Positions 1 through 64,000 of a stretch of 64,000 nucleotides of DNA are shown here, one piece after another. The stretch's first letter is position 1, and every line of letters begins with the position of its first letter. This DNA comes from Chromobacterium piscinae. Its GTDB lineage: Bacteria > Pseudomonadota > Gammaproteobacteria > Burkholderiales > Chromobacteriaceae. The translations under genes were made by a program, and so were the position numbers. The stretch spans positions 124,001 through 188,000 of the forward strand of contig NZ_JAJOHV010000058.1 in the NCBI RefSeq assembly GCF_021129175.1, given 5' to 3'. Under the pieces are notes generated by a model. The model saw only the letters and a program-made list of their open reading frames with translations. It was not told the DNA's origin and made no database searches.

Positions 1-57
1 CGCCAGCTCGCGGCGGATGAAGCGGATGACGAATCTGAAACGTCCAAGCAGGGTCAT
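1..57 (-). CDS. ABC transporter permease, N-terminal fragment (YbbP-like)
   Basis: Only the first 19 codons are in the window; the gene continues beyond the left edge. The visible N-terminus (MTLLGRFRF...) is basic and hydrophobic, as expected for a cytoplasmic end leading into a first membrane segment. Its ATG overlaps the stop codon of the upstream ATPase gene as ATGA (positions 54-57), which implies translational coupling. An ATPase of the YbbA type beside tesA is normally partnered with the large permease YbbP, so this is probably that permease. The identity rests on context rather than on the 19 residues. Confidence 0.6.
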   Translation of the reverse strand, partial: MTLLGRFRFVIRFIRRELA

Positions 58-752
58 TCGGCGCGCGCTCCGTTCAGCTTGCCATCCACCAGCCGGTAGA
101 TGGCGTCGCAGCGGCTGGCCAGCTCGTTGTCGTGGGTGACCAGCACCAGCGCCGTGCCCTGCTCGGCGTTCAGCTGGAACAGCAGGTCTATGATCTGGCG
201 GCCGGTGTGCGGATCGAGATTGCCGGTGGGCTCGTCGGCGAACAACAGGCCGGGATGAATGACGAAGGCGCGCGCCAGCGCCACCCGCTGCTGCTCCCCG
301 CCGGACAGGTGGCGCGGATAATGGCCCAGCCGCGCCGCCAGCCCCACGCGCTCCAGCATCCTCTCCGCCGCTTCGCGCGCGTCGTTGCGCCCGGCCAGCT
401 CCAGTGGCAGCATGACGTTTTCCAGCGCGGTCAATTGCGGCAGCAGCTGGAAGTTCTGGAACACGAAGCCCACCCTGTCGCGCCTGAGCAGCGCGCGGGC
501 GTCTTCGTTGAGCCGCGACAGCGGCTTGCCGAACAGCGCCACCTCGCCGTCGCTGGGGTGGTCGAGGCCGGCCAGCAGCGACAGCAGCGTGGACTTGCCC
601 GAACCCGAGGTGCCGACGATGGCCACGCTCTCGCCGGAATACAGGGTCAGCGACGCGCTGCGCAGGATGTGCAGCACGTCGCCGCGGAAATGCACTTGTT
701 TCGCCAATTCGCTGGCGGCCAATACCGCCTTCTTTTTCTCAGGATGGTTCAT
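54..752 (-). CDS. ybbA: ABC transporter ATP-binding protein (YbbA/LolD family)
   Basis: This is the nucleotide-binding subunit of an inner-membrane ABC exporter of the YbbA/LolD/MacB class, about 232 aa from the chosen ATG at 752. A Walker A motif (GTSGSGKST), Q-loop (FVFQNFQLLP), signature (LSGGEQQRVALARA), Walker B (LLFADEPTGNLD) and H-loop (VTHD) are all present and intact. The frame is open further upstream, but the Met at 752 gives the normal family length. The stop overlaps the permease start by four bases. It is divergent from tesA, as in many proteobacteria, and the two start codons overlap on opposite strands. Known relatives move lipids or lipoproteins; the substrate of YbbAP itself is not settled. 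Confidence 0.9.
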   Translation of the reverse strand: MNHPEKKKAVLAASELAKQVHFRGDVLHILRSASLTLYSGESVAIVGTSGSGKSTLLSLLAGLDHPSDGEVALFGKPLSRLNEDARALLRRDRVGFVFQNFQLLPQLTALENVMLPLELAGRNDAREAAERMLERVGLAARLGHYPRHLSGGEQQRVALARAFVIHPGLLFADEPTGNLDPHTGRQIIDLLFQLNAEQGTALVLVTHDNELASRCDAIYRLVDGKLNGARAE

Positions 753-1347
753 GCGCTCTATCGTCTGCAAAATGCTGTTCCCCTTGTTGCTGCTGTGGCA
801 GCTGCCCGCCTTCGCCGCCACGGTGCTGGTGTTCGGCGACAGCCTGTCGGCCGGCTACGGCCTGGCGCCGGGCCAGGGCTGGGCGGCGCTGCTGGCGCGC
901 GACCTCGCGCCCCGGCACCAGGTCGTCAACGCCAGCGTCTCCGGCGAAACCAGCGCCGGCGGCCTAGCCAGGCTGCCCGACGCGCTCGTCCGACACCGAC
1001 CTGACGTGCTGGTGCTGGAGCTGGGCGCCAACGACGGCCTTCGCGGCCTGCCGATGGCCGAGATGCGGCGCAACCTGCAGCAAATGATAGACATGGCCCA
1101 GGCCCGCAAGGCCAAGGTACTGCTGGTGGGCATGGCGCTGCCACCCAACTATGGCCCCCGCTACGGCGCCGAGTTCCGCGGCGTTTATGACGATTTGGCC
1201 CGGCGCAACCGCCTGGCCTACGTGCCGCTGCTGGTCGACGGCTTCGCCGGCGATCTGAGCGCCTTCCAGCCCGACGGCCTGCATCCCCGCGCGGAGAAGC
1301 AGGCCACCATGATGCGCACGGTCAAGGCAAAACTGCCAGTGAAATAA
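751..1347 (+). CDS. tesA: Arylesterase / thioesterase I (TesA), periplasmic SGNH hydrolase
   Basis: A secreted SGNH-family hydrolase of about 198 aa. The N-terminus is a signal peptide (basic residues, LLLL core, cleavage near AFAA). The family blocks are visible: block I FGDSLSAGYG with the nucleophile Ser, block III GANDGL, and block V DGLHP with the catalytic Asp/His. E. coli TesA hydrolyses acyl-CoA, aryl esters and lysophospholipids. The start at 751 is preferred because AGGA lies six bases upstream; an internal Met at 772 lacks a ribosome-binding site. With this start the ATG overlaps the opposite-strand ybbA ATG by two bases, so the promoters must lie inside the neighbouring reading frames. 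Gene order ybbA/tesA is conserved. Confidence 0.9.
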   Translation: MRSIVCKMLFPLLLLWQLPAFAATVLVFGDSLSAGYGLAPGQGWAALLARDLAPRHQVVNASVSGETSAGGLARLPDALVRHRPDVLVLELGANDGLRGLPMAEMRRNLQQMIDMAQARKAKVLLVGMALPPNYGPRYGAEFRGVYDDLARRNRLAYVPLLVDGFAGDLSAFQPDGLHPRAEKQATMMRTVKAKLPVK

Positions 1348-1474
1348 TGCAACAAAGCCATTGACTGGTTATTGTTTTAAATAGAAGAATAAGCATATTG
1401 CATAACCATGCAGCGATCCGCCAATCTGCTTCCGCCGCCCAGACGGAACCAGGCCGAACGGCCGTTGCCGCGCC

Positions 1475-2698
1475 ATGCCCCAAACCGCTTTGCTTGACCG
1501 CCTCGCCCGCCCCTACCGCGGCCTGCCGCCCAGCGTCTACATCCAAGTCGTCTGCAGCTTCATCAATAACGTAGGCGGCATCTCCAAGCTGTTCCTGCCG
1601 CTCTATCTGCGCGAGAACTACCACCTGCCCTATAGCCAGATCGGCACGCTGATGGCCTTCTACGGCGCCGGAATGCTGGCCGGCTCGCTGAAGGGCGGCA
1701 GCCTGAGCGACCGCTTCGACAGCCGGGCGCTGGGCGTGCTGGCTCTCGCCTTGTCCGGCCTGTGCATGGCCTTGCTGGCGCTGCAGATTCCGGTGTGGAT
1801 GTTCATGCCGCTGCTGGTGCTGTCAGGCATGGCGGACGGCGGCTTCCGGCCGATCAACCAGCGGCTGGCGCTGGAGCCCTGCTCCCCGCAGCAACGGCCG
1901 GTCGCCCAAGGCATGATGCGAGTGGCCTTCAACCTGGGCGTGGCCATCGCCGGCGTCACCAGCGGCTTCCTCGCCGCTTACGGCTACCAGTGGGTGTACG
2001 CCGCCAACGCCGCCGGCACGCTGCTTGGCGCCTGCTGGATGGCCTGGTCCTACAGCCGCCATCGGGAAGACACCCGGCCGCAACAACATCAGGCCGGCGA
2101 TGAAGGAGCGCTGGCCGGCCCCTGGCGCGACGCCAGCTTCCTGCGCGCCATCCTGGCGCTGGTGCTGGTCACGCTGGCTTTCGACCAGATGTACGTGACG
2201 CTGGCGCTGTTCCTGCGCGAGCACTACCAGCTGGAGCCGCAATGGGTGGGCTATCTGTTCACCATCAACGGCCTGATGGTGGTGGCGCTGCAGATTCCGG
2301 TCAGCCGGCGCATCCTGCGCTGGGGGCTGGCTAGCAGCACCCAGTTGGGCGTATTGCTGACCGGCTGTTCCTTCCTGTGGCTGAACGCCGGCCACGGCGC
2401 GCAGTGGGCGGTGCTGATGATGGTGACGCTGACCTTCGGCGAGCTGTTGCTGTCGCCCAGCTACGCGCAGCTGGTGATGCATCGCTCGGAGGGCCGCCTA
2501 CGCGGCAGCTATCTGGGACTTTACAACGCCGCCTGGAACGGCCGGACGCTGGTGGCGCCGGCGCTGGGCACCGCGCTGTACGGCCAGCTGGGCGGCGCGG
2601 CGCTGTGGTGGCTATGCGCGCTGGCCGCCTGCCTGAGCGTGGCCATCCAGCACGGCGCGCTGAAAACCATGCTCGCCCCCGCGGCGGAAACCCGCTAG
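1475..2698 (+). CDS. MFS transporter, 12-TM drug-efflux type
   Basis: A 407-aa polytopic membrane protein with about twelve hydrophobic segments. A major-facilitator motif A-like loop (GGSLSDRFDSR) sits between TM2 and TM3, and a motif C-like stretch follows in the N-terminal half (GVAIAGVTSGFLAA). It resembles the MdtH/YceL group of putative multidrug exporters, but the substrate cannot be read from sequence. It lies alone between tesA (same strand, 127 bp upstream) and the convergent peroxiredoxin gene. The ATG at 1475 is the first in frame and places TM1 at the usual distance. Confidence 0.85.
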   Translation: MPQTALLDRLARPYRGLPPSVYIQVVCSFINNVGGISKLFLPLYLRENYHLPYSQIGTLMAFYGAGMLAGSLKGGSLSDRFDSRALGVLALALSGLCMALLALQIPVWMFMPLLVLSGMADGGFRPINQRLALEPCSPQQRPVAQGMMRVAFNLGVAIAGVTSGFLAAYGYQWVYAANAAGTLLGACWMAWSYSRHREDTRPQQHQAGDEGALAGPWRDASFLRAILALVLVTLAFDQMYVTLALFLREHYQLEPQWVGYLFTINGLMVVALQIPVSRRILRWGLASSTQLGVLLTGCSFLWLNAGHGAQWAVLMMVTLTFGELLLSPSYAQLVMHRSEGRLRGSYLGLYNAAWNGRTLVAPALGTALYGQLGGAALWWLCALAACLSVAIQHGALKTMLAPAAETR

Positions 2699-2757
2699 AC
2701 GGCTCACGCTTCACCCTTGCGGGAGCCCCGCAGCCATCGAGGGCCGGGACAGCCGAT

Positions 2758-2792
2758 AAAACAACACCCCGCCGGCTTGCGCGGGCGGGGTG
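2758..2792 (-). terminator. Rho-independent terminator of the peroxiredoxin gene
   Basis: A 9-bp GC-rich stem (CACCCCGCC at 2765-2773 with GGCGGGGTG at 2784-2792) is followed on the minus strand by a T-rich tract (TTGTTTTA). It lies 29 bp past the peroxiredoxin stop. On the plus strand no T-run follows, so it mainly serves the minus strand. Confidence 0.8.
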
Positions 2793-2820
2793 CGGAACGA
2801 AATCCGGACGATGTCGCGGA

Positions 2821-3435
2821 TTACAGGTCCTTGGCGTTCTCGGCCAGGTAGGAAGCCACGCCTTCGGCGGACGGCTTCATGCCCTTCTTGCCCTTGTTCC
2901 AGCCAGCCGGGCACACTTCGCCGTGCTCTTCGGTGAATTGCAGCGCGTCAACCATGCGCAGCATTTCGTCGACGTTGCGGCCCAGCGGCAGGTTGTTCAC
3001 CACTTGGTGCTGCACCACGCCGGACTTGTCGATCAGGAAGGAGCCGCGGAAAGCGACGCCGCCGTCGGCTTCAACGTCGTAGGCCTTGCACAGGTCGTGC
3101 TGGATGTCGGCAACCAGGGTGTAGCCGACTTGGCCGATGCCGCCCTTGTCGACCGCGGTGTTGCGCCATGCGGCGTGGGTGAACTGGCTGTCGATCGACA
3201 CGCCGATCACTTCCACGTTCTTGGCCTTGAATTCAGCTAGGCGGTGGTCGAAGGCGATCAGTTCGGACGGGCAGACGAAGGTGAAGTCCAGCGGGTAGAA
3301 AAACACCACGGCGTACTTGCCGGCAGTGGCTTGCTTGAAAGAGTAGTTGTCTACGATCTCGCCATTGCCCAGCACGGCGGAGAAAGTCTTTTCACCAGCG
3401 AAGAACGGGGCTTGCTTGCCAACGAGTACGGCCAT
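2821..3435 (-). CDS. Typical 2-Cys peroxiredoxin (AhpC/Prx1 family)
   Basis: A cytoplasmic thiol peroxidase of 204 aa that reduces hydrogen peroxide and organic peroxides. The peroxidatic Cys is in DFTFVCPSE (about residue 54), with Thr and Pro at the usual positions, and the resolving Cys is in GEVCPAGW near the C-terminus. Both are needed in the Prx1 dimer. The C-terminal GKKGMKPS segment fits the longer Prx1/Tpx-like form rather than enterobacterial AhpC. The start at 3435 is chosen because AAGGAGAT lies just upstream; the open frame runs 47 codons further without a ribosome-binding site. No ahpF is adjacent, so the electron donor is probably thioredoxin. The gene is monocistronic with its own terminator. 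Confidence 0.92.
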   Translation of the reverse strand: MAVLVGKQAPFFAGEKTFSAVLGNGEIVDNYSFKQATAGKYAVVFFYPLDFTFVCPSELIAFDHRLAEFKAKNVEVIGVSIDSQFTHAAWRNTAVDKGGIGQVGYTLVADIQHDLCKAYDVEADGGVAFRGSFLIDKSGVVQHQVVNNLPLGRNVDEMLRMVDALQFTEEHGEVCPAGWNKGKKGMKPSAEGVASYLAENAKDL

Positions 3436-3677
3436 TTTGATCTCCTTAAGGGTCTTGATATGACGGCGCGTTCCTGATCGGGCATCGGAAAACGCCGTGG
3501 ATTGCGGAGCTTTATAAAACACTGCGTCCCGGCCCGGCCAATTGTAAATCGATATCGTTGCGATAAAGTTTTGCAATTGCCGGACGCGGGACCGCCCCGG
3601 CCAAGCGGGGACTATCCAATCAGATGGGGATGGCTGGCCGAAGTTTCAAGCCGACGGCCGTCGGCAGGGCCAGCGCG

Positions 3678-3710
3678 AAAAAAAAAACGGACAGCTAGCT
3701 GTCCGTTTTT
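3678..3710 (-). terminator. Terminator of the aspS operon
   Basis: A perfect palindrome (ACGGACAGCT / AGCTGTCCGT, 3687-3706) is flanked on both sides by runs (ten A at 3678-3687, five T at 3706-3710). It is a strong intrinsic terminator 20 bp past the aspS stop, and it could also stop plus-strand transcription. Confidence 0.9.
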
Positions 3711-3728
3711 CTACGCGCCCCCAAAGAG

Positions 3729-5522
<1,794 letters not shown>

Positions 5523-5600
5523 TGGGTAAACCTTTTTGATTGAATTCTTCGAAGTTCCCGCTAGGGGACGACATGCTTAGGGGCTAGACAGGGTGACGGC

Positions 5601-6278
5601 CTAGCCCTGCCGATTATGTTCATCATTCAGCCGCGGGCGCTGAGCCTGCGGCGGCGGGTTCGGAACCACCACGCCCATGGAAATGACGTACTTGAGCGCC
5701 TCGTCGACGCTCATGTTCAGCTCGCGGGTGTCGCTGCGCGGCACCACGATGAAATAGCCCGAGGTCGGGTTCGGCGTGGTCGGCACGTAAACGCTGACCA
5801 GTTCCTCGCCATTCTCCGCGTGGCAGAGGATTTCCTGGGCCGGCGTGCCGGTCTGGAAAGCCACGGTCCAGGCATTTTGATGCGGCCAGCGCACCAGCAG
5901 CGCGTTCTTGAACGCGTTGCCGGAATCGGACAGCAGCGTGTCGCTGACCTGCTTGACGCTGTTGTAGATGGAATTGACCACCGGCGTGCGCGACAGCAGG
6001 CCGTGCCAGAACTCCACCAGGCGGCGGCCCAGCACGTTGGCGGCCAGCATGCCGGTGCCCATCACCACCAATACCGCGAACACCACCCCCAGGCCGGGGA
6101 TGTGCATGCCGAACAGCTGCTCGGGGCGCCACTCGGCCGGCAGCAGCGTCAGCGTCTGGTCCAGCGAACCAATGATCAGGTTCAATACCCAAAGGGTGAT
6201 CGCCAGCGGCAGCCAGATCAGCAGGCCGGCGATCAGATAGCCCTTCAGGGTCATTTTGATTTGCGGGGGAACCGACAT
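5601..6278 (-). CDS. DUF502 family inner-membrane protein
   Basis: A protein of about 225 aa with two N-terminal hydrophobic segments (LIAGLLIWLPLAITLWVL and a second near residue 65), then a soluble C-terminal region with the conserved SRTPVVNSIYNSVKQ stretch typical of DUF502. Its function is unknown. The ATG at 6278 is chosen because it forms TGATG with the stop of the upstream zinc-ribbon gene, indicating coupling; a Met three codons earlier is possible. The proline/glutamine-rich C-terminal tail is probably disordered. Its place just before aspS is a conserved arrangement in betaproteobacteria, which does not reveal its role. Confidence 0.88.
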   Translation of the reverse strand: MSVPPQIKMTLKGYLIAGLLIWLPLAITLWVLNLIIGSLDQTLTLLPAEWRPEQLFGMHIPGLGVVFAVLVVMGTGMLAANVLGRRLVEFWHGLLSRTPVVNSIYNSVKQVSDTLLSDSGNAFKNALLVRWPHQNAWTVAFQTGTPAQEILCHAENGEELVSVYVPTTPNPTSGYFIVVPRSDTRELNMSVDEALKYVISMGVVVPNPPPQAQRPRLNDEHNRQG

Positions 6279-6541
6279 CAGTCGCAACCGCAGCCGGCGC
6301 CGCAGCTATGGCCCCCGGAAGAGGCGGAGTCGCCGGACGAGGACGAAGACGAGGAAGCGCCACCCTTGAAGTCGGTGGCGTACCAGCCCGAGCCCTTCAA
6401 CTGGAAGCCCGCGGCGGACAGCTGCTTGTTGTAGTCGGCGCTGCCGCATTCCGGACAGGCGGCCACCGGCGCGTCGCTCAGTTTCTGCAGGTGTTCCTTG
6501 GCGACGCCACAGGCGCCGCAACGATATTCATAGATCGGCAT
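6278..6541 (-). CDS. FmdB-family zinc-ribbon protein
   Basis: An 87-aa protein starting MPIYEYRC. It has two CxxC pairs (CGAC at the N-terminus, CPEC about 22 residues later) forming a zinc ribbon, followed by GSGWYATDFK, the hallmark of the FmdB/CxxC_CXXC_SSSS family. A Ser/Gly-rich linker and a Cys-rich tail (CGAGCGCD) end the protein. The role is unknown; the family was named for a putative regulator of formamidase. It is the first gene of the operon with DUF502 and aspS. The start at 6541 gives the family N-terminus; the frame is open upstream but unsupported. Confidence 0.9.
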   Translation of the reverse strand: MPIYEYRCGACGVAKEHLQKLSDAPVAACPECGSADYNKQLSAAGFQLKGSGWYATDFKGGASSSSSSSGDSASSGGHSCGAGCGCD

Positions 6542-6776
6542 AGCTTTACTTTCCCGCCAATTGACCACAATGGCATAATACGCATGATTGCTGCACTGCA
6601 CCACATCCGGAACTAAACTCAGGACAGGTCTGACTGTACAGATGCGGCCGCCAGCTTTCAAACACAAGTGCGCCGCCTGCAAACCAACCATTATATCCGA
6701 CTGAAACGGCAATACAAAAACCACTTTTAATCATTCTGCTGCAACACCGCCCTGCAACGCTATCCCGGAGGTCCAA

Positions 6777-7574
6777 ATGGTTTACCAAGAAGGTCAGATG
6801 GAAAGCATACGCAACATCCTCGCCGGCAAGAGAGGACTCATCGTCGGCATCGCCAATGAAGACAGCATCGCCTACGGCTGCGCCAGCGTGCTGCATCAAC
6901 TGGGCGCGGAATGCGCGGTCACCTACCTCAACGCCAAGGCCGAGAAATACGTGCGGCCGCTGGCCGAAGCTTTGCAGGCCAAGCTGGTGCTGCCGCTGGA
7001 CGTGGAGCAAGCCGGCCAGTTGGAGAGCGTGTTCGCCGAGATAGAAAAGCACTGGGGCGGACTGGACTTCATCATCCACTCCATCGCCTATTGCCCGATG
7101 GAAGACTTGCACGGCCGCGTCACCGACTGTTCGCTGGCGGGCTTCCAGCAGGCGATGCGAGTGTCGTGCTACTCGTTCATCGAAATGGCGCGGCTGGCCG
7201 AGCCGCTGATGAAACGCGGCGGCAGCCTGATCACGATGAGCTACTACGGCGCCGACAAGGTGGTGGAAAACTACAACATCATGGGCCCGGTCAAGGCGGC
7301 GCTGGAAAGCGTGTCGCGCTACCTGGCCAACGAACTCGGCCCCAAGCGCATCCGCGTGCACGCGGTGTCGCCCGGCCCGCTGAAGACGCGCGCAGCCTCC
7401 GGCATCGCGCATTTCGACCAGTTGATCGAGGACGCCATCTCCCGCGCGCCGCAGAATCGCCTGGTGGAGATCGAAGAAGTCGGCATGACCTGCGCCTTCC
7501 TGATTTCCGACGCCGCCAGCGGCCTCACCGGCCAAACCATCTATGTAGACGGCGGACACCACATCAAGGCTTGA
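6777..7574 (+). CDS. fabI: Enoyl-ACP reductase (FabI-type short-chain dehydrogenase)
   Basis: A 265-aa NAD(P)H-dependent reductase of the FabI class, which reduces trans-2-enoyl-ACP in the last step of each fatty-acid elongation cycle. The cofactor region is the FabI form (GLIVGIANEDSIAYG). The catalytic Tyr-x6-Lys is visible in ENYNIMGPVKAALE, with the second FabI Tyr just before it (MSYYGA), and VDGG lies near the C-terminus. GGAGG stands five bases upstream of the ATG at 6777. It heads an operon with a phosphotransacylase and acetate kinase, so it may be a secondary FabI paralogue tied to acyl-phosphate metabolism rather than the housekeeping enzyme. That is inference from context. Confidence 0.85.
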   Translation: MVYQEGQMESIRNILAGKRGLIVGIANEDSIAYGCASVLHQLGAECAVTYLNAKAEKYVRPLAEALQAKLVLPLDVEQAGQLESVFAEIEKHWGGLDFIIHSIAYCPMEDLHGRVTDCSLAGFQQAMRVSCYSFIEMARLAEPLMKRGGSLITMSYYGADKVVENYNIMGPVKAALESVSRYLANELGPKRIRVHAVSPGPLKTRAASGIAHFDQLIEDAISRAPQNRLVEIEEVGMTCAFLISDAASGLTGQTIYVDGGHHIKA

Positions 7575-7584
7575 GGAGAGCGGC

Positions 7585-8520
7585 ATGATTCACGATACCC
7601 ACGCATTCGACGACATCCTGCAACAGGCGCGCCAGCTGGGCGCGCTGCCGATGGCGGTGGCCCACCCCTGCAGCCGCGAATCCCTGTTGGGCGCGGTTGA
7701 GGCCGCCGACAACGGCATCGCCACCCCCATTCTGGTGGCGCCGCAGGCTCGGCTGCAGAAACTGGCCGACGAATTGGAAATCGACATTCGACGCTTCGAA
7801 TGCATAGACGTGGAGCACAGCCACGCCGCCGCCGCCCGCGCGGTGCAACTGGCCCGCGACGGCTACGCCGACATCCTGATGAAGGGCAGCCTGCACACCG
7901 ACGAATTCATGAGCGCCGCGCTGGCGCGCGACACCGGCATCCGCACCGACCGCCGCATCAGCCACGTCTGGGTGATGAAGGTGGAAAGCTATCCGCGCTA
8001 CCTGTTCATCACCGACGCCGCGGTCAACATCGAGCCGGACCTAATCACCAAGCGCGACATCTGCCAGAACGCCATCGACCTGACCCACGCGCTGGGCATC
8101 CCCTGCCCCAAGGTGGCCATCCTGGCCGCGGTGGAGACCATCAACCCCGACATGCGCTCGACGCTGGACGCCGCCGCGCTATGCAAGATGGCCGACCGAG
8201 GCCAGATCACCGGCGCCATCCTGGACGGCCCGCTGGCTTTCGACAACGCCATCTCCAAAGAGGCCGCAGAGAGCAAAGGCATCGTTTCGTCGGTGGCCGG
8301 CGATCCCGACATCCTGCTGGTGCCGGACCTGGAAGCCGGCAATATGCTGGGCAAACAGCTGACCTACCTCGCCCAGGCCGCCTCCGCCGGCATCGTGATG
8401 GGCGCGCGGGTGCCGATGGTGTTGACCAGCCGCGCCGACGACGCCAGCGGCCGCCTCGCCTCCAGCGCCATCGCCAGCCTGCTGGCCCACCAGAAGCGCC
8501 GCCAGGGAGGACGTCCATGA
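7585..8520 (+). CDS. Phosphate acetyl/butyryltransferase family protein
   Basis: A 311-aa enzyme of the short Pta/Ptb family, which interconverts acyl-CoA and acyl phosphate. The family stretches ADILMKGSLHTDEFMSA, FITDAAVNI and GAILDGPLAFDNAIS are clear. The length fits the single-domain form, not the 700-aa enterobacterial Pta. It starts 10 bp after fabI with GAGGAG... upstream, and its stop overlaps the acetate kinase start as ATGA. Together with the kinase it would make ATP from an acyl-CoA or run in reverse. Acetyl versus butyryl specificity cannot be decided here. Confidence 0.88.
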   Translation: MIHDTHAFDDILQQARQLGALPMAVAHPCSRESLLGAVEAADNGIATPILVAPQARLQKLADELEIDIRRFECIDVEHSHAAAARAVQLARDGYADILMKGSLHTDEFMSAALARDTGIRTDRRISHVWVMKVESYPRYLFITDAAVNIEPDLITKRDICQNAIDLTHALGIPCPKVAILAAVETINPDMRSTLDAAALCKMADRGQITGAILDGPLAFDNAISKEAAESKGIVSSVAGDPDILLVPDLEAGNMLGKQLTYLAQAASAGIVMGARVPMVLTSRADDASGRLASSAIASLLAHQKRRQGGRP

Positions 8521-9668
8521 ACCGCTGCCTGCTGGCGATCAACGCCGGCTCCGCCACGCTGAAGTTCCGCGCGTTCTCGCTGGACGGCCAGACGCTGCTG
8601 GCGCGCGGCATGGTGGACCGCTTCGGCAGCCGCGAAGCCCTGTTCTCGCTGGCCGACGCCAACGGCCAGAAGCTGGCCGAGCGCGGCCTGGCCGACGCCG
8701 CGCACGACACCGCGCTGGCGGCGGCGCTGAACGGCCTGGCCGACCAGGGCCTGGAGGCGCGGGCCCTGGCCCACCGCGTGGTGCATGGAGGCAACCGCTT
8801 CCGCCAGCCGGCGCGGGTGGATGCCGACACGCGGTCGGCGCTGGACGACTACATCGCGCTGGCGCCGCTGCACCAGCCGGTCAGCCTGGCGGTGATAGAC
8901 GCCTTCAGCCGGATAGATCCGCAGTTGCCGCAAATCGCCTGCTTCGACACTGCCTTCCACGCCACCCAGCCGACGGTGGCCACCCGCTTCGGCATTGCCC
9001 GCCACTGGCATGACGAGGGCGTGCGCCGCTACGGCTTCCACGGTCTGTCCTACGCCGCCATCGCGCGGCGGCTGCCGGAAATCGGCCTCGCCCACGGCAA
9101 GGTGGTGGTCTGCCACCTTGGCAGCGGCGCCAGCGCCTGCGCGATCGAATCCGGCAAGAGCGTGGCGTCCAGCATGGGGTTTTCGGCGGTGGACGGCCTG
9201 ATGATGGGCAGCCGTCCCGGCTATATCGACCCGGAGGTGATCCTGTACTGGCAGGAGCATGAAGGCATGGGGGTGAAGGACGTGCGGCGCGAGCTGTACA
9301 AGAACTCCGGCCTCTTGGGCGTGTCCGGCGTGTCGGCCGACATGCGCGAGCTGCTGGCCAGCGAGTTGCCGGAGGCACGCGAGGCGGTGGAGCTGTTCTG
9401 CTACCGGGCGGCGCGGGAGGCGGCCAGCCTGGCCGCGGCGATGCGCGGCCTGGACGGGCTTGTCTTCACCGCCGGCATAGGCGAGCACTCGGCGGAGGTG
9501 AGGGCCAGGATATTGCAGCAGCTGTCCTGGCTGGGCTTCGAGCTGGACCACGCGGCCAACCTCGCCCACGCGCGCCGGCTCACCGCCGCCGGCAGCCGCC
9601 TGCCGGCCTATGTACTGCCGACCGACGAGGAAGGCGAGATGGCCCGCCAGGCGGCGCGGCTGCTGTAG
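8517..9668 (+). CDS. ackA: Acetate/butyrate kinase family protein
   Basis: A 383-aa ASKHA-fold kinase that converts an acyl phosphate and ADP to the acid and ATP. The N-terminal signature LLAINAGSATLKFR, the central FHGLSY segment, the SMGFSAVDGLMMGSRPG block and the C-terminal FTAGIGEHS signature are all present. The start at 8517 overlaps the previous stop (ATGA) and is preceded by GGGAGG. It is probably translated with the phosphotransacylase as one pathway. It ends only 7 bp before the convergent glutamine amidotransferase, with no terminator between them. Confidence 0.92.
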   Translation: MNRCLLAINAGSATLKFRAFSLDGQTLLARGMVDRFGSREALFSLADANGQKLAERGLADAAHDTALAAALNGLADQGLEARALAHRVVHGGNRFRQPARVDADTRSALDDYIALAPLHQPVSLAVIDAFSRIDPQLPQIACFDTAFHATQPTVATRFGIARHWHDEGVRRYGFHGLSYAAIARRLPEIGLAHGKVVVCHLGSGASACAIESGKSVASSMGFSAVDGLMMGSRPGYIDPEVILYWQEHEGMGVKDVRRELYKNSGLLGVSGVSADMRELLASELPEAREAVELFCYRAAREAASLAAAMRGLDGLVFTAGIGEHSAEVRARILQQLSWLGFELDHAANLAHARRLTAAGSRLPAYVLPTDEEGEMARQAARLL

Positions 9669-9675
9669 GCTCTGG

Positions 9676-10374
9676 TCAGGCGCGGACGCCGCTCAGCCAG
9701 CGGGTGAGCATCTGGGCGGCCAGCGCGGGCAAGGCGTCGCCGTGCCGCCGGTTCTGCTCGCGCAGCTCGCGCGGATCGATGCCGGCCGCCGCCAGCTCGC
9801 CGCTGTGGCCGATCAGCCAGCGTTCCAGCTGCTCCGGCTCCACTTCCGGATGAAATTGCAAACCGAGGGCGTAATCCTCGATGGCGAAAGCCTGGTGCGG
9901 GCACAGCTCGCTGCTCGCCAGGCTCTGCGCGCCGTCGGGAATGGCAAACTGGTCGCCATGCCAGTGCAGCACCTGCGCATCTGCCAACGGCGCCAGCGGC
10001 GACTCCAGCCCGGAATCGGTCAGACGCAGCGGCGCGTAGCCGATCTCCTTATGCCCCATCGGCGCCACCCGCGCGCCCAGCGCGCTCGCCATCAATTGCG
10101 CTCCCAGACAGATGCCCAAGGTCGGCCGGCGCCGCCTCAGCCGCCGCTCCAGCAGCAGCCGCTCTTGCTGGAGAAACGGATACAGATCGTCGTCGCCGAC
10201 GCCTATCGGACCGCCCAGCACCACCAGCAGGTCGGCCTGCTCCAGAGCCGGACTGTCCAGCCGGTCTACGCCGGCCTCGCGGTATTCGATGCGGTAGCCG
10301 CGCATTTCCAGCTGGCGGCGCAAGGACCCGAGATCCTCGAACGCGACATGGCGAATCGCAATGGCGGTTTTCAT
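9676..10374 (-). CDS. Class I glutamine amidotransferase-like protein (GMP synthase-like)
   Basis: A protein of about 232 aa with a class I glutamine amidotransferase fold. The nucleophile elbow is GICLGAQLMA (Cys), the second catalytic pair is in LGLQFHPEVE (His, Glu), and the oxyanion-strand motif LVVLGGPIGVGDDD is present. It is a stand-alone domain of the YfeJ/GuaA-like type often annotated GMP synthase, without the ATP-pyrophosphatase half. Its acceptor substrate is unknown; some relatives are gamma-glutamyl peptide hydrolases. The Met at 10374 has GGGAG at good spacing; an upstream Met at 10407 is an alternative. Confidence 0.82.
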   Translation of the reverse strand: MKTAIAIRHVAFEDLGSLRRQLEMRGYRIEYREAGVDRLDSPALEQADLLVVLGGPIGVGDDDLYPFLQQERLLLERRLRRRRPTLGICLGAQLMASALGARVAPMGHKEIGYAPLRLTDSGLESPLAPLADAQVLHWHGDQFAIPDGAQSLASSELCPHQAFAIEDYALGLQFHPEVEPEQLERWLIGHSGELAAAGIDPRELREQNRRHGDALPALAAQMLTRWLSGVRA

Positions 10375-10453
10375 CGGCGGCGCTCCCGTTTCTGCGTGCG
10401 GATTCATCGAGTATGCATAAGCCCCTTGCCCTTGTCGACGCGGGAAAGGACAA

Positions 10454-10516
10454 CGCCCCCGCCGCATCGCTGCGACGGGGGCGCGGATACACAAAAGGCC
10501 CCGCTATTGCGGAGCC
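10454..10516 (-). terminator. Tandem terminator hairpins after rpsT
   Basis: The first hairpin, nearest rpsT, pairs 10497-10504 with 10509-10516 (one G-U pair in RNA) and is followed on the minus strand by TTTTGTG. A second, longer GC-rich hairpin (CGCCCCCG at 10454-10461 with CGGGGGCG at 10477-10484) follows. It ends in a weaker T-rich tract and may act as a backup. Confidence 0.75.
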
Positions 10517-10550
10517 TCTGCGTATTCTTGCAGCCTGGGCTGTCGATCGA

Positions 10551-10814
10551 TTAGGCCATGGCCTTGATCTGAGCGGACAGACGGCTCTTGTGACGAGCAG
10601 CCTTGTTCTTGTGGAACACGCCCTTGTCAGCAATGCGGTCGATCACTTTTTCCGAAGCCTGGAACACCACGCGAGCGGCGGCCTTGTCGCCGGCTTCAAT
10701 TGCCTTGAGCACTTTCTTCACTGCGGTACGGAACGCAGTACGCAGGCTGGCGTTATGCGCGCGCTGCTTAAGGGCTGTGCGTGCACGCTTGCGAGCTTGT
10801 GCGCTGTTAGCCAT
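10551..10814 (-). CDS. rpsT: 30S ribosomal protein S20
   Basis: An 87-aa, very basic protein starting [18 protein letters not shown], the hallmark of S20, which binds 16S rRNA in the body of the small subunit. The conserved [16 protein letters not shown] segment is present near the C-terminus. It is a single gene, divergent from murJ and followed by terminator hairpins. S20 is often autogenously controlled; nothing in the short leader proves that here. Confidence 0.97.
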
Positions 10815-10945
10815 GAATCTTTCTCCTGATAGCGGAATCTGAAACCCGCGATTCTAAGCCCTAAACTCAGGTTTTGCAACAATAAACCCGCCAGCGTAAA
10901 CTAGCGGGCTTGCTCAATCCGTCCAGTATCGGCCGTCAAACCAAA

Positions 10946-12481
10946 ATGAACCTGCTCAAGGCCCTGGCTGCAGTCAGCAGCATGACCATGGTGTCCCGCG
11001 TCCTCGGCCTGGTGCGCGACACCCTGGTCGCCCGCATCTTCGGCGCCGGCATGGCCGCCGACGCCTTCAACGCCGCCTTCAAGATTCCCAACATGCTGCG
11101 CCGGCTGTTCGCCGAAGGCGCGTTCTCGCAGGCTTTCGTGCCCATCCTCGGCGAGTACAAGCAGAACAAGACCCATGAGGAAACGCGCGAGTTCGTCGCC
11201 AAGGTCACCGGCGTGCTGGGCTCGGTGCTGCTGCTGGTGACGGCGATAGGCATGCTGGCCGCGCCGGCCATCATGTGGATCTCGGCGCCCGGCTTCTACC
11301 GCGAGCCGGCCAAGGCCGCGCTGTTCGCCGACATCCTGCGCGTGTCTTTCCCTTATATATTCTTCATCTCGCTGTCGTCGATGACCGGCAGCATTCTGAA
11401 CAGCTGGGGCAAGTTTTCGATCCCGGCCTTCACACCCACCTTTCTGAACCTCAGCTTCATCGTGTTCGCGCTGTGCTTCACCCATTACTTCCATCCGCCG
11501 ATCATGGCGATGGCGTGGGCGGTGTTTGTCGGCGGCCTGATCCAGCTGGTGTGGCAGCTGCCCTTCCTGAAGCAGGTCGGCATGCTGGCCCGCCCTATCC
11601 TCGCCTTCCGCGATCCGGAAGTGTGGAGGGTGATCAAGCAGATGGGGCCGGCGATCTTCGGAGTTTCGGTGGCGCAGATCTCGCTGCTGATCAACTCCAC
11701 CTTCGCCTCCTTCCTGCCCACCGGCAGCGTGTCGTGGATGTATTACGCCGACCGGCTGATGGAATTCCCGTCCGGCGTGCTGGGCGTGGCGCTCGGCACC
11801 ATCCTGCTGCCGTCCTTGTCCAAGCACGCGGCCAGCAAGTCCGACGCCGAGTTCAGCGTGCTGCTGGATTGGGGCATCCGGCTGTCGCTGCTGCTGGCGG
11901 TGCCGGCTACCGTCGGACTGGGCCTGCTGTCCGGCCCGCTGCTGTACACTATGTTCATGTACGGCAAGTTCAGCGCCCACGACGCGCTGATGTCGCAGCA
12001 GGCGGTGATCGCCTATTCCTTCGGCCTGCTTGGGCTGATCCTGGTCAAGGTGCTGGCGCCGGGCTTTTACGCGCGCCAGGACATCAAGACGCCGGTGCGC
12101 ATCGCGGTGACCACCTTGCTCATCACCCAAGTCATGAACCTGGCCTTCGTGTTTCCGCTGAAGCACGCCGGCCTGGCGCTGTCGATCGGCCTCGCTTCCT
12201 GCATCAACGCCGGCCTGTTGATGTACACGCTGCAAAAGCGCGGCATCTACCGGCCCGAGGCCGGCTGGAAATCCTTCCTCGCCAAGCTCATCGTCGCCAT
12301 CGCGGCGATGGCGGCCGCGCTGCTGGCCTGCCTGCAGTGGCTGCCGATAGACTGGCACGGCCACGCCTGGCAGCGCGCGCTGTGGCTGCTGCTGCTGGTC
12401 GGCGTCGGCGCGACGGTCTACTTCGCCGCCTTGTTCGCGCAGGGCTTCCGTCCGCGCCAGTTCATGCGCCGCGAGCATTGA
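10946..12481 (+). CDS. murJ: Lipid II flippase MurJ (MviN)
   Basis: A 511-aa polytopic membrane protein with about fourteen hydrophobic segments. It begins [25 protein letters not shown], a characteristic MurJ N-terminus; the following [28 protein letters not shown] region carries the conserved Arg residues of the central cavity. It flips undecaprenyl-linked peptidoglycan precursor to the periplasmic face. The Met at 10946 is preferred over an upstream in-frame codon because it starts the conserved helix. The order rpsT/murJ is widespread in proteobacteria. queF follows after 46 bp. Confidence 0.95.
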
Positions 12482-12527
12482 GCCGCCGGCCTATGATTCA
12501 TCAGCATTCGGTTAGAAAGTCGCAACC

Positions 12528-13361
12528 ATGAGCCATCTCACCCCCGAACATTCGCCGCTGGGCAAGACCGTCAGTTACCAGGACCAGTACGATCCCTCTC
12601 TGCTGTTCCCGATCGCGCGCCAGGCCAAGCGCGACGAGATCGGCGTGGACGAAGCCGCGCTGCCGTTTGCCGGCGTCGACATCTGGACCGGCTTCGAGCT
12701 GTCCTGGCTCAACGCCCGCGGCAAGCCGCAGGTGGGCATCGCCACCTTCCGCATCCCGGCGGCCAGCCCCAGGCTGATCGAGTCCAAGTCGTTCAAGCTC
12801 TACCTGAACAGCTACAACCAGACGCGGATGGACAGCGTCGACGCCCTCTCAGCCCAACTGGCGCGCGACCTGTCCGCCGCCGCCGGCGCGGAGGTTTCGG
12901 TTTCCATCGCGCTGCCGCAGGCCTTCGCCGCCGAACAGGTACGCGAGCTGGCAGGCGAGTACATCGACGAGCTGGACATCGAGGTCGACAACTACGCGCC
13001 CTGCCCCGAAGTTCTCAAGGCCGACGCCGCAGACATCGTCAGCGAAACCTTGTGCAGCAATCTGTTGAAATCCAACTGCCTGGTCACCGGCCAGCCGGAC
13101 TGGGGCAGCGTGTCCATCCGCTACACCGGGCCGAAGATAGACCGAGAAGCTCTGCTGAGATATCTGATCGGCTTCCGCCAGCACAACGAATTCCACGAGC
13201 AATGCGTGGAGCGCATCTTCGTCGACGTGCTGCGCGCCTGCGCGCCGCAAAAGCTGACCGTCTACGCCCGCTACACCCGCCGCGGCGGCCTGGACATCAA
13301 TCCGTGGCGCAGCAATGCGGACACCCCGCCGACAGACAACGCCCGCGCCGCGCGGCAGTAA
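12528..13361 (+). CDS. queF: NADPH-dependent 7-cyano-7-deazaguanine reductase QueF
   Basis: A 277-aa long-form QueF (two tandem T-fold halves, as in E. coli). It reduces preQ0 to preQ1 for queuosine synthesis in tRNA. The QueF motif [14 protein letters not shown] is in the N-terminal half. The catalytic Cys lies in [16 protein letters not shown] and the substrate-binding HNEFHEQC in the C-terminal half. No preQ1 riboswitch fits in the 46-bp gap after murJ, so it is probably co-transcribed with murJ. A strong terminator follows. Confidence 0.96.
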
Positions 13362-13381
13362 GCGGCCCGGCCGGCCAAAAC

Positions 13382-13410
13382 AAAAGGGATGCCGAAGAGC
13401 ATCCCTTTTT
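13382..13410. terminator. Bidirectional terminator between queF and the pseudouridine synthase gene
   Basis: An 11-bp stem (AAAAGGGATGC with GCATCCCTTTT) has a 6-nt loop. T-runs follow on both strands, serving the convergent genes on either side. Confidence 0.9.
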
Positions 13411-13427
13411 GCGGACCAGGCCCGGCC

Positions 13428-14105
13428 TCAGAACGGCGCCGGCGCCTCGAATTCCATTTCCTCGAAGGTGACCGGATGGCGCAACACCAGCCGCGACGCG
13501 TGCAGCAACAGGCGGTCGGCCTTGGCCTGCGCCTCCGGCGGCGCGTAGATGTCGTCGCCGAGGATGGGGTGGCCGGATTCCAGGTGCAGCATGTGCATGC
13601 GCAGCTGGTGGGCGCGGCCGGTTTGCGGATCCAATTCCATCCGGCTGATGTTGCGGCCGGTGTCGCGCAGAATCACCCGGTAATGGGTGATGGCTTCCTT
13701 GCCCTCGTCGAAATCCACCTTCTGCCGCGGCCGGTTCGGCCAATCGATGATCAGCGGCAGGTCCACCGTGCCGCTATTGCTTTCCACGATGCCGTCCACC
13801 ACCGCGATATAGCGCTTCTTCACCTTGCGGTCCATGAAGGCGATGGACAGCGCGCGCTGCATCTCCGGGCCGCGGCCCATCACCACCAGGCCGGAGGTAT
13901 CCATGTCCAGACGGTGCACGGTCAGCGCGTCCGGGTAAACCTTCTGCGCGCGGCTGATCAGGCAATCGGCCTTGTCCTCGCCCCGCCCCGGCACCGACAA
14001 CAGGCCGCTGGGCTTGTCCAGCACCAGCAGGCAGCTGTCGGCGTAGATCACGGAAAGGCCGGTGTCCGGCGGCGGATTGTAGTGTTCCAGATTGTGTCTT
14101 TGCAT
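13428..14105 (-). CDS. RluA-family pseudouridine synthase
   Basis: A 225-aa RNA pseudouridine synthase. The catalytic motif is VHRLDMDTSGLVV (Asp nucleophile), with YIAVVDG and GRAHQLRMHM, the usual second and third family motifs. There is no S4 domain; length and N-terminus resemble RluA, the dual 23S U746/tRNA U32 enzyme, rather than RluC or RluD. The specific target is inferred. The start at 14105 gives the family length; the upstream 57 open codons overlap the divergent alaX promoter region and are unlikely to be coding. Confidence 0.9.
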   Translation of the reverse strand: MQRHNLEHYNPPPDTGLSVIYADSCLLVLDKPSGLLSVPGRGEDKADCLISRAQKVYPDALTVHRLDMDTSGLVVMGRGPEMQRALSIAFMDRKVKKRYIAVVDGIVESNSGTVDLPLIIDWPNRPRQKVDFDEGKEAITHYRVILRDTGRNISRMELDPQTGRAHQLRMHMLHLESGHPILGDDIYAPPEAQAKADRLLLHASRLVLRHPVTFEEMEFEAPAPF

Positions 14106-14255
14106 GGCTAACGGCTTTAAAAATCGATTGGCGGCGATTATCGGCGTTAAAGCCTTGCGCCACAAGCTGTTACCGTCTTTTCTCCGCGGCGCTGTCACTT
14201 GAAATCCCGCCCGGCAGCCGTCACCCTGTCCAGACAAGACGACAAAGGACGCATC

Positions 14256-14963
14256 ATGACGGAACGATTCTATCAAGACCCCTACCAGACCCGCCTGGCC
14301 ACCCGCGTGCTAAGCCACGACGACGCCGGCCTGACGCTGGAAGACACGCTGTGCTATCCGCTGGGCGGCGGCCAGCCCGGCGACAGCGCCACCCTGACGC
14401 TGGCCGACGGCGCGACGCTGCGCATCGCAGACACCCGCCGCGACCGCGAGACCCGCGCCATCCTGCACCAGACCGAGAGCGATGCCCGCCTCGCGCCGGG
14501 AACCGAGGTGACGCTGGAGCTGGACTGGGATCGCCGCTACCGCCACATGCGCATCCACACCTGTCTGCATTTGCTGGGCGTGGTGATCAAGGCCGGCGTC
14601 ACCGGCGGCAACATGACCGCGGAATCCGGCCGGCTGGACTTCGCGCTGCCGGAAGGCATGGAGCTGGACAAGGAGCATATCGAGGCCGAGCTGAACCGGC
14701 TGGTGGCCGCCGACCTGCCCCTCGCGGTGAAAATGACCAGCGGCGAAGCGCTGAAGGCGCAGCCTGAACTGATCCGCACCATGTCGGTGACGCCGCCCTT
14801 GCATCTGCCGGAGATCCGGCTGATCGAGGTGGAGGGCGTGGATCTGCAGCCCTGCGGCGGCACCCATGTCACGCGCACCGGCGAAGTGGGCCGGGTCCGG
14901 GTGAAAAAGATAGAAAGCAAGGGCGCGCGCAACAAGCGGGTGGTGGTGGAGTTGGCGGAATGA
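14256..14963 (+). CDS. Alanyl-tRNA editing protein AlaX
   Basis: A stand-alone trans-editing protein of 235 aa that hydrolyses mischarged Ser- or Gly-tRNA(Ala). It matches the editing half of AlaRS: YPLGGGQPGD near residue 35, the zinc ligands in the HMRIHTCLH segment (HxxxH) and CGGTHV near the C-terminus. The start at 14256 follows AAAGGA at correct spacing. Its stop overlaps the MOSC gene start as ATGA. The length suggests the AlaX-M type, which includes an N-terminal glycine-rich domain. Confidence 0.92.
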   Translation: MTERFYQDPYQTRLATRVLSHDDAGLTLEDTLCYPLGGGQPGDSATLTLADGATLRIADTRRDRETRAILHQTESDARLAPGTEVTLELDWDRRYRHMRIHTCLHLLGVVIKAGVTGGNMTAESGRLDFALPEGMELDKEHIEAELNRLVAADLPLAVKMTSGEALKAQPELIRTMSVTPPLHLPEIRLIEVEGVDLQPCGGTHVTRTGEVGRVRVKKIESKGARNKRVVVELAE

Positions 14964-15652
14964 GCCGGGAAACCGTCATCGGCAGCGTGCTGGCGGTATT
15001 GACCGGCAAAGCCGTCCCCTTCGTCCGCCCCGGCGCGGTCAGCGCCATCGCCAAGCAGCCGCTGGCTGGACGCGCTCCCCTGGGCGCGCTGGGCCTGGCT
15101 GGCGACGAGCAAGGCGATCCCCGCTACCACGGCGGCCCGCACAAGGCGGTGCATCTGTACGCCTTCGAGCATTACGCCCGCTGGCGCGACGAAATCGGCC
15201 CGCGTCCGGCGCTAGGGCACCCCGGCGGATTCGGCGAAAACCTCAGCACGCTAGGCATCGACGAGGCCACGCTGTGCCTGGGCGACCAGCTGGCTATCGG
15301 CTCCACGGTGCTGGAGATTTCCCAGGGCCGCCAACCTTGCTGGAAGCTCAATCACCGTTTCGAGCAACGCGACATGGCCAAACGCTTGCAGGACAGCGGC
15401 CGCACCGGCTGGTACTGCCGGGTGCTGCGCGAGGGCGATGTCGGCGCCGGCGACGACATCCGCCTGCTAACGCGCCCGCATCCCGAATGGACGCTGGCGC
15501 GGCTGGCCGACGTCTTCTACCGCCGCGGCTTGGAACGGGAGCTGCTGCTGGAGATCGCCCGGCTGCCGCTGGTGGAGTCCTGGCGACAGCTGATCGAGAA
15601 AAGGCTGGAAAGCGGACAACTGGAAGACTGGAGCCGCCGGCTGGACGGCTAG
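14960..15652 (+). CDS. MOSC domain protein (YiiM-like)
   Basis: A 230-aa protein with a MOSC beta-barrel, related to molybdenum-cofactor sulfurase C-termini. The family features HGGPHKAVHLYAFEHY and FGENLSTLG are clear, and a conserved Cys lies in GRQPCWKLNHRF. The C-terminal 3-alpha region is of YiiM type. E. coli YiiM and YcbX confer resistance to N-hydroxylated base analogues through molybdoenzyme-dependent reduction, so a similar detoxifying role is possible. It is translationally coupled to alaX (ATGA overlap) and ends at a bidirectional terminator. Confidence 0.88.
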   Translation: MSRETVIGSVLAVLTGKAVPFVRPGAVSAIAKQPLAGRAPLGALGLAGDEQGDPRYHGGPHKAVHLYAFEHYARWRDEIGPRPALGHPGGFGENLSTLGIDEATLCLGDQLAIGSTVLEISQGRQPCWKLNHRFEQRDMAKRLQDSGRTGWYCRVLREGDVGAGDDIRLLTRPHPEWTLARLADVFYRRGLERELLLEIARLPLVESWRQLIEKRLESGQLEDWSRRLDG

Positions 15653-15660
15653 GCAAGCAA

Positions 15661-15689
15661 AACGGGGGCCGATTCGGCCCCCGTTGCTA
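15661..15689. terminator. Bidirectional terminator between the MOSC and POT transporter genes
   Basis: A 10-bp stem (AACGGGGGCC at 15661-15670 with GGCCCCCGTT at 15676-15685) separates two convergent genes. It is followed by T-rich sequence on both strands. Confidence 0.85.
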
Positions 15690-15706
15690 TTTGGCGGATG
15701 CCGCGC

Positions 15707-17194
15707 TCAGCGGGCGTCCAGCGCCATTTCGTGCTCCGGATGCTCCGGCTTCTCGTCCAGCGTCATCCGGTGCAGCCACGGCGCGATGATGATGGTCACG
15801 ATCGCGATCGCGCCGGTCACCACGCCGATCTGGGTGAACACGCGGCTATAGATCTCCAGCGTGGCCAGCGGGCTGGTGACGTTGTCCGGCGCGGCGGTCA
15901 GGCCCGCCACCCAGCCGGCGATCACCGACGACGCGGCCGAAGTCAGGAACCAGGCGCCCATGATGAAGCCCATCAGACGCTGCGGCACCAGTTGCGCCAC
16001 CATCGCCAGGCCCAGGCCGGAGATCAGCAGCTCGCCCACGCTCTGCAGCAGATAGCTCAGCACCATCCAGTTGGAGGACACCAGGCCCTGGGCGTTGGCG
16101 TACTTGGCGCCCAGCGGCAGCACCAGGAAGGCGCCGGCGCACAGCACCATGCCGATCGCGAACTTGTGCGGCATCGGCAGGCGGTTGCCCAGCTTGTTGT
16201 AGCAGAGAGCGAGCAGCGGACTGGCCAGCATGATCCAGAACGGATTCAGCGACTGGAACTGCTCCGGCTGCACCGGGATGCCGAACAGCGTGTGCTCGGT
16301 GTTGTGGATGGCGAAGAAGTTCAGCGACAACGGCATCTGGTTGTACAGCACGAAGAATACCGTCGCCTGCAGCATCAGGATGGCGGCCACGATCATCTTC
16401 TTGCGCTCCGCGCCCTTCAGCAGCAGCGTTTCCTTGACGTACAAGCCCACCACCCCGATGGACAGCACCGCCAGCACCACGTTGGCGATGATCTCGTGCT
16501 TCAACAGCAGCGCGGCGGCGGCGCAGGCGACCACCACGCCGGCCAGCACCGCCAGCCAGGTGGACAGCTTGGGCGTGCGGAAATCGGCGTCGGAACCGTA
16601 TTCCTTCACCCAACCTTGCATCAGGATGAAGTTGGCGACGGTGATCAGCATGCCCACCACCGACAGCGCGAAGGCATGGGCGTAGCCGAACTTGTCGGCC
16701 AGCCACGGCGTGGCCAGCATCGACAGCAGCGAGCCGATGTTGATCGCCATGTAGTACATGGTGAACGCGCCGTCCAGGCGAGGATCGTTCTCCTCGTAGC
16801 ACTTGGACAGCAGCGACGACGGGTTGGCCTTGAACAAGCCGTTGCCCACCGCGATGGTGCCCATGCCGAGGTACAGCAGGCCGATGTGGTCGGCCGACGC
16901 GGTGACCATCGCGTAACCTGCGGTCAACACCAGCGCGCCCAGCAGAATGGTGCGCTTGGTGCCCAGCACCTTGTCGCCCAGCCAGCCGCCGACGGCGATC
17001 AGGCCGTACACCAGCGCGATGAAGGACGAAAACAGAGTGAAGGAGTCGGCCTCGCGCAGGCCCAGGGCCTTCACCAGGTAGACGGCCAGGATGCCCTGCA
17101 GGCCGTAGAAGCCGAAACGCTCCCAGAATTCGATCGAGAAGATCAGGTAAAACGGCTTGGGCTGGCGCAAGGGATTGAGCGCAGACGACGTCAT
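15707..17194 (-). CDS. Proton-dependent oligopeptide transporter (POT/PTR family)
   Basis: A 495-aa inner-membrane proton symporter for di- and tripeptides with about fourteen TM helices, as in the bacterial DtpA-D group. The ExxER motif ([10 protein letters not shown]) in TM1 gives proton coupling. PTR2 signature 1 is [13 protein letters not shown] and the second signature is [13 protein letters not shown] central pair of extra helices is present, as in bacterial members. The start at 17194 has AAGGA at good spacing; 31 open codons upstream are ignored. It has no operon partners. Confidence 0.93.
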
Positions 17195-17629
17195 TATGGG
17201 TTCCTTGTAATCAGAACTGCCGCGGACCCGGGAAAAAATCCTGCGTGGCGGAATGACGGAAAGACAGACACTCGCGGCGCCGGCCATCGCCAGTCACGCC
17301 AGGGTGAGACAGACAGTGGTCACTACTGAAAAATAAGGCAAACTCTTGCCATCATTCGAAAAAGCACGACAAATAGCGCTTTTGCTCCATGAAAGATAGC
17401 GCTCAGGAACTATTGATGAACGAAGTAGTCGGACCTGTCAATGCAAGCGGAGGAAATCAGGCGCAAATACCCGCATGGCAAGGACGGGATTCGAGAATGC
17501 GACAGTATTTTACAAATCAGAATGCTGCCAAATCGATTATTAAAAGAATAAATACAATCCAATGTCATTAATAGGCAATATAATTGCTTTTATATCAAAC
17601 CAACATCCATTCGCCGCCAACTTCAGCCC
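17195..17629. other. Intergenic region between the POT transporter and lysR
   Basis: This 435-bp stretch contains the POT promoter on its left. The part from about 17340 to 17610 is noticeably more AT-rich than its surroundings. A 60-codon plus-strand frame (17389-17571) has no ribosome-binding site and no recognisable features, and I do not call it. I see no RNA gene or repeat. Confidence 0.6.
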
Positions 17630-18547
17630 TCATCCGCACAAAGCCGCCAGCCTGCTGTCCAGCTCGCTACCCCGCCGGCGCAAGGCATCCACAAAACGCA
17701 GCGGCAACGGCGACGCCGGACGGAACTGCGGCAATACCAGCTGCACCGAAAACGGAATCGCCTCGGCCAGCGGCCTCACCGCCACCCCTCGTCCCGCCTC
17801 GGCCAGCGCCGTCAGCGGATTGACGATGGCCACGCCCAGGCCCAGCCTCACCATCTCGCACACCGAAGCCGCGCTGTGGCTGGACAGCTGCAGCCGCCGC
17901 GCCACGCCTTCGCGCGCGAACCAGGCATCCACCTGCTGCCGGTAACTGTCGCTGGCCGCCAGGCTGATGAAGGACAGGCCGACGAAATCGCGCGCCTCCA
18001 GCCGGCGTTTTTCCGCCAACGGATGCCCCTCCGGCAGCACGCACAACTCGTCCCCCTGCCATAGGGGCTGCGCCAGGCAACCGGCCGGCGCCTGCTGCTG
18101 CTCGGTCAGCCCCAGATCGAAACGCTGGGCCGCCAACCACTCCTCCAGCCACGGCGACTCCTGCGGGCTGATATCCACCCCCACGTCGGGAAAATCGGCG
18201 ACAAAGTCGGCGCAGGCCGCCGGCAACAAGGCCTGCGCGAACACCGGCAGGCAGGCGATGGCCAGCTGGCCGCCGGCGAACTGGCGGATGGCATCCGCGC
18301 TGGCGACGATGCGCTCCAAGCCGACAAAGCTGCGCTCCACTTCGGCAAACAATTGCAGCGCCTGCTGGGTGGGCCGCAACCGGCCGTGGCCGCGCTCGAA
18401 CAGAGCCAAGCCCAATAGCTGCTCGCAACGCGCCAGCTCGCGGCTGACCGTAGGCTGCGAAGTATGCAGCAGCCGCGCGGCGCCGCTGACGCTGCCGCTG
18501 GTCATCACCGCCCGGAATACTTCGACGTGGCGCAGATTGATCGACAT
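17630..18547 (-). CDS. lysR: LysR-type transcriptional regulator, divergent activator of lysA
   Basis: A 305-aa LysR-family regulator. The N-terminal winged HTH is SGSVSGAARLLHTSQPTVSRELARCEQ, followed by the linker helix and an effector-binding domain. It is divergent from lysA across about 110 bp, exactly as LysR is placed in E. coli. The true LysR activates lysA and senses diaminopimelate and lysine. The start at 18547 begins the family N-terminus (MSINLRHVEVFRAV). Identity as LysR proper rests on both sequence and position. Confidence 0.9.
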   Translation of the reverse strand: MSINLRHVEVFRAVMTSGSVSGAARLLHTSQPTVSRELARCEQLLGLALFERGHGRLRPTQQALQLFAEVERSFVGLERIVASADAIRQFAGGQLAIACLPVFAQALLPAACADFVADFPDVGVDISPQESPWLEEWLAAQRFDLGLTEQQQAPAGCLAQPLWQGDELCVLPEGHPLAEKRRLEARDFVGLSFISLAASDSYRQQVDAWFAREGVARRLQLSSHSAASVCEMVRLGLGVAIVNPLTALAEAGRGVAVRPLAEAIPFSVQLVLPQFRPASPLPLRFVDALRRRGSELDSRLAALCG

Positions 18548-18659
18548 CGCCGCTCCCCCTTCTGAATCCAATCCATATCATAAATGAAAGGATTGGCAAC
18601 AAATTGCTATTTTATTTTTGCATCAAGCCGGTGGATCATCGAATGAAATCTCAACCGGA

Positions 18660-19895
18660 ATGCCCGCCATGCACGCCTTCGACCACCGCCAACTCGCCGA
18701 TATCGCCCGCCAATACGGCACCCCACTATGGATCTACGATGCCGGGGCCATCCGCCAGCGCATCGCTCAGCTGAAGGCCTTCGACACCATACGCTATGCG
18801 CAGAAGGCCAACTCCAACACCCACATCCTGCGGCTGATGCGCGCCGAGGGCGTGAAGGTCGACGCGGTTTCGTTGGGCGAGATCGAGCGCGCGTTGGCCG
18901 CCGGCTACGGCGGCGGCGAGGACGCCGACATCGTGTTCACCGCCGACGTACTGGACCGGCCGACGCTAGCCAGAGTGGTGGCCGAGCGCATCCCGGTCAA
19001 CGCCGGCTCCATCGACATGCTCCGCCAGCTGGGCGAAGCCGCGCCCGGCCATCCGGTATGGTTGCGCATCAATCCCGGCTTCGGCCACGGCCACAGCCAG
19101 AAAACCAACACCGGCGGCGAAAACAGCAAGCACGGCATCTGGCACGGCGACCTGGACGAAGCGCTGCAGGCCATCCGCCAGTTCAAGCTGCGGCTGGTCG
19201 GGGTACACATGCACATCGGCTCCGGCGTCGACTACGGCCACCTGGAACAGGTGTGCGGCGCCATGGTGGACCTGGTGGCGAAGCTGGACTGCGATATCGA
19301 GGCCATCTCCGCCGGCGGCGGCCTGTCCATCCCCTACCGCGACGGCGAGCCGCGCATCGACACCGGGCATTATTTCCAATTATGGGACGCCGCGCGGCAG
19401 AGGATCGCCGAACGCCTCGGCCACCCGGTGCGGCTGGAAATCGAGCCTGGCCGCTTCCTGGTGGCGGAATCCGGCGCGCTGCTCGCCGAAGTGCGCGCGG
19501 TGAAGAATATGGGGAGCCGCCGCTTCGCGCTGGTGGACGCCGGCTTCAACGACCTGATGCGGCCCTCGCTGTACGGCAGCTACCACCACATCACCGTGCT
19601 AGACGCCGACGGCAATGAGAAAACCGGAGCCGTCGACACCGTGGTGGCCGGGCCGCTGTGCGAATCTGGCGATGTATTCACCCAACAGGAAGGCGGCACC
19701 GTGGAAACCCGGCCGCTGCCGCCGGCAACGGTCGGCGACCTGATGGTATTCCACGATGCCGGCGCTTACGGTGCCTCGATGTCGTCCAACTACAACAGTC
19801 GGCCGCTGCTGGCCGAGGTGCTGATGGATGGCGGCGAACCCAAGCTGATCCGCCGTCGGCAGACCATGGCCGAGCTGCTGGCGCTGGAAGCCTGA
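18660..19895 (+). CDS. lysA: Diaminopimelate decarboxylase
   Basis: A PLP-dependent fold-type III decarboxylase of about 411 aa that makes L-lysine from meso-diaminopimelate. The PLP lysine is in RYAQKANSNTHI; the glycine-rich phosphate loop (SAGGGLSIPY), EPGRFLVAESG and the Cys of GPLCESGDVF that reaches across the dimer are present. It is closer to the enterobacterial LysA form than to the longer LysA of Gram-positives. The start may be 18660 or 18669; neither has a strong ribosome-binding site. It is regulated by the divergent lysR and ends at a strong terminator. Confidence 0.94.
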   Translation: MPAMHAFDHRQLADIARQYGTPLWIYDAGAIRQRIAQLKAFDTIRYAQKANSNTHILRLMRAEGVKVDAVSLGEIERALAAGYGGGEDADIVFTADVLDRPTLARVVAERIPVNAGSIDMLRQLGEAAPGHPVWLRINPGFGHGHSQKTNTGGENSKHGIWHGDLDEALQAIRQFKLRLVGVHMHIGSGVDYGHLEQVCGAMVDLVAKLDCDIEAISAGGGLSIPYRDGEPRIDTGHYFQLWDAARQRIAERLGHPVRLEIEPGRFLVAESGALLAEVRAVKNMGSRRFALVDAGFNDLMRPSLYGSYHHITVLDADGNEKTGAVDTVVAGPLCESGDVFTQQEGGTVETRPLPPATVGDLMVFHDAGAYGASMSSNYNSRPLLAEVLMDGGEPKLIRRRQTMAELLALEA

Positions 19896-19913
19896 GCAGC
19901 CCAACGCAGAACG

Positions 19914-19942
19914 CAAAAAAGCCGGACCTAGTCCGGCTTTTT
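19914..19942. terminator. Bidirectional terminator after lysA
   Basis: A stem AAAAAGCCGGAC / GTCCGGCTTTTT with a 3-nt loop has T-runs on both strands. It serves lysA and the convergent BON-domain gene. Confidence 0.92.
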
Positions 19943-19970
19943 CGCACATTCCGTCAACCCAAGGCCGGAA

Positions 19971-20285
19971 TCAGCCCTTCTGTTCCATCTTGTTGATGAC
20001 GAACTTGACGCCCGGCACCTTCTCGGCCGCCTGGCCGGCCTGGAACATCTGCTGATCGTCGGTCATCGTGCCCTCGATCGTCACTTCGCCCTTCTTGCTC
20101 GACACCTTCAGGTCCAACGGCTTCAATGCCGGCTCGGCGTCCAGCGCCTGCTTGACGCTGGCGGCCAGTTGCTCGTCGGTCGGCGCGGCGACGGCCGCGT
20201 CATCGGCGTAAACGGCGTGGGTGGCGAAAGCGCCGGAGCAGGCCAGAGCGGCCAACAGCAGGGAACGGCTTGCGATTCGTTTCAT
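19971..20285 (-). CDS. Periplasmic BON-domain protein
   Basis: A 104-aa exported protein. Residues 1-27 form a signal peptide (MKRIASRS, a Leu/Ala core, cleavage near VYA-DD). The rest is one BON domain with the expected KVSSKKGEVTIEGTMTD core. BON domains bind membranes or help stabilise the envelope, as in OsmY and Kbp. The start at 20285 gives the signal peptide; the frame continues upstream without support. It is divergent from mltA. Its specific function is unknown. Confidence 0.85.
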   Translation of the reverse strand: MKRIASRSLLLAALACSGAFATHAVYADDAAVAAPTDEQLAASVKQALDAEPALKPLDLKVSSKKGEVTIEGTMTDDQQMFQAGQAAEKVPGVKFVINKMEQKG

Positions 20286-20485
20286 CGTTTTCTCCAAATT
20301 TCTCGCGACGATGGCCGTTCGGCATCCGCGCCGACGACCATATCCATGGGACCCGTCCATGTTAACGATGAAACTTTTCGGTTTTGTTTCAGCTCCATGA
20401 CTTCACATCTGACCGGCATCACGCCGGGTCGTCCATCAGGTTACAATCCAGACCATCTACCACGGGAAGGCCATCGGCCCCAAGC

Positions 20486-21745
20486 ATGAAGCAGACACTG
20501 TTCAAGAAAAGCTGGCCGCTATGGCTGGCCTTGCTGGCGCTGGCCGGCTGCACCACCACCCCGTCCGTCACGCCAGGACGTCCCGCGCCCGCCATCCCTT
20601 CCGGCGCCGACAGCGCCAGCCCGGCCGCCCTTCCCGCCTGGAACGACCAGGCCGTAGGCGATACGATCCAAGGCCTGCGCCAAAGCTGCCGGACCCTGCA
20701 GAAGAAACCAGCCTGGAGCGGCGTCTGCCGCGAGGCCGGCGCGCTGGCGGAAAACGACGCCGACGCCGCTCGCCGCTTCTTCGAAAACCGATTCACCGCC
20801 TGGAGGCTGCGCGACGGCAGCCGCGACAGCGGCCTGATCACCGGTTACTACGAGCCGCTGCTCAACGGCAGCCTCAACCGCTCCGAACGCACGCCGTGGC
20901 CGATCTACGGCGCGCCGCGCGACATGGTCAGCGTCGACGTCCCGATGAGCCAGCGCAATCGCGGCGTGCTGCGCGCCAAACAGACCGGCCCCGGCCGGCT
21001 GGCGCTGGCAGCAGGCGGCAATATCGAAATCAACCCGGCCGACTTCCCAGCCGACCCGCGCGGCATCCGCATGAAGGGCAGACTGTCCGGCTCCCGCCTG
21101 CTGCCCTACTTCACCCGCGGCCAGATCAACCAGGGCAGCATCGCCGGCAGCGCGCCGGTGATCGCCTGGGTAGAAGACCCGGTGGAGCTGTTCTTCCTGC
21201 AGGTGCAGGGTTCCGGCCGTATCCAGCTAGACGACGGCAGCTTCCTGCACGTCGGCTTCGCCGACCAGAACGGCTATCCCTACCAGTCGATAGGCAAATG
21301 GCTGGTGGACAAGGGAGAAATGACGCTGGGGCAGGCATCGATGCAGGGGATCAAGGATTGGCTGGCGAAAAACCCACAGCGACGTGACGAACTGCTAGCG
21401 GTCAACCAGAGCTACATTTTCTTCAAGCAATTGCCCGGCGACAACGGCGGGCCGATCGGCGCGCTGGGCGTGCCGCTGACCGGCGGCTACAGCATCGCGG
21501 TGGACCCGCGCTACATCCCGCTGGGTGCGCCGGTCTACTTGTCCACCACCTGGCCCCACTCCAGCGAGCCGCTGACCCGGCTGGTGCATGCCCAGGATAC
21601 CGGCAGCGCGATCAAGGGCGCGCTGCGCGCCGACCTGTTCTGGGGCTACGGCACCGAGGCCGGCATGTACGCCGGCCGGATGAAGCAACAAGGCAGCCTG
21701 TGGCTGCTGCTGCCCAAGGGCGTGTCGCCCGGCGCCGCGTTATAG
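20486..21745 (+). CDS. mltA: Membrane-bound lytic murein transglycosylase A
   Basis: A 419-aa outer-membrane lipoprotein that cleaves peptidoglycan glycan strands to 1,6-anhydro products. The signal sequence ends in the lipobox LALAGC. The MltA barrel contains SGLITGYYEPLLNGS, and LFFLQVQGSGRI is family-typical. The C-terminal 3D domain has HAQDTGSAIKG...DLFWG, carrying the catalytic Asp. The start at 20486 is the Met that begins the lipoprotein signal. It is single and is followed by a clear terminator. It is the last well-characterised core gene before the AT-rich island. Confidence 0.95.
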   Translation: MKQTLFKKSWPLWLALLALAGCTTTPSVTPGRPAPAIPSGADSASPAALPAWNDQAVGDTIQGLRQSCRTLQKKPAWSGVCREAGALAENDADAARRFFENRFTAWRLRDGSRDSGLITGYYEPLLNGSLNRSERTPWPIYGAPRDMVSVDVPMSQRNRGVLRAKQTGPGRLALAAGGNIEINPADFPADPRGIRMKGRLSGSRLLPYFTRGQINQGSIAGSAPVIAWVEDPVELFFLQVQGSGRIQLDDGSFLHVGFADQNGYPYQSIGKWLVDKGEMTLGQASMQGIKDWLAKNPQRRDELLAVNQSYIFFKQLPGDNGGPIGALGVPLTGGYSIAVDPRYIPLGAPVYLSTTWPHSSEPLTRLVHAQDTGSAIKGALRADLFWGYGTEAGMYAGRMKQQGSLWLLLPKGVSPGAAL

Positions 21746-21760
21746 CGCGGGCATTGTCTA

Positions 21761-21790
21761 ACGGAGCCTCAGCGCTCCGTTTTTTGTTTT
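21761..21790 (+). terminator. Terminator of mltA
   Basis: A 7-bp stem (ACGGAGC 21761-21767 with GCTCCGT 21774-21780) is followed by a long T tract (TTTTTTGTTTT) on the plus strand. Confidence 0.88.
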
Positions 21791-21799
21791 CAATCGGAC

Positions 21800-22057
21800 T
21801 CAGGCTGCCAGCGCTCGCGCGCGGCGCCGGCTGGCAGCGACAACAGACGACACAAACGCTGCCGGCGCGGCTTCGCCATTCTCCCGCTCCTCATCGCCGC
21901 GCAGGGCGGCTTCCAACGCCCGGCTGGCCAGGAATAGCGCGCGCACCACTTCCGGCTGCCGGAGAACGGCGTGTTGTGACAATAGCTCGCCACTGAGCGG
22001 GTCCACTCCAATGGCGAGGGCTTCCACTATGCTGCGGGCTTCGGCTGGCGACATCAT
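21800..22057 (-). CDS. Small hypothetical protein
   Basis: An 85-aa protein starting MMSPAEARSIVEALAIGVDP. The Met at 22057 is preceded by GAGGAG five bases upstream, so I use it rather than a 125-codon longer open frame with no internal support. The sequence is predicted helical and ends in a basic Arg-rich tail. Short proteins with a similar opening (a bipartite 'IVEALA.G.DP.SGE' then 'PEVVRALF' pattern) seem familiar from proteobacterial genomes, but I cannot name a function. It sits at the left edge of the AT-rich island, convergent with mltA. Confidence 0.6.
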   Translation of the reverse strand: MMSPAEARSIVEALAIGVDPLSGELLSQHAVLRQPEVVRALFLASRALEAALRGDEERENGEAAPAAFVSSVVAASRRRARALAA

Positions 22058-23808
22058 GCAGGCTCCTCGGACTAATAGGACGACAATCCAGGCCGCGAAT
22101 ATCAGCGGCTGGACCCTGCATAGGATCGGCATTCCAGGCGGAAAGCGCACCTGTCTGTTCAGCCACCTAGAGAATGAGCGGCCCGCGCCTGATACCTGCG
22201 CCTCTGCCCATCGTCTAGCGAAGTCGCCGCACAACCAGTTGCTATCGGTGAATTCCTGATGCCATTTAAGCGTTGCCTTGGTGTCCCTCAACGGAAAACC
22301 CGCAGCATCAACCGCGTCACACAGCAACGGCCCTCCACCATTCGCGCCAAGGCTCATCCGACTTTGCACGCCATCCTGGAGCAACACCGCATCAGCCGCA
22401 GACGCGCCCCCCGCAGCCAGAAACTCCTCCACGCCGCGACGATCATGCCTGGGTTAAGCGCCCACATTGGCGCTACGAATGACCTGGCCCCGCGAATCGC
22501 GGTCCTTTTGGCTCGAACTACCTTAGTAATCGAAGCGGCACCATCTGCTTCGCCCGGTCACGACGAACCAGGACGACTAGACCCCAGCCGACGGACAGCT
22601 ACTGCAGCTTCCCGAGACGTACCATTCCAGCCACTATGCTAAGCGACTTGCATCCTGCAGGCCGTCAATAGCGCAAACCGCAGCCATCTGCGCCGACTAC
22701 ACGCCACCAATAGATCCCACACCCCAAAAAAGAACGCTCCAAACGCGCCATGACACTCTCCCAGACCGAATGTGAATTCGGTCGCAAGCCTGGCAGGTTT
22801 TATGCAATGGATGAAGAAAATAGCCACCAAACAAAGCAAGCCGCTCACCCAAAGAAATGGTGCACTGGAGGCTATTTGCGAGAAAAAGACAAAACAAAAT
22901 GTGCAACAAAATCAATCAAGTGATTGATTTTAAAAGAAATATAGCAAAAGACACTTTCAGCATGTCAACAAATGAACACGCTAGCAAAACTAGATTCAAA
23001 AAATATCGACACGACGCTCGCAATGACATGCAAATTTCCATATGATAGAAAATATGCAAACTACGACAAACCTCACGGGATGCAAGAATTAGTGATAAAC
23101 CAAACCATCTCATGCCAGCCGTCAGCCGGACAAGTTGGTGCATCCCATGCCGTTTTACCACTAGCGTCAGAGATTCTCAGCAACCAACGCGGGTGACAAA
23201 CACAAATCAAGAAACACTTCCCGAGCTCAGTTTCCCATCTTTCACACCCAATGGGTACCAATAACTGGGCCAAGCTTTACAGGTAATTTAAACAAGAAAG
23301 CTCAAATGCCTGTTCTGCAGATGAGGTTTGGCGCAAAACTGCTGTTAGCCATGTCAAGACTCACAGAGACAATTACAAGAGGCCAACTCGGACGATTGCC
23401 TGCACAAGCAGTGCAGCGTATCAAGCAAAGACTGCGTCCCGTGTGGATGAGCTAACACCAAGAGCGTGGAAAATGCTACTTCACAGCCCTCGCCTTTACA
23501 TCATGCTGCAATTTTTGTATCGGACCTCGTTCTAAACATGTAGATGCGTTCAAATTTGGGCGCTAAGCGCGCAAGCTTCGAATCAGAGTAATTATCATAA
23601 AACGCTTTACTCTATTTGATGCGCGTGACAAACAGCGACTATGTCATAGCCCTTTCCAAGATAAATGGAAATTCATTCATTAGCTGACTTATACAACAAA
23701 TTCAACTTGCCTCACAAAACTGAACGGCCTTGCTTCATTTTTACCACGCAACAGAAAATTGGGAGCAATTTTAAATTGCTAGCTTAACTTTATAATGTGG
23801 AGGTGTTA
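22058..23808. other. Long gene-poor region at the left edge of the island
   Basis: About 1.75 kb without a gene I can support. The first 600 bp (to about 22640) are GC-rich and contain open stretches on both strands broken by stops, possibly debris of an older gene. From about 22700 the DNA becomes markedly AT-rich and stays so to about 55 kb. No integrase, RNA gene or inverted repeat pair marking an element end was found. Two partial copies of the ATGCAAA-containing element described below lie at 23028-23060. Confidence 0.5.
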
Positions 23809-24423
23809 ATGCACTGCAACCTTGAAGAAAAGCATGTCCTGATTATCGAAAATCACCCGGTTTTTGCGTTTGCGATTAAATTTCATCTATCCAAAATGGA
23901 TAGCAAAATTAACGTCACGATTTGCAGTTGTGCAGAGACCGCACGCGAAGAATTCTTACGCCACGTCAACTGGTTTCGCGTTTTTGTTGACCTTGATGTT
24001 CCTAAGGCCTATGGCTTGTCCCTGGTACGATATTTTGCACAACAAGGCGCACATGAGCGCTGCGTCATAGTAACAGGTGCCACCAATCCAGATTGGATTG
24101 CCGCAGCAAAAGAGATGGGCATACTTGGCTATATCGCAAAAACAACACCATATACAGACTTCATGTCAGCGCTGCGCGATGTTGTCGATGGCCACAAGGC
24201 CTTTCCTTCTGGAAATTGCGCGAGGATGCCATCAGGAATTACACGACGCCAATATGACGTTCTATGCCTTCTTCAACGTGGATATTCTTCCAAACAGATT
24301 GCTGAGCAACTCAAACTCAATAGTGGAACCATTAATAATCATGTCGCCAGCTTGCTGCGAACATTAAATGTATCCAGCCGGACACATGCTGTCGCCAAGG
24401 CAATGGAACTAGGCTATATATAG
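23809..24423 (+). CDS. LuxR/NarL-family response regulator
   Basis: A 204-aa two-domain response regulator. The receiver (residues 1-125) has the phospho-acceptor region FVDLDVPKAYG, a switch residue VTGATN and the Lys in YIAKTTP. The acidic pocket reads IENHP, with one of the usual two acids replaced by Asn. A LuxR-type HTH follows (GITRRQYDVLCLLQRGYSSKQIAEQLKLNSGTINNHVASLL, in segments). The ATG at 23809 has GGAGG five bases upstream; an earlier GTG at 23797 lacks one. No histidine kinase is adjacent. It is the only regulator in the island and is convergent with the PKS genes, so it is the likely cluster regulator. Confidence 0.88.
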   Translation: MHCNLEEKHVLIIENHPVFAFAIKFHLSKMDSKINVTICSCAETAREEFLRHVNWFRVFVDLDVPKAYGLSLVRYFAQQGAHERCVIVTGATNPDWIAAAKEMGILGYIAKTTPYTDFMSALRDVVDGHKAFPSGNCARMPSGITRRQYDVLCLLQRGYSSKQIAEQLKLNSGTINNHVASLLRTLNVSSRTHAVAKAMELGYI

Positions 24424-25278
24424 TGAAATCAATCACATTCAATCCACAATGGCCATGGTCGCATCAACTGTCCAATACTTTGACGGCACACTTGCCTAAT
24501 AAAAAATCTCCGCGAGGCTCGAAGCTAATCGTCAGAGCCGGAACTCTCTGCCCATCCACTAGCAATGAACAACAAAATCGATTAATTCATGCAGATCAAT
24601 AAAATTGATTATGGTAAAACTGAACAGAAGTCAATTTTTATTTTCACCACCGGCACACGCGCTGAGATAGCACAGTCCCGCCACGGAAATGGCTTACTTA
24701 CAGGTCTTATCATTTAAGTATTACTTACAACGGCAGAACCAAAGATCATTCCTGCTTAGACAAATCCTCTAAGGCGTTGCCCTAGTCACGCATCAGGACC
24801 AGGCACCGGCTAACAACAGAAGAGCTAACATGTGGCCATTATCAACTCAAAAGACAATCACTTGTTCATCCGAACTGCCTACCTTCTTCATACAGCCACA
24901 AGCCAAGTTCGCACTTCCCAACACCAACGCTAGCATTTCGATGTCGAAAGTCTGATTGATAACCAAGCTTCTCAGCCTAATATTTTCTCCATGAGGTCTT
25001 TCAATGGCAAGACTTCCAATACTATTATGCAGTCAAACTTGCTTCGCCAGTCATACCAAACCAGGCCATACTAGAGATAGGATACTGACAACAGCGCACT
25101 GCGACAGCGAAACCATCTACCACCACCTTTAAGAATCGAAATGATTCATGTCCGACAATCACACTTCTAGATTAGAATCTCTTTGAGTCTCATATCAATT
25201 TATATTTAACATTCCCAGCAGGCCACAGTAACATTCCCAGTAACTATGCTGCATTTTGAGAAACATCTATCAATTCGG
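24424..25278. other. AT-rich intergenic region between the regulator and the PKS-associated operon
   Basis: 855 bp between two convergent genes with no supported reading frame. The only structure I see is a direct repeat of the 12-mer TAACATTCCCAG at 25207-25218 and 25229-25240 (22-bp period). No convincing terminator hairpin follows either neighbouring gene. Confidence 0.5.
25207..25240. repeat. 12-bp direct repeat, two copies at 22-bp spacing
   Basis: TAACATTCCCAG occurs exactly at 25207-25218 and again at 25229-25240. The 22-bp period is close to two helical turns, which would put both copies on one face of the DNA. It lies just past the stop of the last gene of the minus-strand operon. 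Function unknown; it may be a chance or relic duplication. Confidence 0.5.
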
Positions 25279-26229
25279 TCATCTACAGTGCTTAATCACA
25301 TTTTCAAGATTTTTTGATGCCCTCCTCTGCTGGTTAAGAATTGTATAAATTTCTGACTTGGAAGATTTGGGTAGAACATATTTCAAATTTGTCGCCATCA
25401 TACCAGAAGGACCTATATCTATATAACACGCTGCCATTTCTTTTTCAGCCTTCGCAATAGTATCCGAAAAGAGCAAAGGTCTTCTAACAGCATTCCAAAA
25501 ATCAGACATTCCAATAGTCAGCAACTCATCTGTTCTTGCACAACAAATCAAAGGAATCGATGGCTTATTAGATAAAAAATTTAAATCCATTCTCATAAAC
25601 TCATTTTTCAAATGATCCATCCAATGTGAGTGATAAGCTCTAGAAACCGGCAAACGGTGAAAAGCAGCCCCTATGTCATTTAAATAATTCTCAACATCCA
25701 TCAAATCACATAACTGCAAAGAAATAGCAAAACTCAACCCATCATCTCGTGAAGCTAAGACAGTCTTCTCTTTCAACATAGAACTTCTGTAATACATTGT
25801 TGGATCAGCTAACACTATAATCATACATCCTTCATCACAACGCCTATTTAATAACGACATCATAGAGTATATGGTATCCAACGCCTGGCTCGAATCAAGG
25901 CATCTTGAAATCACACTTGATATAAATATCCCCAGGCTTGACGCAATGATTTTAGTTGGTTGTACACCATATTTCTCAAGCGTAGATACAAGCGCATATT
26001 CTATTATATAAATTCCCAAACTTGATAAAATTGGATCACTAAAAATTTCTGAGCCATCCCGTTTATCATCATAGATAATATCCACAATGGAAATGCCAAA
26101 GCGGTTTTCAATGATTAAACCTACCGTATTAATTTTCTCATAGAAGTATTCATTTTCATTATAAAGATCCACTCCCATTTGAAAATATTGGGATCCCTGC
26201 CCAGAAGCCATAAATATAACAGGCTTCAT
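25279..26229 (-). CDS. Trans-acting acyltransferase homologue with ASSLG instead of GHSLG (possible acyl hydrolase)
   Basis: A 316-aa FabD-fold protein of trans-AT PKS type. The N-terminus is the AT form (MASGQGSQYFQMGVDLY) and the catalytic His is in SRAYHSHWMD (about residue 200). The nucleophile elbow reads IIASSLGIF: Ser98 is kept, but the Gly-His before it are Ala-Ser and the Glu after it is Ile. In trans-AT clusters the second AT-like clade (PedC/PksC-like) includes acyl hydrolases that clear stalled chains, and this opening resembles that clade. It is therefore either an altered malonyltransferase or, more likely, a proofreading hydrolase. It is coupled to the upstream gene (ATGA at 26226-26229) and ends the operon. 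Confidence 0.8.
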   Translation of the reverse strand: MKPVIFMASGQGSQYFQMGVDLYNENEYFYEKINTVGLIIENRFGISIVDIIYDDKRDGSEIFSDPILSSLGIYIIEYALVSTLEKYGVQPTKIIASSLGIFISSVISRCLDSSQALDTIYSMMSLLNRRCDEGCMIIVLADPTMYYRSSMLKEKTVLASRDDGLSFAISLQLCDLMDVENYLNDIGAAFHRLPVSRAYHSHWMDHLKNEFMRMDLNFLSNKPSIPLICCARTDELLTIGMSDFWNAVRRPLLFSDTIAKAEKEMAACYIDIGPSGMMATNLKYVLPKSSKSEIYTILNQQRRASKNLENVIKHCR

Positions 26230-27095
26230 ACTCCACCTCTTTTAGACCTTATCGTCACCCAAATCGCAATAAAAACCACCAGTACCATGGATACACTATA
26301 TAGAGGGATTGGATCCACCAGCCAAATAGAGCACATCCAAAAAAAACTCAAAATTGACGATATCACAATGCTTTGCACAACACCTATTGCTATATAAACA
26401 AACCAACAAATTAAAAAACCAGATATAACAACACCAGAAAACCAAATTATGTCTTTCGCTGGAGAAAGTTTCACACTTTCTCCAGCCTCTGCCCTAGCTT
26501 TAATTCCCATTAAAAGCCTTCTTTCCATAATAAAATGAAAAGGAATTTCTAAGTAACTTGAAATACTCATCCAAATATTTTTTTTATTAGCAACTTCCTG
26601 ACTTCTAACAATCAAACGGGTTTGCTCATCAGATATACTCTTCAACAAAAATGTTCCCCACTTATCAAGCACAATACTTTCCTCTGGCTTAACATAAAGA
26701 ACTTTAAAGCTGTATGGAACAATGCTATGTTTTTCATTGATTGACCCACGAACCAAGTCTCCTACCTTTATTTCTTTAAACTCGGGGGTAATAGCATTCT
26801 GATAACGAGTTTCATATCCAAGCGCTTCTTCAATAAAGGAATAGCTATAAAACCCTCCTCTATCTGCCCCAAGTTGTATCAACCACTTCCACACTTCAGC
26901 TTTCGAAGTGTTAATTGTTATAGCTCTGGTCGCAGTAACCAGTAAATCTTTATTATCGCCAGCCATTGGCATGGAAATTTCTTTTTCTGTTGCCCCCCAC
27001 GTTGTAATACTAGGTCTCACAAAAAAACCATATATCGACAACTGAAACAAAGCAATAAAAATAACGATCAATATAGATTTAGCTAAATTAAGCAT
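26226..27095 (-). CDS. Membrane-anchored SRPBCC (START-like) protein
   Basis: A 289-aa protein with an N-terminal membrane helix (residues 5-27), a central SRPBCC/polyketide-cyclase-like domain (about 50-190) with the family stretch AEVWKWLIQLGADRGGFYSYSFIEE, and two or three C-terminal membrane helices (about 215-283). Similar membrane SRPBCC proteins are widespread and uncharacterised; the fold binds hydrophobic ligands. Its start overlaps the ACP-linker gene by 13 bp and its stop overlaps the AT gene by 4 bp, so it is firmly part of the PKS operon. A role in handling, cyclising or exporting the product, or in self-protection, is inference only. Confidence 0.8.
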   Translation of the reverse strand: MLNLAKSILIVIFIALFQLSIYGFFVRPSITTWGATEKEISMPMAGDNKDLLVTATRAITINTSKAEVWKWLIQLGADRGGFYSYSFIEEALGYETRYQNAITPEFKEIKVGDLVRGSINEKHSIVPYSFKVLYVKPEESIVLDKWGTFLLKSISDEQTRLIVRSQEVANKKNIWMSISSYLEIPFHFIMERRLLMGIKARAEAGESVKLSPAKDIIWFSGVVISGFLICWFVYIAIGVVQSIVISSILSFFWMCSIWLVDPIPLYSVSMVLVVFIAIWVTIRSKRGGV

Positions 27096-27901
27096 GTCAG
27101 CTTTTCCATTATTCCAGTCTTATTATCAACGTGCCTGCTCTCACCCAAAACCATATGCCAGTCAATATCGACTCCGAGCGACCAAAGGCCAGCAATTTTT
27201 TTCAATCCATTATCACAAATACTATCTCGTAAAAATTTTTTTGCATTGTTACATGAAGAAAAAATATCAATATTGCCAACCACTTCATTTAAATTTTCGG
27301 CATAAATATAGTTACTACTTTGTTCAGCAATAAAATAGTTAATTTCCTCCAACAATTCTTTACGATCATTAGCAATAATTGCCAAACGAGCCTTGCCGGG
27401 TCTACATAAGGAAATAAACTCAAACTCCAAAGCTTTAATTAAGTTTGGGTCATCCGAGGAATTATTTAAAAAATCGACAACACCATGCAGGATTTTCTTC
27501 AGTTGCCCATTGTCACTTGCAGAAAAAAATATTAGACGAGGTCGATCAGCAAAGACATCAGAAACAACAATCGGATAGTCACTAACATTTTCATAAGCCG
27601 ATTTAATTGATTGCAAACTTATCCTTGCAGTATCAATCTCTATTCGAAACCGATCATACAAATCGCTAGCAACATCGCGAACATTTTTATGACCATACAC
27701 GGTCACAGGTGAAAGCTTCAATTTAAAAAAATTATTTATCATGGACACAATATTCGTGACCATAATAGAATCCAAACCAAACTGACTAAGTGGTGAGTCT
27801 AAATAAAGAGTTTGCGATTCCTTATTCAATGTTTTCTTTACAATAAAGAGAATTTGCTCCAAAAAAATATCATAGCCAGTTCTTTTTTTTAATTGTTCCA
27901 T
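27083..27901 (-). CDS. Acyl carrier protein fused to an orphan KS-flanking linker
   Basis: A 272-aa protein. Residues 8-85 form an ACP with the phosphopantetheine Ser45 in SQFGLDSIMV. Residues about 118-255 resemble the alpha/beta linker that normally follows a trans-AT ketosynthase (RLIFFSASDNGQLKKIL, then LAIIANDRKELLEEI, then IAGLWSLGVDIDW). There is no ketosynthase between them, as if it had been cleanly deleted from an ACP-KS-linker protein. It could serve as a free ACP that docks to the PKS. Its start lies 2 bp after the 79-aa AT relic. Low GC, like its neighbours. Confidence 0.75.
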   Translation of the reverse strand: MEQLKKRTGYDIFLEQILFIVKKTLNKESQTLYLDSPLSQFGLDSIMVTNIVSMINNFFKLKLSPVTVYGHKNVRDVASDLYDRFRIEIDTARISLQSIKSAYENVSDYPIVVSDVFADRPRLIFFSASDNGQLKKILHGVVDFLNNSSDDPNLIKALEFEFISLCRPGKARLAIIANDRKELLEEINYFIAEQSSNYIYAENLNEVVGNIDIFSSCNNAKKFLRDSICDNGLKKIAGLWSLGVDIDWHMVLGESRHVDNKTGIMEKLTCLI

Positions 27902-27903
27902 AT

Positions 27904-28143
27904 TTATTTCCCGGCCTTTATATTTGCAATTAATTTCTTCAAAACAGTCCCAGGTCCAATCTCTTCAAATTTTACATCGCCGATGGATTTTAAATAACGA
28001 ATCGAAGCCAACCATTGCACAGAACTTGATAACTGCTTTCTAAGATTTAAAATAATCTCACTATCCTTATAAGGCCTAGCTGATAGCCCCTGCCCCATTC
28101 CAATATTCTGTGAGCCTTGCCCAGGGAAGACATATACCTTCAT
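27904..28143 (-). CDS. 79-aa acyltransferase relic (N- and C-terminal ends joined)
   Basis: The first 20 residues (MKVYVFPGQGSQNIGMGQGL) are the start of a FabD-type acyltransferase. The last 45 residues (from about SSSVQWLASIRYLK to FEEIGPGTVLKKL) are its C-terminal end. The whole catalytic core of about 220 residues, including the GHSxG Ser and the catalytic His, is absent. The frame is nevertheless open, with AGGAG six bases before the ATG at 28143, and the operon is preserved. It cannot be a functional acyltransferase. It is probably the remnant of the cluster's true malonyl-CoA AT after an in-frame deletion; a residual structural role cannot be excluded. Confidence 0.75.
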   Translation of the reverse strand: MKVYVFPGQGSQNIGMGQGLSARPYKDSEIILNLRKQLSSSVQWLASIRYLKSIGDVKFEEIGPGTVLKKLIANIKAGK

Positions 28144-28201
28144 ACATGCTCCTAAATAATGTTGTGTCAAGCCTTATTTATTAAAATCAATTTCTCAAAC
28201 A

Positions 28202-29578
28202 CTAATTTTTTACTAGTCCCATATTTTTAAATTTTGGAAAACCAACGATAGGAAAAAGTAGCAAAAAGATAGCCAATAGATATGCCAATATCCCGACGTA
28301 TAATGTGTAACGTATTCCATGCATGAAATTTGTTGTACTGGCAATAATACTGCCAAAAACGCCAACGCCGATTAAACTACCTAGTTGTCTGCTGGCATTA
28401 AAAGCTCCTGAAGCCAAACCAACGGAATCACATGTTATAGAGTGCATAGTAATACTCGTTAATGCTGGCATCGCAGTTGAAATACCAAACCCTAAAAACA
28501 TCAACGGCAAAATAAAATAATAGTAATCAGAGAAATTATCTATCACGAACAACAAACTAATGAATCCCAATGCCGCCAAACATAGCCCCACAAGAGCTGT
28601 CCTTGTAGCGTTGATGCTGCTAATCAGTCTTCCAGAAAAAAAAGCTGCCAATGGCATGACCAGTGTTAAAGGCGTTAAAGATAAGCCTGTTTCTAACACA
28701 CCATAACCACGTACCTGTTGAAAATATAAAGGCAGGATAAAAAATTCTCCATAAACTCCAAAATTCAGCAACAATCCATTTACAATACCTATACTAAAAC
28801 CATTCACTTTAAAAAACTTTAGCGGCAACATGGGATTTTTACAGCGAGACTCTACAAAAATAAACAGTAATGTTGAGAAAACAAAGAGTAAAAAACCTAT
28901 CAGCACCAATGGATTTTTCCAACCAAGATGGCCTAGTTCTATAATTACCAAAGCAAGTGAAGTAATGCTGAGGATGGCAAAAATTTGCCCTAGCCAATCG
29001 AAATATTTACGCTTAGATATAGATTGAATATTTTGTTTAAAATTGCCCGAGGTTAACAGCAAGCAAAGAATAGCAATCGGTACATTAACGAAGAATACGG
29101 CTCTCCAGCCCAATGAGCTGGTCAAGATAGCTCCCGCCATAGGGCCAATGGCAGCAGCAATGCCGCCGATTGCAGCCCAGATGCCAATCGCTTTGGAGCG
29201 AGCAGTATGCTCATCAAAGCCCATATGAATCAACGCTAGCGAACTTGGTACTATAAGTGCAGCAGCAATGCCCTGAAAAACGCGGAATATCGTCAGTAGC
29301 GTAGGAGAGCTAACTAATCCACAAAACAATGAGGTTATCGCAAAAGATGCAATACCTAAACGAAACAAGTGTTTACTATTAAATTGATCGCTTAAATAGC
29401 CCGCACTTAATAAAAGACCTGCAAAACTCAGGGTATAACCGTCAACAATCCATTGTAGCCAAGAAACACTCGTATGCAACTGTGTAGCTAACGTAGGTAA
29501 GGCAACATTAACGATGGTGACATCCATGATAACCATGAAAAAACCAAGGCATAACGCAATTAGTGTTATTGATTTCAT
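28202..29578 (-). CDS. DHA2-family MFS exporter (EmrB/QacA type)
   Basis: A 458-aa transporter with about fourteen hydrophobic segments, typical of DHA2 drug:proton antiporters. TM1 carries MDVTIVNVALPTL, the DHA2 motif D1; motif A is GYLSDQFNSKHLFRLG, and motif C (GPMAGAILTSSLGWRAVFFVNVP) is intact. It is the first gene of the second transcription unit, with its own promoter, and probably exports the polyketide or gives self-resistance. No membrane-fusion partner (EmrA) is present. The start at 29578 lacks a clear Shine-Dalgarno sequence. Low GC like the PKS genes. Confidence 0.9.
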   Translation of the reverse strand: MKSITLIALCLGFFMVIMDVTIVNVALPTLATQLHTSVSWLQWIVDGYTLSFAGLLLSAGYLSDQFNSKHLFRLGIASFAITSLFCGLVSSPTLLTIFRVFQGIAAALIVPSSLALIHMGFDEHTARSKAIGIWAAIGGIAAAIGPMAGAILTSSLGWRAVFFVNVPIAILCLLLTSGNFKQNIQSISKRKYFDWLGQIFAILSITSLALVIIELGHLGWKNPLVLIGFLLFVFSTLLFIFVESRCKNPMLPLKFFKVNGFSIGIVNGLLLNFGVYGEFFILPLYFQQVRGYGVLETGLSLTPLTLVMPLAAFFSGRLISSINATRTALVGLCLAALGFISLLFVIDNFSDYYYFILPLMFLGFGISTAMPALTSITMHSITCDSVGLASGAFNASRQLGSLIGVGVFGSIIASTTNFMHGIRYTLYVGILAYLLAIFLLLFPIVGFPKFKNMGLVKN

Positions 29579-29605
29579 GTCATGTATATTCGAAGTGGCA
29601 GAGAG

Positions 29606-29633
29606 AGGATAAAATGCATTTCTATTATGTCAA
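29606..29633 (-). promoter_or_regulatory. Putative sigma70 promoter of the exporter operon
   Basis: On the minus strand a perfect TTGACA (29633-29628) is followed after 16 bp by TATCCT (29611-29606), placing the start of transcription about 20 bp before the exporter ATG at 29578. The shared 27-bp element ends 12 bp upstream of the -35 box, a position suited to an activator. Confidence 0.55.
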
Positions 29634-29645
29634 ACCACAAGTTAG

Positions 29646-29672
29646 TTGAATATATGCAAAATATCATGGTTT
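29646..29672 (-). promoter_or_regulatory. Shared 27-bp upstream element, copy 1 (exporter operon)
   Basis: This element matches the one at 55149-55175 at 25 of 27 positions in the same orientation. It includes TATGCAAAAT and TCATGGTTT on the plus strand. It lies upstream of the exporter promoter. The other copy lies upstream of the first PKS gene. It is a candidate binding site for a common regulator, for example the response regulator at 23.8 kb. Confidence 0.6.
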
Positions 29673-29715
29673 ATTTAATACAAGGCAATATTAAACTCTA
29701 CTAATACTTCTTTTG

Positions 29716-29772
29716 CGACTATGGAAAATCATTCACAACGACCAGCTATTCGGTGGATGCTTTTCATAGTCG
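29716..29772. repeat. Imperfect inverted repeat between the PKS and exporter operons
   Basis: CGACTATGGAAAA at 29716-29728 pairs with TTTTCATAGTCG at 29761-29772, leaving one bulged base and a loop of about 32 nt. It lies 30 bp past the stop of the last PKS gene. The minus-strand sequence after it is not T-rich, so a simple intrinsic terminator is doubtful. It could instead protect the mRNA 3' end or be a regulatory structure. Confidence 0.45.
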
Positions 29773-29803
29773 ATAGGATAAAATATTTAAATAACCATAT
29801 ATA

Positions 29804-32197
29804 TCAGAACTTACCATACCATTTAGAAAATAAATTTTTATCCTCATTGGTATTCAATTTATTTACATCAAGCGCTCCGGACACAAGTTGATCAAATTTT
29901 TTATTTATCCAGTAATCACTTTCGCTAAACTGATGTTTCGCGAGGGGGGCACGTTTCACATCTGCACGGTCATTTAAATACTCCTCCAATATTATGTGCG
30001 CATTCACCCCACTCAATCCAAATGAACTTATACCTGCCCGACGTGGCAATGATGCACCGAATTTATCTTTAATCATATTCCATCGTTGGTTTTCTCGAAC
30101 GACAAAAAATGGGCTTTCATCTAAATTGAGATCTGGATTAATCGAATCACAATGAATAGTTTTCACTAACATCTCATTTTTCATTTGATAAACAACTTTG
30201 ATGAGGCTAGCCATTCCAGAGGCCAACTCTGTATGTCCAATATTTGATTTTACAGATCCAATAGCACAATTTTTTGTGCTCTGACCAGAAGCTTTCTCAT
30301 AACCCAATGTTCTAAATGCTGATTTTAACCCCTCAATTTCAACCGCATCACCTAGTTCAGTCCCCGTACCGTGAGTTTCTATATAATTGACCGTATTAAT
30401 ATCTATCCCAGCGCGTTTGTAAACACTTTCCAACAAAGCAGCTTGAGCTTTTGGGTTAGGAGCGGTAAGGAAATTCCCCCTACCATTATGATTTACCCCG
30501 CTCCCTCGAATAACCGCATAAATTTGATCATTATCTTTTTCTGCTATGCTCAAGCGTTTTAAGACAATAACGCCAATTCCCTCAGCACGGACAAATCCAT
30601 CAGCATTGGATGAAAATGGCTTACATTTACCCTCATTGCTCAACAAACCTGCTTTATTCAAGCTCGCATGCCCATATGGCGTTACTATCAAATTAACACC
30701 ACCAACAATAGCAATATCACAGACGCCATTATTAATCTCATTAATTGCCCGATGAATGGCAACCAAAGAACTAGCACAAGCCGTCTCAACCGGCTCGCTC
30801 GGTCCATGTAAGTCGAAGAAGAAACTAACTCGATTTGCACCCACCGAAGGCATATATCCTGTCAAAAATTTTGCATCTAATTCTCTCCCAGAGTTTGCGA
30901 CAATGGCATCATAGCCATTATTCCCAATAGCTACGAACACCCCTGCATTGATATTACTCAATGTCTTGCAATTATATCCTGCATCTTCAATAGCCTTATA
31001 CGCGTAAGTCAACAGCAAGCGTTGCTGCGGATCCATGATTTCAGCTTCATTATCAGAAAGGCCGAAAAATCCCGGGTCAAATTTTTGTAGTCCTTCAATG
31101 AATCCACCCCACATTATATTTTTTTCCTCTGGAGCTTCATCAATATAAGCCATCCAACCTTTACGCTCATACGGAACTCCAGATATACAGTCTTTTCCTA
31201 ATAGCAGGTTGTCCCAATACTCCTCAAGATCATTGGATTTTGGAAACTTTCCACTCATACCGATAATTGCGACCGACTCATTTCCTTTATTAGCGTTAGG
31301 ATTAAAATCAATTCCAACAGAAGTAATACTAATATTCTCTTCAACCACACCTAACTCATCAAGCAATTCAATTGCACTATAAAATTTACAAAGCTCTTTA
31401 TGATACTCTTCATGCATATAACTGGTTAACGCACCAATCGTCAAATTTGAGAACAATTGGGCAGGCGTAATCTGAAAATTAAAATGATTTGATATACCTC
31501 TAGCACACTTAACTAAACTAACTGAGTCAAGACCGAAATCTGATAGGTTAGTATTAACATCCAATTTTTCAAGCGGTACTTTTAATATTTGGTGAGCAAT
31601 TTTTATTAAATCATTTTCTGTTTTTTTCCGCAGATTCAATTCATCAATACTCCTCGATTCCGATGAGAGTTCCTTATAACCACCTGATGAGTGATTCTGA
31701 ATTGAAAAAGACTCCGTACAATTTGGCCAGTACCGTTCTCTCTCAAAAGAATAAGAAGGCAAGCTTATTTTATTTGGCATGACACCACTATACAAAAACA
31801 TCCAATTTAGCTTATTACCAGAAATCCAATGCTCAACAATTTTTACCAAATTCCCCTGAGAATGCCAATCCTTAATAATATCTTTATGAACTTCTTTCAT
31901 TTTCTCACGATTTTTATTTTCCTGTATTTCACCAATAAAAATATCGTCTAAAAATTCAAGCTTGCCATTATCATTCAGAATAATATTAAGCTTTTTAATA
32001 AGCTCTGGTACTGTTTCAACAATAAATGCCATTCTAAATTTCATGGCATCGCGGCCAACTTGTAACGTATATGCAATATTTTCTATACTAGTTTTGTCAG
32101 ATAAATTTTCGTCATCGCTAAGAAAATGAAACAAATTAAAGGCATTTCGTTTAAGCGCAGCAGTAGACTTTGCAGAAAAGGGAATAATATATTTCAT
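29804..32197 (-). CDS. Trans-AT PKS protein: KS linker - ACP - KS (no thioesterase)
   Basis: A 797-aa protein. Residues 1-157 are a KS-flanking linker ending in LPSYSFERERYW, with no KS in front of it. Residues 190-262 are an ACP (Ser225 in FGLDSVSL). Residues 307-740 are a ketosynthase with Cys474 (ETACASS), His609 (ETHGTGT) and His655 (NIGHTE), all intact. A short tail (APLAKHQFSESDYWI) resembles the end of a post-KS linker, and then the protein stops without TE, C or other release domain. It begins 17 bp after the previous gene, whose product ends at the end of a KS, so the module is split between KS and linker. It is the last gene of the main PKS operon. Confidence 0.85.
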   Translation of the reverse strand: MKYIIPFSAKSTAALKRNAFNLFHFLSDDENLSDKTSIENIAYTLQVGRDAMKFRMAFIVETVPELIKKLNIILNDNGKLEFLDDIFIGEIQENKNREKMKEVHKDIIKDWHSQGNLVKIVEHWISGNKLNWMFLYSGVMPNKISLPSYSFERERYWPNCTESFSIQNHSSGGYKELSSESRSIDELNLRKKTENDLIKIAHQILKVPLEKLDVNTNLSDFGLDSVSLVKCARGISNHFNFQITPAQLFSNLTIGALTSYMHEEYHKELCKFYSAIELLDELGVVEENISITSVGIDFNPNANKGNESVAIIGMSGKFPKSNDLEEYWDNLLLGKDCISGVPYERKGWMAYIDEAPEEKNIMWGGFIEGLQKFDPGFFGLSDNEAEIMDPQQRLLLTYAYKAIEDAGYNCKTLSNINAGVFVAIGNNGYDAIVANSGRELDAKFLTGYMPSVGANRVSFFFDLHGPSEPVETACASSLVAIHRAINEINNGVCDIAIVGGVNLIVTPYGHASLNKAGLLSNEGKCKPFSSNADGFVRAEGIGVIVLKRLSIAEKDNDQIYAVIRGSGVNHNGRGNFLTAPNPKAQAALLESVYKRAGIDINTVNYIETHGTGTELGDAVEIEGLKSAFRTLGYEKASGQSTKNCAIGSVKSNIGHTELASGMASLIKVVYQMKNEMLVKTIHCDSINPDLNLDESPFFVVRENQRWNMIKDKFGASLPRRAGISSFGLSGVNAHIILEEYLNDRADVKRAPLAKHQFSESDYWINKKFDQLVSGALDVNKLNTNEDKNLFSKWYGKF

Positions 32198-32214
32198 ATC
32201 AAAACTCTTTTAGG

Positions 32215-34497
32215 TTAATTAACATATTCTTCAATAACGATATGCGCATTACTGCCACTAAAACCAAAAGAACTAACTGCCGCCAATCGCTTATTTCCTT
32301 CAGTCGTCCTCCAGGGTCTATTTTCTTTATTTACAATAAATGGCGAGTTAGTGAAATCAATATTCTTATTTACATTGCTATAATTGATTGAAGGTACAAA
32401 CTCCTGGTACTTAAGGCATAAAAGCACCTTGATTATCCCAGCGACTCCAGCGGAATAAACAGCATGGCCTATATTTGATTTCAATGAGCCGATTACGCAG
32501 TATTCTTTTTTATCAGTAAATTTTTCAAAAGCCCCTTTTAGTCCTTGTATTTCTATAGGGTCCCCCAAAACAGTACCTGTACCATGCGCCTCCACATAAC
32601 CAATTTTTTCTGGGTTAAGGTTGTATTTTTTATAAACATCCCTGAGGAGATTCTCCTGTGAAATCGCACTTGGTGCCGTTATCCCGTTTGTTTTACCATC
32701 TTGGTTAATACCACTTCCTTTTATAACACCCCAAATATTGTCACCTGCCTCGATTGCATGAGATAATTTCTTCAGCAAAATTACACCACACCCCTCTGAG
32801 AAAACAGTGCCATTTGCTCGCTGATCAAACGTATGGCAACGACCGTCTTTTGACTGCATACCTATCTGTGAAGTTAATATCTGCTTTAATGGGCTGGAAA
32901 ATATATTTATGCCACCGGCAATTGCCAAATCATTTTCACCACTTCTAATGCTCTCAGCAGCTAAGTGAATTGCTGTTAATGATGATGAGCAAGAAGTATC
33001 AACAGCAAGGGATGGGCCCTTCAAGTTCAAAAAATAAGATATTCTGGCAGCCAACACAGCAGAAGAGGTGCCCGGAAAAGATTGAGCCTCCCAATGTTTA
33101 TTCGCTTTAGTTAAAACCTGTAAATAATCTCCTTCCGCACAACCAACATATACACCGCATTTTGTATTCTCCAGCGAGCTTGGTGCATATCCTGCATTTT
33201 CTATCGCACTCCACGCTTCTTCCAAGAATATCCGCTGTTGCGGATCCATCAATTCTGCTTCGGCAGGAGATATATTAAAAAATAATGGATCAAAACAATC
33301 ATAACTCTCAATAAATCCACCAAATTTGGAGCTAGCCGTTCCATAATTTTCAACTTCAGGATGATACCAATCACCAAATTCAGCCCATCTTCCAGCAGGG
33401 ACTTCTTCTATACAATCTTTCCCAGTTTTAAGAAGTCTCCAAAAATCTATGAAATTATTACTCTTTGGAAATCGACATGCTATGCCAATAATGGCAATAT
33501 CTTCATTTACTGTCTCTAAATTCGACACATTCTCTATTTCACCAGTAATCTTATTTTTATAATTAATTATCTTTTGAGCATTAACTTTTTGTAGCTTAAA
33601 GTTAGTAATCTCAAACACAAGATCGCCATTGACGTTTGTTATTTGCAGACAACATTCTGTAATATTTTTAGTAGCCCTCACAAGTTTAACTATGCATCGA
33701 TATTCTTTCTCCGTAAAGGACGTATACAATTTGAGACCATCAATGCTATATGGTAAAAAATAATTCTCACCAGCATAAAAAGGCTCATTCACACAATGAG
33801 ATGAAAAGGTGATTGCACTGCCTATTGCTGCATTGATGATCCGTGGACTCATTGAAAACTGTTGATCATGTTCTAAAATCGAAATTTCACCAATTGCATA
33901 CCCATTAAAAAAATTCAAACTTCGTAACGAACGATAGAAACTCCCCAAATAAATATTTGCATCTCTTTGATAAAAATATTCAACATCAAAATTCTCAATA
34001 ATAGACTCTTCTGGAAAACTCATGCCTTTCTTTATCAAACCATTCACAACATTAGAAGCAATACCTCTTACATGTATTTTTTCTTTTTTTGATACATCGT
34101 CATTAGAAACTAATTTAAATATGTAATCACCGTTGCTTTGTTTGATATACAATCGTACAAAAACATCTGTTCTCTTATTTTCAACAATCGGATTTGACAT
34201 GATGACGTTACTCATCGCAATACAGTCCAATCCCAAATAAGCCTGGAAGGCGACATAAACTAATTCTAAATAAACATCCGCAGAAATGCAGGGTGTATCA
34301 TTTACAATATGATCACGAAAACAGACATTATTTTTCGTACTCAACCTATAACCAATAACTAATTCACCCTCCGGAGAGCTATCATCGCTAATTTTTTCTC
34401 CGAGTAATAACTTATTCTTGAATAAAGCACCGGCATCAATTTGCAACGACGCGGGTCTATTTTGACCAATGACTCTTCTTACTCCCTTATTAGGCAT
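32215..34497 (-). CDS. Trans-AT PKS protein: degenerate DH - KS
   Basis: A 760-aa protein. Residues 45-300 form a double-hotdog (DH-like) domain. His63 is kept in FRDHIVND, but the Gly and Pro of HxxxGxxxxP are lost and the second active-site region (SPRIINAAIGSA) has no Asp, so dehydration is unlikely. Residues 332-758 form a ketosynthase with Cys503 (VDTSCSSS), His638 (EAHGTGT) and His678. The segment after that last His (NIGHAVYSAG) departs from the usual NIGHLEAAAG. The protein ends right after the KS, with the linker supplied by the next gene. It overlaps the stop of the 3002-aa PKS gene by 8 bp. Confidence 0.85.
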   Translation of the reverse strand: MPNKGVRRVIGQNRPASLQIDAGALFKNKLLLGEKISDDSSPEGELVIGYRLSTKNNVCFRDHIVNDTPCISADVYLELVYVAFQAYLGLDCIAMSNVIMSNPIVENKRTDVFVRLYIKQSNGDYIFKLVSNDDVSKKEKIHVRGIASNVVNGLIKKGMSFPEESIIENFDVEYFYQRDANIYLGSFYRSLRSLNFFNGYAIGEISILEHDQQFSMSPRIINAAIGSAITFSSHCVNEPFYAGENYFLPYSIDGLKLYTSFTEKEYRCIVKLVRATKNITECCLQITNVNGDLVFEITNFKLQKVNAQKIINYKNKITGEIENVSNLETVNEDIAIIGIACRFPKSNNFIDFWRLLKTGKDCIEEVPAGRWAEFGDWYHPEVENYGTASSKFGGFIESYDCFDPLFFNISPAEAELMDPQQRIFLEEAWSAIENAGYAPSSLENTKCGVYVGCAEGDYLQVLTKANKHWEAQSFPGTSSAVLAARISYFLNLKGPSLAVDTSCSSSLTAIHLAAESIRSGENDLAIAGGINIFSSPLKQILTSQIGMQSKDGRCHTFDQRANGTVFSEGCGVILLKKLSHAIEAGDNIWGVIKGSGINQDGKTNGITAPSAISQENLLRDVYKKYNLNPEKIGYVEAHGTGTVLGDPIEIQGLKGAFEKFTDKKEYCVIGSLKSNIGHAVYSAGVAGIIKVLLCLKYQEFVPSINYSNVNKNIDFTNSPFIVNKENRPWRTTEGNKRLAAVSSFGFSGSNAHIVIEEYVN

Positions 34498-37400
34498 ACA
34501 ATGACTCCAATGACTGTTTATCGGAAGCTTTATTTCCTCTTATTTCATTAATTAAAAACTTAGAAAACTCTACAAGGTTCGGGTAATCATAAACTTTTGT
34601 TTCATTAATAGCGCAATCATAGTTTGTATTGATAGCATCTATCCAAACTACAGCGCTAATTGAATCCAACCCCATCTCAACAAATGCTTTATCAATTTCG
34701 ATATCAACAATTGGCACTCCCAATGCAGAAGCTACACTTTCAACTAAAAAATCCAACAAAGAGTCATAGTCATGGCTTGATGAGTGCCCCTCATTAACTT
34801 CTTCAACGTTTGAAATTTGATCGTCAGATTTAATAAATTCCAGATTACTAATTTTCTCTTCATCTACAATTGAGATAATATACCGAGAAAATTCATTTAT
34901 ATTTGGGTAATCGTAAATTTTTGTCTCATTAATAGTAATACCGTAATTTTCATTAATCGCTTCGATCCAAGTAAGCGCACCAATTGAATCCAATCCCATT
35001 TCAATAAAAGGTTTATCTATTTCAATATCTGTAACTCTGCTTCCCAATACAGATGCAAGACTATCTATCAAAAATTCACTCACACAGTCATCACAAATAA
35101 GGGATTTATTATTTTCCACCGCAGGTGAGCACGTAATTTCCGGTCCGTTATAAAATTTTTTATCGTCAACAACAAGACCAGTTAGCTTTATATTGACATT
35201 TCCATCTCTATCCAAAATATAGATGTTGAATATACTTTCCACTTCGGGTCTGACGTGGGCATAAATATAGGAAGGGCTATTTAATTTTCTAAAAACTTCT
35301 ACATTTTTAATTGACTTTATATTTACAAATTCACTAGGGCTTTGACCTACTTTTATCATCACAAATTTGATAATTTCCATAACGGAAAGCAGCAGCTCGG
35401 GATGTATCGAAAAATTTTCAACTTGTACATATTTTTGTGTATTAATTTTTGCTAGGATCCGATCATTGCCAAACTTTATCTCGCTCAGTCTACTTTTCTC
35501 TTCACCACACTCAATTCCACATTCTTTTAGATCTTGATAATAACTTTGCATCTCAATTATTCCAAAATCATTTTCTTTTTCCAATCGCGGAATATCAACC
35601 TTTTCTACACAAATGTTTTTGATTGATTTGATTGTGCCTGAACTGTGAATTAGCTTTTCGACGACATCGCTTTCCAATATTGAATATTGCTCAAAATAAA
35701 CCTCGCTTACATTCTCTCCATCATCTTCAATAACAGAAAGATTAGTATGTACTTCTTGAGCATCATCAACAATTAATATCGGGCTACGCCAATGCACATT
35801 TTCAATACTCCAGATGTTCTCTCTATTACTAGTAGCCAGGAGAATCGCCTCATGAAACATTTCTATAGTGATCAGATTTGGTAAAACATATTTTTCTTTA
35901 TCATTATATTTAACTAAGATTGGATCTCCAATCTTAAAAATAGAACTGTATTTTTGGCCAAAAAAGTCCGATGTATTTTGGTGGAGTAGTGGGTGAAGTT
36001 TTGACTGTTTACTTTCAGAATGAGTAACTGCCTGGGATGTCATTTGTTTCATCCAATAACTTTCCCTCTTGAATGGATAAGTTGGAGCATCAATACGCTT
36101 GACTTGCTTCTCTTTGTATAGAAGGCTCCAATTCACATCCATTCCACTAAGCCACAGTCCGGCAATTTTCGTGTGATTTTTACCTTTCACCCAAGCATCA
36201 AATATTTGATTCAACTGAGTATCGGCAAATAAAAGCCTGAAAGCAGGCTGCTCAGTTTTTACGTTTGCCGTGTAGACTCCATCTACTTTCTGATCAGGCG
36301 CTAGTAAATACTTTCTGATACTCTCCTTCAACTCATCAAAGTTCTTCACAATTACTATCAGTCGCTCATTCTGCTGGCTACGGGCTACCTGAAATGTGTA
36401 TGCTAAGTCTCTTAGATAGAGCGAATCATTCGCATATTTTTTACAACGGATTTCTTCAACTGAATAATTCTCGATAAAGTATAATATTTTTTCTGCATAA
36501 GCTTGCAAACGGTCTTTATTAACGGCAGAAATTGGAAAAATAAAATAACTCTCTTCAGCATTTGAGTGCTCAGTATCGAGCTTAGGTATATATTCTTCAA
36601 TGATCGCATGCGCATTACTTCCACCAGCACCAAAAGAAGATAGCATTGCACAATGTGGTTTGACTCTCCCCAATTCATCTCTTTTTCGTGTCCACATAGA
36701 CAGTTCTCTCTGGACAGCCAAAAATGAATTTTCGAAATCAATATTTGGGTTAAATGCATCCGCATGTAATGATGGCACCAACATATCATGTTTCATCTGA
36801 AGCAATATTTTTGTTAACCCAGCAATACCTGCTGCTGCCTCCAAATGCCCAATATTAGATTTTACAGAACCGATAGCGCAACGATTCTCTTTTCCTGGAT
36901 ACTTAGAAAATGCTTTTTTAATTCCTGCTACTTCAATTGGATCACCAAGCGATGTGCCTGTACCATGAGCCTCAATATAATCAATTTGATCAGGCGATAT
37001 ATTGCTCTTATTGAGAGCGTTAAAAATCAAATCGGCTTGCCTATTAGGGTTAGGTACGGTATACCCATTTGTTTTCCCCCCATGATTGACTGCAGTCGCT
37101 TTTATCACCCCACAAATACTATCGCCATCTCTAATCGCATCACTCATTTTTTTTATAAAGACTGCACCTACCCCCTCTCCTGGCACATAACCATCGCCAT
37201 CGGCACCAAAGCTTCTACATTTTCCATCAGACGACAAAAAATTATTCTTAGCGAGCCAAAAATACTTATCTGAAGAAAAAGAAAGATTGACTCCCCCAAC
37301 CAATGCCGCTTCACAATCTCCTTGCCGAAGACTTTCACAGGCAAAATGTAAAGCTGACAATGAACTTGAACATGCAGTGTCGATTACCAAACTAGGTCCA

Positions 37401-40400
37401 GACCAATCAAAAAAGAATGAGACACGATTTGGAATATTGTAAAGCAGTCCATCCGCTGCTTGTGGATTCCCATTAATAGTTTGCTCTATTGCCAACGCGG
37501 TATAAGGTTGCCACAATGCACCAACAAATACGCCAATTGAACGACCACGTAATGACTCATGATTGTAACCAGCACTCTCGACTGTTTCCCAAGCAACCTC
37601 AAGGAATAATCGTTCTTGCGGGTCAATTAAATCCGCACGTTTTGGTGAAATATTGAAGAATTGTGGATCAAATTTATCAATATCATCAAGAAACCCACCC
37701 CATTTCGCAGAGAGCATGGAGGAATCATTTGTATCACGATAGAATTTCTCATAGTCAAAGCGCCATTTCGGCATATCTGTAACACAATCTTTTCCCAGCT
37801 TTAGATTTTCCCAAAATTGAGATAAATTAGCAGCTTGCGGATATTTTCCTCCAACTCCAATGATGGCTATATCCTCATTTTGCGTATAAGTCTGCGCATT
37901 ATTTGGCTCATGAATAAACACATCCTGAATTACATCTGATCGCACATCATGATATGTACTATCTGTATCGTTCGAAGATTCTATTTCCATATTTTTTGAC
38001 AACAAGTCAGATAAAATATTCTGATGACTCTCAATAAAGTATCCCGCTAGTTCTTTGATATTTTTATATTCAAAAAATAAAGTCTTAGACAGATTTCCAA
38101 ATATTTTACCTAATGCTTTATTTAACTCCACAATCATTACAGAGTTGATTCCATAGGCTTCTAAATCTACATTGGAATCAATATCTGAAACGGGCAAGCC
38201 AATTGAATCTCTTAGCGTTTCTTTTAGCAAATTCTCTACTTGGCGATTAGAATCATCACTACTAAATATATTTCTTGAACCATTTTTTTGTTCTGCACTT
38301 GGTTGCATCGGAAAATTTTTCATAGCGGTTAAATTACGCAGCGTCAATCCCTGAATACTAACAATAACCTTACCTTCCAAATTTACGATTTTCGCATCAA
38401 ATTTTGCAATTCCATTATTTAATTTATTTGTCTTTTTTGTTTGAGTGTAGACATAACATTCCGACGGGATTTTATCTACAAAAACTATTTCATCAATGGC
38501 AATCGGTATAAAGTGCGTATCCTCAATACCATTTGGCTTATTATTTAGTAATGCGGTTTGCAAAACCCCGGTTAATAAGCTCGGATGGAAAATATAATCT
38601 ACAGCAGTTTCCGATATTAAATCTGGTAATTTCAAATGAGATAATGCTTCTTCTTCATTCAATGCAATATTTAGCATTGGCATAAAACTAGGACCGACAT
38701 GCAAACCTTCTGCATGTATAAATTGATAAATCTCCTGAGGCCTTCTATGTATATGATACTTTGACTTCAATTCGGCAAGATTAATGTATCCAAGATCAAT
38801 TTGACTATTATTACTGACATATAGCTGACCTACCGCATGAAGTACGCTTTCATCATTAGACATACTTGATATTTCATACTCATAAAACTCACCTTTATCC
38901 AGAAGCTTTAATCTCGCTTCTACTATGCCTCCCGTAGTCGATAATTGCTTAGCCCAATAATTATTTGCTAATCTAAATACCTTACCATTTCCTGGTATCA
39001 TCTCGCCACATTCCACAGCCATTTCGATGTAACAAGCACCTGGCACATTGTATTTTCCGTCGACAATATGGTCTTTCATGAAGTATTCTTTTTGTGAAAA
39101 ACCTTTGGAAAACTCTAAATTAACAAGGTCTGATCGTTCCAAATCAATCAAAGATCTGCCGCATAAAAAGTTGCTAGAAAGCGGTAAAGGAGGGGGGTTT
39201 AGAATTGAGGCTTTATTTACAGATAAATTCTGTAAATAATTAGAAAGCTTAAAAATAGAATCATACTCAAATAAAATAGTAGGCTTTAGTTCAAGATCAA
39301 ATAGCTTGTTAACTGTCGAAGTAAATTTTAGTACTCCAATAGAATCCAAGCCTAACTCAGAAAAACTCTCAACATTATTAATAACCTTTTTTTGATTTAA
39401 TATTGCATGAATTACTTTTTTTAATTTTTCACTGACGGTTTGATTTTTTAATTCACCAGTATCATTAAATACTTGAAGATGTTTATTAATCTTCTCTTCA
39501 TCCCCCTTAATTGCAATAACTTGACCATCTAGTGTTTTTTCATTGTTTTCAACCAATGCTTCAAGGAAAATCTCAATTCCCGATTCAGTTTCTAGAGGAA
39601 ACATTCCAAAAAAATTCTTCAAATGCTCTTCTTCATCATTATTAACACCAATTCCCCCATCTCTCCAAAGAGGCCAATTGATGCCAATACTTTTACCATA
39701 ACGTTCCCCCTTTTGACTCAGTGAATTTCTGTAATTAGTAAACTCATCTAAAAACGCATTAGCAGAGGCATAATCTGACTGCCCCTGATTAGGCATGATC
39801 GATGCTATGGATGAAAAAACGACAAACAAATCAAGCTTGTGTTTTTTTGTAATATCATCCAAATTGATGGTTCCCAGCACTTTTGCAGCGATTACTTTAT
39901 CAAAAGATTCCGATGTTTTTTTTATAATAAAAGCATCGTCAATCATTCCTGCACAATGGATGACTCCATTCAATTCGATATTTTTTAATTGCAAAGCCGC
40001 CGATAGTTTTTTAATAGACTCACCATCACCGACATCTGACTGGATATATTGAGCATGACTACCAAGCTTAATCAACTCTTCTATTTTTCTCTCGTGTGAC
40101 AAGCTAAACGTTGTACGCCCAACGAGAATGAGATTTGCCTGATATTCCTTTGCTAAGTATGTAGCAAAAATAAAACCTAAACCACCAGCCCCCCCAGTAA
40201 TTAAATAAGTGCCGTTTTTCCTCAGCAAAACACCATCGTTCTTGTCACTTTTTTTTCTTGCTGTAATTACTTTGGCTTCACGGATAGCTTTTTGATAACG
40301 AATTTCATAAAGAGGGGCATTGTTGTAATAAGTAAGTTCTTGACATGCTATTGCTGCCACATCGATATCATCAGCGGAGTCATAGCCAATTGACTCCAAT

Positions 40401-43400
40401 ATAATGTTTGGGTTTTCATAGGCTAATGTTCTCGAAAATCCACCAATCATTGAATGTATTGTTGTTTCTACTGTTGAATGATTTTGATAGAAATAAAGAA
40501 TACGAGTACTAAAGTTATTTTTCGCTAAAATTAGCGTTTTTATTATGAAAAATACAGCCTTAATACCCAGATTCAGAACGTTTCTTACATTACCCTGGCC
40601 ATTTATATTCCACGCGTAAATGACTCCTTCAACTTGAATATTGTCTTCTTTTAGTGAATTCCAAAGTTTACTGAATGAATCGGCATCCTGCGCATTAACA
40701 ATATATGATTTATTGCTAATTTTTTTAAACGACCGCCCACTTTTCACCTGTATAATGAAAGCGTTTTTAAAACTGTCTTTGGCTTTGTCTAAGAAAGTCC
40801 TACCATTTTCAAATACAATAACCGCTGATAAATTTTCACAGTGCATCCCTAACGATCTGGTGACCCATCTCGACGTATACGTTAATAGTGGCAACGATGT
40901 AATATTGTCAACATCCTTGCTCTTTTCATACTTTCGTTTTATAAATTCCTTGAACTCTGCAATTAATTCTCCCGAATCATTACATAGATACATATTGTAT
41001 GATTCAATATTTTCTTTACCAGAATTTTCATTGCGATGTGCATAGACAATGCATTTATCAGGCATCGCAGCGTATACCTTCATTTCCTTCAAATAATATG
41101 GCAACAGCTGTTCTTCTTGATGCAAATTATTCAATAAATATAAAGCAGCGACTGTTTGAAAGACACCATCAGCAATAGAGGGTTCAATTATTTTCTCCGT
41201 AGGAGATTGCGTGTGACGATGCAACTCACAAATAATTTCATCATTATTGAAATTGCAATTTTTTATTACTCTGAACGTATCGCCATACATTAAACCATTT
41301 TTAATAAACAATTCGTAAAGCGATTCCGAAGAAGCATTTTCATTGCAGCGTTTTTTTACCTCTGCTATGTTTAATTTTGCTTCTGCTATCGGACGTTTAC
41401 CAAGCTTTGTTTTGCCTGTGCAATAAATCGCATCATTAATCTTTACAGATAGCTCAGCAGTATCAACATTTCTATTCAATTCGATTTTAGGAGAAATATC
41501 ATGGCGCACTTTTATCGGTTTCACCCAGAAAACATCATTGATTTCACTAACTTCAGACGACACACCTCTCTCAGACTCAGTTAAAAAAATATCTAAATAC
41601 TTGACCCCAGGAACAATATTTTCACCTTTTACAACATGGTCGCGTATGTAATAGTCATTAATTGTAAATGTGTTTTTCTCATTGATATTTTTTGTTAAAT
41701 TAGCCTGATCCAGCTTATTTTTTTCTTCGGCAAAACTATTCTTGATGGTACTGCCTTGGAACCAGCATCGTATCTTTTTAAAAGGATATACAGGTAGATG
41801 AATTCGTCTTTTTTCCATCTTTGTTGTTTTGTAAATTTCACTCCAATCTACCAATTCTCTAGAAATCCAATCTTGTGCAGTAACTTCTAATTTTGTTTTT
41901 TCTTTTTTTAGATTTTTGTTAGTGTTGACGATGCATGGGTGAGGCTTTTCATCAAGAAAATCTTGCATAGCCTCTTGTAAAGTTTCTATATTATCAGCAA
42001 TAAATGCTACTCTAGAATCCATCGCCTCTCGGCCAAACATCAACGTATATGACAAATCGTTTAAATTAATGTCCACATTGGACTTGATGTGCTTTAAAAT
42101 GGAATCTACATAGTCTTTTAATTGGCCATCCGTTTGAGCTGAAATGAGAATCGCTGTTTTCTCTATCTTATTTTTAATAGGCTTTCTTTCGAGTGGTTTA
42201 TCTTCAAATACTGCATGTGCATTCACCCCTCCCATACCAAATGAACTTAATCCTGCTCTCAATGGGATCTCATTTCCAGCATTATTCAAGTTATGCCATT
42301 CGGTATTTTTTTCAACAATGTAGAAAGGGCTTCCCTGAAGCTCGATATATGGATTGAGTTTATTGAAATTAAGCATACTCGGTAGCAACTTATGCTTAAA
42401 TGCTAGCAATATTTTGATTAACCCTGCAACGCCTGCCGCACTTTCTAGGTGTCCAATATTGGTTTTTACTGCACCAATAGCACAATTATTATCAGTTTTA
42501 ACCTCAGCATAAGCGATTTTTAAAGCTTCAATTTCAATTGGATCACCAAGCGGTGTGCCTGTTCCATGTGCTTCAATATAAGTAATAGTCTCTGGAGGTA
42601 TACCTGATTTTTTGATAGCGTCATCAACAACTGCAGCTTGTGAAGAAGCTCTTGGAGCCGTTAAAGAAGTGGATTTCCCTCCATGTGCAACAGCAATCCC
42701 TTTTATTACTCCCCAAATGTCATCTCCATCCCTTTTCGCCTCATCTAATGGCTTTAAAAAGACAACTCCCACTCCCTCACCTCTTACATAACCATTTGCT
42801 TTCTCATCAAACGAACGACAAACTCCGTCATGAGATAGCATTCCCGATTTGCTATGCGAAATATACATCGTCGGAGTGAGAATGGCATTTACACCACCTA
42901 CAACAGCAGATTCACATATTCCCAACTGAATATCTCTAACCGCATTATTTAATGCGACCATAAAACTTGAACAAGCAGTATCAACTACTTCACTTTTACC
43001 GGTGAAATCCAATAAATATGAAACACGGTTTGCAATAATCGAGTGCACCGTCCCAGTAGAAACAAACGAAATGATTGACTCTTTAGTCTCACGCATCAAT
43101 TCAGCATAATCGTTTTTTGATACACCAACATAAACACCAATCTTCTTACCTGCTAAACTCCTAGGGTTATATCCTGCATCTTCAATAGCATGCCAGATAG
43201 ACTCAAGAATAAGTCTATGCTGCGGATCCATATAATTAGCTTCTTTAGGTGATATTTTAAAAAAAAGCGGATCAAACTTATCAACATCCTGAATAAATCC
43301 ACCCCATTTTATTTTAGTTGTATTTTTATTTCCTTCCAATTCTTCATAATAATCTTGCCATGACCATCTGTCCGCAGGAATTTCACTTATACTATTAGTA

Positions 43401-43498
43401 TTTTTTAATAAATTTTCCCAATATTCATTATAGTTTTTGGCGCCAGGGAACCGGCAAGACATACCCACAATTGCAATATCAACAGTTTCTTTTTTCAT
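34490..43498 (-). CDS. Trans-AT PKS megasynthase: KS-DH-KR-ACP-DH*-ACP-KS-DH*-ACP-ACP
   Basis: A 3002-aa protein, the core of the cluster. KS1 5-435 (Cys176, His311, His350; context TACSSFM is unusual). DH1 610-860 is intact (His621 in DHVVKGENIVPG, Asp777 in ADGVFQ). KR 870-1345 has GGAGGLG, Ser/Tyr1243/Asn1247 and an IDD motif like the B-type LDD. ACP1 Ser1386. DH2 1465-1730 keeps His1477 (DHIVDGKYNVPG) but has Thr1643 in place of Asp, so it may be an enoyl isomerase. ACP2 Ser1786. KS2 1873-2305 (Cys2043, His2178, His2218). DH3 2500-2790 has lost both His and Asp. ACP3 Ser2838 and ACP4 Ser2946 each have Trp six residues later, the beta-branching flag. No AT domain occurs anywhere, so malonyl units must be loaded in trans. 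It starts 336 bp after the previous gene and may have its own promoter. Confidence 0.92.
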   Translation of the reverse strand: MKKETVDIAIVGMSCRFPGAKNYNEYWENLLKNTNSISEIPADRWSWQDYYEELEGNKNTTKIKWGGFIQDVDKFDPLFFKISPKEANYMDPQHRLILESIWHAIEDAGYNPRSLAGKKIGVYVGVSKNDYAELMRETKESIISFVSTGTVHSIIANRVSYLLDFTGKSEVVDTACSSFMVALNNAVRDIQLGICESAVVGGVNAILTPTMYISHSKSGMLSHDGVCRSFDEKANGYVRGEGVGVVFLKPLDEAKRDGDDIWGVIKGIAVAHGGKSTSLTAPRASSQAAVVDDAIKKSGIPPETITYIEAHGTGTPLGDPIEIEALKIAYAEVKTDNNCAIGAVKTNIGHLESAAGVAGLIKILLAFKHKLLPSMLNFNKLNPYIELQGSPFYIVEKNTEWHNLNNAGNEIPLRAGLSSFGMGGVNAHAVFEDKPLERKPIKNKIEKTAILISAQTDGQLKDYVDSILKHIKSNVDINLNDLSYTLMFGREAMDSRVAFIADNIETLQEAMQDFLDEKPHPCIVNTNKNLKKEKTKLEVTAQDWISRELVDWSEIYKTTKMEKRRIHLPVYPFKKIRCWFQGSTIKNSFAEEKNKLDQANLTKNINEKNTFTINDYYIRDHVVKGENIVPGVKYLDIFLTESERGVSSEVSEINDVFWVKPIKVRHDISPKIELNRNVDTAELSVKINDAIYCTGKTKLGKRPIAEAKLNIAEVKKRCNENASSESLYELFIKNGLMYGDTFRVIKNCNFNNDEIICELHRHTQSPTEKIIEPSIADGVFQTVAALYLLNNLHQEEQLLPYYLKEMKVYAAMPDKCIVYAHRNENSGKENIESYNMYLCNDSGELIAEFKEFIKRKYEKSKDVDNITSLPLLTYTSRWVTRSLGMHCENLSAVIVFENGRTFLDKAKDSFKNAFIIQVKSGRSFKKISNKSYIVNAQDADSFSKLWNSLKEDNIQVEGVIYAWNINGQGNVRNVLNLGIKAVFFIIKTLILAKNNFSTRILYFYQNHSTVETTIHSMIGGFSRTLAYENPNIILESIGYDSADDIDVAAIACQELTYYNNAPLYEIRYQKAIREAKVITARKKSDKNDGVLLRKNGTYLITGGAGGLGFIFATYLAKEYQANLILVGRTTFSLSHERKIEELIKLGSHAQYIQSDVGDGESIKKLSAALQLKNIELNGVIHCAGMIDDAFIIKKTSESFDKVIAAKVLGTINLDDITKKHKLDLFVVFSSIASIMPNQGQSDYASANAFLDEFTNYRNSLSQKGERYGKSIGINWPLWRDGGIGVNNDEEEHLKNFFGMFPLETESGIEIFLEALVENNEKTLDGQVIAIKGDEEKINKHLQVFNDTGELKNQTVSEKLKKVIHAILNQKKVINNVESFSELGLDSIGVLKFTSTVNKLFDLELKPTILFEYDSIFKLSNYLQNLSVNKASILNPPPLPLSSNFLCGRSLIDLERSDLVNLEFSKGFSQKEYFMKDHIVDGKYNVPGACYIEMAVECGEMIPGNGKVFRLANNYWAKQLSTTGGIVEARLKLLDKGEFYEYEISSMSNDESVLHAVGQLYVSNNSQIDLGYINLAELKSKYHIHRRPQEIYQFIHAEGLHVGPSFMPMLNIALNEEEALSHLKLPDLISETAVDYIFHPSLLTGVLQTALLNNKPNGIEDTHFIPIAIDEIVFVDKIPSECYVYTQTKKTNKLNNGIAKFDAKIVNLEGKVIVSIQGLTLRNLTAMKNFPMQPSAEQKNGSRNIFSSDDSNRQVENLLKETLRDSIGLPVSDIDSNVDLEAYGINSVMIVELNKALGKIFGNLSKTLFFEYKNIKELAGYFIESHQNILSDLLSKNMEIESSNDTDSTYHDVRSDVIQDVFIHEPNNAQTYTQNEDIAIIGVGGKYPQAANLSQFWENLKLGKDCVTDMPKWRFDYEKFYRDTNDSSMLSAKWGGFLDDIDKFDPQFFNISPKRADLIDPQERLFLEVAWETVESAGYNHESLRGRSIGVFVGALWQPYTALAIEQTINGNPQAADGLLYNIPNRVSFFFDWSGPSLVIDTACSSSLSALHFACESLRQGDCEAALVGGVNLSFSSDKYFWLAKNNFLSSDGKCRSFGADGDGYVPGEGVGAVFIKKMSDAIRDGDSICGVIKATAVNHGGKTNGYTVPNPNRQADLIFNALNKSNISPDQIDYIEAHGTGTSLGDPIEVAGIKKAFSKYPGKENRCAIGSVKSNIGHLEAAAGIAGLTKILLQMKHDMLVPSLHADAFNPNIDFENSFLAVQRELSMWTRKRDELGRVKPHCAMLSSFGAGGSNAHAIIEEYIPKLDTEHSNAEESYFIFPISAVNKDRLQAYAEKILYFIENYSVEEIRCKKYANDSLYLRDLAYTFQVARSQQNERLIVIVKNFDELKESIRKYLLAPDQKVDGVYTANVKTEQPAFRLLFADTQLNQIFDAWVKGKNHTKIAGLWLSGMDVNWSLLYKEKQVKRIDAPTYPFKRESYWMKQMTSQAVTHSESKQSKLHPLLHQNTSDFFGQKYSSIFKIGDPILVKYNDKEKYVLPNLITIEMFHEAILLATSNRENIWSIENVHWRSPILIVDDAQEVHTNLSVIEDDGENVSEVYFEQYSILESDVVEKLIHSSGTIKSIKNICVEKVDIPRLEKENDFGIIEMQSYYQDLKECGIECGEEKSRLSEIKFGNDRILAKINTQKYVQVENFSIHPELLLSVMEIIKFVMIKVGQSPSEFVNIKSIKNVEVFRKLNSPSYIYAHVRPEVESIFNIYILDRDGNVNIKLTGLVVDDKKFYNGPEITCSPAVENNKSLICDDCVSEFLIDSLASVLGSRVTDIEIDKPFIEMGLDSIGALTWIEAINENYGITINETKIYDYPNINEFSRYIISIVDEEKISNLEFIKSDDQISNVEEVNEGHSSSHDYDSLLDFLVESVASALGVPIVDIEIDKAFVEMGLDSISAVVWIDAINTNYDCAINETKVYDYPNLVEFSKFLINEIRGNKASDKQSLESLYA

Positions 43499-43834
43499 TT
43501 AGGTTACTCTCTAATCCGTTACAAGACGATTTAGTCAGGGTGAATGAAGTCAAGGTCCATTTAATAATGAGAAAGCGTCATCAAAAAACTTCTAAAACTT
43601 TTACCTATTATTCATCCAACCTGACCTCCTTGTTTTTAATCAATAATTACAAAACTATTAAGCATGCGAGCGCAAGATTAACATCTGATACGATTATTTA
43701 ACTGCTTTCTCGTATCTTTCCCTAGAAAATGCAATACTCTTACACAAACTTTAAGCCTAAAATCATGCAATTATTTGATATCTATAACATCTGGTATACA
43801 GCTGTACCTAGCAACCTTTTTACAAACAGCATAA
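43499..43834. other. Internal intergenic gap in the PKS operon with an isolated strong ribosome-binding site
   Basis: This 336-bp AT-rich gap is the only sizeable one inside the main PKS gene run. On the minus strand AAGGAGG (43631-43625) precedes an ATG at 43615 by 9 bp, but the frame closes after four codons (Met-Asn-Asn-Arg-stop). It could be a leader peptide or the stub of a deleted gene. I see no clear promoter or terminator, although an internal promoter is plausible. Confidence 0.45.
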
Positions 43835-46800
43835 TCACTCTAGCAAGCCATTTGAGCGAGTGGTAATCTCATAAGCAAGTTCGTTAATTGACTTGATATT
43901 AGCAAAATTGTTTAGTGGCAAAAGTATTGCTAAATTTTTCTCTATTTTCGACCTCAGTTTTAATGTCATAATAGAATCCATTAGGCCACCAAGATTGATA
44001 TCATCAGTCAGCTGTTCAACACTGATACCTAATATTTCCCCGATTTCCTTCTTGAGAAATGGTAAAACTTCAATTTTTTTATCAGGCGTTTTTATTTCAG
44101 TCTGGTCCATTGACTCTTTTAAAATTTCAAGCGCTTCTTTTTTCATTATGTGAAATTTAGCGCCATCAATTTTTGCAACTAAATCCCCTCGTTCGTTATA
44201 AAACTTGAAATCAGTGACCCAATTATCATCGAGTTTATCTTTATTAACCAATACACCATGCGCCCATAATTCGTTATATTGATCTAAACCATTGTCATCA
44301 TAAATAATAAAACGTTCAGCAGACTTAGCAATACAAGTTGCTTCTGCTCTTTGTACTTTGTCCAAATAATCATCGGGAACCACTGCCATAGCCAGCGGTA
44401 AAGACATATAGACTTGCAAGAAACCACCTGATAGGTCCGTTATGCCCGTTTTTTCTTTGTATTTCTCAAAGTGTTTGATTACACCAACCACTTCATACGG
44501 CTTTCTCCATACAGTTTGAACAAAGTGATAACTGTCTCCTAAAAAGAAGTTATCACCCCAAAATAATTTAAAGAATTCTTTCGTATCATATTGTTTTTCG
44601 AAAGTTGACAAAGAATCTTTACTAAAAACACTCTTTTCATCCGATATCTGCTTCGCATCTGTAAAATCACCTTTGCAACTTAGTGACCATTCTTTATTAA
44701 GGATGTTTTTCTTACATGAGTAAGCATAAATACCATACGAATAATCATTGGGTGATGATTTACTGATCGAACTTCTTAACTCATAACGATCTCCTTTATG
44801 CAACATTAGTGGTTGTGTGATTTCTAGATTTTCAAGTTTGGTAAATTTATATTTTGGATTTACTTTTCTAATTGCCTGCGAGGCAAGATTGATATATCCA
44901 ATTGCGGGCAGTAAAGCATAATTAAATGTGAGATGATCCCCAATTAGTGGGTATGTATCTCGTTCTATTTCTGTAGCAACAACCAAATCTTTAATTTTTG
45001 AATATTTTTCACCCAAAAATGGATGGCCGTTTAATCTACTCGCGGAATATTCCTTTGTTACATCTTTTTCTTTTGGTATAGCACCTTGTGGCATTTCAGT
45101 TTTACTAATGGCGTGGAATGCGATATTTGTCATTTTGCATACAATGCGTCCACTCGGACTAACCATAGTTAAGTCGCCGTTATATTGTAAATTACTCTCT
45201 TCAAACTTTTTTATTTCAGCGACGGCATATAATTCTTCCTGCAGCAAACTATCCAAAAACATACCAAAATCATATCCAGCTCCAATGAATATCTTATTTT
45301 CTAAACTTAAATCATGAATTTGATCACGTGGCAATGCTGATTTAAATAACAAGCCAATTAGATACGCGATCAAAGATTCAGGATCTAGCCCATAGGCATT
45401 AGTTCTTGTTATAAAATCTTTGGGCCGACATAAGCCTACAGCGATGACTCCATCATTTCGCCAAACTTTATCGAATATATGAAATGGTTTTCCAATACTG
45501 AATTTACCACTCCAGAATTCACTGTAGAAGTCACTGGCGACTAGTTCTTCATTAGTGCTATCTATAGCATTGCCAACAAACGACTCATCAATCTCAACTG
45601 GATCTGTTTTTAAAAATTGGATATCTATGCTTGAATACATTACATCATCAAAATAACCTTCTTCATTTTGCTCAAACATTTGTATCCGGTAGGATTTATC
45701 TTGATTAACAAAATCAAGTTCTTCAAATGTTACCTTGAAATTAATCAAATTAGAGCTGACGACAATCGGTTTTAAAAACACAACATTGCTAAATGAAAAT
45801 GTCTTTAAATTTTCCCTTCCAACTAGCTCCTTTGTAACTGTCAATGCAATATCTAGTGCGATGGATCCAGTAAGAACAATAGAGTCGAATATTCGGTGTT
45901 CCCTAATAGTCGGAACTGAATCTATATCCACTGAAACTAAGTAGGTTGCTTTATTAATTGAAGGAGCAACATTTATCTTATTTATTTTTTTAACAACATT
46001 GGATGTGTCAACTTTCTCACTTATAGAAGATGATTTGTACCAGCAGTGTTGTTTTTTAAATTTTGGGTAATCAATCATTGCTAATCTATTGATAAAGTCT
46101 TGGCTTATTGGCTCATCATTAGCCCCCAAAATTGCATGCGCATTTGTGCCACTGGCACCAAATGAGCTTACTGTAGCCAATTTCTCACTATTTTTCGGCC
46201 AATCTAAACAATCGGTTGCTACTTTCAATTGACTATTTTCCCAATCAAAATTGCTATTCAACTTATCAATAGAAAAATGAGGAGGAATTTTTTTATGATA
46301 AATTGACAACGCAACTTTAATCAGACTTGCAATACCCGCGGCAGATTCCAAATGCCCAAAATTGGACTTAATAGAGCTGATGTACAATGGTTGTCCTACT
46401 GAGCGTCCCTGCCCATATACAGCATGAAGAGCTTCAAGTTCAACCGGATCACCCAATAATGTGCCAGTACCGTGAGCTTCGCTATAGGTAATATTTTTTG
46501 CTTCAATATTGACTTCGGATATGGCTTCTTTCAACAACACTTTTTGGGAAGAAGAAATAGGAACCGTTAATCCACTCTTCTTTCCATCATGCTGGACAGC
46601 AGTATTTTTAATTGTGGCATATATCCTATCTCCGGCCGCGATAGCATCACTCAAACGCTTGAGAATTACCACGCCGCAGCCTTCCCCTCGAGCATAGCCA
46701 TCCGCACTTTCATCGAAGGTCTTGCATCGCCCCTCAGCAGAGAGCATGTTTCCATTTTTCAGTAGCAAAAAGGTCTGCGGCGATAACATTAAACTAACGC

Positions 46801-47494
46801 CGCCAGCAATTGCCATGCCACACTTATTTGTTCTCAAACTTTGTACCGCGGTATGAACAGCAACCAAAGAGGAGGAGCATGCCGTGTCAATCGCAAGTGA
46901 TGGGCCATTCAATCCCAAGATGTAAGAAACCCGCCCAGCTGAAAAATTTAGGCAATTTCCAGAAGTGATATATGGATTAAACTCTTCTTCCGACAACTCA
47001 TTTAGCATTAGCTGCAGGTATTCATTATTTGTTATCCCACAAAAAACCCCTGTATTGCTACCGCTTACATTTTTTGGGTCGATCCCTGCATCTATCAACG
47101 CCTTCCAACTATTTTCTAAGAAAAGGCGATGCTGGGGATCCATATAATTTGCTTCTTTTGGAGGAATTCCAAAGTAAAGTGGATCAAACTCAGAAATGTC
47201 ATAGCTAATAAATCCTCCATTAAAATAAACCTCACGATAATCTATATTTTTTACATTTGTCAGATTCCATCTTTTTTCAATTGGCCTTCTGATTCCATCA
47301 CCTTTTTCTGAAATGAATTTCCAAAAATCATCAGGGCTAGACACATTCCCGGGGAGCTCACAACTCATCCCAACTATTGCTATTGGTTCAATCTGCTTTG
47401 TTTTTAAGTCTGTAATTTCTTTTTTTAAATTTCTAATTTCAAAAATAGATTTCTTCAACAGCTCATTTTCATCTTTTGACAGAATAGTGCTCAT
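43835..47494 (-). CDS. Trans-AT PKS protein: KS - two divergent DH-like domains - ACP
   Basis: About 1219 aa. A short N-terminal coiled coil (ENELLKKSIFEIRNLKKEI region) may dock to the previous protein. KS spans about 36-458 with intact Cys, His and His (IDTACSSS, EAHGTGT, NFGHLES). The usual KS linker is almost absent (IDYPKFKKQHCWY). Two double-hotdog domains follow in tandem, about 518-798 and 823-1118. The first has EHRIFDSIVLTG (His kept, Gly and Pro lost), the second DHLTFNYALLPA. Neither shows the catalytic Asp (the second reads SGGFLQ). The ACP is at 1138-1213 (LMDSIMT). Tandem DH-like pairs in trans-AT systems can be DH plus pyran synthase, but neither domain is canonical here. The start at 47494 has AGGTG seven bases upstream; 47500 (ATGA overlap) is the alternative. 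Confidence 0.88.
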   Translation of the reverse strand: MSTILSKDENELLKKSIFEIRNLKKEITDLKTKQIEPIAIVGMSCELPGNVSSPDDFWKFISEKGDGIRRPIEKRWNLTNVKNIDYREVYFNGGFISYDISEFDPLYFGIPPKEANYMDPQHRLFLENSWKALIDAGIDPKNVSGSNTGVFCGITNNEYLQLMLNELSEEEFNPYITSGNCLNFSAGRVSYILGLNGPSLAIDTACSSSLVAVHTAVQSLRTNKCGMAIAGGVSLMLSPQTFLLLKNGNMLSAEGRCKTFDESADGYARGEGCGVVILKRLSDAIAAGDRIYATIKNTAVQHDGKKSGLTVPISSSQKVLLKEAISEVNIEAKNITYSEAHGTGTLLGDPVELEALHAVYGQGRSVGQPLYISSIKSNFGHLESAAGIASLIKVALSIYHKKIPPHFSIDKLNSNFDWENSQLKVATDCLDWPKNSEKLATVSSFGASGTNAHAILGANDEPISQDFINRLAMIDYPKFKKQHCWYKSSSISEKVDTSNVVKKINKINVAPSINKATYLVSVDIDSVPTIREHRIFDSIVLTGSIALDIALTVTKELVGRENLKTFSFSNVVFLKPIVVSSNLINFKVTFEELDFVNQDKSYRIQMFEQNEEGYFDDVMYSSIDIQFLKTDPVEIDESFVGNAIDSTNEELVASDFYSEFWSGKFSIGKPFHIFDKVWRNDGVIAVGLCRPKDFITRTNAYGLDPESLIAYLIGLLFKSALPRDQIHDLSLENKIFIGAGYDFGMFLDSLLQEELYAVAEIKKFEESNLQYNGDLTMVSPSGRIVCKMTNIAFHAISKTEMPQGAIPKEKDVTKEYSASRLNGHPFLGEKYSKIKDLVVATEIERDTYPLIGDHLTFNYALLPAIGYINLASQAIRKVNPKYKFTKLENLEITQPLMLHKGDRYELRSSISKSSPNDYSYGIYAYSCKKNILNKEWSLSCKGDFTDAKQISDEKSVFSKDSLSTFEKQYDTKEFFKLFWGDNFFLGDSYHFVQTVWRKPYEVVGVIKHFEKYKEKTGITDLSGGFLQVYMSLPLAMAVVPDDYLDKVQRAEATCIAKSAERFIIYDDNGLDQYNELWAHGVLVNKDKLDDNWVTDFKFYNERGDLVAKIDGAKFHIMKKEALEILKESMDQTEIKTPDKKIEVLPFLKKEIGEILGISVEQLTDDINLGGLMDSIMTLKLRSKIEKNLAILLPLNNFANIKSINELAYEITTRSNGLLE

Positions 47495-47496
47495 GA

Positions 47497-50400
47497 TCAT
47501 TCACCTGTGATATTGTCCATTTCGGACTTTAAAAGATTTAATAATTCATCTTTCTCAACATTATCAAATTCCGATAAATTATGAGTTTTTGAGCTTTCTT
47601 GTGCTGCTGTATTATTTGAAATATCTATTTTGAAATGATCTATTAATAAATGATTTGTGAGGAGTCTTAACGTATTGTAATCAAACAATGCCGTCGTCGT
47701 AACCTTGACACCGACAATTTTTTTGATCTTATTTCTAAAATCAATAGAAGTCAGAGAGTCCATGCCCAAATCAAAGAAACCTGTGTTATCGTCTATGCTG
47801 TCTTTATGTGAGATACTCAGAATCTCGACGAAGATAGATTTCAGCTCATCAAGAATGAACAAGTATTTTTCATCATTCGATAGATAAGTAGATAGCTTTT
47901 CTGGAAATTGATTGTCACTACTTGCTTTTATCTCTATAACATCAGGCGAAATTCCAAGCTTTTCAAGCAGTGTTACTTTCCTGTTGGTATTCATCACCTC
48001 TAGAAATAACGGCCACTCCACAGGCGCTACAACTTTTTTCCTGTCAAAGGATGCCAAAATGGATTCTAGCTGTTGCAGCCCCACTTTTGGTGACGTTTCT
48101 TTAATACCAATGGACCCGAAATAACTAACTTTATTCTCGGGAATAATTCCGCTGTCTTTCCACATCCCTCCCCAGCTAATGCTTATAGCTGGGAAGTTAT
48201 ATATCTCGCCATAATCTGCATAAGCATCCAAAAAGTAGTTTGCTGCACTGTAGTGGCCACCAGTCGCCGCCCCCCAAACCGATGCGCATGAAGAGAACAT
48301 AACAAACCAATCCAATTGGCATACCTTGAACACCTCATTCAGTACCCATGTACCCTCAACTTTCATCGACGTAACATTATAAAATTCATCAAATGTCATA
48401 TCTTGCAATAGACACTCTTTATATGATCCCGCCAAGTGAAATACACCGCTTAATTCATTTCCCTTAATGTAAGAGTTTTTAACGGCCCGCATTTGATCCA
48501 AGCTACTCACATCTGCTCGAATAGTTTCAACCGTTGTCCCCCGACCTTCAATCAACTTGATAGCTTCACGCTGTGCATCTTGCTCCACTCCTCGTCGGCT
48601 AAGTAATAATATTTTCTTAACCTTAAATGATGAAAGCCATTCAGCTACCAATAAACCCAAACTACCCAAACCACCTGTAATGAGATATACACCGTTTGGA
48701 TTGATTTCTATCGGTTTTTTAGGTTCAACTTTACTTGGGGTAAGGCGGGGAACATAACGGATATTTTTTCTATATACAATTTCACCCTCTTCCGACAGAC
48801 TACTTGTTTCTTTATAGAGTTGATTTAAATTTAACCGCTCACTAATATCAACATCTATAATGGATCGAAATATAAACGGATGCTCAACTAGCAGCGTCTT
48901 TGCCATGCCCCATAAAGGTGCACAATGTAAATTTACTTTTCCCGTTGCAATTTTTTGAACATTTGCACAAATAGTCCAGAGATATAATTTGATTTCTTGT
49001 TGTACCGCTACCAGCGACTGAAGTTGCTCCAACGCTGTCTGACATGCAAAGCGGTAATCTGTCGAAAGTGAAGTTAAGGATGGGATTGCTGGATCAGTTT
49101 TAATATCAAGAGGCCAAAAATTGATGACACATAGCGCTTTATTTTTCGTCTTTGCAACAATATCGTGGAGTGCCTTCAGATAGCTATTTTTATCCCCTGG
49201 TGTAACAATATAAGTATCGTCACAGTGATCATCTGTACCTTTGTAATTGACTTTATATGTCTGAATATTTTTTTTACGAAGAAGATCATAAAATTCTTGA
49301 CCAACGCCCTGATTATCGCAAAACAAAAGATACGCCTTATCCTTTATCAGCTCACCTTCCACAAGCGGCATTTCATACCAATTTATATCATAGGTATCTC
49401 GTATTAAATTTTCAGTGCCGGCAGATTCTTTTTGTTCTATCTTATTTATCCAATGATATGCTTTTTCAAATGGGTAGCTAGGTAGAGATACTTTTTTGGC
49501 TTGACTATTTCTATTATATAATTCGCGCCACTCTACATCAGCGCCTAAAATCCAAAGCTGAGCCAGGTGATACAGATCATTATTATTTAAGTAATGCTTT
49601 TCTAAATCTAACATTCCTTTTCTATCAAAGCCAAATATAATATTCGATAACTCACTCTTCACTTGATTAAAATATATACTGACTTTTTTTTGCTTGTCTG
49701 TACTTATGTCATCGCGTAGAAAACTAGATAAACTCTCTATCAAATCATTCTTTTCACTACTAATTACGGCTAATCTATAATCGAATGGCTCCCTAGCAGT
49801 TTGTAAGGTATATGCCATATCATTCAAATTAAATTTTGTGTCTTGCTTAGATAGGAAGCCGCGATAGTAATCTATATAACTTCTCAATGCATTTTCTGTT
49901 TTTGCTGAAAAAATAAAAATATTCGGACCTGACACTATATGATCATCACTATGAATTGCATCGTACTCCTCAAGTACAACGTGTGCATTCACACCACCAA
50001 ATCCAAAGGAACTAACACCTGCACGCCTAGGAATATCCTCCCCCATTTGATCTTTAAGCGCTTCCCACTCGGTAGTATTTCCAATCAGATAAAATGGACT
50101 TTCTTCTAAAAAAATATTTTTATTCTGCTTTGATAGATGTAAATGTGCTGGAATTTTCTTATGCTGCATTGACAATAAAACCTTGATCACTCCTGCAAGC
50201 CCCGCAGCAGCTTCCAAATGGCCAATATTTGTTTTCACAGATCCTAAAGCACAGTACGGCCTTGTTTCTATATTTGAACGATTGCTTAAAGTTTTAAAAG
50301 CTGAGACAAGCCCATTTATTTCAATCGGATCCCCTAAAGAGGTGCCAGTACCGTGGGTCTCCACATAACTTATCGTTTTAGGACATATTTTTGCCATCTT

Positions 50401-52542
50401 CACAGCATCTTCAATAACCTCCGCCTGAGCGAAAGGATTTGGCGCTGTTAATGAATTAGTATGGCCGCCATGATTAACCGCAATCCCTTTTATTAACCCA
50501 TAAACATGATCTTTATCCGAAATGGAAGAGCTCAACTTTTTAAGAACAATCGCTGCAATGCCTTCCCCTCTAACATAACCATCAGCGGACTCATCAAAAG
50601 TCTTGCACTGTCCTGATGGACTAAGCATATTGGCATTTGATAACGCCACATAAATGCTTGAGCTCAATAATAAATTCGCGCCACAAACAATCGCAATTTC
50701 ACACTCATTGTTTCTTATCAAGCCCGCTGCGCGATGCAGAGCAACAAGCGAGGATGAGCAAGCTGTATCAACAGATTCACTAGGTCCTTTGAAATTAAAT
50801 AGATAGGAAATACGGTTGGACGCCATGCAATGCACAGTTCCTGTCGCAGCATATGCATGAGTAAATTGATCATTTTCCAAAACTAATTGCAGGTAATCAA
50901 ATGTTCCAATACCAACTATGACTCCTACTTTCTGCCCTGATAAATCTCGCATTCGATATCCAGCGTCTTCAACAGCTTGCCAAACAACCTGGATCAGTTT
51001 CCTTTGCATCGGATCCATAAGCTGGGCTTCTTTTGGTGATATATTAAAAAAAGAAGCATCAAATGTTTCGACATCATTTATGAACCCGCCCCATTTTATA
51101 TTTGTTTTTCTATTTTTATTATCTGGGTCACCGTAAATTTCCTTCCAATCCCATCTGCTTCCAGGTATCTCGGAAATCAGATCTCGGCCTTGCTCAAGAT
51201 TATTCCAAAATTCTTCACAATTGTCTGATTGAGGAAATAGACCTGCCAGGCCAATAACAGCAATAGGATCATCTTCCTTTTCCGATACACATTTATCATT
51301 TATATTTTTACGTAAATCTTTATTTTCTATTCTATTTAAAATATAAAGCTGATCAAACTTCTTATAGCCTAGGTCATTTGTTTTGATAATTTCTTTATTT
51401 ACCTCATTTTTTATATAGATTTGTACTTCACCTATCTCGCCATCTTTGCACACCCTATTTGAAGCTATATCGATTACTTTGACATCATTTCGACTTAATA
51501 TTTTCCCGCTACTTGTAATAGCTGATGAGTCATAAAAATGATCAAGTCTACTTGCACTGATTAACGGAATCTCAGCCATCCCAAAACAAGGATAGAAAGA
51601 TTGCATACAAAATCCATAATGCTGATATTTAATACTAAAATTATTAATTACTTCACGTTTTAAAACTTCCGCTCCAACATAGGCGACTGACCAAGTCGAC
51701 AAGTCCAGATCTTCTGGAAGCTCTTCTGGTAAAAGCGTTCCACACATGTCATAAAAAAATGTTGGCCCACCAGCGAATGTGATGCCATATCTTGAAATGG
51801 CAGCGAGCCAAGCAGATGGGGAAAAAATAACTCCCGTGTTGGAATACACATAGGACGTAATGCCAGAATAAAAAGGCTGCAATATTCCATAGAATAGCCC
51901 CATGTAATGATGATAAGGGGCCCAGTTTAATGCACGACTATCTTTTGATAGTTCAAAAGTATTTTGGATTTCTTTGGAGTGATATATCAGGTCTGCATGA
52001 CTATGCGGAATATATCGCGACGATTCTGACGTGCGCATGATCAGCGCCGTATTATTTTTTTCCTCAGTTATTTTTTGCGCTGCCGTACTGTGCTCTTTAC
52101 TACTTATATTTTCATAAACAACGAATCTAATAGAAGTCAAATCAAAATGATTTTCTGCTAGGTTATTGATTTGATCTAAAATTTTCTGTGTTGTTAATAT
52201 CGTATTGGTATTTGTGTCTCTAGCGACCGCCAACAAACCTCCAATATATTCAGCTTTTGAAAATTCACTTGGTGCTGGCAATGGAACCGCTACGGTATTG
52301 CTATAAAGAACGCCAAACAGCGCATGTATAAAATCACTATTATTTTGAAATAGCAAAATTATATTGCCAGTTTCTGGAACTTGATATTGAATCTCTGATG
52401 CAATGAGTGATGCTTTGTTTAGAAGATTTACATTAGTTATTTTATCGATTTGCTCACCACGATCATTCAGCATTTTATAAGCGACAAAATTTGGGGCCTC
52501 TTTTGAACGCTTAAGAAGAATTTCCACTAATTCGTTAGTCAT
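47497..52542 (-). CDS. Trans-AT PKS protein: defective AMP-ligase-like domain - KS - KR - ACP
   Basis: A 1681-aa protein. Residues 1-415 resemble a fatty acyl-AMP ligase (FAAL/FACL): the WAPYHHYMGLFYGIL and FGMAEIPLISASR stretches are recognisable. The nucleotide-binding A3 loop reads ALIMRTSESSRYIPHSH, without the GSTG and Lys of active enzymes, and the C-terminal lobe stops after IKTNDLGY...ILNRIEN. KS 425-860 is intact (Cys595, His730, His775), linker 870-1032, KR about 1048-1510 with GGLGSLG, Lys1394, Ser1417/1418, Tyr1431 and Asn1435. ACP has Ser1596. No ACP sits between the AMP-ligase-like domain and the KS, so even a working ligase would have no carrier in cis. It overlaps the upstream gene by 8 bp and the downstream gene by 4 bp (or ends beside it). 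Confidence 0.88.
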   Translation of the reverse strand: MTNELVEILLKRSKEAPNFVAYKMLNDRGEQIDKITNVNLLNKASLIASEIQYQVPETGNIILLFQNNSDFIHALFGVLYSNTVAVPLPAPSEFSKAEYIGGLLAVARDTNTNTILTTQKILDQINNLAENHFDLTSIRFVVYENISSKEHSTAAQKITEEKNNTALIMRTSESSRYIPHSHADLIYHSKEIQNTFELSKDSRALNWAPYHHYMGLFYGILQPFYSGITSYVYSNTGVIFSPSAWLAAISRYGITFAGGPTFFYDMCGTLLPEELPEDLDLSTWSVAYVGAEVLKREVINNFSIKYQHYGFCMQSFYPCFGMAEIPLISASRLDHFYDSSAITSSGKILSRNDVKVIDIASNRVCKDGEIGEVQIYIKNEVNKEIIKTNDLGYKKFDQLYILNRIENKDLRKNINDKCVSEKEDDPIAVIGLAGLFPQSDNCEEFWNNLEQGRDLISEIPGSRWDWKEIYGDPDNKNRKTNIKWGGFINDVETFDASFFNISPKEAQLMDPMQRKLIQVVWQAVEDAGYRMRDLSGQKVGVIVGIGTFDYLQLVLENDQFTHAYAATGTVHCMASNRISYLFNFKGPSESVDTACSSSLVALHRAAGLIRNNECEIAIVCGANLLLSSSIYVALSNANMLSPSGQCKTFDESADGYVRGEGIAAIVLKKLSSSISDKDHVYGLIKGIAVNHGGHTNSLTAPNPFAQAEVIEDAVKMAKICPKTISYVETHGTGTSLGDPIEINGLVSAFKTLSNRSNIETRPYCALGSVKTNIGHLEAAAGLAGVIKVLLSMQHKKIPAHLHLSKQNKNIFLEESPFYLIGNTTEWEALKDQMGEDIPRRAGVSSFGFGGVNAHVVLEEYDAIHSDDHIVSGPNIFIFSAKTENALRSYIDYYRGFLSKQDTKFNLNDMAYTLQTAREPFDYRLAVISSEKNDLIESLSSFLRDDISTDKQKKVSIYFNQVKSELSNIIFGFDRKGMLDLEKHYLNNNDLYHLAQLWILGADVEWRELYNRNSQAKKVSLPSYPFEKAYHWINKIEQKESAGTENLIRDTYDINWYEMPLVEGELIKDKAYLLFCDNQGVGQEFYDLLRKKNIQTYKVNYKGTDDHCDDTYIVTPGDKNSYLKALHDIVAKTKNKALCVINFWPLDIKTDPAIPSLTSLSTDYRFACQTALEQLQSLVAVQQEIKLYLWTICANVQKIATGKVNLHCAPLWGMAKTLLVEHPFIFRSIIDVDISERLNLNQLYKETSSLSEEGEIVYRKNIRYVPRLTPSKVEPKKPIEINPNGVYLITGGLGSLGLLVAEWLSSFKVKKILLLSRRGVEQDAQREAIKLIEGRGTTVETIRADVSSLDQMRAVKNSYIKGNELSGVFHLAGSYKECLLQDMTFDEFYNVTSMKVEGTWVLNEVFKVCQLDWFVMFSSCASVWGAATGGHYSAANYFLDAYADYGEIYNFPAISISWGGMWKDSGIIPENKVSYFGSIGIKETSPKVGLQQLESILASFDRKKVVAPVEWPLFLEVMNTNRKVTLLEKLGISPDVIEIKASSDNQFPEKLSTYLSNDEKYLFILDELKSIFVEILSISHKDSIDDNTGFFDLGMDSLTSIDFRNKIKKIVGVKVTTTALFDYNTLRLLTNHLLIDHFKIDISNNTAAQESSKTHNLSEFDNVEKDELLNLLKSEMDNITGE

Positions 52543-54853
52543 TACTAAACCCTTTATGCGCCTCTATTATGTGTTGACCATATCCGCCGTGATTATAGAA
52601 TTCACTAAATCCGGCTTGATGTAGCACCATTTCCCAAGCCTCTAAGCTGAGTAATGGGCTATAAGGTATTCGGAAATTCTCTTCACCCAGCCACCATCCA
52701 TCAGTTAATCCAAAAGTTAACGTTGCATAATCATATCTTTCTGTCATTTCATTCAAAATCAACAGCCCATTATTTTTAAGCAACATGAAAATATTATTGA
52801 TACTTTGCTGCACGTTTTGTGTCGCATGGATAACATTGGTAGCTAAAACTATATCGACAGGTTGAATTTCCTCAGGGTTTTCTGCGTTAAAAATTCTATA
52901 TTCTATAAAATCGTAATTTGAAAATTCTTCTTTAGCTTTATTTAGAAAGGCAAAGGAAATGTCGGTATAGATATAATGCACCGACTTGCCGAATAATTTG
53001 GGTAAGACCTTCTCACTGGTACTACCAGTGCCTGCCCCAATCTCCAATATCCGCACTACCCTGCCATCTTTTGCATACTTATTGACATAAGTTTCAACAG
53101 CTTCCGCGACACGCTGGTTATAATAATCTGAAACTGGATTGTTACGATATGTAGGCTCTACTAACTCAAAGCTTCCATCAGGAAACATGATAGAAAGGGG
53201 ACTAATTTCATCGCAAAGAATGGAAGGCAAATTGTCGATACATGCATCCATTAATTTCAAATATCCTACTATTTCCGGATAGCTATCAATCAAATCTGCC
53301 CTTGCTGGTGATGGGGAGTATTCAATATGTGCCAAAGCTTCACATAACTTCCCATATTTTTGTGGGGCTGTAGACGTGGTTTGTACCTGATAGAATTTAT
53401 TTCTGGCGTAATTTGCCAGGGAGTCCATCATCCCCTTCGCATACAAAATATGATCTTGAGTGAAATCAAACTCAGGTAACAACCTACTTTTTTCAAAATT
53501 ATTTGCAATCTCTTCTTTTTTAATGACCCCCATACGGCACAAGGCATTGTCCGTTGCTTTTAACACAACAACTTGATCTAATTCTTTCTGCAAAGATTGT
53601 TCAATAACACTCAATATTTCTTCTGACGGAATTTCTCTGATCCCCTTATATTCCATCAAGTCACGATAAAAACGACTTTCTATGCCACGATCACCTAAAT
53701 TCCCCCAATTAATAATTCTTACTTTGATCCCAAGAGTATTCTTTATCAGATTTGCAATAGCCTCTCTAGCTAAACAGGCAGCAGTATAATTAGCTTGACC
53801 TAAATTAGTGACAAATGATTGAATAGCAGAGAAAAACAGTATAAAATCAAGCGATTTGTTGACTAACGCCTTCATTAAATTAATTGTACTTTTAACTTGT
53901 GGCGTCAATACATCGATTAGTTTTTTTTGCGACGTCGCAATTATTGGAGAATGATCAATTGCAAAATCGGCATGTATGATGCCATTGATGTTAGGATATT
54001 TTTCTATTATGTTTTTTAGGGTATTTTCTGCAGTTAAATCTCCATATTCACGTCTAATCTGCGCTCCGCCGCATCTCTCATCTTGTTCTTCCATCGAAGA
54101 ACTGTTAATCAAGATGATCTCTGCCTGATAGTTTTGACACAAATATTTTGCCAACAAAATATCCAGACCATTATGACCACCTATAATGAGATAGCATCCT
54201 TTATTTTTGAATCCGACAGGATTGACATGTGATGTAACTTCAATCGACTCGAGCTCAATAAAAGCATAACTTTCTTGCGTAAGGAATACAGGGGATAGTT
54301 GATTTGTGAATTTCTCGAGCTCGTCTAAACGTGATAGCACACCATGCGTTACGCTGTTAACGACGCAGTTGTTAACATGTACATTTGGGTTTTCTTTCGC
54401 AAATACTTTCACCAAACCAAGATAGACTGCATCAAGCGGGTTTGTAACAGCGCAGCCATTTGGCCCGTGCATAGCATTCACAATTACTACTGAAATTTTA
54501 AATTTGAGCAGATTATTCAGTGATTGCAGCCATTGTAAAAAAATACCGTGCTCTTCTTCATAGTATGGATTTGGCCACCCTGATTCGCTGATAAAAACAA
54601 TATGTGGGTTAGCTGATTGTCTGCATAATTCAAGAATTTTATTGAATGATGATTGATTCTTAAGCTCAATAATAGGACATGAAATCTCATTAAAATGATT
54701 TAGCACCAGCGCGTTTTGGTAACGCGAATCTAACGCGAATCTAACAACACAATCCGGACGGAAATGACCTTTTTTTTCCGTATCAAATTTTTTTTCTACC
54801 CAAGAGGGTTTAAATAATTTACTTCTCGAACAATCTAATCTTTTACTTTCCAT
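52535..54853 (-). CDS. PKS fragment protein: degenerate KR - C-methyltransferase
   Basis: About 772 aa from the ATG at 54853; the frame is open to 54949. Residues 10-440 form a ketoreductase that begins with the usual structural half (KLFKPSWVEKKF). It is degenerate: the cofactor motif is IIGGHNGLD instead of TGGxGxLG, and the catalytic Asn is Cys (ANYTAACLA), although Ser and Tyr remain. Residues about 470-765 are a SAM-dependent C-methyltransferase with motif I ILEIGAGTGST and the PKS-type FGLTDGWWLGEE. There is no KS before and no ACP after these domains, so it looks like the tail of a module whose KS is gone, or a methyltransferase acting in trans on the next protein. It is the first gene of the main PKS operon. 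Confidence 0.82.
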   Translation of the reverse strand: MESKRLDCSRSKLFKPSWVEKKFDTEKKGHFRPDCVVRFALDSRYQNALVLNHFNEISCPIIELKNQSSFNKILELCRQSANPHIVFISESGWPNPYYEEEHGIFLQWLQSLNNLLKFKISVVIVNAMHGPNGCAVTNPLDAVYLGLVKVFAKENPNVHVNNCVVNSVTHGVLSRLDELEKFTNQLSPVFLTQESYAFIELESIEVTSHVNPVGFKNKGCYLIIGGHNGLDILLAKYLCQNYQAEIILINSSSMEEQDERCGGAQIRREYGDLTAENTLKNIIEKYPNINGIIHADFAIDHSPIIATSQKKLIDVLTPQVKSTINLMKALVNKSLDFILFFSAIQSFVTNLGQANYTAACLAREAIANLIKNTLGIKVRIINWGNLGDRGIESRFYRDLMEYKGIREIPSEEILSVIEQSLQKELDQVVVLKATDNALCRMGVIKKEEIANNFEKSRLLPEFDFTQDHILYAKGMMDSLANYARNKFYQVQTTSTAPQKYGKLCEALAHIEYSPSPARADLIDSYPEIVGYLKLMDACIDNLPSILCDEISPLSIMFPDGSFELVEPTYRNNPVSDYYNQRVAEAVETYVNKYAKDGRVVRILEIGAGTGSTSEKVLPKLFGKSVHYIYTDISFAFLNKAKEEFSNYDFIEYRIFNAENPEEIQPVDIVLATNVIHATQNVQQSINNIFMLLKNNGLLILNEMTERYDYATLTFGLTDGWWLGEENFRIPYSPLLSLEAWEMVLHQAGFSEFYNHGGYGQHIIEAHKGFSND

Positions 54854-55784
54854 GGCAAGGATGATCCTTTTGCAAACTATTTGTTCTGATAATTTCCACT
54901 TTTGGATATTTCCTGCAGATGCTCTCTGAGGCATGCCAACCAACTTCAAAGAGTGAATATTGTTGTAAGGTATGGAGCATGCATAGAATCAATTCTGACG
55001 AGTGCGGCAAAAAGGCAAAATCGTAATAATTTAATTCGAAATTACCCGACAGCGCCCCATTAGGTTTGCTCTCCATCGTACGTGCCAATCATTCCGAGAA
55101 AGGACTAAACGCAGTATGCAAATTGCATTATGCCGAAGCGCATATCGCTTGAAAATATGCAAAATTTCATGGTTTTCTGGCGTAGAGGAAGGTCACGCTA
55201 CCCTGGTTGCGTGTTTTATATGCTAATCATGACTTGCAAGCGGTACTCTGACCGCACGAAAAGAACACGTCGCAGCCTACATCCAGCATGTATTGCATTG
55301 CGATGACCATTGGCGCGTTGCATAGCGAGTCCATCGTGACCTCAACCAGCTTGGGCCACCAAAGAGTTCAAGGCTTGGCAGCCACGCAGCCTTGATCCGA
55401 TCTATTCTCAGCAAGCGTCACCTGAAGACGCGTGTGGATATAGGCGATCTATCTTGCCTACGATGTTATCCTGGCTGTGGATAGGAAATCCTAGCGATAT
55501 CATTGCCCAGCTACAGGAAGCTGAATTTGGCCTCCCGTCGCCTGGCGCCCAAATTCGCACTATGGCGCTCAGAACGACTTCATGACCTACGCACACGACC
55601 TAAAGGGTTACCGTATGCTATCGTGACGATCTTCTTCAAGGAGTCCGTGCAGTTTCGCACCACGCACATGATGCAAGCACAATCTGAACCACCTATTGTG
55701 AAAATCCTCGCCCTAGGCAGCTGACAGACCAAAACACATCTATTAATCTTCCACCAGAATTGAAACCGAACAGTGGCGGAATGA
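54854..55784. other. Upstream region of the PKS operon and island right edge
   Basis: This stretch holds the presumed promoter and operator region of the PKS operon. A 13-bp perfect palindrome (ATGCAAATTGCAT) lies at 55116-55128 and the shared 27-bp element at 55149-55175. From about 55200 the base composition becomes mixed and no gene is supported. The part from 55560 on may include decayed upstream portions of the transposase remnant. A minus-strand open stretch at 54843-55076 has an ATG but no ribosome-binding site, and I do not call it. Confidence 0.5.
55149..55175 (-). promoter_or_regulatory. Shared 27-bp upstream element, copy 2 (PKS operon)
   Basis: This matches the element at 29646-29672 at 25 of 27 positions, same orientation. 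In this copy a 20-bp core (TGAAAATATG/CAAAATTTCA) is an imperfect dyad with 16 of 20 symmetric positions, as expected for a dimeric regulator. It lies about 300 bp upstream of the chosen PKS start. Twelve bases downstream on the minus strand TCGGCA occupies the place of TTGACA in the exporter promoter, followed in both by CATAAT-type sequence. Confidence 0.6.
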
Positions 55785-56081
55785 ATACTGACAGAATGGG
55801 ATGAGGGGTGCCTATTCCTTGACCACAGCCGGACAAGGTGGCCACCACTCTTTGACAGCCCGCCGGAGATCAAGGTGGGAATCTACACAAGCAATGCCAT
55901 CGAACCGGTGAACAGAAGTTTTCGTCAACGAATCAAGAATCGGAACTCGTTCACGATTGTTGAGACTCTCTACTTGGCATTGAAGAATATCAGGCAAAAG
56001 TGGATTACGCTGGTTTGAGATTGGAGGGCGGCGCTGGCTCTCTGTAACATCCAGTTCATGGAACGCGTTTCCCAGACGTAA
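55785..56081 (+). pseudogene. IS256-family (mutator) transposase, C-terminal remnant
   Basis: Translation in this frame gives a conserved mutator-type C-terminus: LTEWDEG, then SPPEIKVGIYTSNAIEPVN, then RIKNRNSF, then LALKNIRQKW, then DWRAAL. The family has PPEIRKVIYTTNAIES...RNSF...LxLALRNI...W...DWKAAL. The remnant lacks the N-terminal and catalytic DDE portions in frame, and a TGA at 56016-56018 interrupts it between QKWITLV and DWRAAL. It is dead. It marks past transposition between the PKS cluster and the tRNA gene, 280 bp from the tRNA 3' end. Confidence 0.85.
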
Positions 56082-56320
56082 CTCAAGCCTTCACCAGACA
56101 AGCCTAGCTGCCGGCAAGACAATGAGCCCATATCCTTTGCCACAGCGTTAGCAATCACTTCGTGATGAACAGCAGAAACATCCTGGTACGGCAAAAGGCA
56201 TCCATTGATCCACCAAAGCCTCATCAGCTACATGTTTTACGCTTATCTCCCGCCCGTCCATCTGAGCGAAAGCCACAAGCTGGCTGGCCATACCGCGCGT
56301 TGAAGCTTTATTGAAGTCGA

Positions 56321-56356
56321 CAAAGCAAAAGGGGTTACGCTTACGCGCAACCCCTT
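56321..56356 (-). terminator. Terminator downstream of the CAU tRNA
   Basis: An 8-bp stem (AAGGGGTT at 56329-56336 with AACCCCTT at 56349-56356) has an alternating GC-rich loop. TTTTGCTTTG follows on the minus strand, just past the tRNA CCA end. Confidence 0.75.
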
Positions 56357-56363
56357 GATTGTC

Positions 56364-56442
<79 letters not shown>

Positions 56443-56470
56443 TGAAGAGTTGGCGATTATACCAGGAGAA

Positions 56471-56510
56471 AATAAAAACCCCCAAGCCCTTTATTCAAGA
56501 TGCTTGGGGA
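56471..56510 (-). terminator. Terminator of rpoD
   Basis: CCCCCAAGC (56479-56487) pairs with GCTTGGGG (56502-56509), followed on the minus strand by TTTTTATTTT. It lies 24 bp past the rpoD stop and before the tRNA. Confidence 0.88.
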
Positions 56511-56533
56511 TTTATGCATTTTAATCGATGCGT

Positions 56534-58459
<1,926 letters not shown>

Positions 58460-58536
58460 TTCGCTTCCTGCTTGAAAAAAAGCCGAAAAAAACAGTTGAT
58501 TATAACACAACCACTTGAACTTTTCCGTCGAACCCG

Positions 58537-60336
58537 TTAGTTCGACGGCGAGAACATTTCCCGCAACAACTGGCCCATCAGAACCTTCTCCTCCGGAGTC
58601 AGTCCCTCGTGCCGGTCCTTCAGTTTTAGCCGTTCCAGTTGCTCCGCATGCAGCATTTTGAGCAGCTTGACATTGCCGTCCTGGAACAGCTGCCGGTCAT
58701 CGTCGCTGGGGTCGGCGAACTCGTCCGGATCCTGCATCGCCTGCTGCAGCACGCCGTCGATCAAACCCTCGTACGGCGTGCCGCGCAGTCCTTCGATCAA
58801 TTGCGCGGTGTTCGGCACGTCGCCATGCTCCAGCACCCGCTCGGCCAGCATCGCGAAGCAGCCCAGCTCGTCCGACAGCGCCAGGCTGTCCGGCAATTTG
58901 ACGTCGCCCGCCCATTGCGGATTCATCAACAGCCACTTGATCAATTTCTTGACCATGGTGGTATTGACTACCCGCTGCGACTCCGCCGGCAGCCTGTACT
59001 CGCGCTTGCCTCCGCCGCGGCTGCCGCGCTCGGACCGCTGCGGCTTGCCACCTCCGGTGAGCATGTCCAGCTCGTCGACGTCCACGCCGGCCATTTCGGC
59101 CAGCCGCTTGCGTATCATGTAGCCCAACGCCGGCGCGGCGATCTGGGCCAACAGCGGCGATGCCTGGCGGATCAGATCAGCCTTGCCTTCCGGCGTGCCG
59201 AGATTGACGCCGCGGCACAGCTCGCGGGTGAAATACACCGACAGCGGCAGGCTTTCCTGAACCAATAACTGCTCAAACGCATCGGCGCCGAATTCGCGCA
59301 CATAGCTGTCCGGATCGTGCTCGGTCGGCAGGAACAGGAAGTTCAGCGCCTTGCCATCCACCAGCTGCGGCAGGCTGTTCTCCAGCGCGCGCCAGGCGGC
59401 TTTCTGCCCGGCGGCGTCGCCGTCAAAGCAGAAATACACCTGCTCGGCGTGCTTGAGCAGCTTGCGCACGTGCTCGCCGGTGGTGGCGGTGCCCAAGGTG
59501 GCCACCGCGTAGCCGACGCCGTACTGCGCCAGCGCCACCACGTCCATATAGCCTTCGACCACCAGAACCCGGTTCTTATCCCGTATCGCCTGGCGTCCCT
59601 CGTACAGGCCGTACAGCTCGCGGCCCTTCTCGAACAGCGGCGTTTCCGGCGAGTTCAGGTACTTCGGCTCGCCCTTGCCCAGCACCCGCCCGCCGAAGCC
59701 GACGATGGCGCCGCGCTGGTTGCGGATCGGAAACATCAGCCGGTCGCGGAAACGGTCGTAGCGGCGCCCGCTGTCCTCGGCCACGATCACCAGGCCGGCT
59801 TCCACCAGCTTGTCGTCCTGGTAGTTGTCGACCGCGGCTTCCAGGTTCTGCCAGCCATCCGGCGAGTAGCCCAGGCCGAAGCGGGCGGCGACTTCGCCGG
59901 ACAGCCCCCGCCCCTTGCAGTAGGCGACGGCATTGGCAGCGCCCTTCAGCTCGCGGCGGTAGAAATCGCTGGCCTGCTGCATCAGCTGCTCCAACGACAC
60001 CTGCTTCTCGCGCGCCTTGCGGCTGGCCTCCGGATTGACGTTGCGCTCGTTCGGCACCTGCATGCCGATGCCCTCGGCCAGCATCTTGACCGCGTCGATG
60101 AAGCCGATGCCCTGATACTCCATCACGAAGCCGATGGCCGAACCGTGCGCGCCGCAGCCGAAGCAGTGATAGAACTGCTTGCTGGGACTCACCGTAAATG
60201 AGGGCGACTTTTCCTTGTGAAAGGGGCAGCAGGCCATATAGTTCTGCCCGCCCCGCTTCAGCGGAACGTAGCGGTCCACCACGTCGACGATGTCGACGCG
60301 GGACAGCAGCTGGTCGATGAAATCCTGCGGAATCAA
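58537..60336 (-). CDS. dnaG: DNA primase
   Basis: A 599-aa primase that makes RNA primers for replication. The N-terminal zinc-binding domain has [27 protein letters not shown] (zinc ligands Cys, His, Cys, Cys). The Toprim core has [10 protein letters not shown] and the acidic FCFDGDAAG. The C-terminal part is the DnaB-interacting helicase-binding domain. The start codon is a TTG at 60336 with GAGG upstream; no ATG fits the conserved [11 protein letters not shown] beginning. It lies between yqeY (17-bp gap) and rpoD. Confidence 0.96.
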
Positions 60337-60353
60337 GTCCTGCCGCCTCGGCC

Positions 60354-60800
60354 TCAGGCGCTCAGCTTGGCTTTGATCAGCGCGGACACCTGCGCCATGT
60401 CGGCGCGGCCGGCCAATTGCGGACGTAGCGCGCCCATCACCTTGCCCATGTCCTGCATGCCGGCAGCGCCGGTATCGGCCACCGCCTTGGCGATCAGCGC
60501 CTCGATTTCGGCTTGGGACAGCTGCTGCGGCATATAGCCCATCAGCACGTCCATCTCGGCCTGTTCCTTGTCGACCAGATCCTGGCGCTGGGCAGCCTGA
60601 TACTGGGAGATGGAGTCACGACGCTGCTTGATCATCTTGTCGACGACGGCAATGACGCCGGCGTCGTCCAGTTCGATGCGCTCGTCCACCTCTTTCTGCT
60701 TGACGGCGGCCAACAGCAGGCGGATCGCGCCCAGCTTGTCGGCTTCCTTGGCTTTCATGGCGGACTTCATGTCGTCGGTGATGCGAACTCTGAGGCTCAT
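60354..60800 (-). CDS. yqeY: GatB/YqeY domain protein
   Basis: A 148-aa helical protein of the YqeY family, the stand-alone version of the GatB tail domain that contacts tRNA in amidotransferases. Characteristic stretches are LGAIRLLLAAVKQKEVDE, YMPQQLSQAEIEALI and MGKVMGALRPQLAGRADM. Its function is not established. Position between rpsU and dnaG is conserved in many proteobacteria. Confidence 0.93.
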   Translation of the reverse strand: MSLRVRITDDMKSAMKAKEADKLGAIRLLLAAVKQKEVDERIELDDAGVIAVVDKMIKQRRDSISQYQAAQRQDLVDKEQAEMDVLMGYMPQQLSQAEIEALIAKAVADTGAAGMQDMGKVMGALRPQLAGRADMAQVSALIKAKLSA

Positions 60801-60861
60801 GTCGTGCTCACTTGGAAATCAGGCGCTGCGCGGGCAGCGGGGGAAATTCGGGAGTACAAAT

Positions 60862-60888
60862 GGCAAAACCGCAGGCATGGCCTGCGGT
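60862..60888 (-). terminator. Terminator or attenuator after rpsU
   Basis: ACCGCAGGC (60868-60876) pairs with GCCTGCGGT (60880-60888), followed on the minus strand by TTTTGCCATTT. It lies between rpsU and yqeY, so it probably attenuates rather than ends the operon, like the rpsU-dnaG terminator known in E. coli. Confidence 0.8.
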
Positions 60889-60910
60889 CCTGCTTGATGC
60901 CGGAAAACTC

Positions 60911-61123
60911 TTAGTAGAGTTTCGGCGGCAGCATTTGGCTGCGGATGCGCTTGTAGTGGCGCTTAACCGCGGCAGCGTGCTTGCGCTTGCGCTCGGTGGT
61001 CGGCTTCTCGTAGAACTCGCGAGCGCGCAGTTCGGTCAGCAGGCCAGTTTTTTCCACGGAGCGCTTGAAGCGACGCAGGGCAACTTCAAACGGTTCGTTC
61101 TCTTTAACGCGAATAGTCGGCAT
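60911..61123 (-). CDS. rpsU: 30S ribosomal protein S21
   Basis: A 70-aa, very basic protein starting [21 protein letters not shown], the S21 signature. It sits near the anti-Shine-Dalgarno end of 16S rRNA and supports initiation. It is the first gene of rpsU-yqeY-dnaG-rpoD, followed by an intrinsic terminator/attenuator. Confidence 0.97.
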
Positions 61124-61286
61124 TTACTTAAGGGTCCTTAGATTTCTTTAGGGCGTGGCTAAAGCCGCCGCCTGTAAAAACAGCATTTTAGCAATGTTAC
61201 TGCATTTGTAAAAGTCTGAAACGACAACGTCAGGTCATCTTGTGGTGTTTTGCGCGGTTTGGCGCGGCCAGCCTGGGCCATGAACA

Positions 61287-62102
61287 TCACGACTTGACGG
61301 AAGAAATCACCCCCTCACTAGGAGAACTTGGCACTGCACTATAAAAACGTTTCGGCATCCGGCCGGCCAGATAGGCGGCTCGGCCAGCTTCCACGGCCAA
61401 TTTCATGGCGTGCGCCATTTGAACCGGATTGCGCGCAGCGGCAATCGCGGTATTCATCAGCACGCCGTCGCAGCCCAATTCCATCGCTATCGCCGCGTCG
61501 GACGCGGTGCCGACGCCGGCATCCACGATCACGGGGACATTGGACTGCTCGATGATCAATTGCAGGTTCCACGGATTCAGGATCCCCATGCCGGAGCCGA
61601 TCAGGCTGGCCAGCGGCATGATCGCGCAGCAGCCGATCTGCTCCAGCTCGCGCGCGACGATGGGGTCGTCCGAGGTATAAACCAAGACATCGAATCCCTC
61701 CGCCACCAGCACCTCGGCGGCCTTGAGGGTTTCCTTCACATTGGGGTACAGATTGTTCGGGTCCCCCAGCACCTCCAGCTTCACGAAACGATGGTCGTCG
61801 AGAAGCTCCCGTGCCAGCCGCAAGGTGCGCACGGCGTCTTCGGCGGAATAGCATCCCGCCGTGTTGGGCAGGAGGTTATACCGGTTTTGCGGCAAAAAGT
61901 CCAGCAAATTCGGCTCGTTAGCGTTCTGACCCAGGTTCACCCGCCGTATCGCCGCGGTGACGATTTCGGTGCCGGAGGCGTCCAGCGCCGCCGCGGTCTG
62001 CTCGAAATCCTTATATTTGCCGGTCCCCACCAGCAAGCGAGAACCGTACTCTCGGCCGGCTATCACCAGTTTATCGTCCACCTGCATTCCCTTTTCTTCC
62101 AT
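61287..62102 (-). CDS. thiG: Thiazole synthase
   Basis: A 271-aa TIM-barrel enzyme that forms the thiazole phosphate of thiamine from deoxyxylulose phosphate, dehydroglycine and ThiS thiocarboxylate. The Schiff-base lysine lies in [10 protein letters not shown]. Family stretches [33 protein letters not shown] and [20 protein letters not shown] are intact. The start may be 62102 or the Met at 62087. It lies 27 bp after thiS, its sulfur-carrier partner. Confidence 0.96.
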
Positions 62103-62129
62103 TGACGTCAGAACGGCAGGAAAGCGGAC

Positions 62130-62330
62130 TCAGCCGCCGCCGACCGCCACCACGATTTCCAGTTCGTCGCCGTCGGCCAGCCTCGCCTCGGCGAAGCTGC
62201 CGCGGGGCACGATCTCGCCGTTGCGCTCGATGGCGATGCGCTTGCCGGCCAGATCCAGCGCGGCGACCAGCTCGGCGAACGTGGCGATGCCGGCGAAGCT
62301 TCTGTCTTCGCCGTTGATGCGTAGATTCAT
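62130..62330 (-). CDS. thiS: Sulfur carrier protein ThiS
   Basis: A 66-aa ubiquitin-fold protein starting MNLRINGE and ending in Gly-Gly (VAVGGG), the end that becomes the thiocarboxylate used by ThiG. Length and both ends fit ThiS. An alternative GTG at 62339 would overlap the spoT stop as GTGA; the ATG at 62330 matches the family N-terminus. No TPP riboswitch is visible, since the gene follows spoT directly. Confidence 0.92.
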   Translation of the reverse strand: MNLRINGEDRSFAGIATFAELVAALDLAGKRIAIERNGEIVPRGSFAEARLADGDELEIVVAVGGG

Positions 62331-62335
62331 TTGGC

Positions 62336-64000
62336 TCACTTTCTCTCCACGCGCTGCACCACCGCCAGCTGGCGGACGGCCGCGAGCACGCGCTCCAGGT
62401 GCTCCACCCCCTCCACCTGCAGGCGGAAGTGGATATTGAACAGGCTATCGCCGTCGCGGCTGCTGTCCTGGGTGTCGGCGCTCTCGATATTGGCCGAGGC
62501 CTGCGAGATCGCGGTGGCGATGTCGGCCAGCGCGCCGCGCTCGTTGCGCGACAGCACGCCGACGGTGACGCCGAACATCCGGTCGCGCTGCGCCTCCCAG
62601 TTGACCTCCAGCAGCTTGTCCGGATCGGCGCGGCGCGCGTTCGGACAGCTGACCCGGTGTATCACCAGGCCCTGGCCCTTAGTGATCACGCCCAGGATGT
62701 CGTCACCGGGCAGCGGATTGCAGCAGCTGGACAGCTGCACCATTCCGGCCTCGTTGCCGCGGATGGTGATCGGACCGACGCGCACGCCCTCGCCCAGCCG
62801 CTCGCCGGCAAGCTCCAGCATCCGGCGCGCCACCACGATGGGCAGCAGCTTGCCGGCGCCGATCTCGGCCAGCGCGTCGTCGAAACCGTGCATCTTTTCG
62901 CCGTAGGCGGCGAGATACTCGGCGCGCAGCTCGTCGCTGACCGCCAGCGGCGTCGACGCCAGCGCGCCCACCGCCTGCCTGAGCAGCTTCTCGCCCAGCG
63001 CCACCGCCTCCTCGCGCTGCAGGCTCTTCAGATAGTTGCGGATGCCGGAGCGGGCGCGGCCGCTCTGCACGAAAGCCAGCCACGACGGATTCGGCTTGGC
63101 CTGGGTGGAGGTGATGATCTCGACGGTGTCTCCGTTGCGCAAGGCGGAGCGCAGCGGCACCAGCGCGTGATTGACGCGCGCGGCGATGCAGCGGTGGCCG
63201 ACGTCGGTATGCACCGCGTAGGCGAAGTCCACCGGGGTGGAGCCCTGCGGCAGCACCATGATCTTGCCCTTGGGCGTGAACACGTAGACTTCGTCCGGGA
63301 ACAGGTCGATCTTGATGTGCTCGAGGAACTCGACGGCGTCGTCGCTCTCCTCCTGCATGTCCAAGAGCTTCTGCAGCCACTGGTGGGTGCGCTGCTGCGC
63401 GGTGTTGACGCCCTCGCCGCTCTTGTACATCCAGTGCGAAGCCACGCCGGCCTCGGCCACGTTGTGCATCTCGCGGGTGCGGATCTGCATCTCCACCGGC
63501 GTGCCGTAAGGGCCGAACAGCGTGGTGTGCAGGCTTTGGTAGCCATTGCCCTTGGGAATGGCGATGTAATCCTTGAATTTGCCGGGAATCGGCTTGTACA
63601 GGCTGTGCAGCGCGCCCAGCGCCAGATAGCAGGCCGGGATGTCGTTGACGACGACGCGGAAGCCGTAGATGTCCAGCACCTCGGAGAAGGACAGGTGCTT
63701 CTCCTGCATCTTCTTGTAGATGCTGTAGAGGTTCTTCTCGCGGCCCTTGATCGTGGCCTCGATATTGCTCTGCACCAGCCGCTGGCTGACGGCCAGCAGA
63801 ATCTTGTTGACCACTTCGCGGCGGTTGCCGCGCGCCGCGCGCACCGCCTTGGACAATACGCTGTAGCGGTGCGGGTGCAGATGCTTGAACGCCAGATCCT
63901 GCAGTTCGCGGTAGACCTTGTTCAGGCCGATGCGGTTGGCGATCGGCGCGTAGATTTCCAGGGTTTCCAGCGCGATGCGGCGGCGCTTGTCCTCGCGCAT
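62336..64000 (-). CDS. spoT: (p)ppGpp synthetase/hydrolase SpoT (5' end outside the window)
   Basis: At least 554 codons; the N-terminal HD hydrolase domain lies beyond the right edge. Visible are the end of the HD region (ALETLEIYAPIANRIGLNKV), the synthetase domain with LDIYGFRVVV and KFKDYIAIPKGNGYQSLHT, a TGS domain (DEVYVFTPKGKIMVLPQGSTP), the helical and CC regions (VQLSSCCNPLPGDDILG) and a C-terminal ACT domain. The KFKD sequence matches the RxKD type of bifunctional enzymes rather than the ExDD of RelA. It makes and degrades the stringent-response alarmone. thiS starts at its stop. Confidence 0.92.
   Translation of the reverse strand: MREDKRRRIALETLEIYAPIANRIGLNKVYRELQDLAFKHLHPHRYSVLSKAVRAARGNRREVVNKILLAVSQRLVQSNIEATIKGREKNLYSIYKKMQEKHLSFSEVLDIYGFRVVVNDIPACYLALGALHSLYKPIPGKFKDYIAIPKGNGYQSLHTTLFGPYGTPVEMQIRTREMHNVAEAGVASHWMYKSGEGVNTAQQRTHQWLQKLLDMQEESDDAVEFLEHIKIDLFPDEVYVFTPKGKIMVLPQGSTPVDFAYAVHTDVGHRCIAARVNHALVPLRSALRNGDTVEIITSTQAKPNPSWLAFVQSGRARSGIRNYLKSLQREEAVALGEKLLRQAVGALASTPLAVSDELRAEYLAAYGEKMHGFDDALAEIGAGKLLPIVVARRMLELAGERLGEGVRVGPITIRGNEAGMVQLSSCCNPLPGDDILGVITKGQGLVIHRVSCPNARRADPDKLLEVNWEAQRDRMFGVTVGVLSRNERGALADIATAISQASANIESADTQDSSRDGDSLFNIHFRLQVEGVEHLERVLAAVRQLAVVQRVERK

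What the first reader, a model, noticed from the sequence alone, without database searches (positions are those of the whole stretch)
25279..54853. AT-rich trans-AT polyketide synthase locus with an unfamiliar domain order
About 30 kb of minus-strand PKS genes with AT-less modules sits between GC-rich core genes. I count six ketosynthases, all with Cys-His-His, three KRs (one degenerate), six DH-like domains, one C-methyltransferase and eight ACPs if the stand-alone one is counted. There is no integrated AT, ER or TE. I do not recognise a known product from this order: KR0-cMT / AMP-ligase*-KS-KR-ACP / KS-DH*-DH*-ACP / KS-DH-KR-ACP-DH*-ACP-KS-DH*-ACP-ACP / DH*-KS / linker-ACP-KS.
Basis: partly seen in the sequence, partly recalled or inferred. 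Interest (0 to 1): 0.8.

Follow-up and report, generated by a model that had tools for sequence, protein, structure and literature searches.

The report
Stripped-down Legionella-type polyketide gene cluster
A Chromobacterium genome carries a foreign, AT-rich set of genes for making an unknown polyketide; the same gene order exists in a Legionella relative, but this copy has lost the enzyme that loads its building blocks and the enzymes thought to add a side branch, so it is either dying or borrowing parts from a second cluster.

Summary
What it missed changes the picture. (1) The order is not unique: one Legionella-genus genome (G100, unnamed) carries the same cluster colinearly at 42-65% identity, and all six KSs pair one to one. 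(2) Against that copy this locus is reduced. The malonyl-AT is a 79-residue remnant, its active-site region deleted in frame. The β-branching cassette is missing from the locus, and HMGS from the assembly at E<=1e-10. One PKS gene is split, and KS6 has lost its linker domain. (3) The surviving 'AT' gene (25279-26229) looks like an acyl hydrolase. (4) The island fills an mltA/tRNA-Met/rpoD interval that is only 1.5-1.6 kb in three relatives. (5) A second trans-AT PKS (contig C12) keeps an intact stand-alone AT that could charge this line. So this is a horizontally acquired, partly dismantled orphan trans-AT PKS, a new member of a known kind with unknown product. Whether it still works is open.

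The parts
52535..54949 (-). P0001: KR0-cMT protein (KR0 53696-54199, cMT about 52580-53272), like the N-terminal part of lankacidin LkcC
   Evidence: Pfam; 48-49% to four Legionella records, 35-37% to Streptomyces LkcC; 57% to G100
47497..52542 (-). P0002: truncated FAAL*-KS1-LD-KR-ACP
   Evidence: 62% to G100; P-loop degraded and several small deletions in FAAL* against G100
43835..47500 (-). P0003: KS2-DH*-DH*-ACP; KS2 has no linker domain and sits in a clade with several KSs followed by an AT-like motif
   Evidence: 61% to G100, which also lacks this linker domain
34490..43498 (-). P0004: KS3-LD-DH-KR-ACP-DH*-ACP-KS4-LD-DH*-ACP-ACP; the last two ACPs carry a Trp six residues after the Ser
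   Evidence: 55% to G100, which has one terminal ACP where this locus has two
32215..34497 (-). P0005: DH*-KS5, ends right after KS5
   Evidence: first half of a single 1700-aa ORF in G100
29804..32197 (-). P0006: LD (of KS5)-ACP-KS6; KS6 linker domain missing (133-aa gap against G100)
28202..29578 (-). P0007: MFS exporter (EmrB type)
   Evidence: 65% to G100
27907..28143 (-). 79-residue remnant of the stand-alone malonyl-AT: counterpart of G100 AT residues 1-20 joined in frame to the counterpart of 222-281; active-site region absent
   Evidence: tblastn of G100 AT, 80% over residues 1-20 and 58% over 222-281; translation; alignment; seen again
27083..27901 (-). P0008: stand-alone ACP followed by a linker domain
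   Evidence: PP-binding E=6.9e-12; LD E=1.6e-12 with own HMM; 42% to G100
26226..27095 (-). P0009: protein without Pfam match, hydrophobic ends by eye; function not known
   Evidence: 58% to G100
25279..26229 (-). P0010: AT-family protein with acyl-hydrolase (PedC/PksD type) features: nucleophile motif ASSLG, Met opposite the AT Arg
   Evidence: criteria from PMC11775670 passages; 56% to G100
23797..24423 (+). LuxR-type response regulator at the left edge; link to the cluster not shown
   Evidence: Pfam GerE and Response_reg
55785..56015 (+). Possible fragment of a Mutator/IS256-type transposase at the right edge
   Evidence: PF00872 E=0.0039, 16.6 bits, below its cut-off of 21
56364..56442 (-). 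tRNA-Met bordering the island; homology to the short sites of G027 and G028 resumes at 56324 and 56323

Best explanation
The locus is a genomic island in a Chromobacterium, acquired from a Legionella-like donor, that carries an orphan trans-AT polyketide synthase. The fuller version, seen in a Legionella-genus genome, has its own malonyl-AT, an acyl hydrolase, a stand-alone ACP and a complete HMGS beta-branching cassette that would act on the Trp-flagged ACP at the end of P0004. Here the core megasynthase and the acyl hydrolase survive, but the AT is internally deleted and the beta-branching cassette is missing. If the line still runs, its ACPs must be charged by another AT, most likely the intact stand-alone AT of the second trans-AT PKS on contig C12 (or FabD), and the product cannot carry the HMGS-type branch. 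Shown: cluster orthology, the AT deletion, the missing cassette, the short site in relatives, the intact C12 AT. Inferred: direction of transfer, that the cassette was lost here rather than gained there, AT borrowing, and the effect on a product. My odds that it still makes a product are roughly even.
For: Colinear orthologue of P0001-P0006 plus counterparts of P0007-P0010 in G100, 42-65% identity; 6 of 6 KSs sister to their counterpart, support 1.0, in a 326-KS tree. G100 copy has a stand-alone KS (Ser for Cys, by eye), HMGS, two ECHs and a GHSLGE AT. AT remnant here. HMGS: no match in the own genome at E<=1e-10. Best own-genome match to the G100 stand-alone KS is 32%, the gene beside the FabD-like one on C3. 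P0010 fits two published acyl-hydrolase criteria. Intact AT at C12:11846-12673, 46% to the G100 AT. GC contrast. The mltA-rpoD interval is 34.8 kb here and 1.5-1.6 kb in G027, G028 and G013. 18 of 18 KS catalytic residues kept.
Against: Only one relative was found, so there is no outgroup: 'lost here' is well founded for the AT (a remnant exists) but is parsimony for the cassette. Not all differences point to decay on this side: the first DH of P0004 is canonical here but has Glu for Gly in G100, and P0004 has one ACP more here; the KR0, the truncated FAAL* and the LD-less KS2 are shared by both. At 42-65% identity G100 is not the direct donor, and losses could predate transfer. The HMGS result comes from a draft of 194 contigs (100% complete by estimate). 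The ECHs were not sought genome-wide. No expression data.
Confidence: 0.75

Rival explanations
1. The locus is a dead, decaying cluster that makes nothing; the open frames survive only because acquisition was recent.
For: AT active-site region deleted; HMGS missing; gene split and KS6 linker deletion; FAAL* P-loop and P0005 DH* motif degraded against G100; possible transposase fragment at the edge.
Against: Frames of 9.0, 5.0 and 3.7 kb are uninterrupted; 18 of 18 KS residues and the inspected KR and ACP residues are kept; the AT deletion keeps the reading frame and KS6 keeps its tail in frame.
Confidence: 0.45
2. The reduced line is functional and is charged by the AT of the C12 cluster, giving an unbranched congener.
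For: Intact AT with GHSLGE on C12; catalytic residues of the core kept; acyl hydrolase and exporter kept.
Against: No test of AT-ACP recognition; the line also lost the linker domain of KS6, and no TE was found.
Confidence: 0.4
3. The cluster is a lankacidin-family cluster.
For: P0001 is 37% identical to LkcC over 705 residues.
Against: The other window-Lkc matches are KS, KR and ACP-level similarities of 19-43%; no window KS is sister to an Lkc KS, and the immediate tree neighbours of LkcA, LkcC, LkcF and LkcG hold no window KS.
Confidence: 0.03
4. The odd order is an assembly artefact.
For: Draft genome of 194 contigs.
Against: The same order is found independently in another genus; the island lies inside a 221-kb contig with host genes on both sides.
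Confidence: 0.02

Closest known systems
   Same: Same order of P0001-P0006 genes and domains, plus counterparts of the MFS exporter, ACP-LD, P0009 and acyl hydrolase; each KS pairs with its counterpart
   Different: G100 has a malonyl-AT, a stand-alone KS, HMGS, two ECHs, a MatE-family protein and a cyclase-like protein nearby; P0005+P0006 are one ORF; KS6 keeps its linker; one terminal ACP in P0004 instead of two; some accessory genes lie in other places and on the other strand
Lankacidin PKS (LkcC), Streptomyces griseofuscus pSGRIFU1 (called lankacidin from its gene order, recalled)
   Same: KR0-cMT part of LkcC, 35-37% identity, with the same Asn-to-Cys change in the KR
   Different: Different gene set and domain order, and no KS of the window groups directly with a lankacidin KS
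Beta-branching trans-AT PKSs with an HMGS cassette, such as bongkrekic acid
   Same: Tandem Trp-flagged ACPs and a stand-alone ACP (PMC12560621 passages)
   Different: No HMGS in the genome at E<=1e-10; no stand-alone KS or ECH among the ten proteins of the locus scanned
Legioliulin (product of a Legionella trans-AT PKS; seen in PMC5126622 passages)
   Same: trans-AT PKS from Legionella
   Different: Not compared here; its sequence and architecture were not examined

Membership tests
trans-AT polyketide synthase | Elongation modules without integrated AT | tested here: met
   No Acyl_transf_1 in P0001-P0006
trans-AT polyketide synthase | Stand-alone extender-loading AT encoded with the cluster | tested here: not met
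   Only a remnant without active site in the locus; an intact AT lies in another cluster on C12. The relative G100 meets it
trans-AT polyketide synthase | KS Cys-His-His triads | tested here: met
   18 of 18 residues
trans-AT polyketide synthase | KS clades that predict substrates (transATor) | not testable with these tools
   No transATor reference set; own 326-KS tree shows orthology only
Acyl hydrolase (PedC/PksD type), P0010 | G(A/S/V)SL instead of GHSL and no Arg at the FabD-117 position | tested here: met
   ASSLG here, GSSLG in G100, Met opposite the AT Arg in this alignment; other Arg residues lie five and six columns on, so the second criterion depends on the alignment; criteria in PMC11775670 passages
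HMGS-type beta-branching pathway | Trp-flagged acceptor ACP | tested here: met
   DSIGALTW and DSISAVVW in P0004; the flag is named in PMC12560621 passages, its exact spacing is recalled
HMGS-type beta-branching pathway | HMGS, stand-alone KS decarboxylase and ECH1 | tested here: not met
   HMGS: no match in the own genome at E<=1e-10. Stand-alone KS: best own match 32%, a FabF-like gene on C3. In four stretches between genes only chance-level HMGS matches of 18 and 28 residues, E 0.04-0.05. ECH not sought genome-wide
Fatty acyl-AMP ligase, N-terminus of P0002 | C-terminal domain and intact P-loop | tested here: not met
   No C-terminal-domain hit; TSESS without the Lys where G100 has TSGSS...K
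Lankacidin-type cluster | LkcA/B/D/E/F/G counterparts in order | tested here: not met
   Only P0001-LkcC matches over several domains at 37%; P0010-LkcD is 19%; KSs not sister to Lkc KSs; LkcE was not compared
Same cluster as G100 | Colinear orthologues | tested here: met

The most novel reading that the evidence does not exclude
The island works after discarding its own AT: a foreign trans-AT PKS that now depends on the AT of a resident, separate trans-AT PKS. It would make an unbranched version of the Legionella-type product after deletions that leave the core in frame. If so, this is evolution caught in the act of turning one assembly line into a client of another.
Probability: 0.35. Interest if true: 0.6.

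Novelty: new member of a known kind. Interest (0 to 1): 0.4.

Why it matters
It pairs a fuller and a stripped copy of one trans-AT PKS in two distant genera. That makes it possible to ask which parts of such a line are dispensable after transfer and whether two lines in one cell share an AT. It also warns that domain counting alone can hide that a cluster lacks its loading enzyme.

Tried and rejected
Rejected: lankacidin family. P0001 alone is LkcC-like; KS6 is 43% identical to the LkcA KS in BLAST but does not group with it in the tree, so my idea that KS6 and P0001 form a lankacidin-type split module is not supported by phylogeny. Rejected: 7zma as a special relative of P0003; its high score comes from two KSs in one chain. 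Rejected: P0010 as the missing extender AT. Led nowhere: the search for related loci with P0003 alone (16 stretches matched a pattern, none a relative). The P0003 DH*-DH* stretch matched only G100 in 143 genomes of G100's order and only the window's own genome in 369 sampled genomes of the class. P0010 matched, besides its own genome (itself and a second gene on C176), one other of 398 sampled phylum genomes at E<=1e-40, 29% identity. A second copy of the tRNA-side sequence at the island's left edge was sought and not seen; the only hits in the window were short (10-14 bases, and one of 28 bases within the tRNA side itself). No structure prediction was run. Rows dropped: 39 of 326 KSs with fewer than 200 residues downstream were left out of the linker-domain count; short KS matches (span of 370 or less) were left out of the tree; overlapping weaker tblastn hits were dropped, 11 of the 79 loci were compared. 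In one search the tool scored at most eight candidates per genome.
Full report
What is there. The window lies in a draft genome of 5.0 Mb in 194 contigs. Its genus includes Chromobacterium sphagni: KS places found in same-genus genome G025 (contigs C36, C87, C97) recur with the same start coordinates in the genome behind the named C. sphagni locus. GC falls to 0.33-0.39 from 26 to 54 kb, against 0.61-0.71 for 1-22 kb and 0.58-0.66 for 56-64 kb. 18 of 18 KS catalytic residues are present. Eight ACPs are confirmed, one of them stand-alone.

Catalytic detail. P0001's KR has a degraded cofactor motif and carries Cys in place of the catalytic Asn; LkcC shares the Asn-to-Cys change. The KRs of P0002 and P0004 look intact. 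Of the DH-like domains only the first in P0004 keeps HxxxGxxxxP and DxxxQ; the second in P0004 keeps the first motif only; both in P0003, the last in P0004 and the one in P0005 are degenerate (motifs recalled). The first DH* of P0003 is degenerate but strongly conserved between this locus and its relative, so it probably has some role.

The relative. P0002's FAAL* stretch was searched in 45 genomes of the genus of the L. shakespearei genome. 39 of 45 matched at E<=1e-20, but one, G100, stood out at 53% (365 bits; next 35%, 167 bits). Its contig holds the whole cluster: P0001 to P0004 in the same order, P0005 and P0006 as one 1700-aa ORF, plus counterparts of P0007 to P0010. Aligned identities are 57 (P0001), 62 (P0002), 61 (P0003), 55 (P0004), 55 (P0005+P0006), 65 (P0007), 42 (P0008), 58 (P0009) and 56% (P0010). 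In a tree of 326 KSs from the fetched loci every window KS is sister to its G100 counterpart, 6 of 6, support 1.0. The cluster seems rare: the P0003 DH*-DH* stretch matches 1 of 143 genomes in G100's order and, in 369 sampled genomes of the class, only the window's own. In one search, 16 of 61 family genomes (own included) matched P0002, but the best match outside the own genome covers residues 422-1036 of 1681 only.

What was lost. G100 carries a stand-alone KS (Ser where the catalytic Cys should be, by eye), an HMG-CoA synthase, two enoyl-CoA hydratases and a canonical AT (Pfam). In the window the AT is a 79-residue remnant beside P0008, the position it has in G100. Counterparts of G100 AT residues 1-20 and 222-281 are joined in frame, without the active site; a genome search sees the same remnant. 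HMGS has no match in the own genome at E<=1e-10, although 4 of 19 genus genomes have one. The best own-genome match to the stand-alone KS is 32%, a FabF-like gene beside the FabD-like one on C3. The ECHs were not sought genome-wide; none is among the ten locus proteins scanned. KS6 lacks its linker domain (133-aa gap) and P0005/P0006 are separate. FAAL* has lost P-loop residues, and P0005's DH* has lost motif residues that G100 keeps. Against a simple decay story: the first DH of P0004 is canonical here but not in G100, and P0004 ends in two Trp-flagged ACPs here but one in G100.

Acyl hydrolase, not AT. PMC11775670 (passages seen) states that acyl hydrolases often carry G(A/S/V)SL instead of GHSL and have Gln or another residue for the FabD Arg117. 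P0010 has ASSLG and its G100 counterpart GSSLG, both with Met opposite the Arg that the G100 AT, the C12 AT and LkcD keep beside GHSLG. The Met depends on this alignment, as Arg residues lie a few columns on. A second gene of this kind, 34% identical to P0010, lies on contig C176.

A possible supplier. Contig C12:11807-73937 holds a second PKS of seven large proteins (GC of its ORFs 0.44-0.57) and an intact stand-alone AT that is 46% identical to the G100 AT; no other place on C12 matches that AT at E<=1e-5, so I take it for a trans-AT PKS; a FabD-like gene at C3 is 32%. It is a separate cluster, but not wholly unrelated: one C12 KS and one thiomarinol-plasmid KS (pTML1, product recalled) are the nearest neighbours of KS3 (support 0.91). 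That the C12 AT charges this line is inference.

Insertion. mltA and rpoD (names by family knowledge) were found in 19 of 19 genus genomes and lie on one contig in 16 of 19. The gap is 34.8 kb here; 1.5, 1.6 and 1.6 kb in G027, G028 and G013; and 2.1 to 56.7 kb in the other twelve. In G027 and G028 homology stops at window 22401 and 22219 and resumes at 56324 and 56323, next to the tRNA-Met. The interval is thus variable, and this island is absent from those sites. A possible Mutator-type transposase fragment lies at the right edge (PF00872, below cut-off). No integrase was recognised, though the small ORFs of the flanks were not all searched, and no flanking repeat was found.

Origin of parts. 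P0001 is 48-49% identical to proteins of four Legionella records, which also hold KSs grouping with LkcG and LkcF. KS2 groups with KSs of three of those Legionella genomes (support 0.94), inside a clade that also holds KSs followed by an AT-like motif. Together with GC this points to a Legionella-like donor, but G100 is too distant to be the donor itself. 20 of 287 KSs with enough downstream sequence lack a linker domain by my HMM, so the LD-less KS2 is uncommon, not unique.

How it would work. By family knowledge and the cassette scheme in PMC12560621 (passages), the fuller line would install a beta-branch on the Trp-flagged ACP after KS4. Here that cannot happen without an outside cassette. 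KS6 has no ACP after it and P0001 has none either, so P0008 may serve as the last ACP or, in the fuller line, as the donor ACP; this is inference. Release is unexplained: no TE was found in the window genes, and none among the nine G100 accessory proteins scanned.

Literature. Searches with Chromobacterium, Chromobacteriaceae, Legionella, trans-AT, gladiolin, lankacidin, beta-branching and FabD terms listed no paper that I recognised as describing this cluster: 0 papers, 12 of 12, 12 of 12, 9 of 9, 5 of 5, 12 of 261, 6 of 6 and 10 of 40 were listed; most were seen as listings only. PMC5126622 was seen in passages; it reports legioliulin and a trans-AT PKS unique to another Legionella, which could not be compared. 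PMC7930024 was seen in one passage.

Noticed in passing
L050-L053, L061, L054, L055, L058, L062, L063, L070: LkcC-like KR0-cMT proteins occur in four Legionella records, an uncultured Coxiella, Hahella, Haematospirillum, two Pseudomonas and two Alphaproteobacteria MAGs; KSs of the Legionella and Coxiella loci group with lankacidin LkcG (support 1.0) and LkcF (0.85), so lankacidin-type PKSs seem to exist outside Streptomyces.
   Followed up: partly
G000:C12:11807-73937 (L029-L032): A second PKS of seven large proteins with an intact stand-alone AT in the same genome.
   Followed up: partly
window 21746-56363: The mltA/tRNA-Met/rpoD interval is variable: 1.5 to 56.7 kb in the 16 of 19 genus genomes where both genes share a contig; in G018 a second partial copy of the tRNA-side sequence lies nearer mltA (L039:2741-2833).
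   Followed up: partly
G000:C176:260-1195: A second acyl-hydrolase-like gene, 34% identical to P0010, on another contig; possibly a stray piece of a PKS cluster.
   Followed up: no
window 45101-45925: First DH* of P0003 has a degenerate but strongly conserved active-site region (IREHRIFD, then IVLTGSI) in both genera; unknown role.
   Followed up: no
window 26226-27095: P0009, a conserved protein with hydrophobic ends and no Pfam match, kept in both copies.
   Followed up: no
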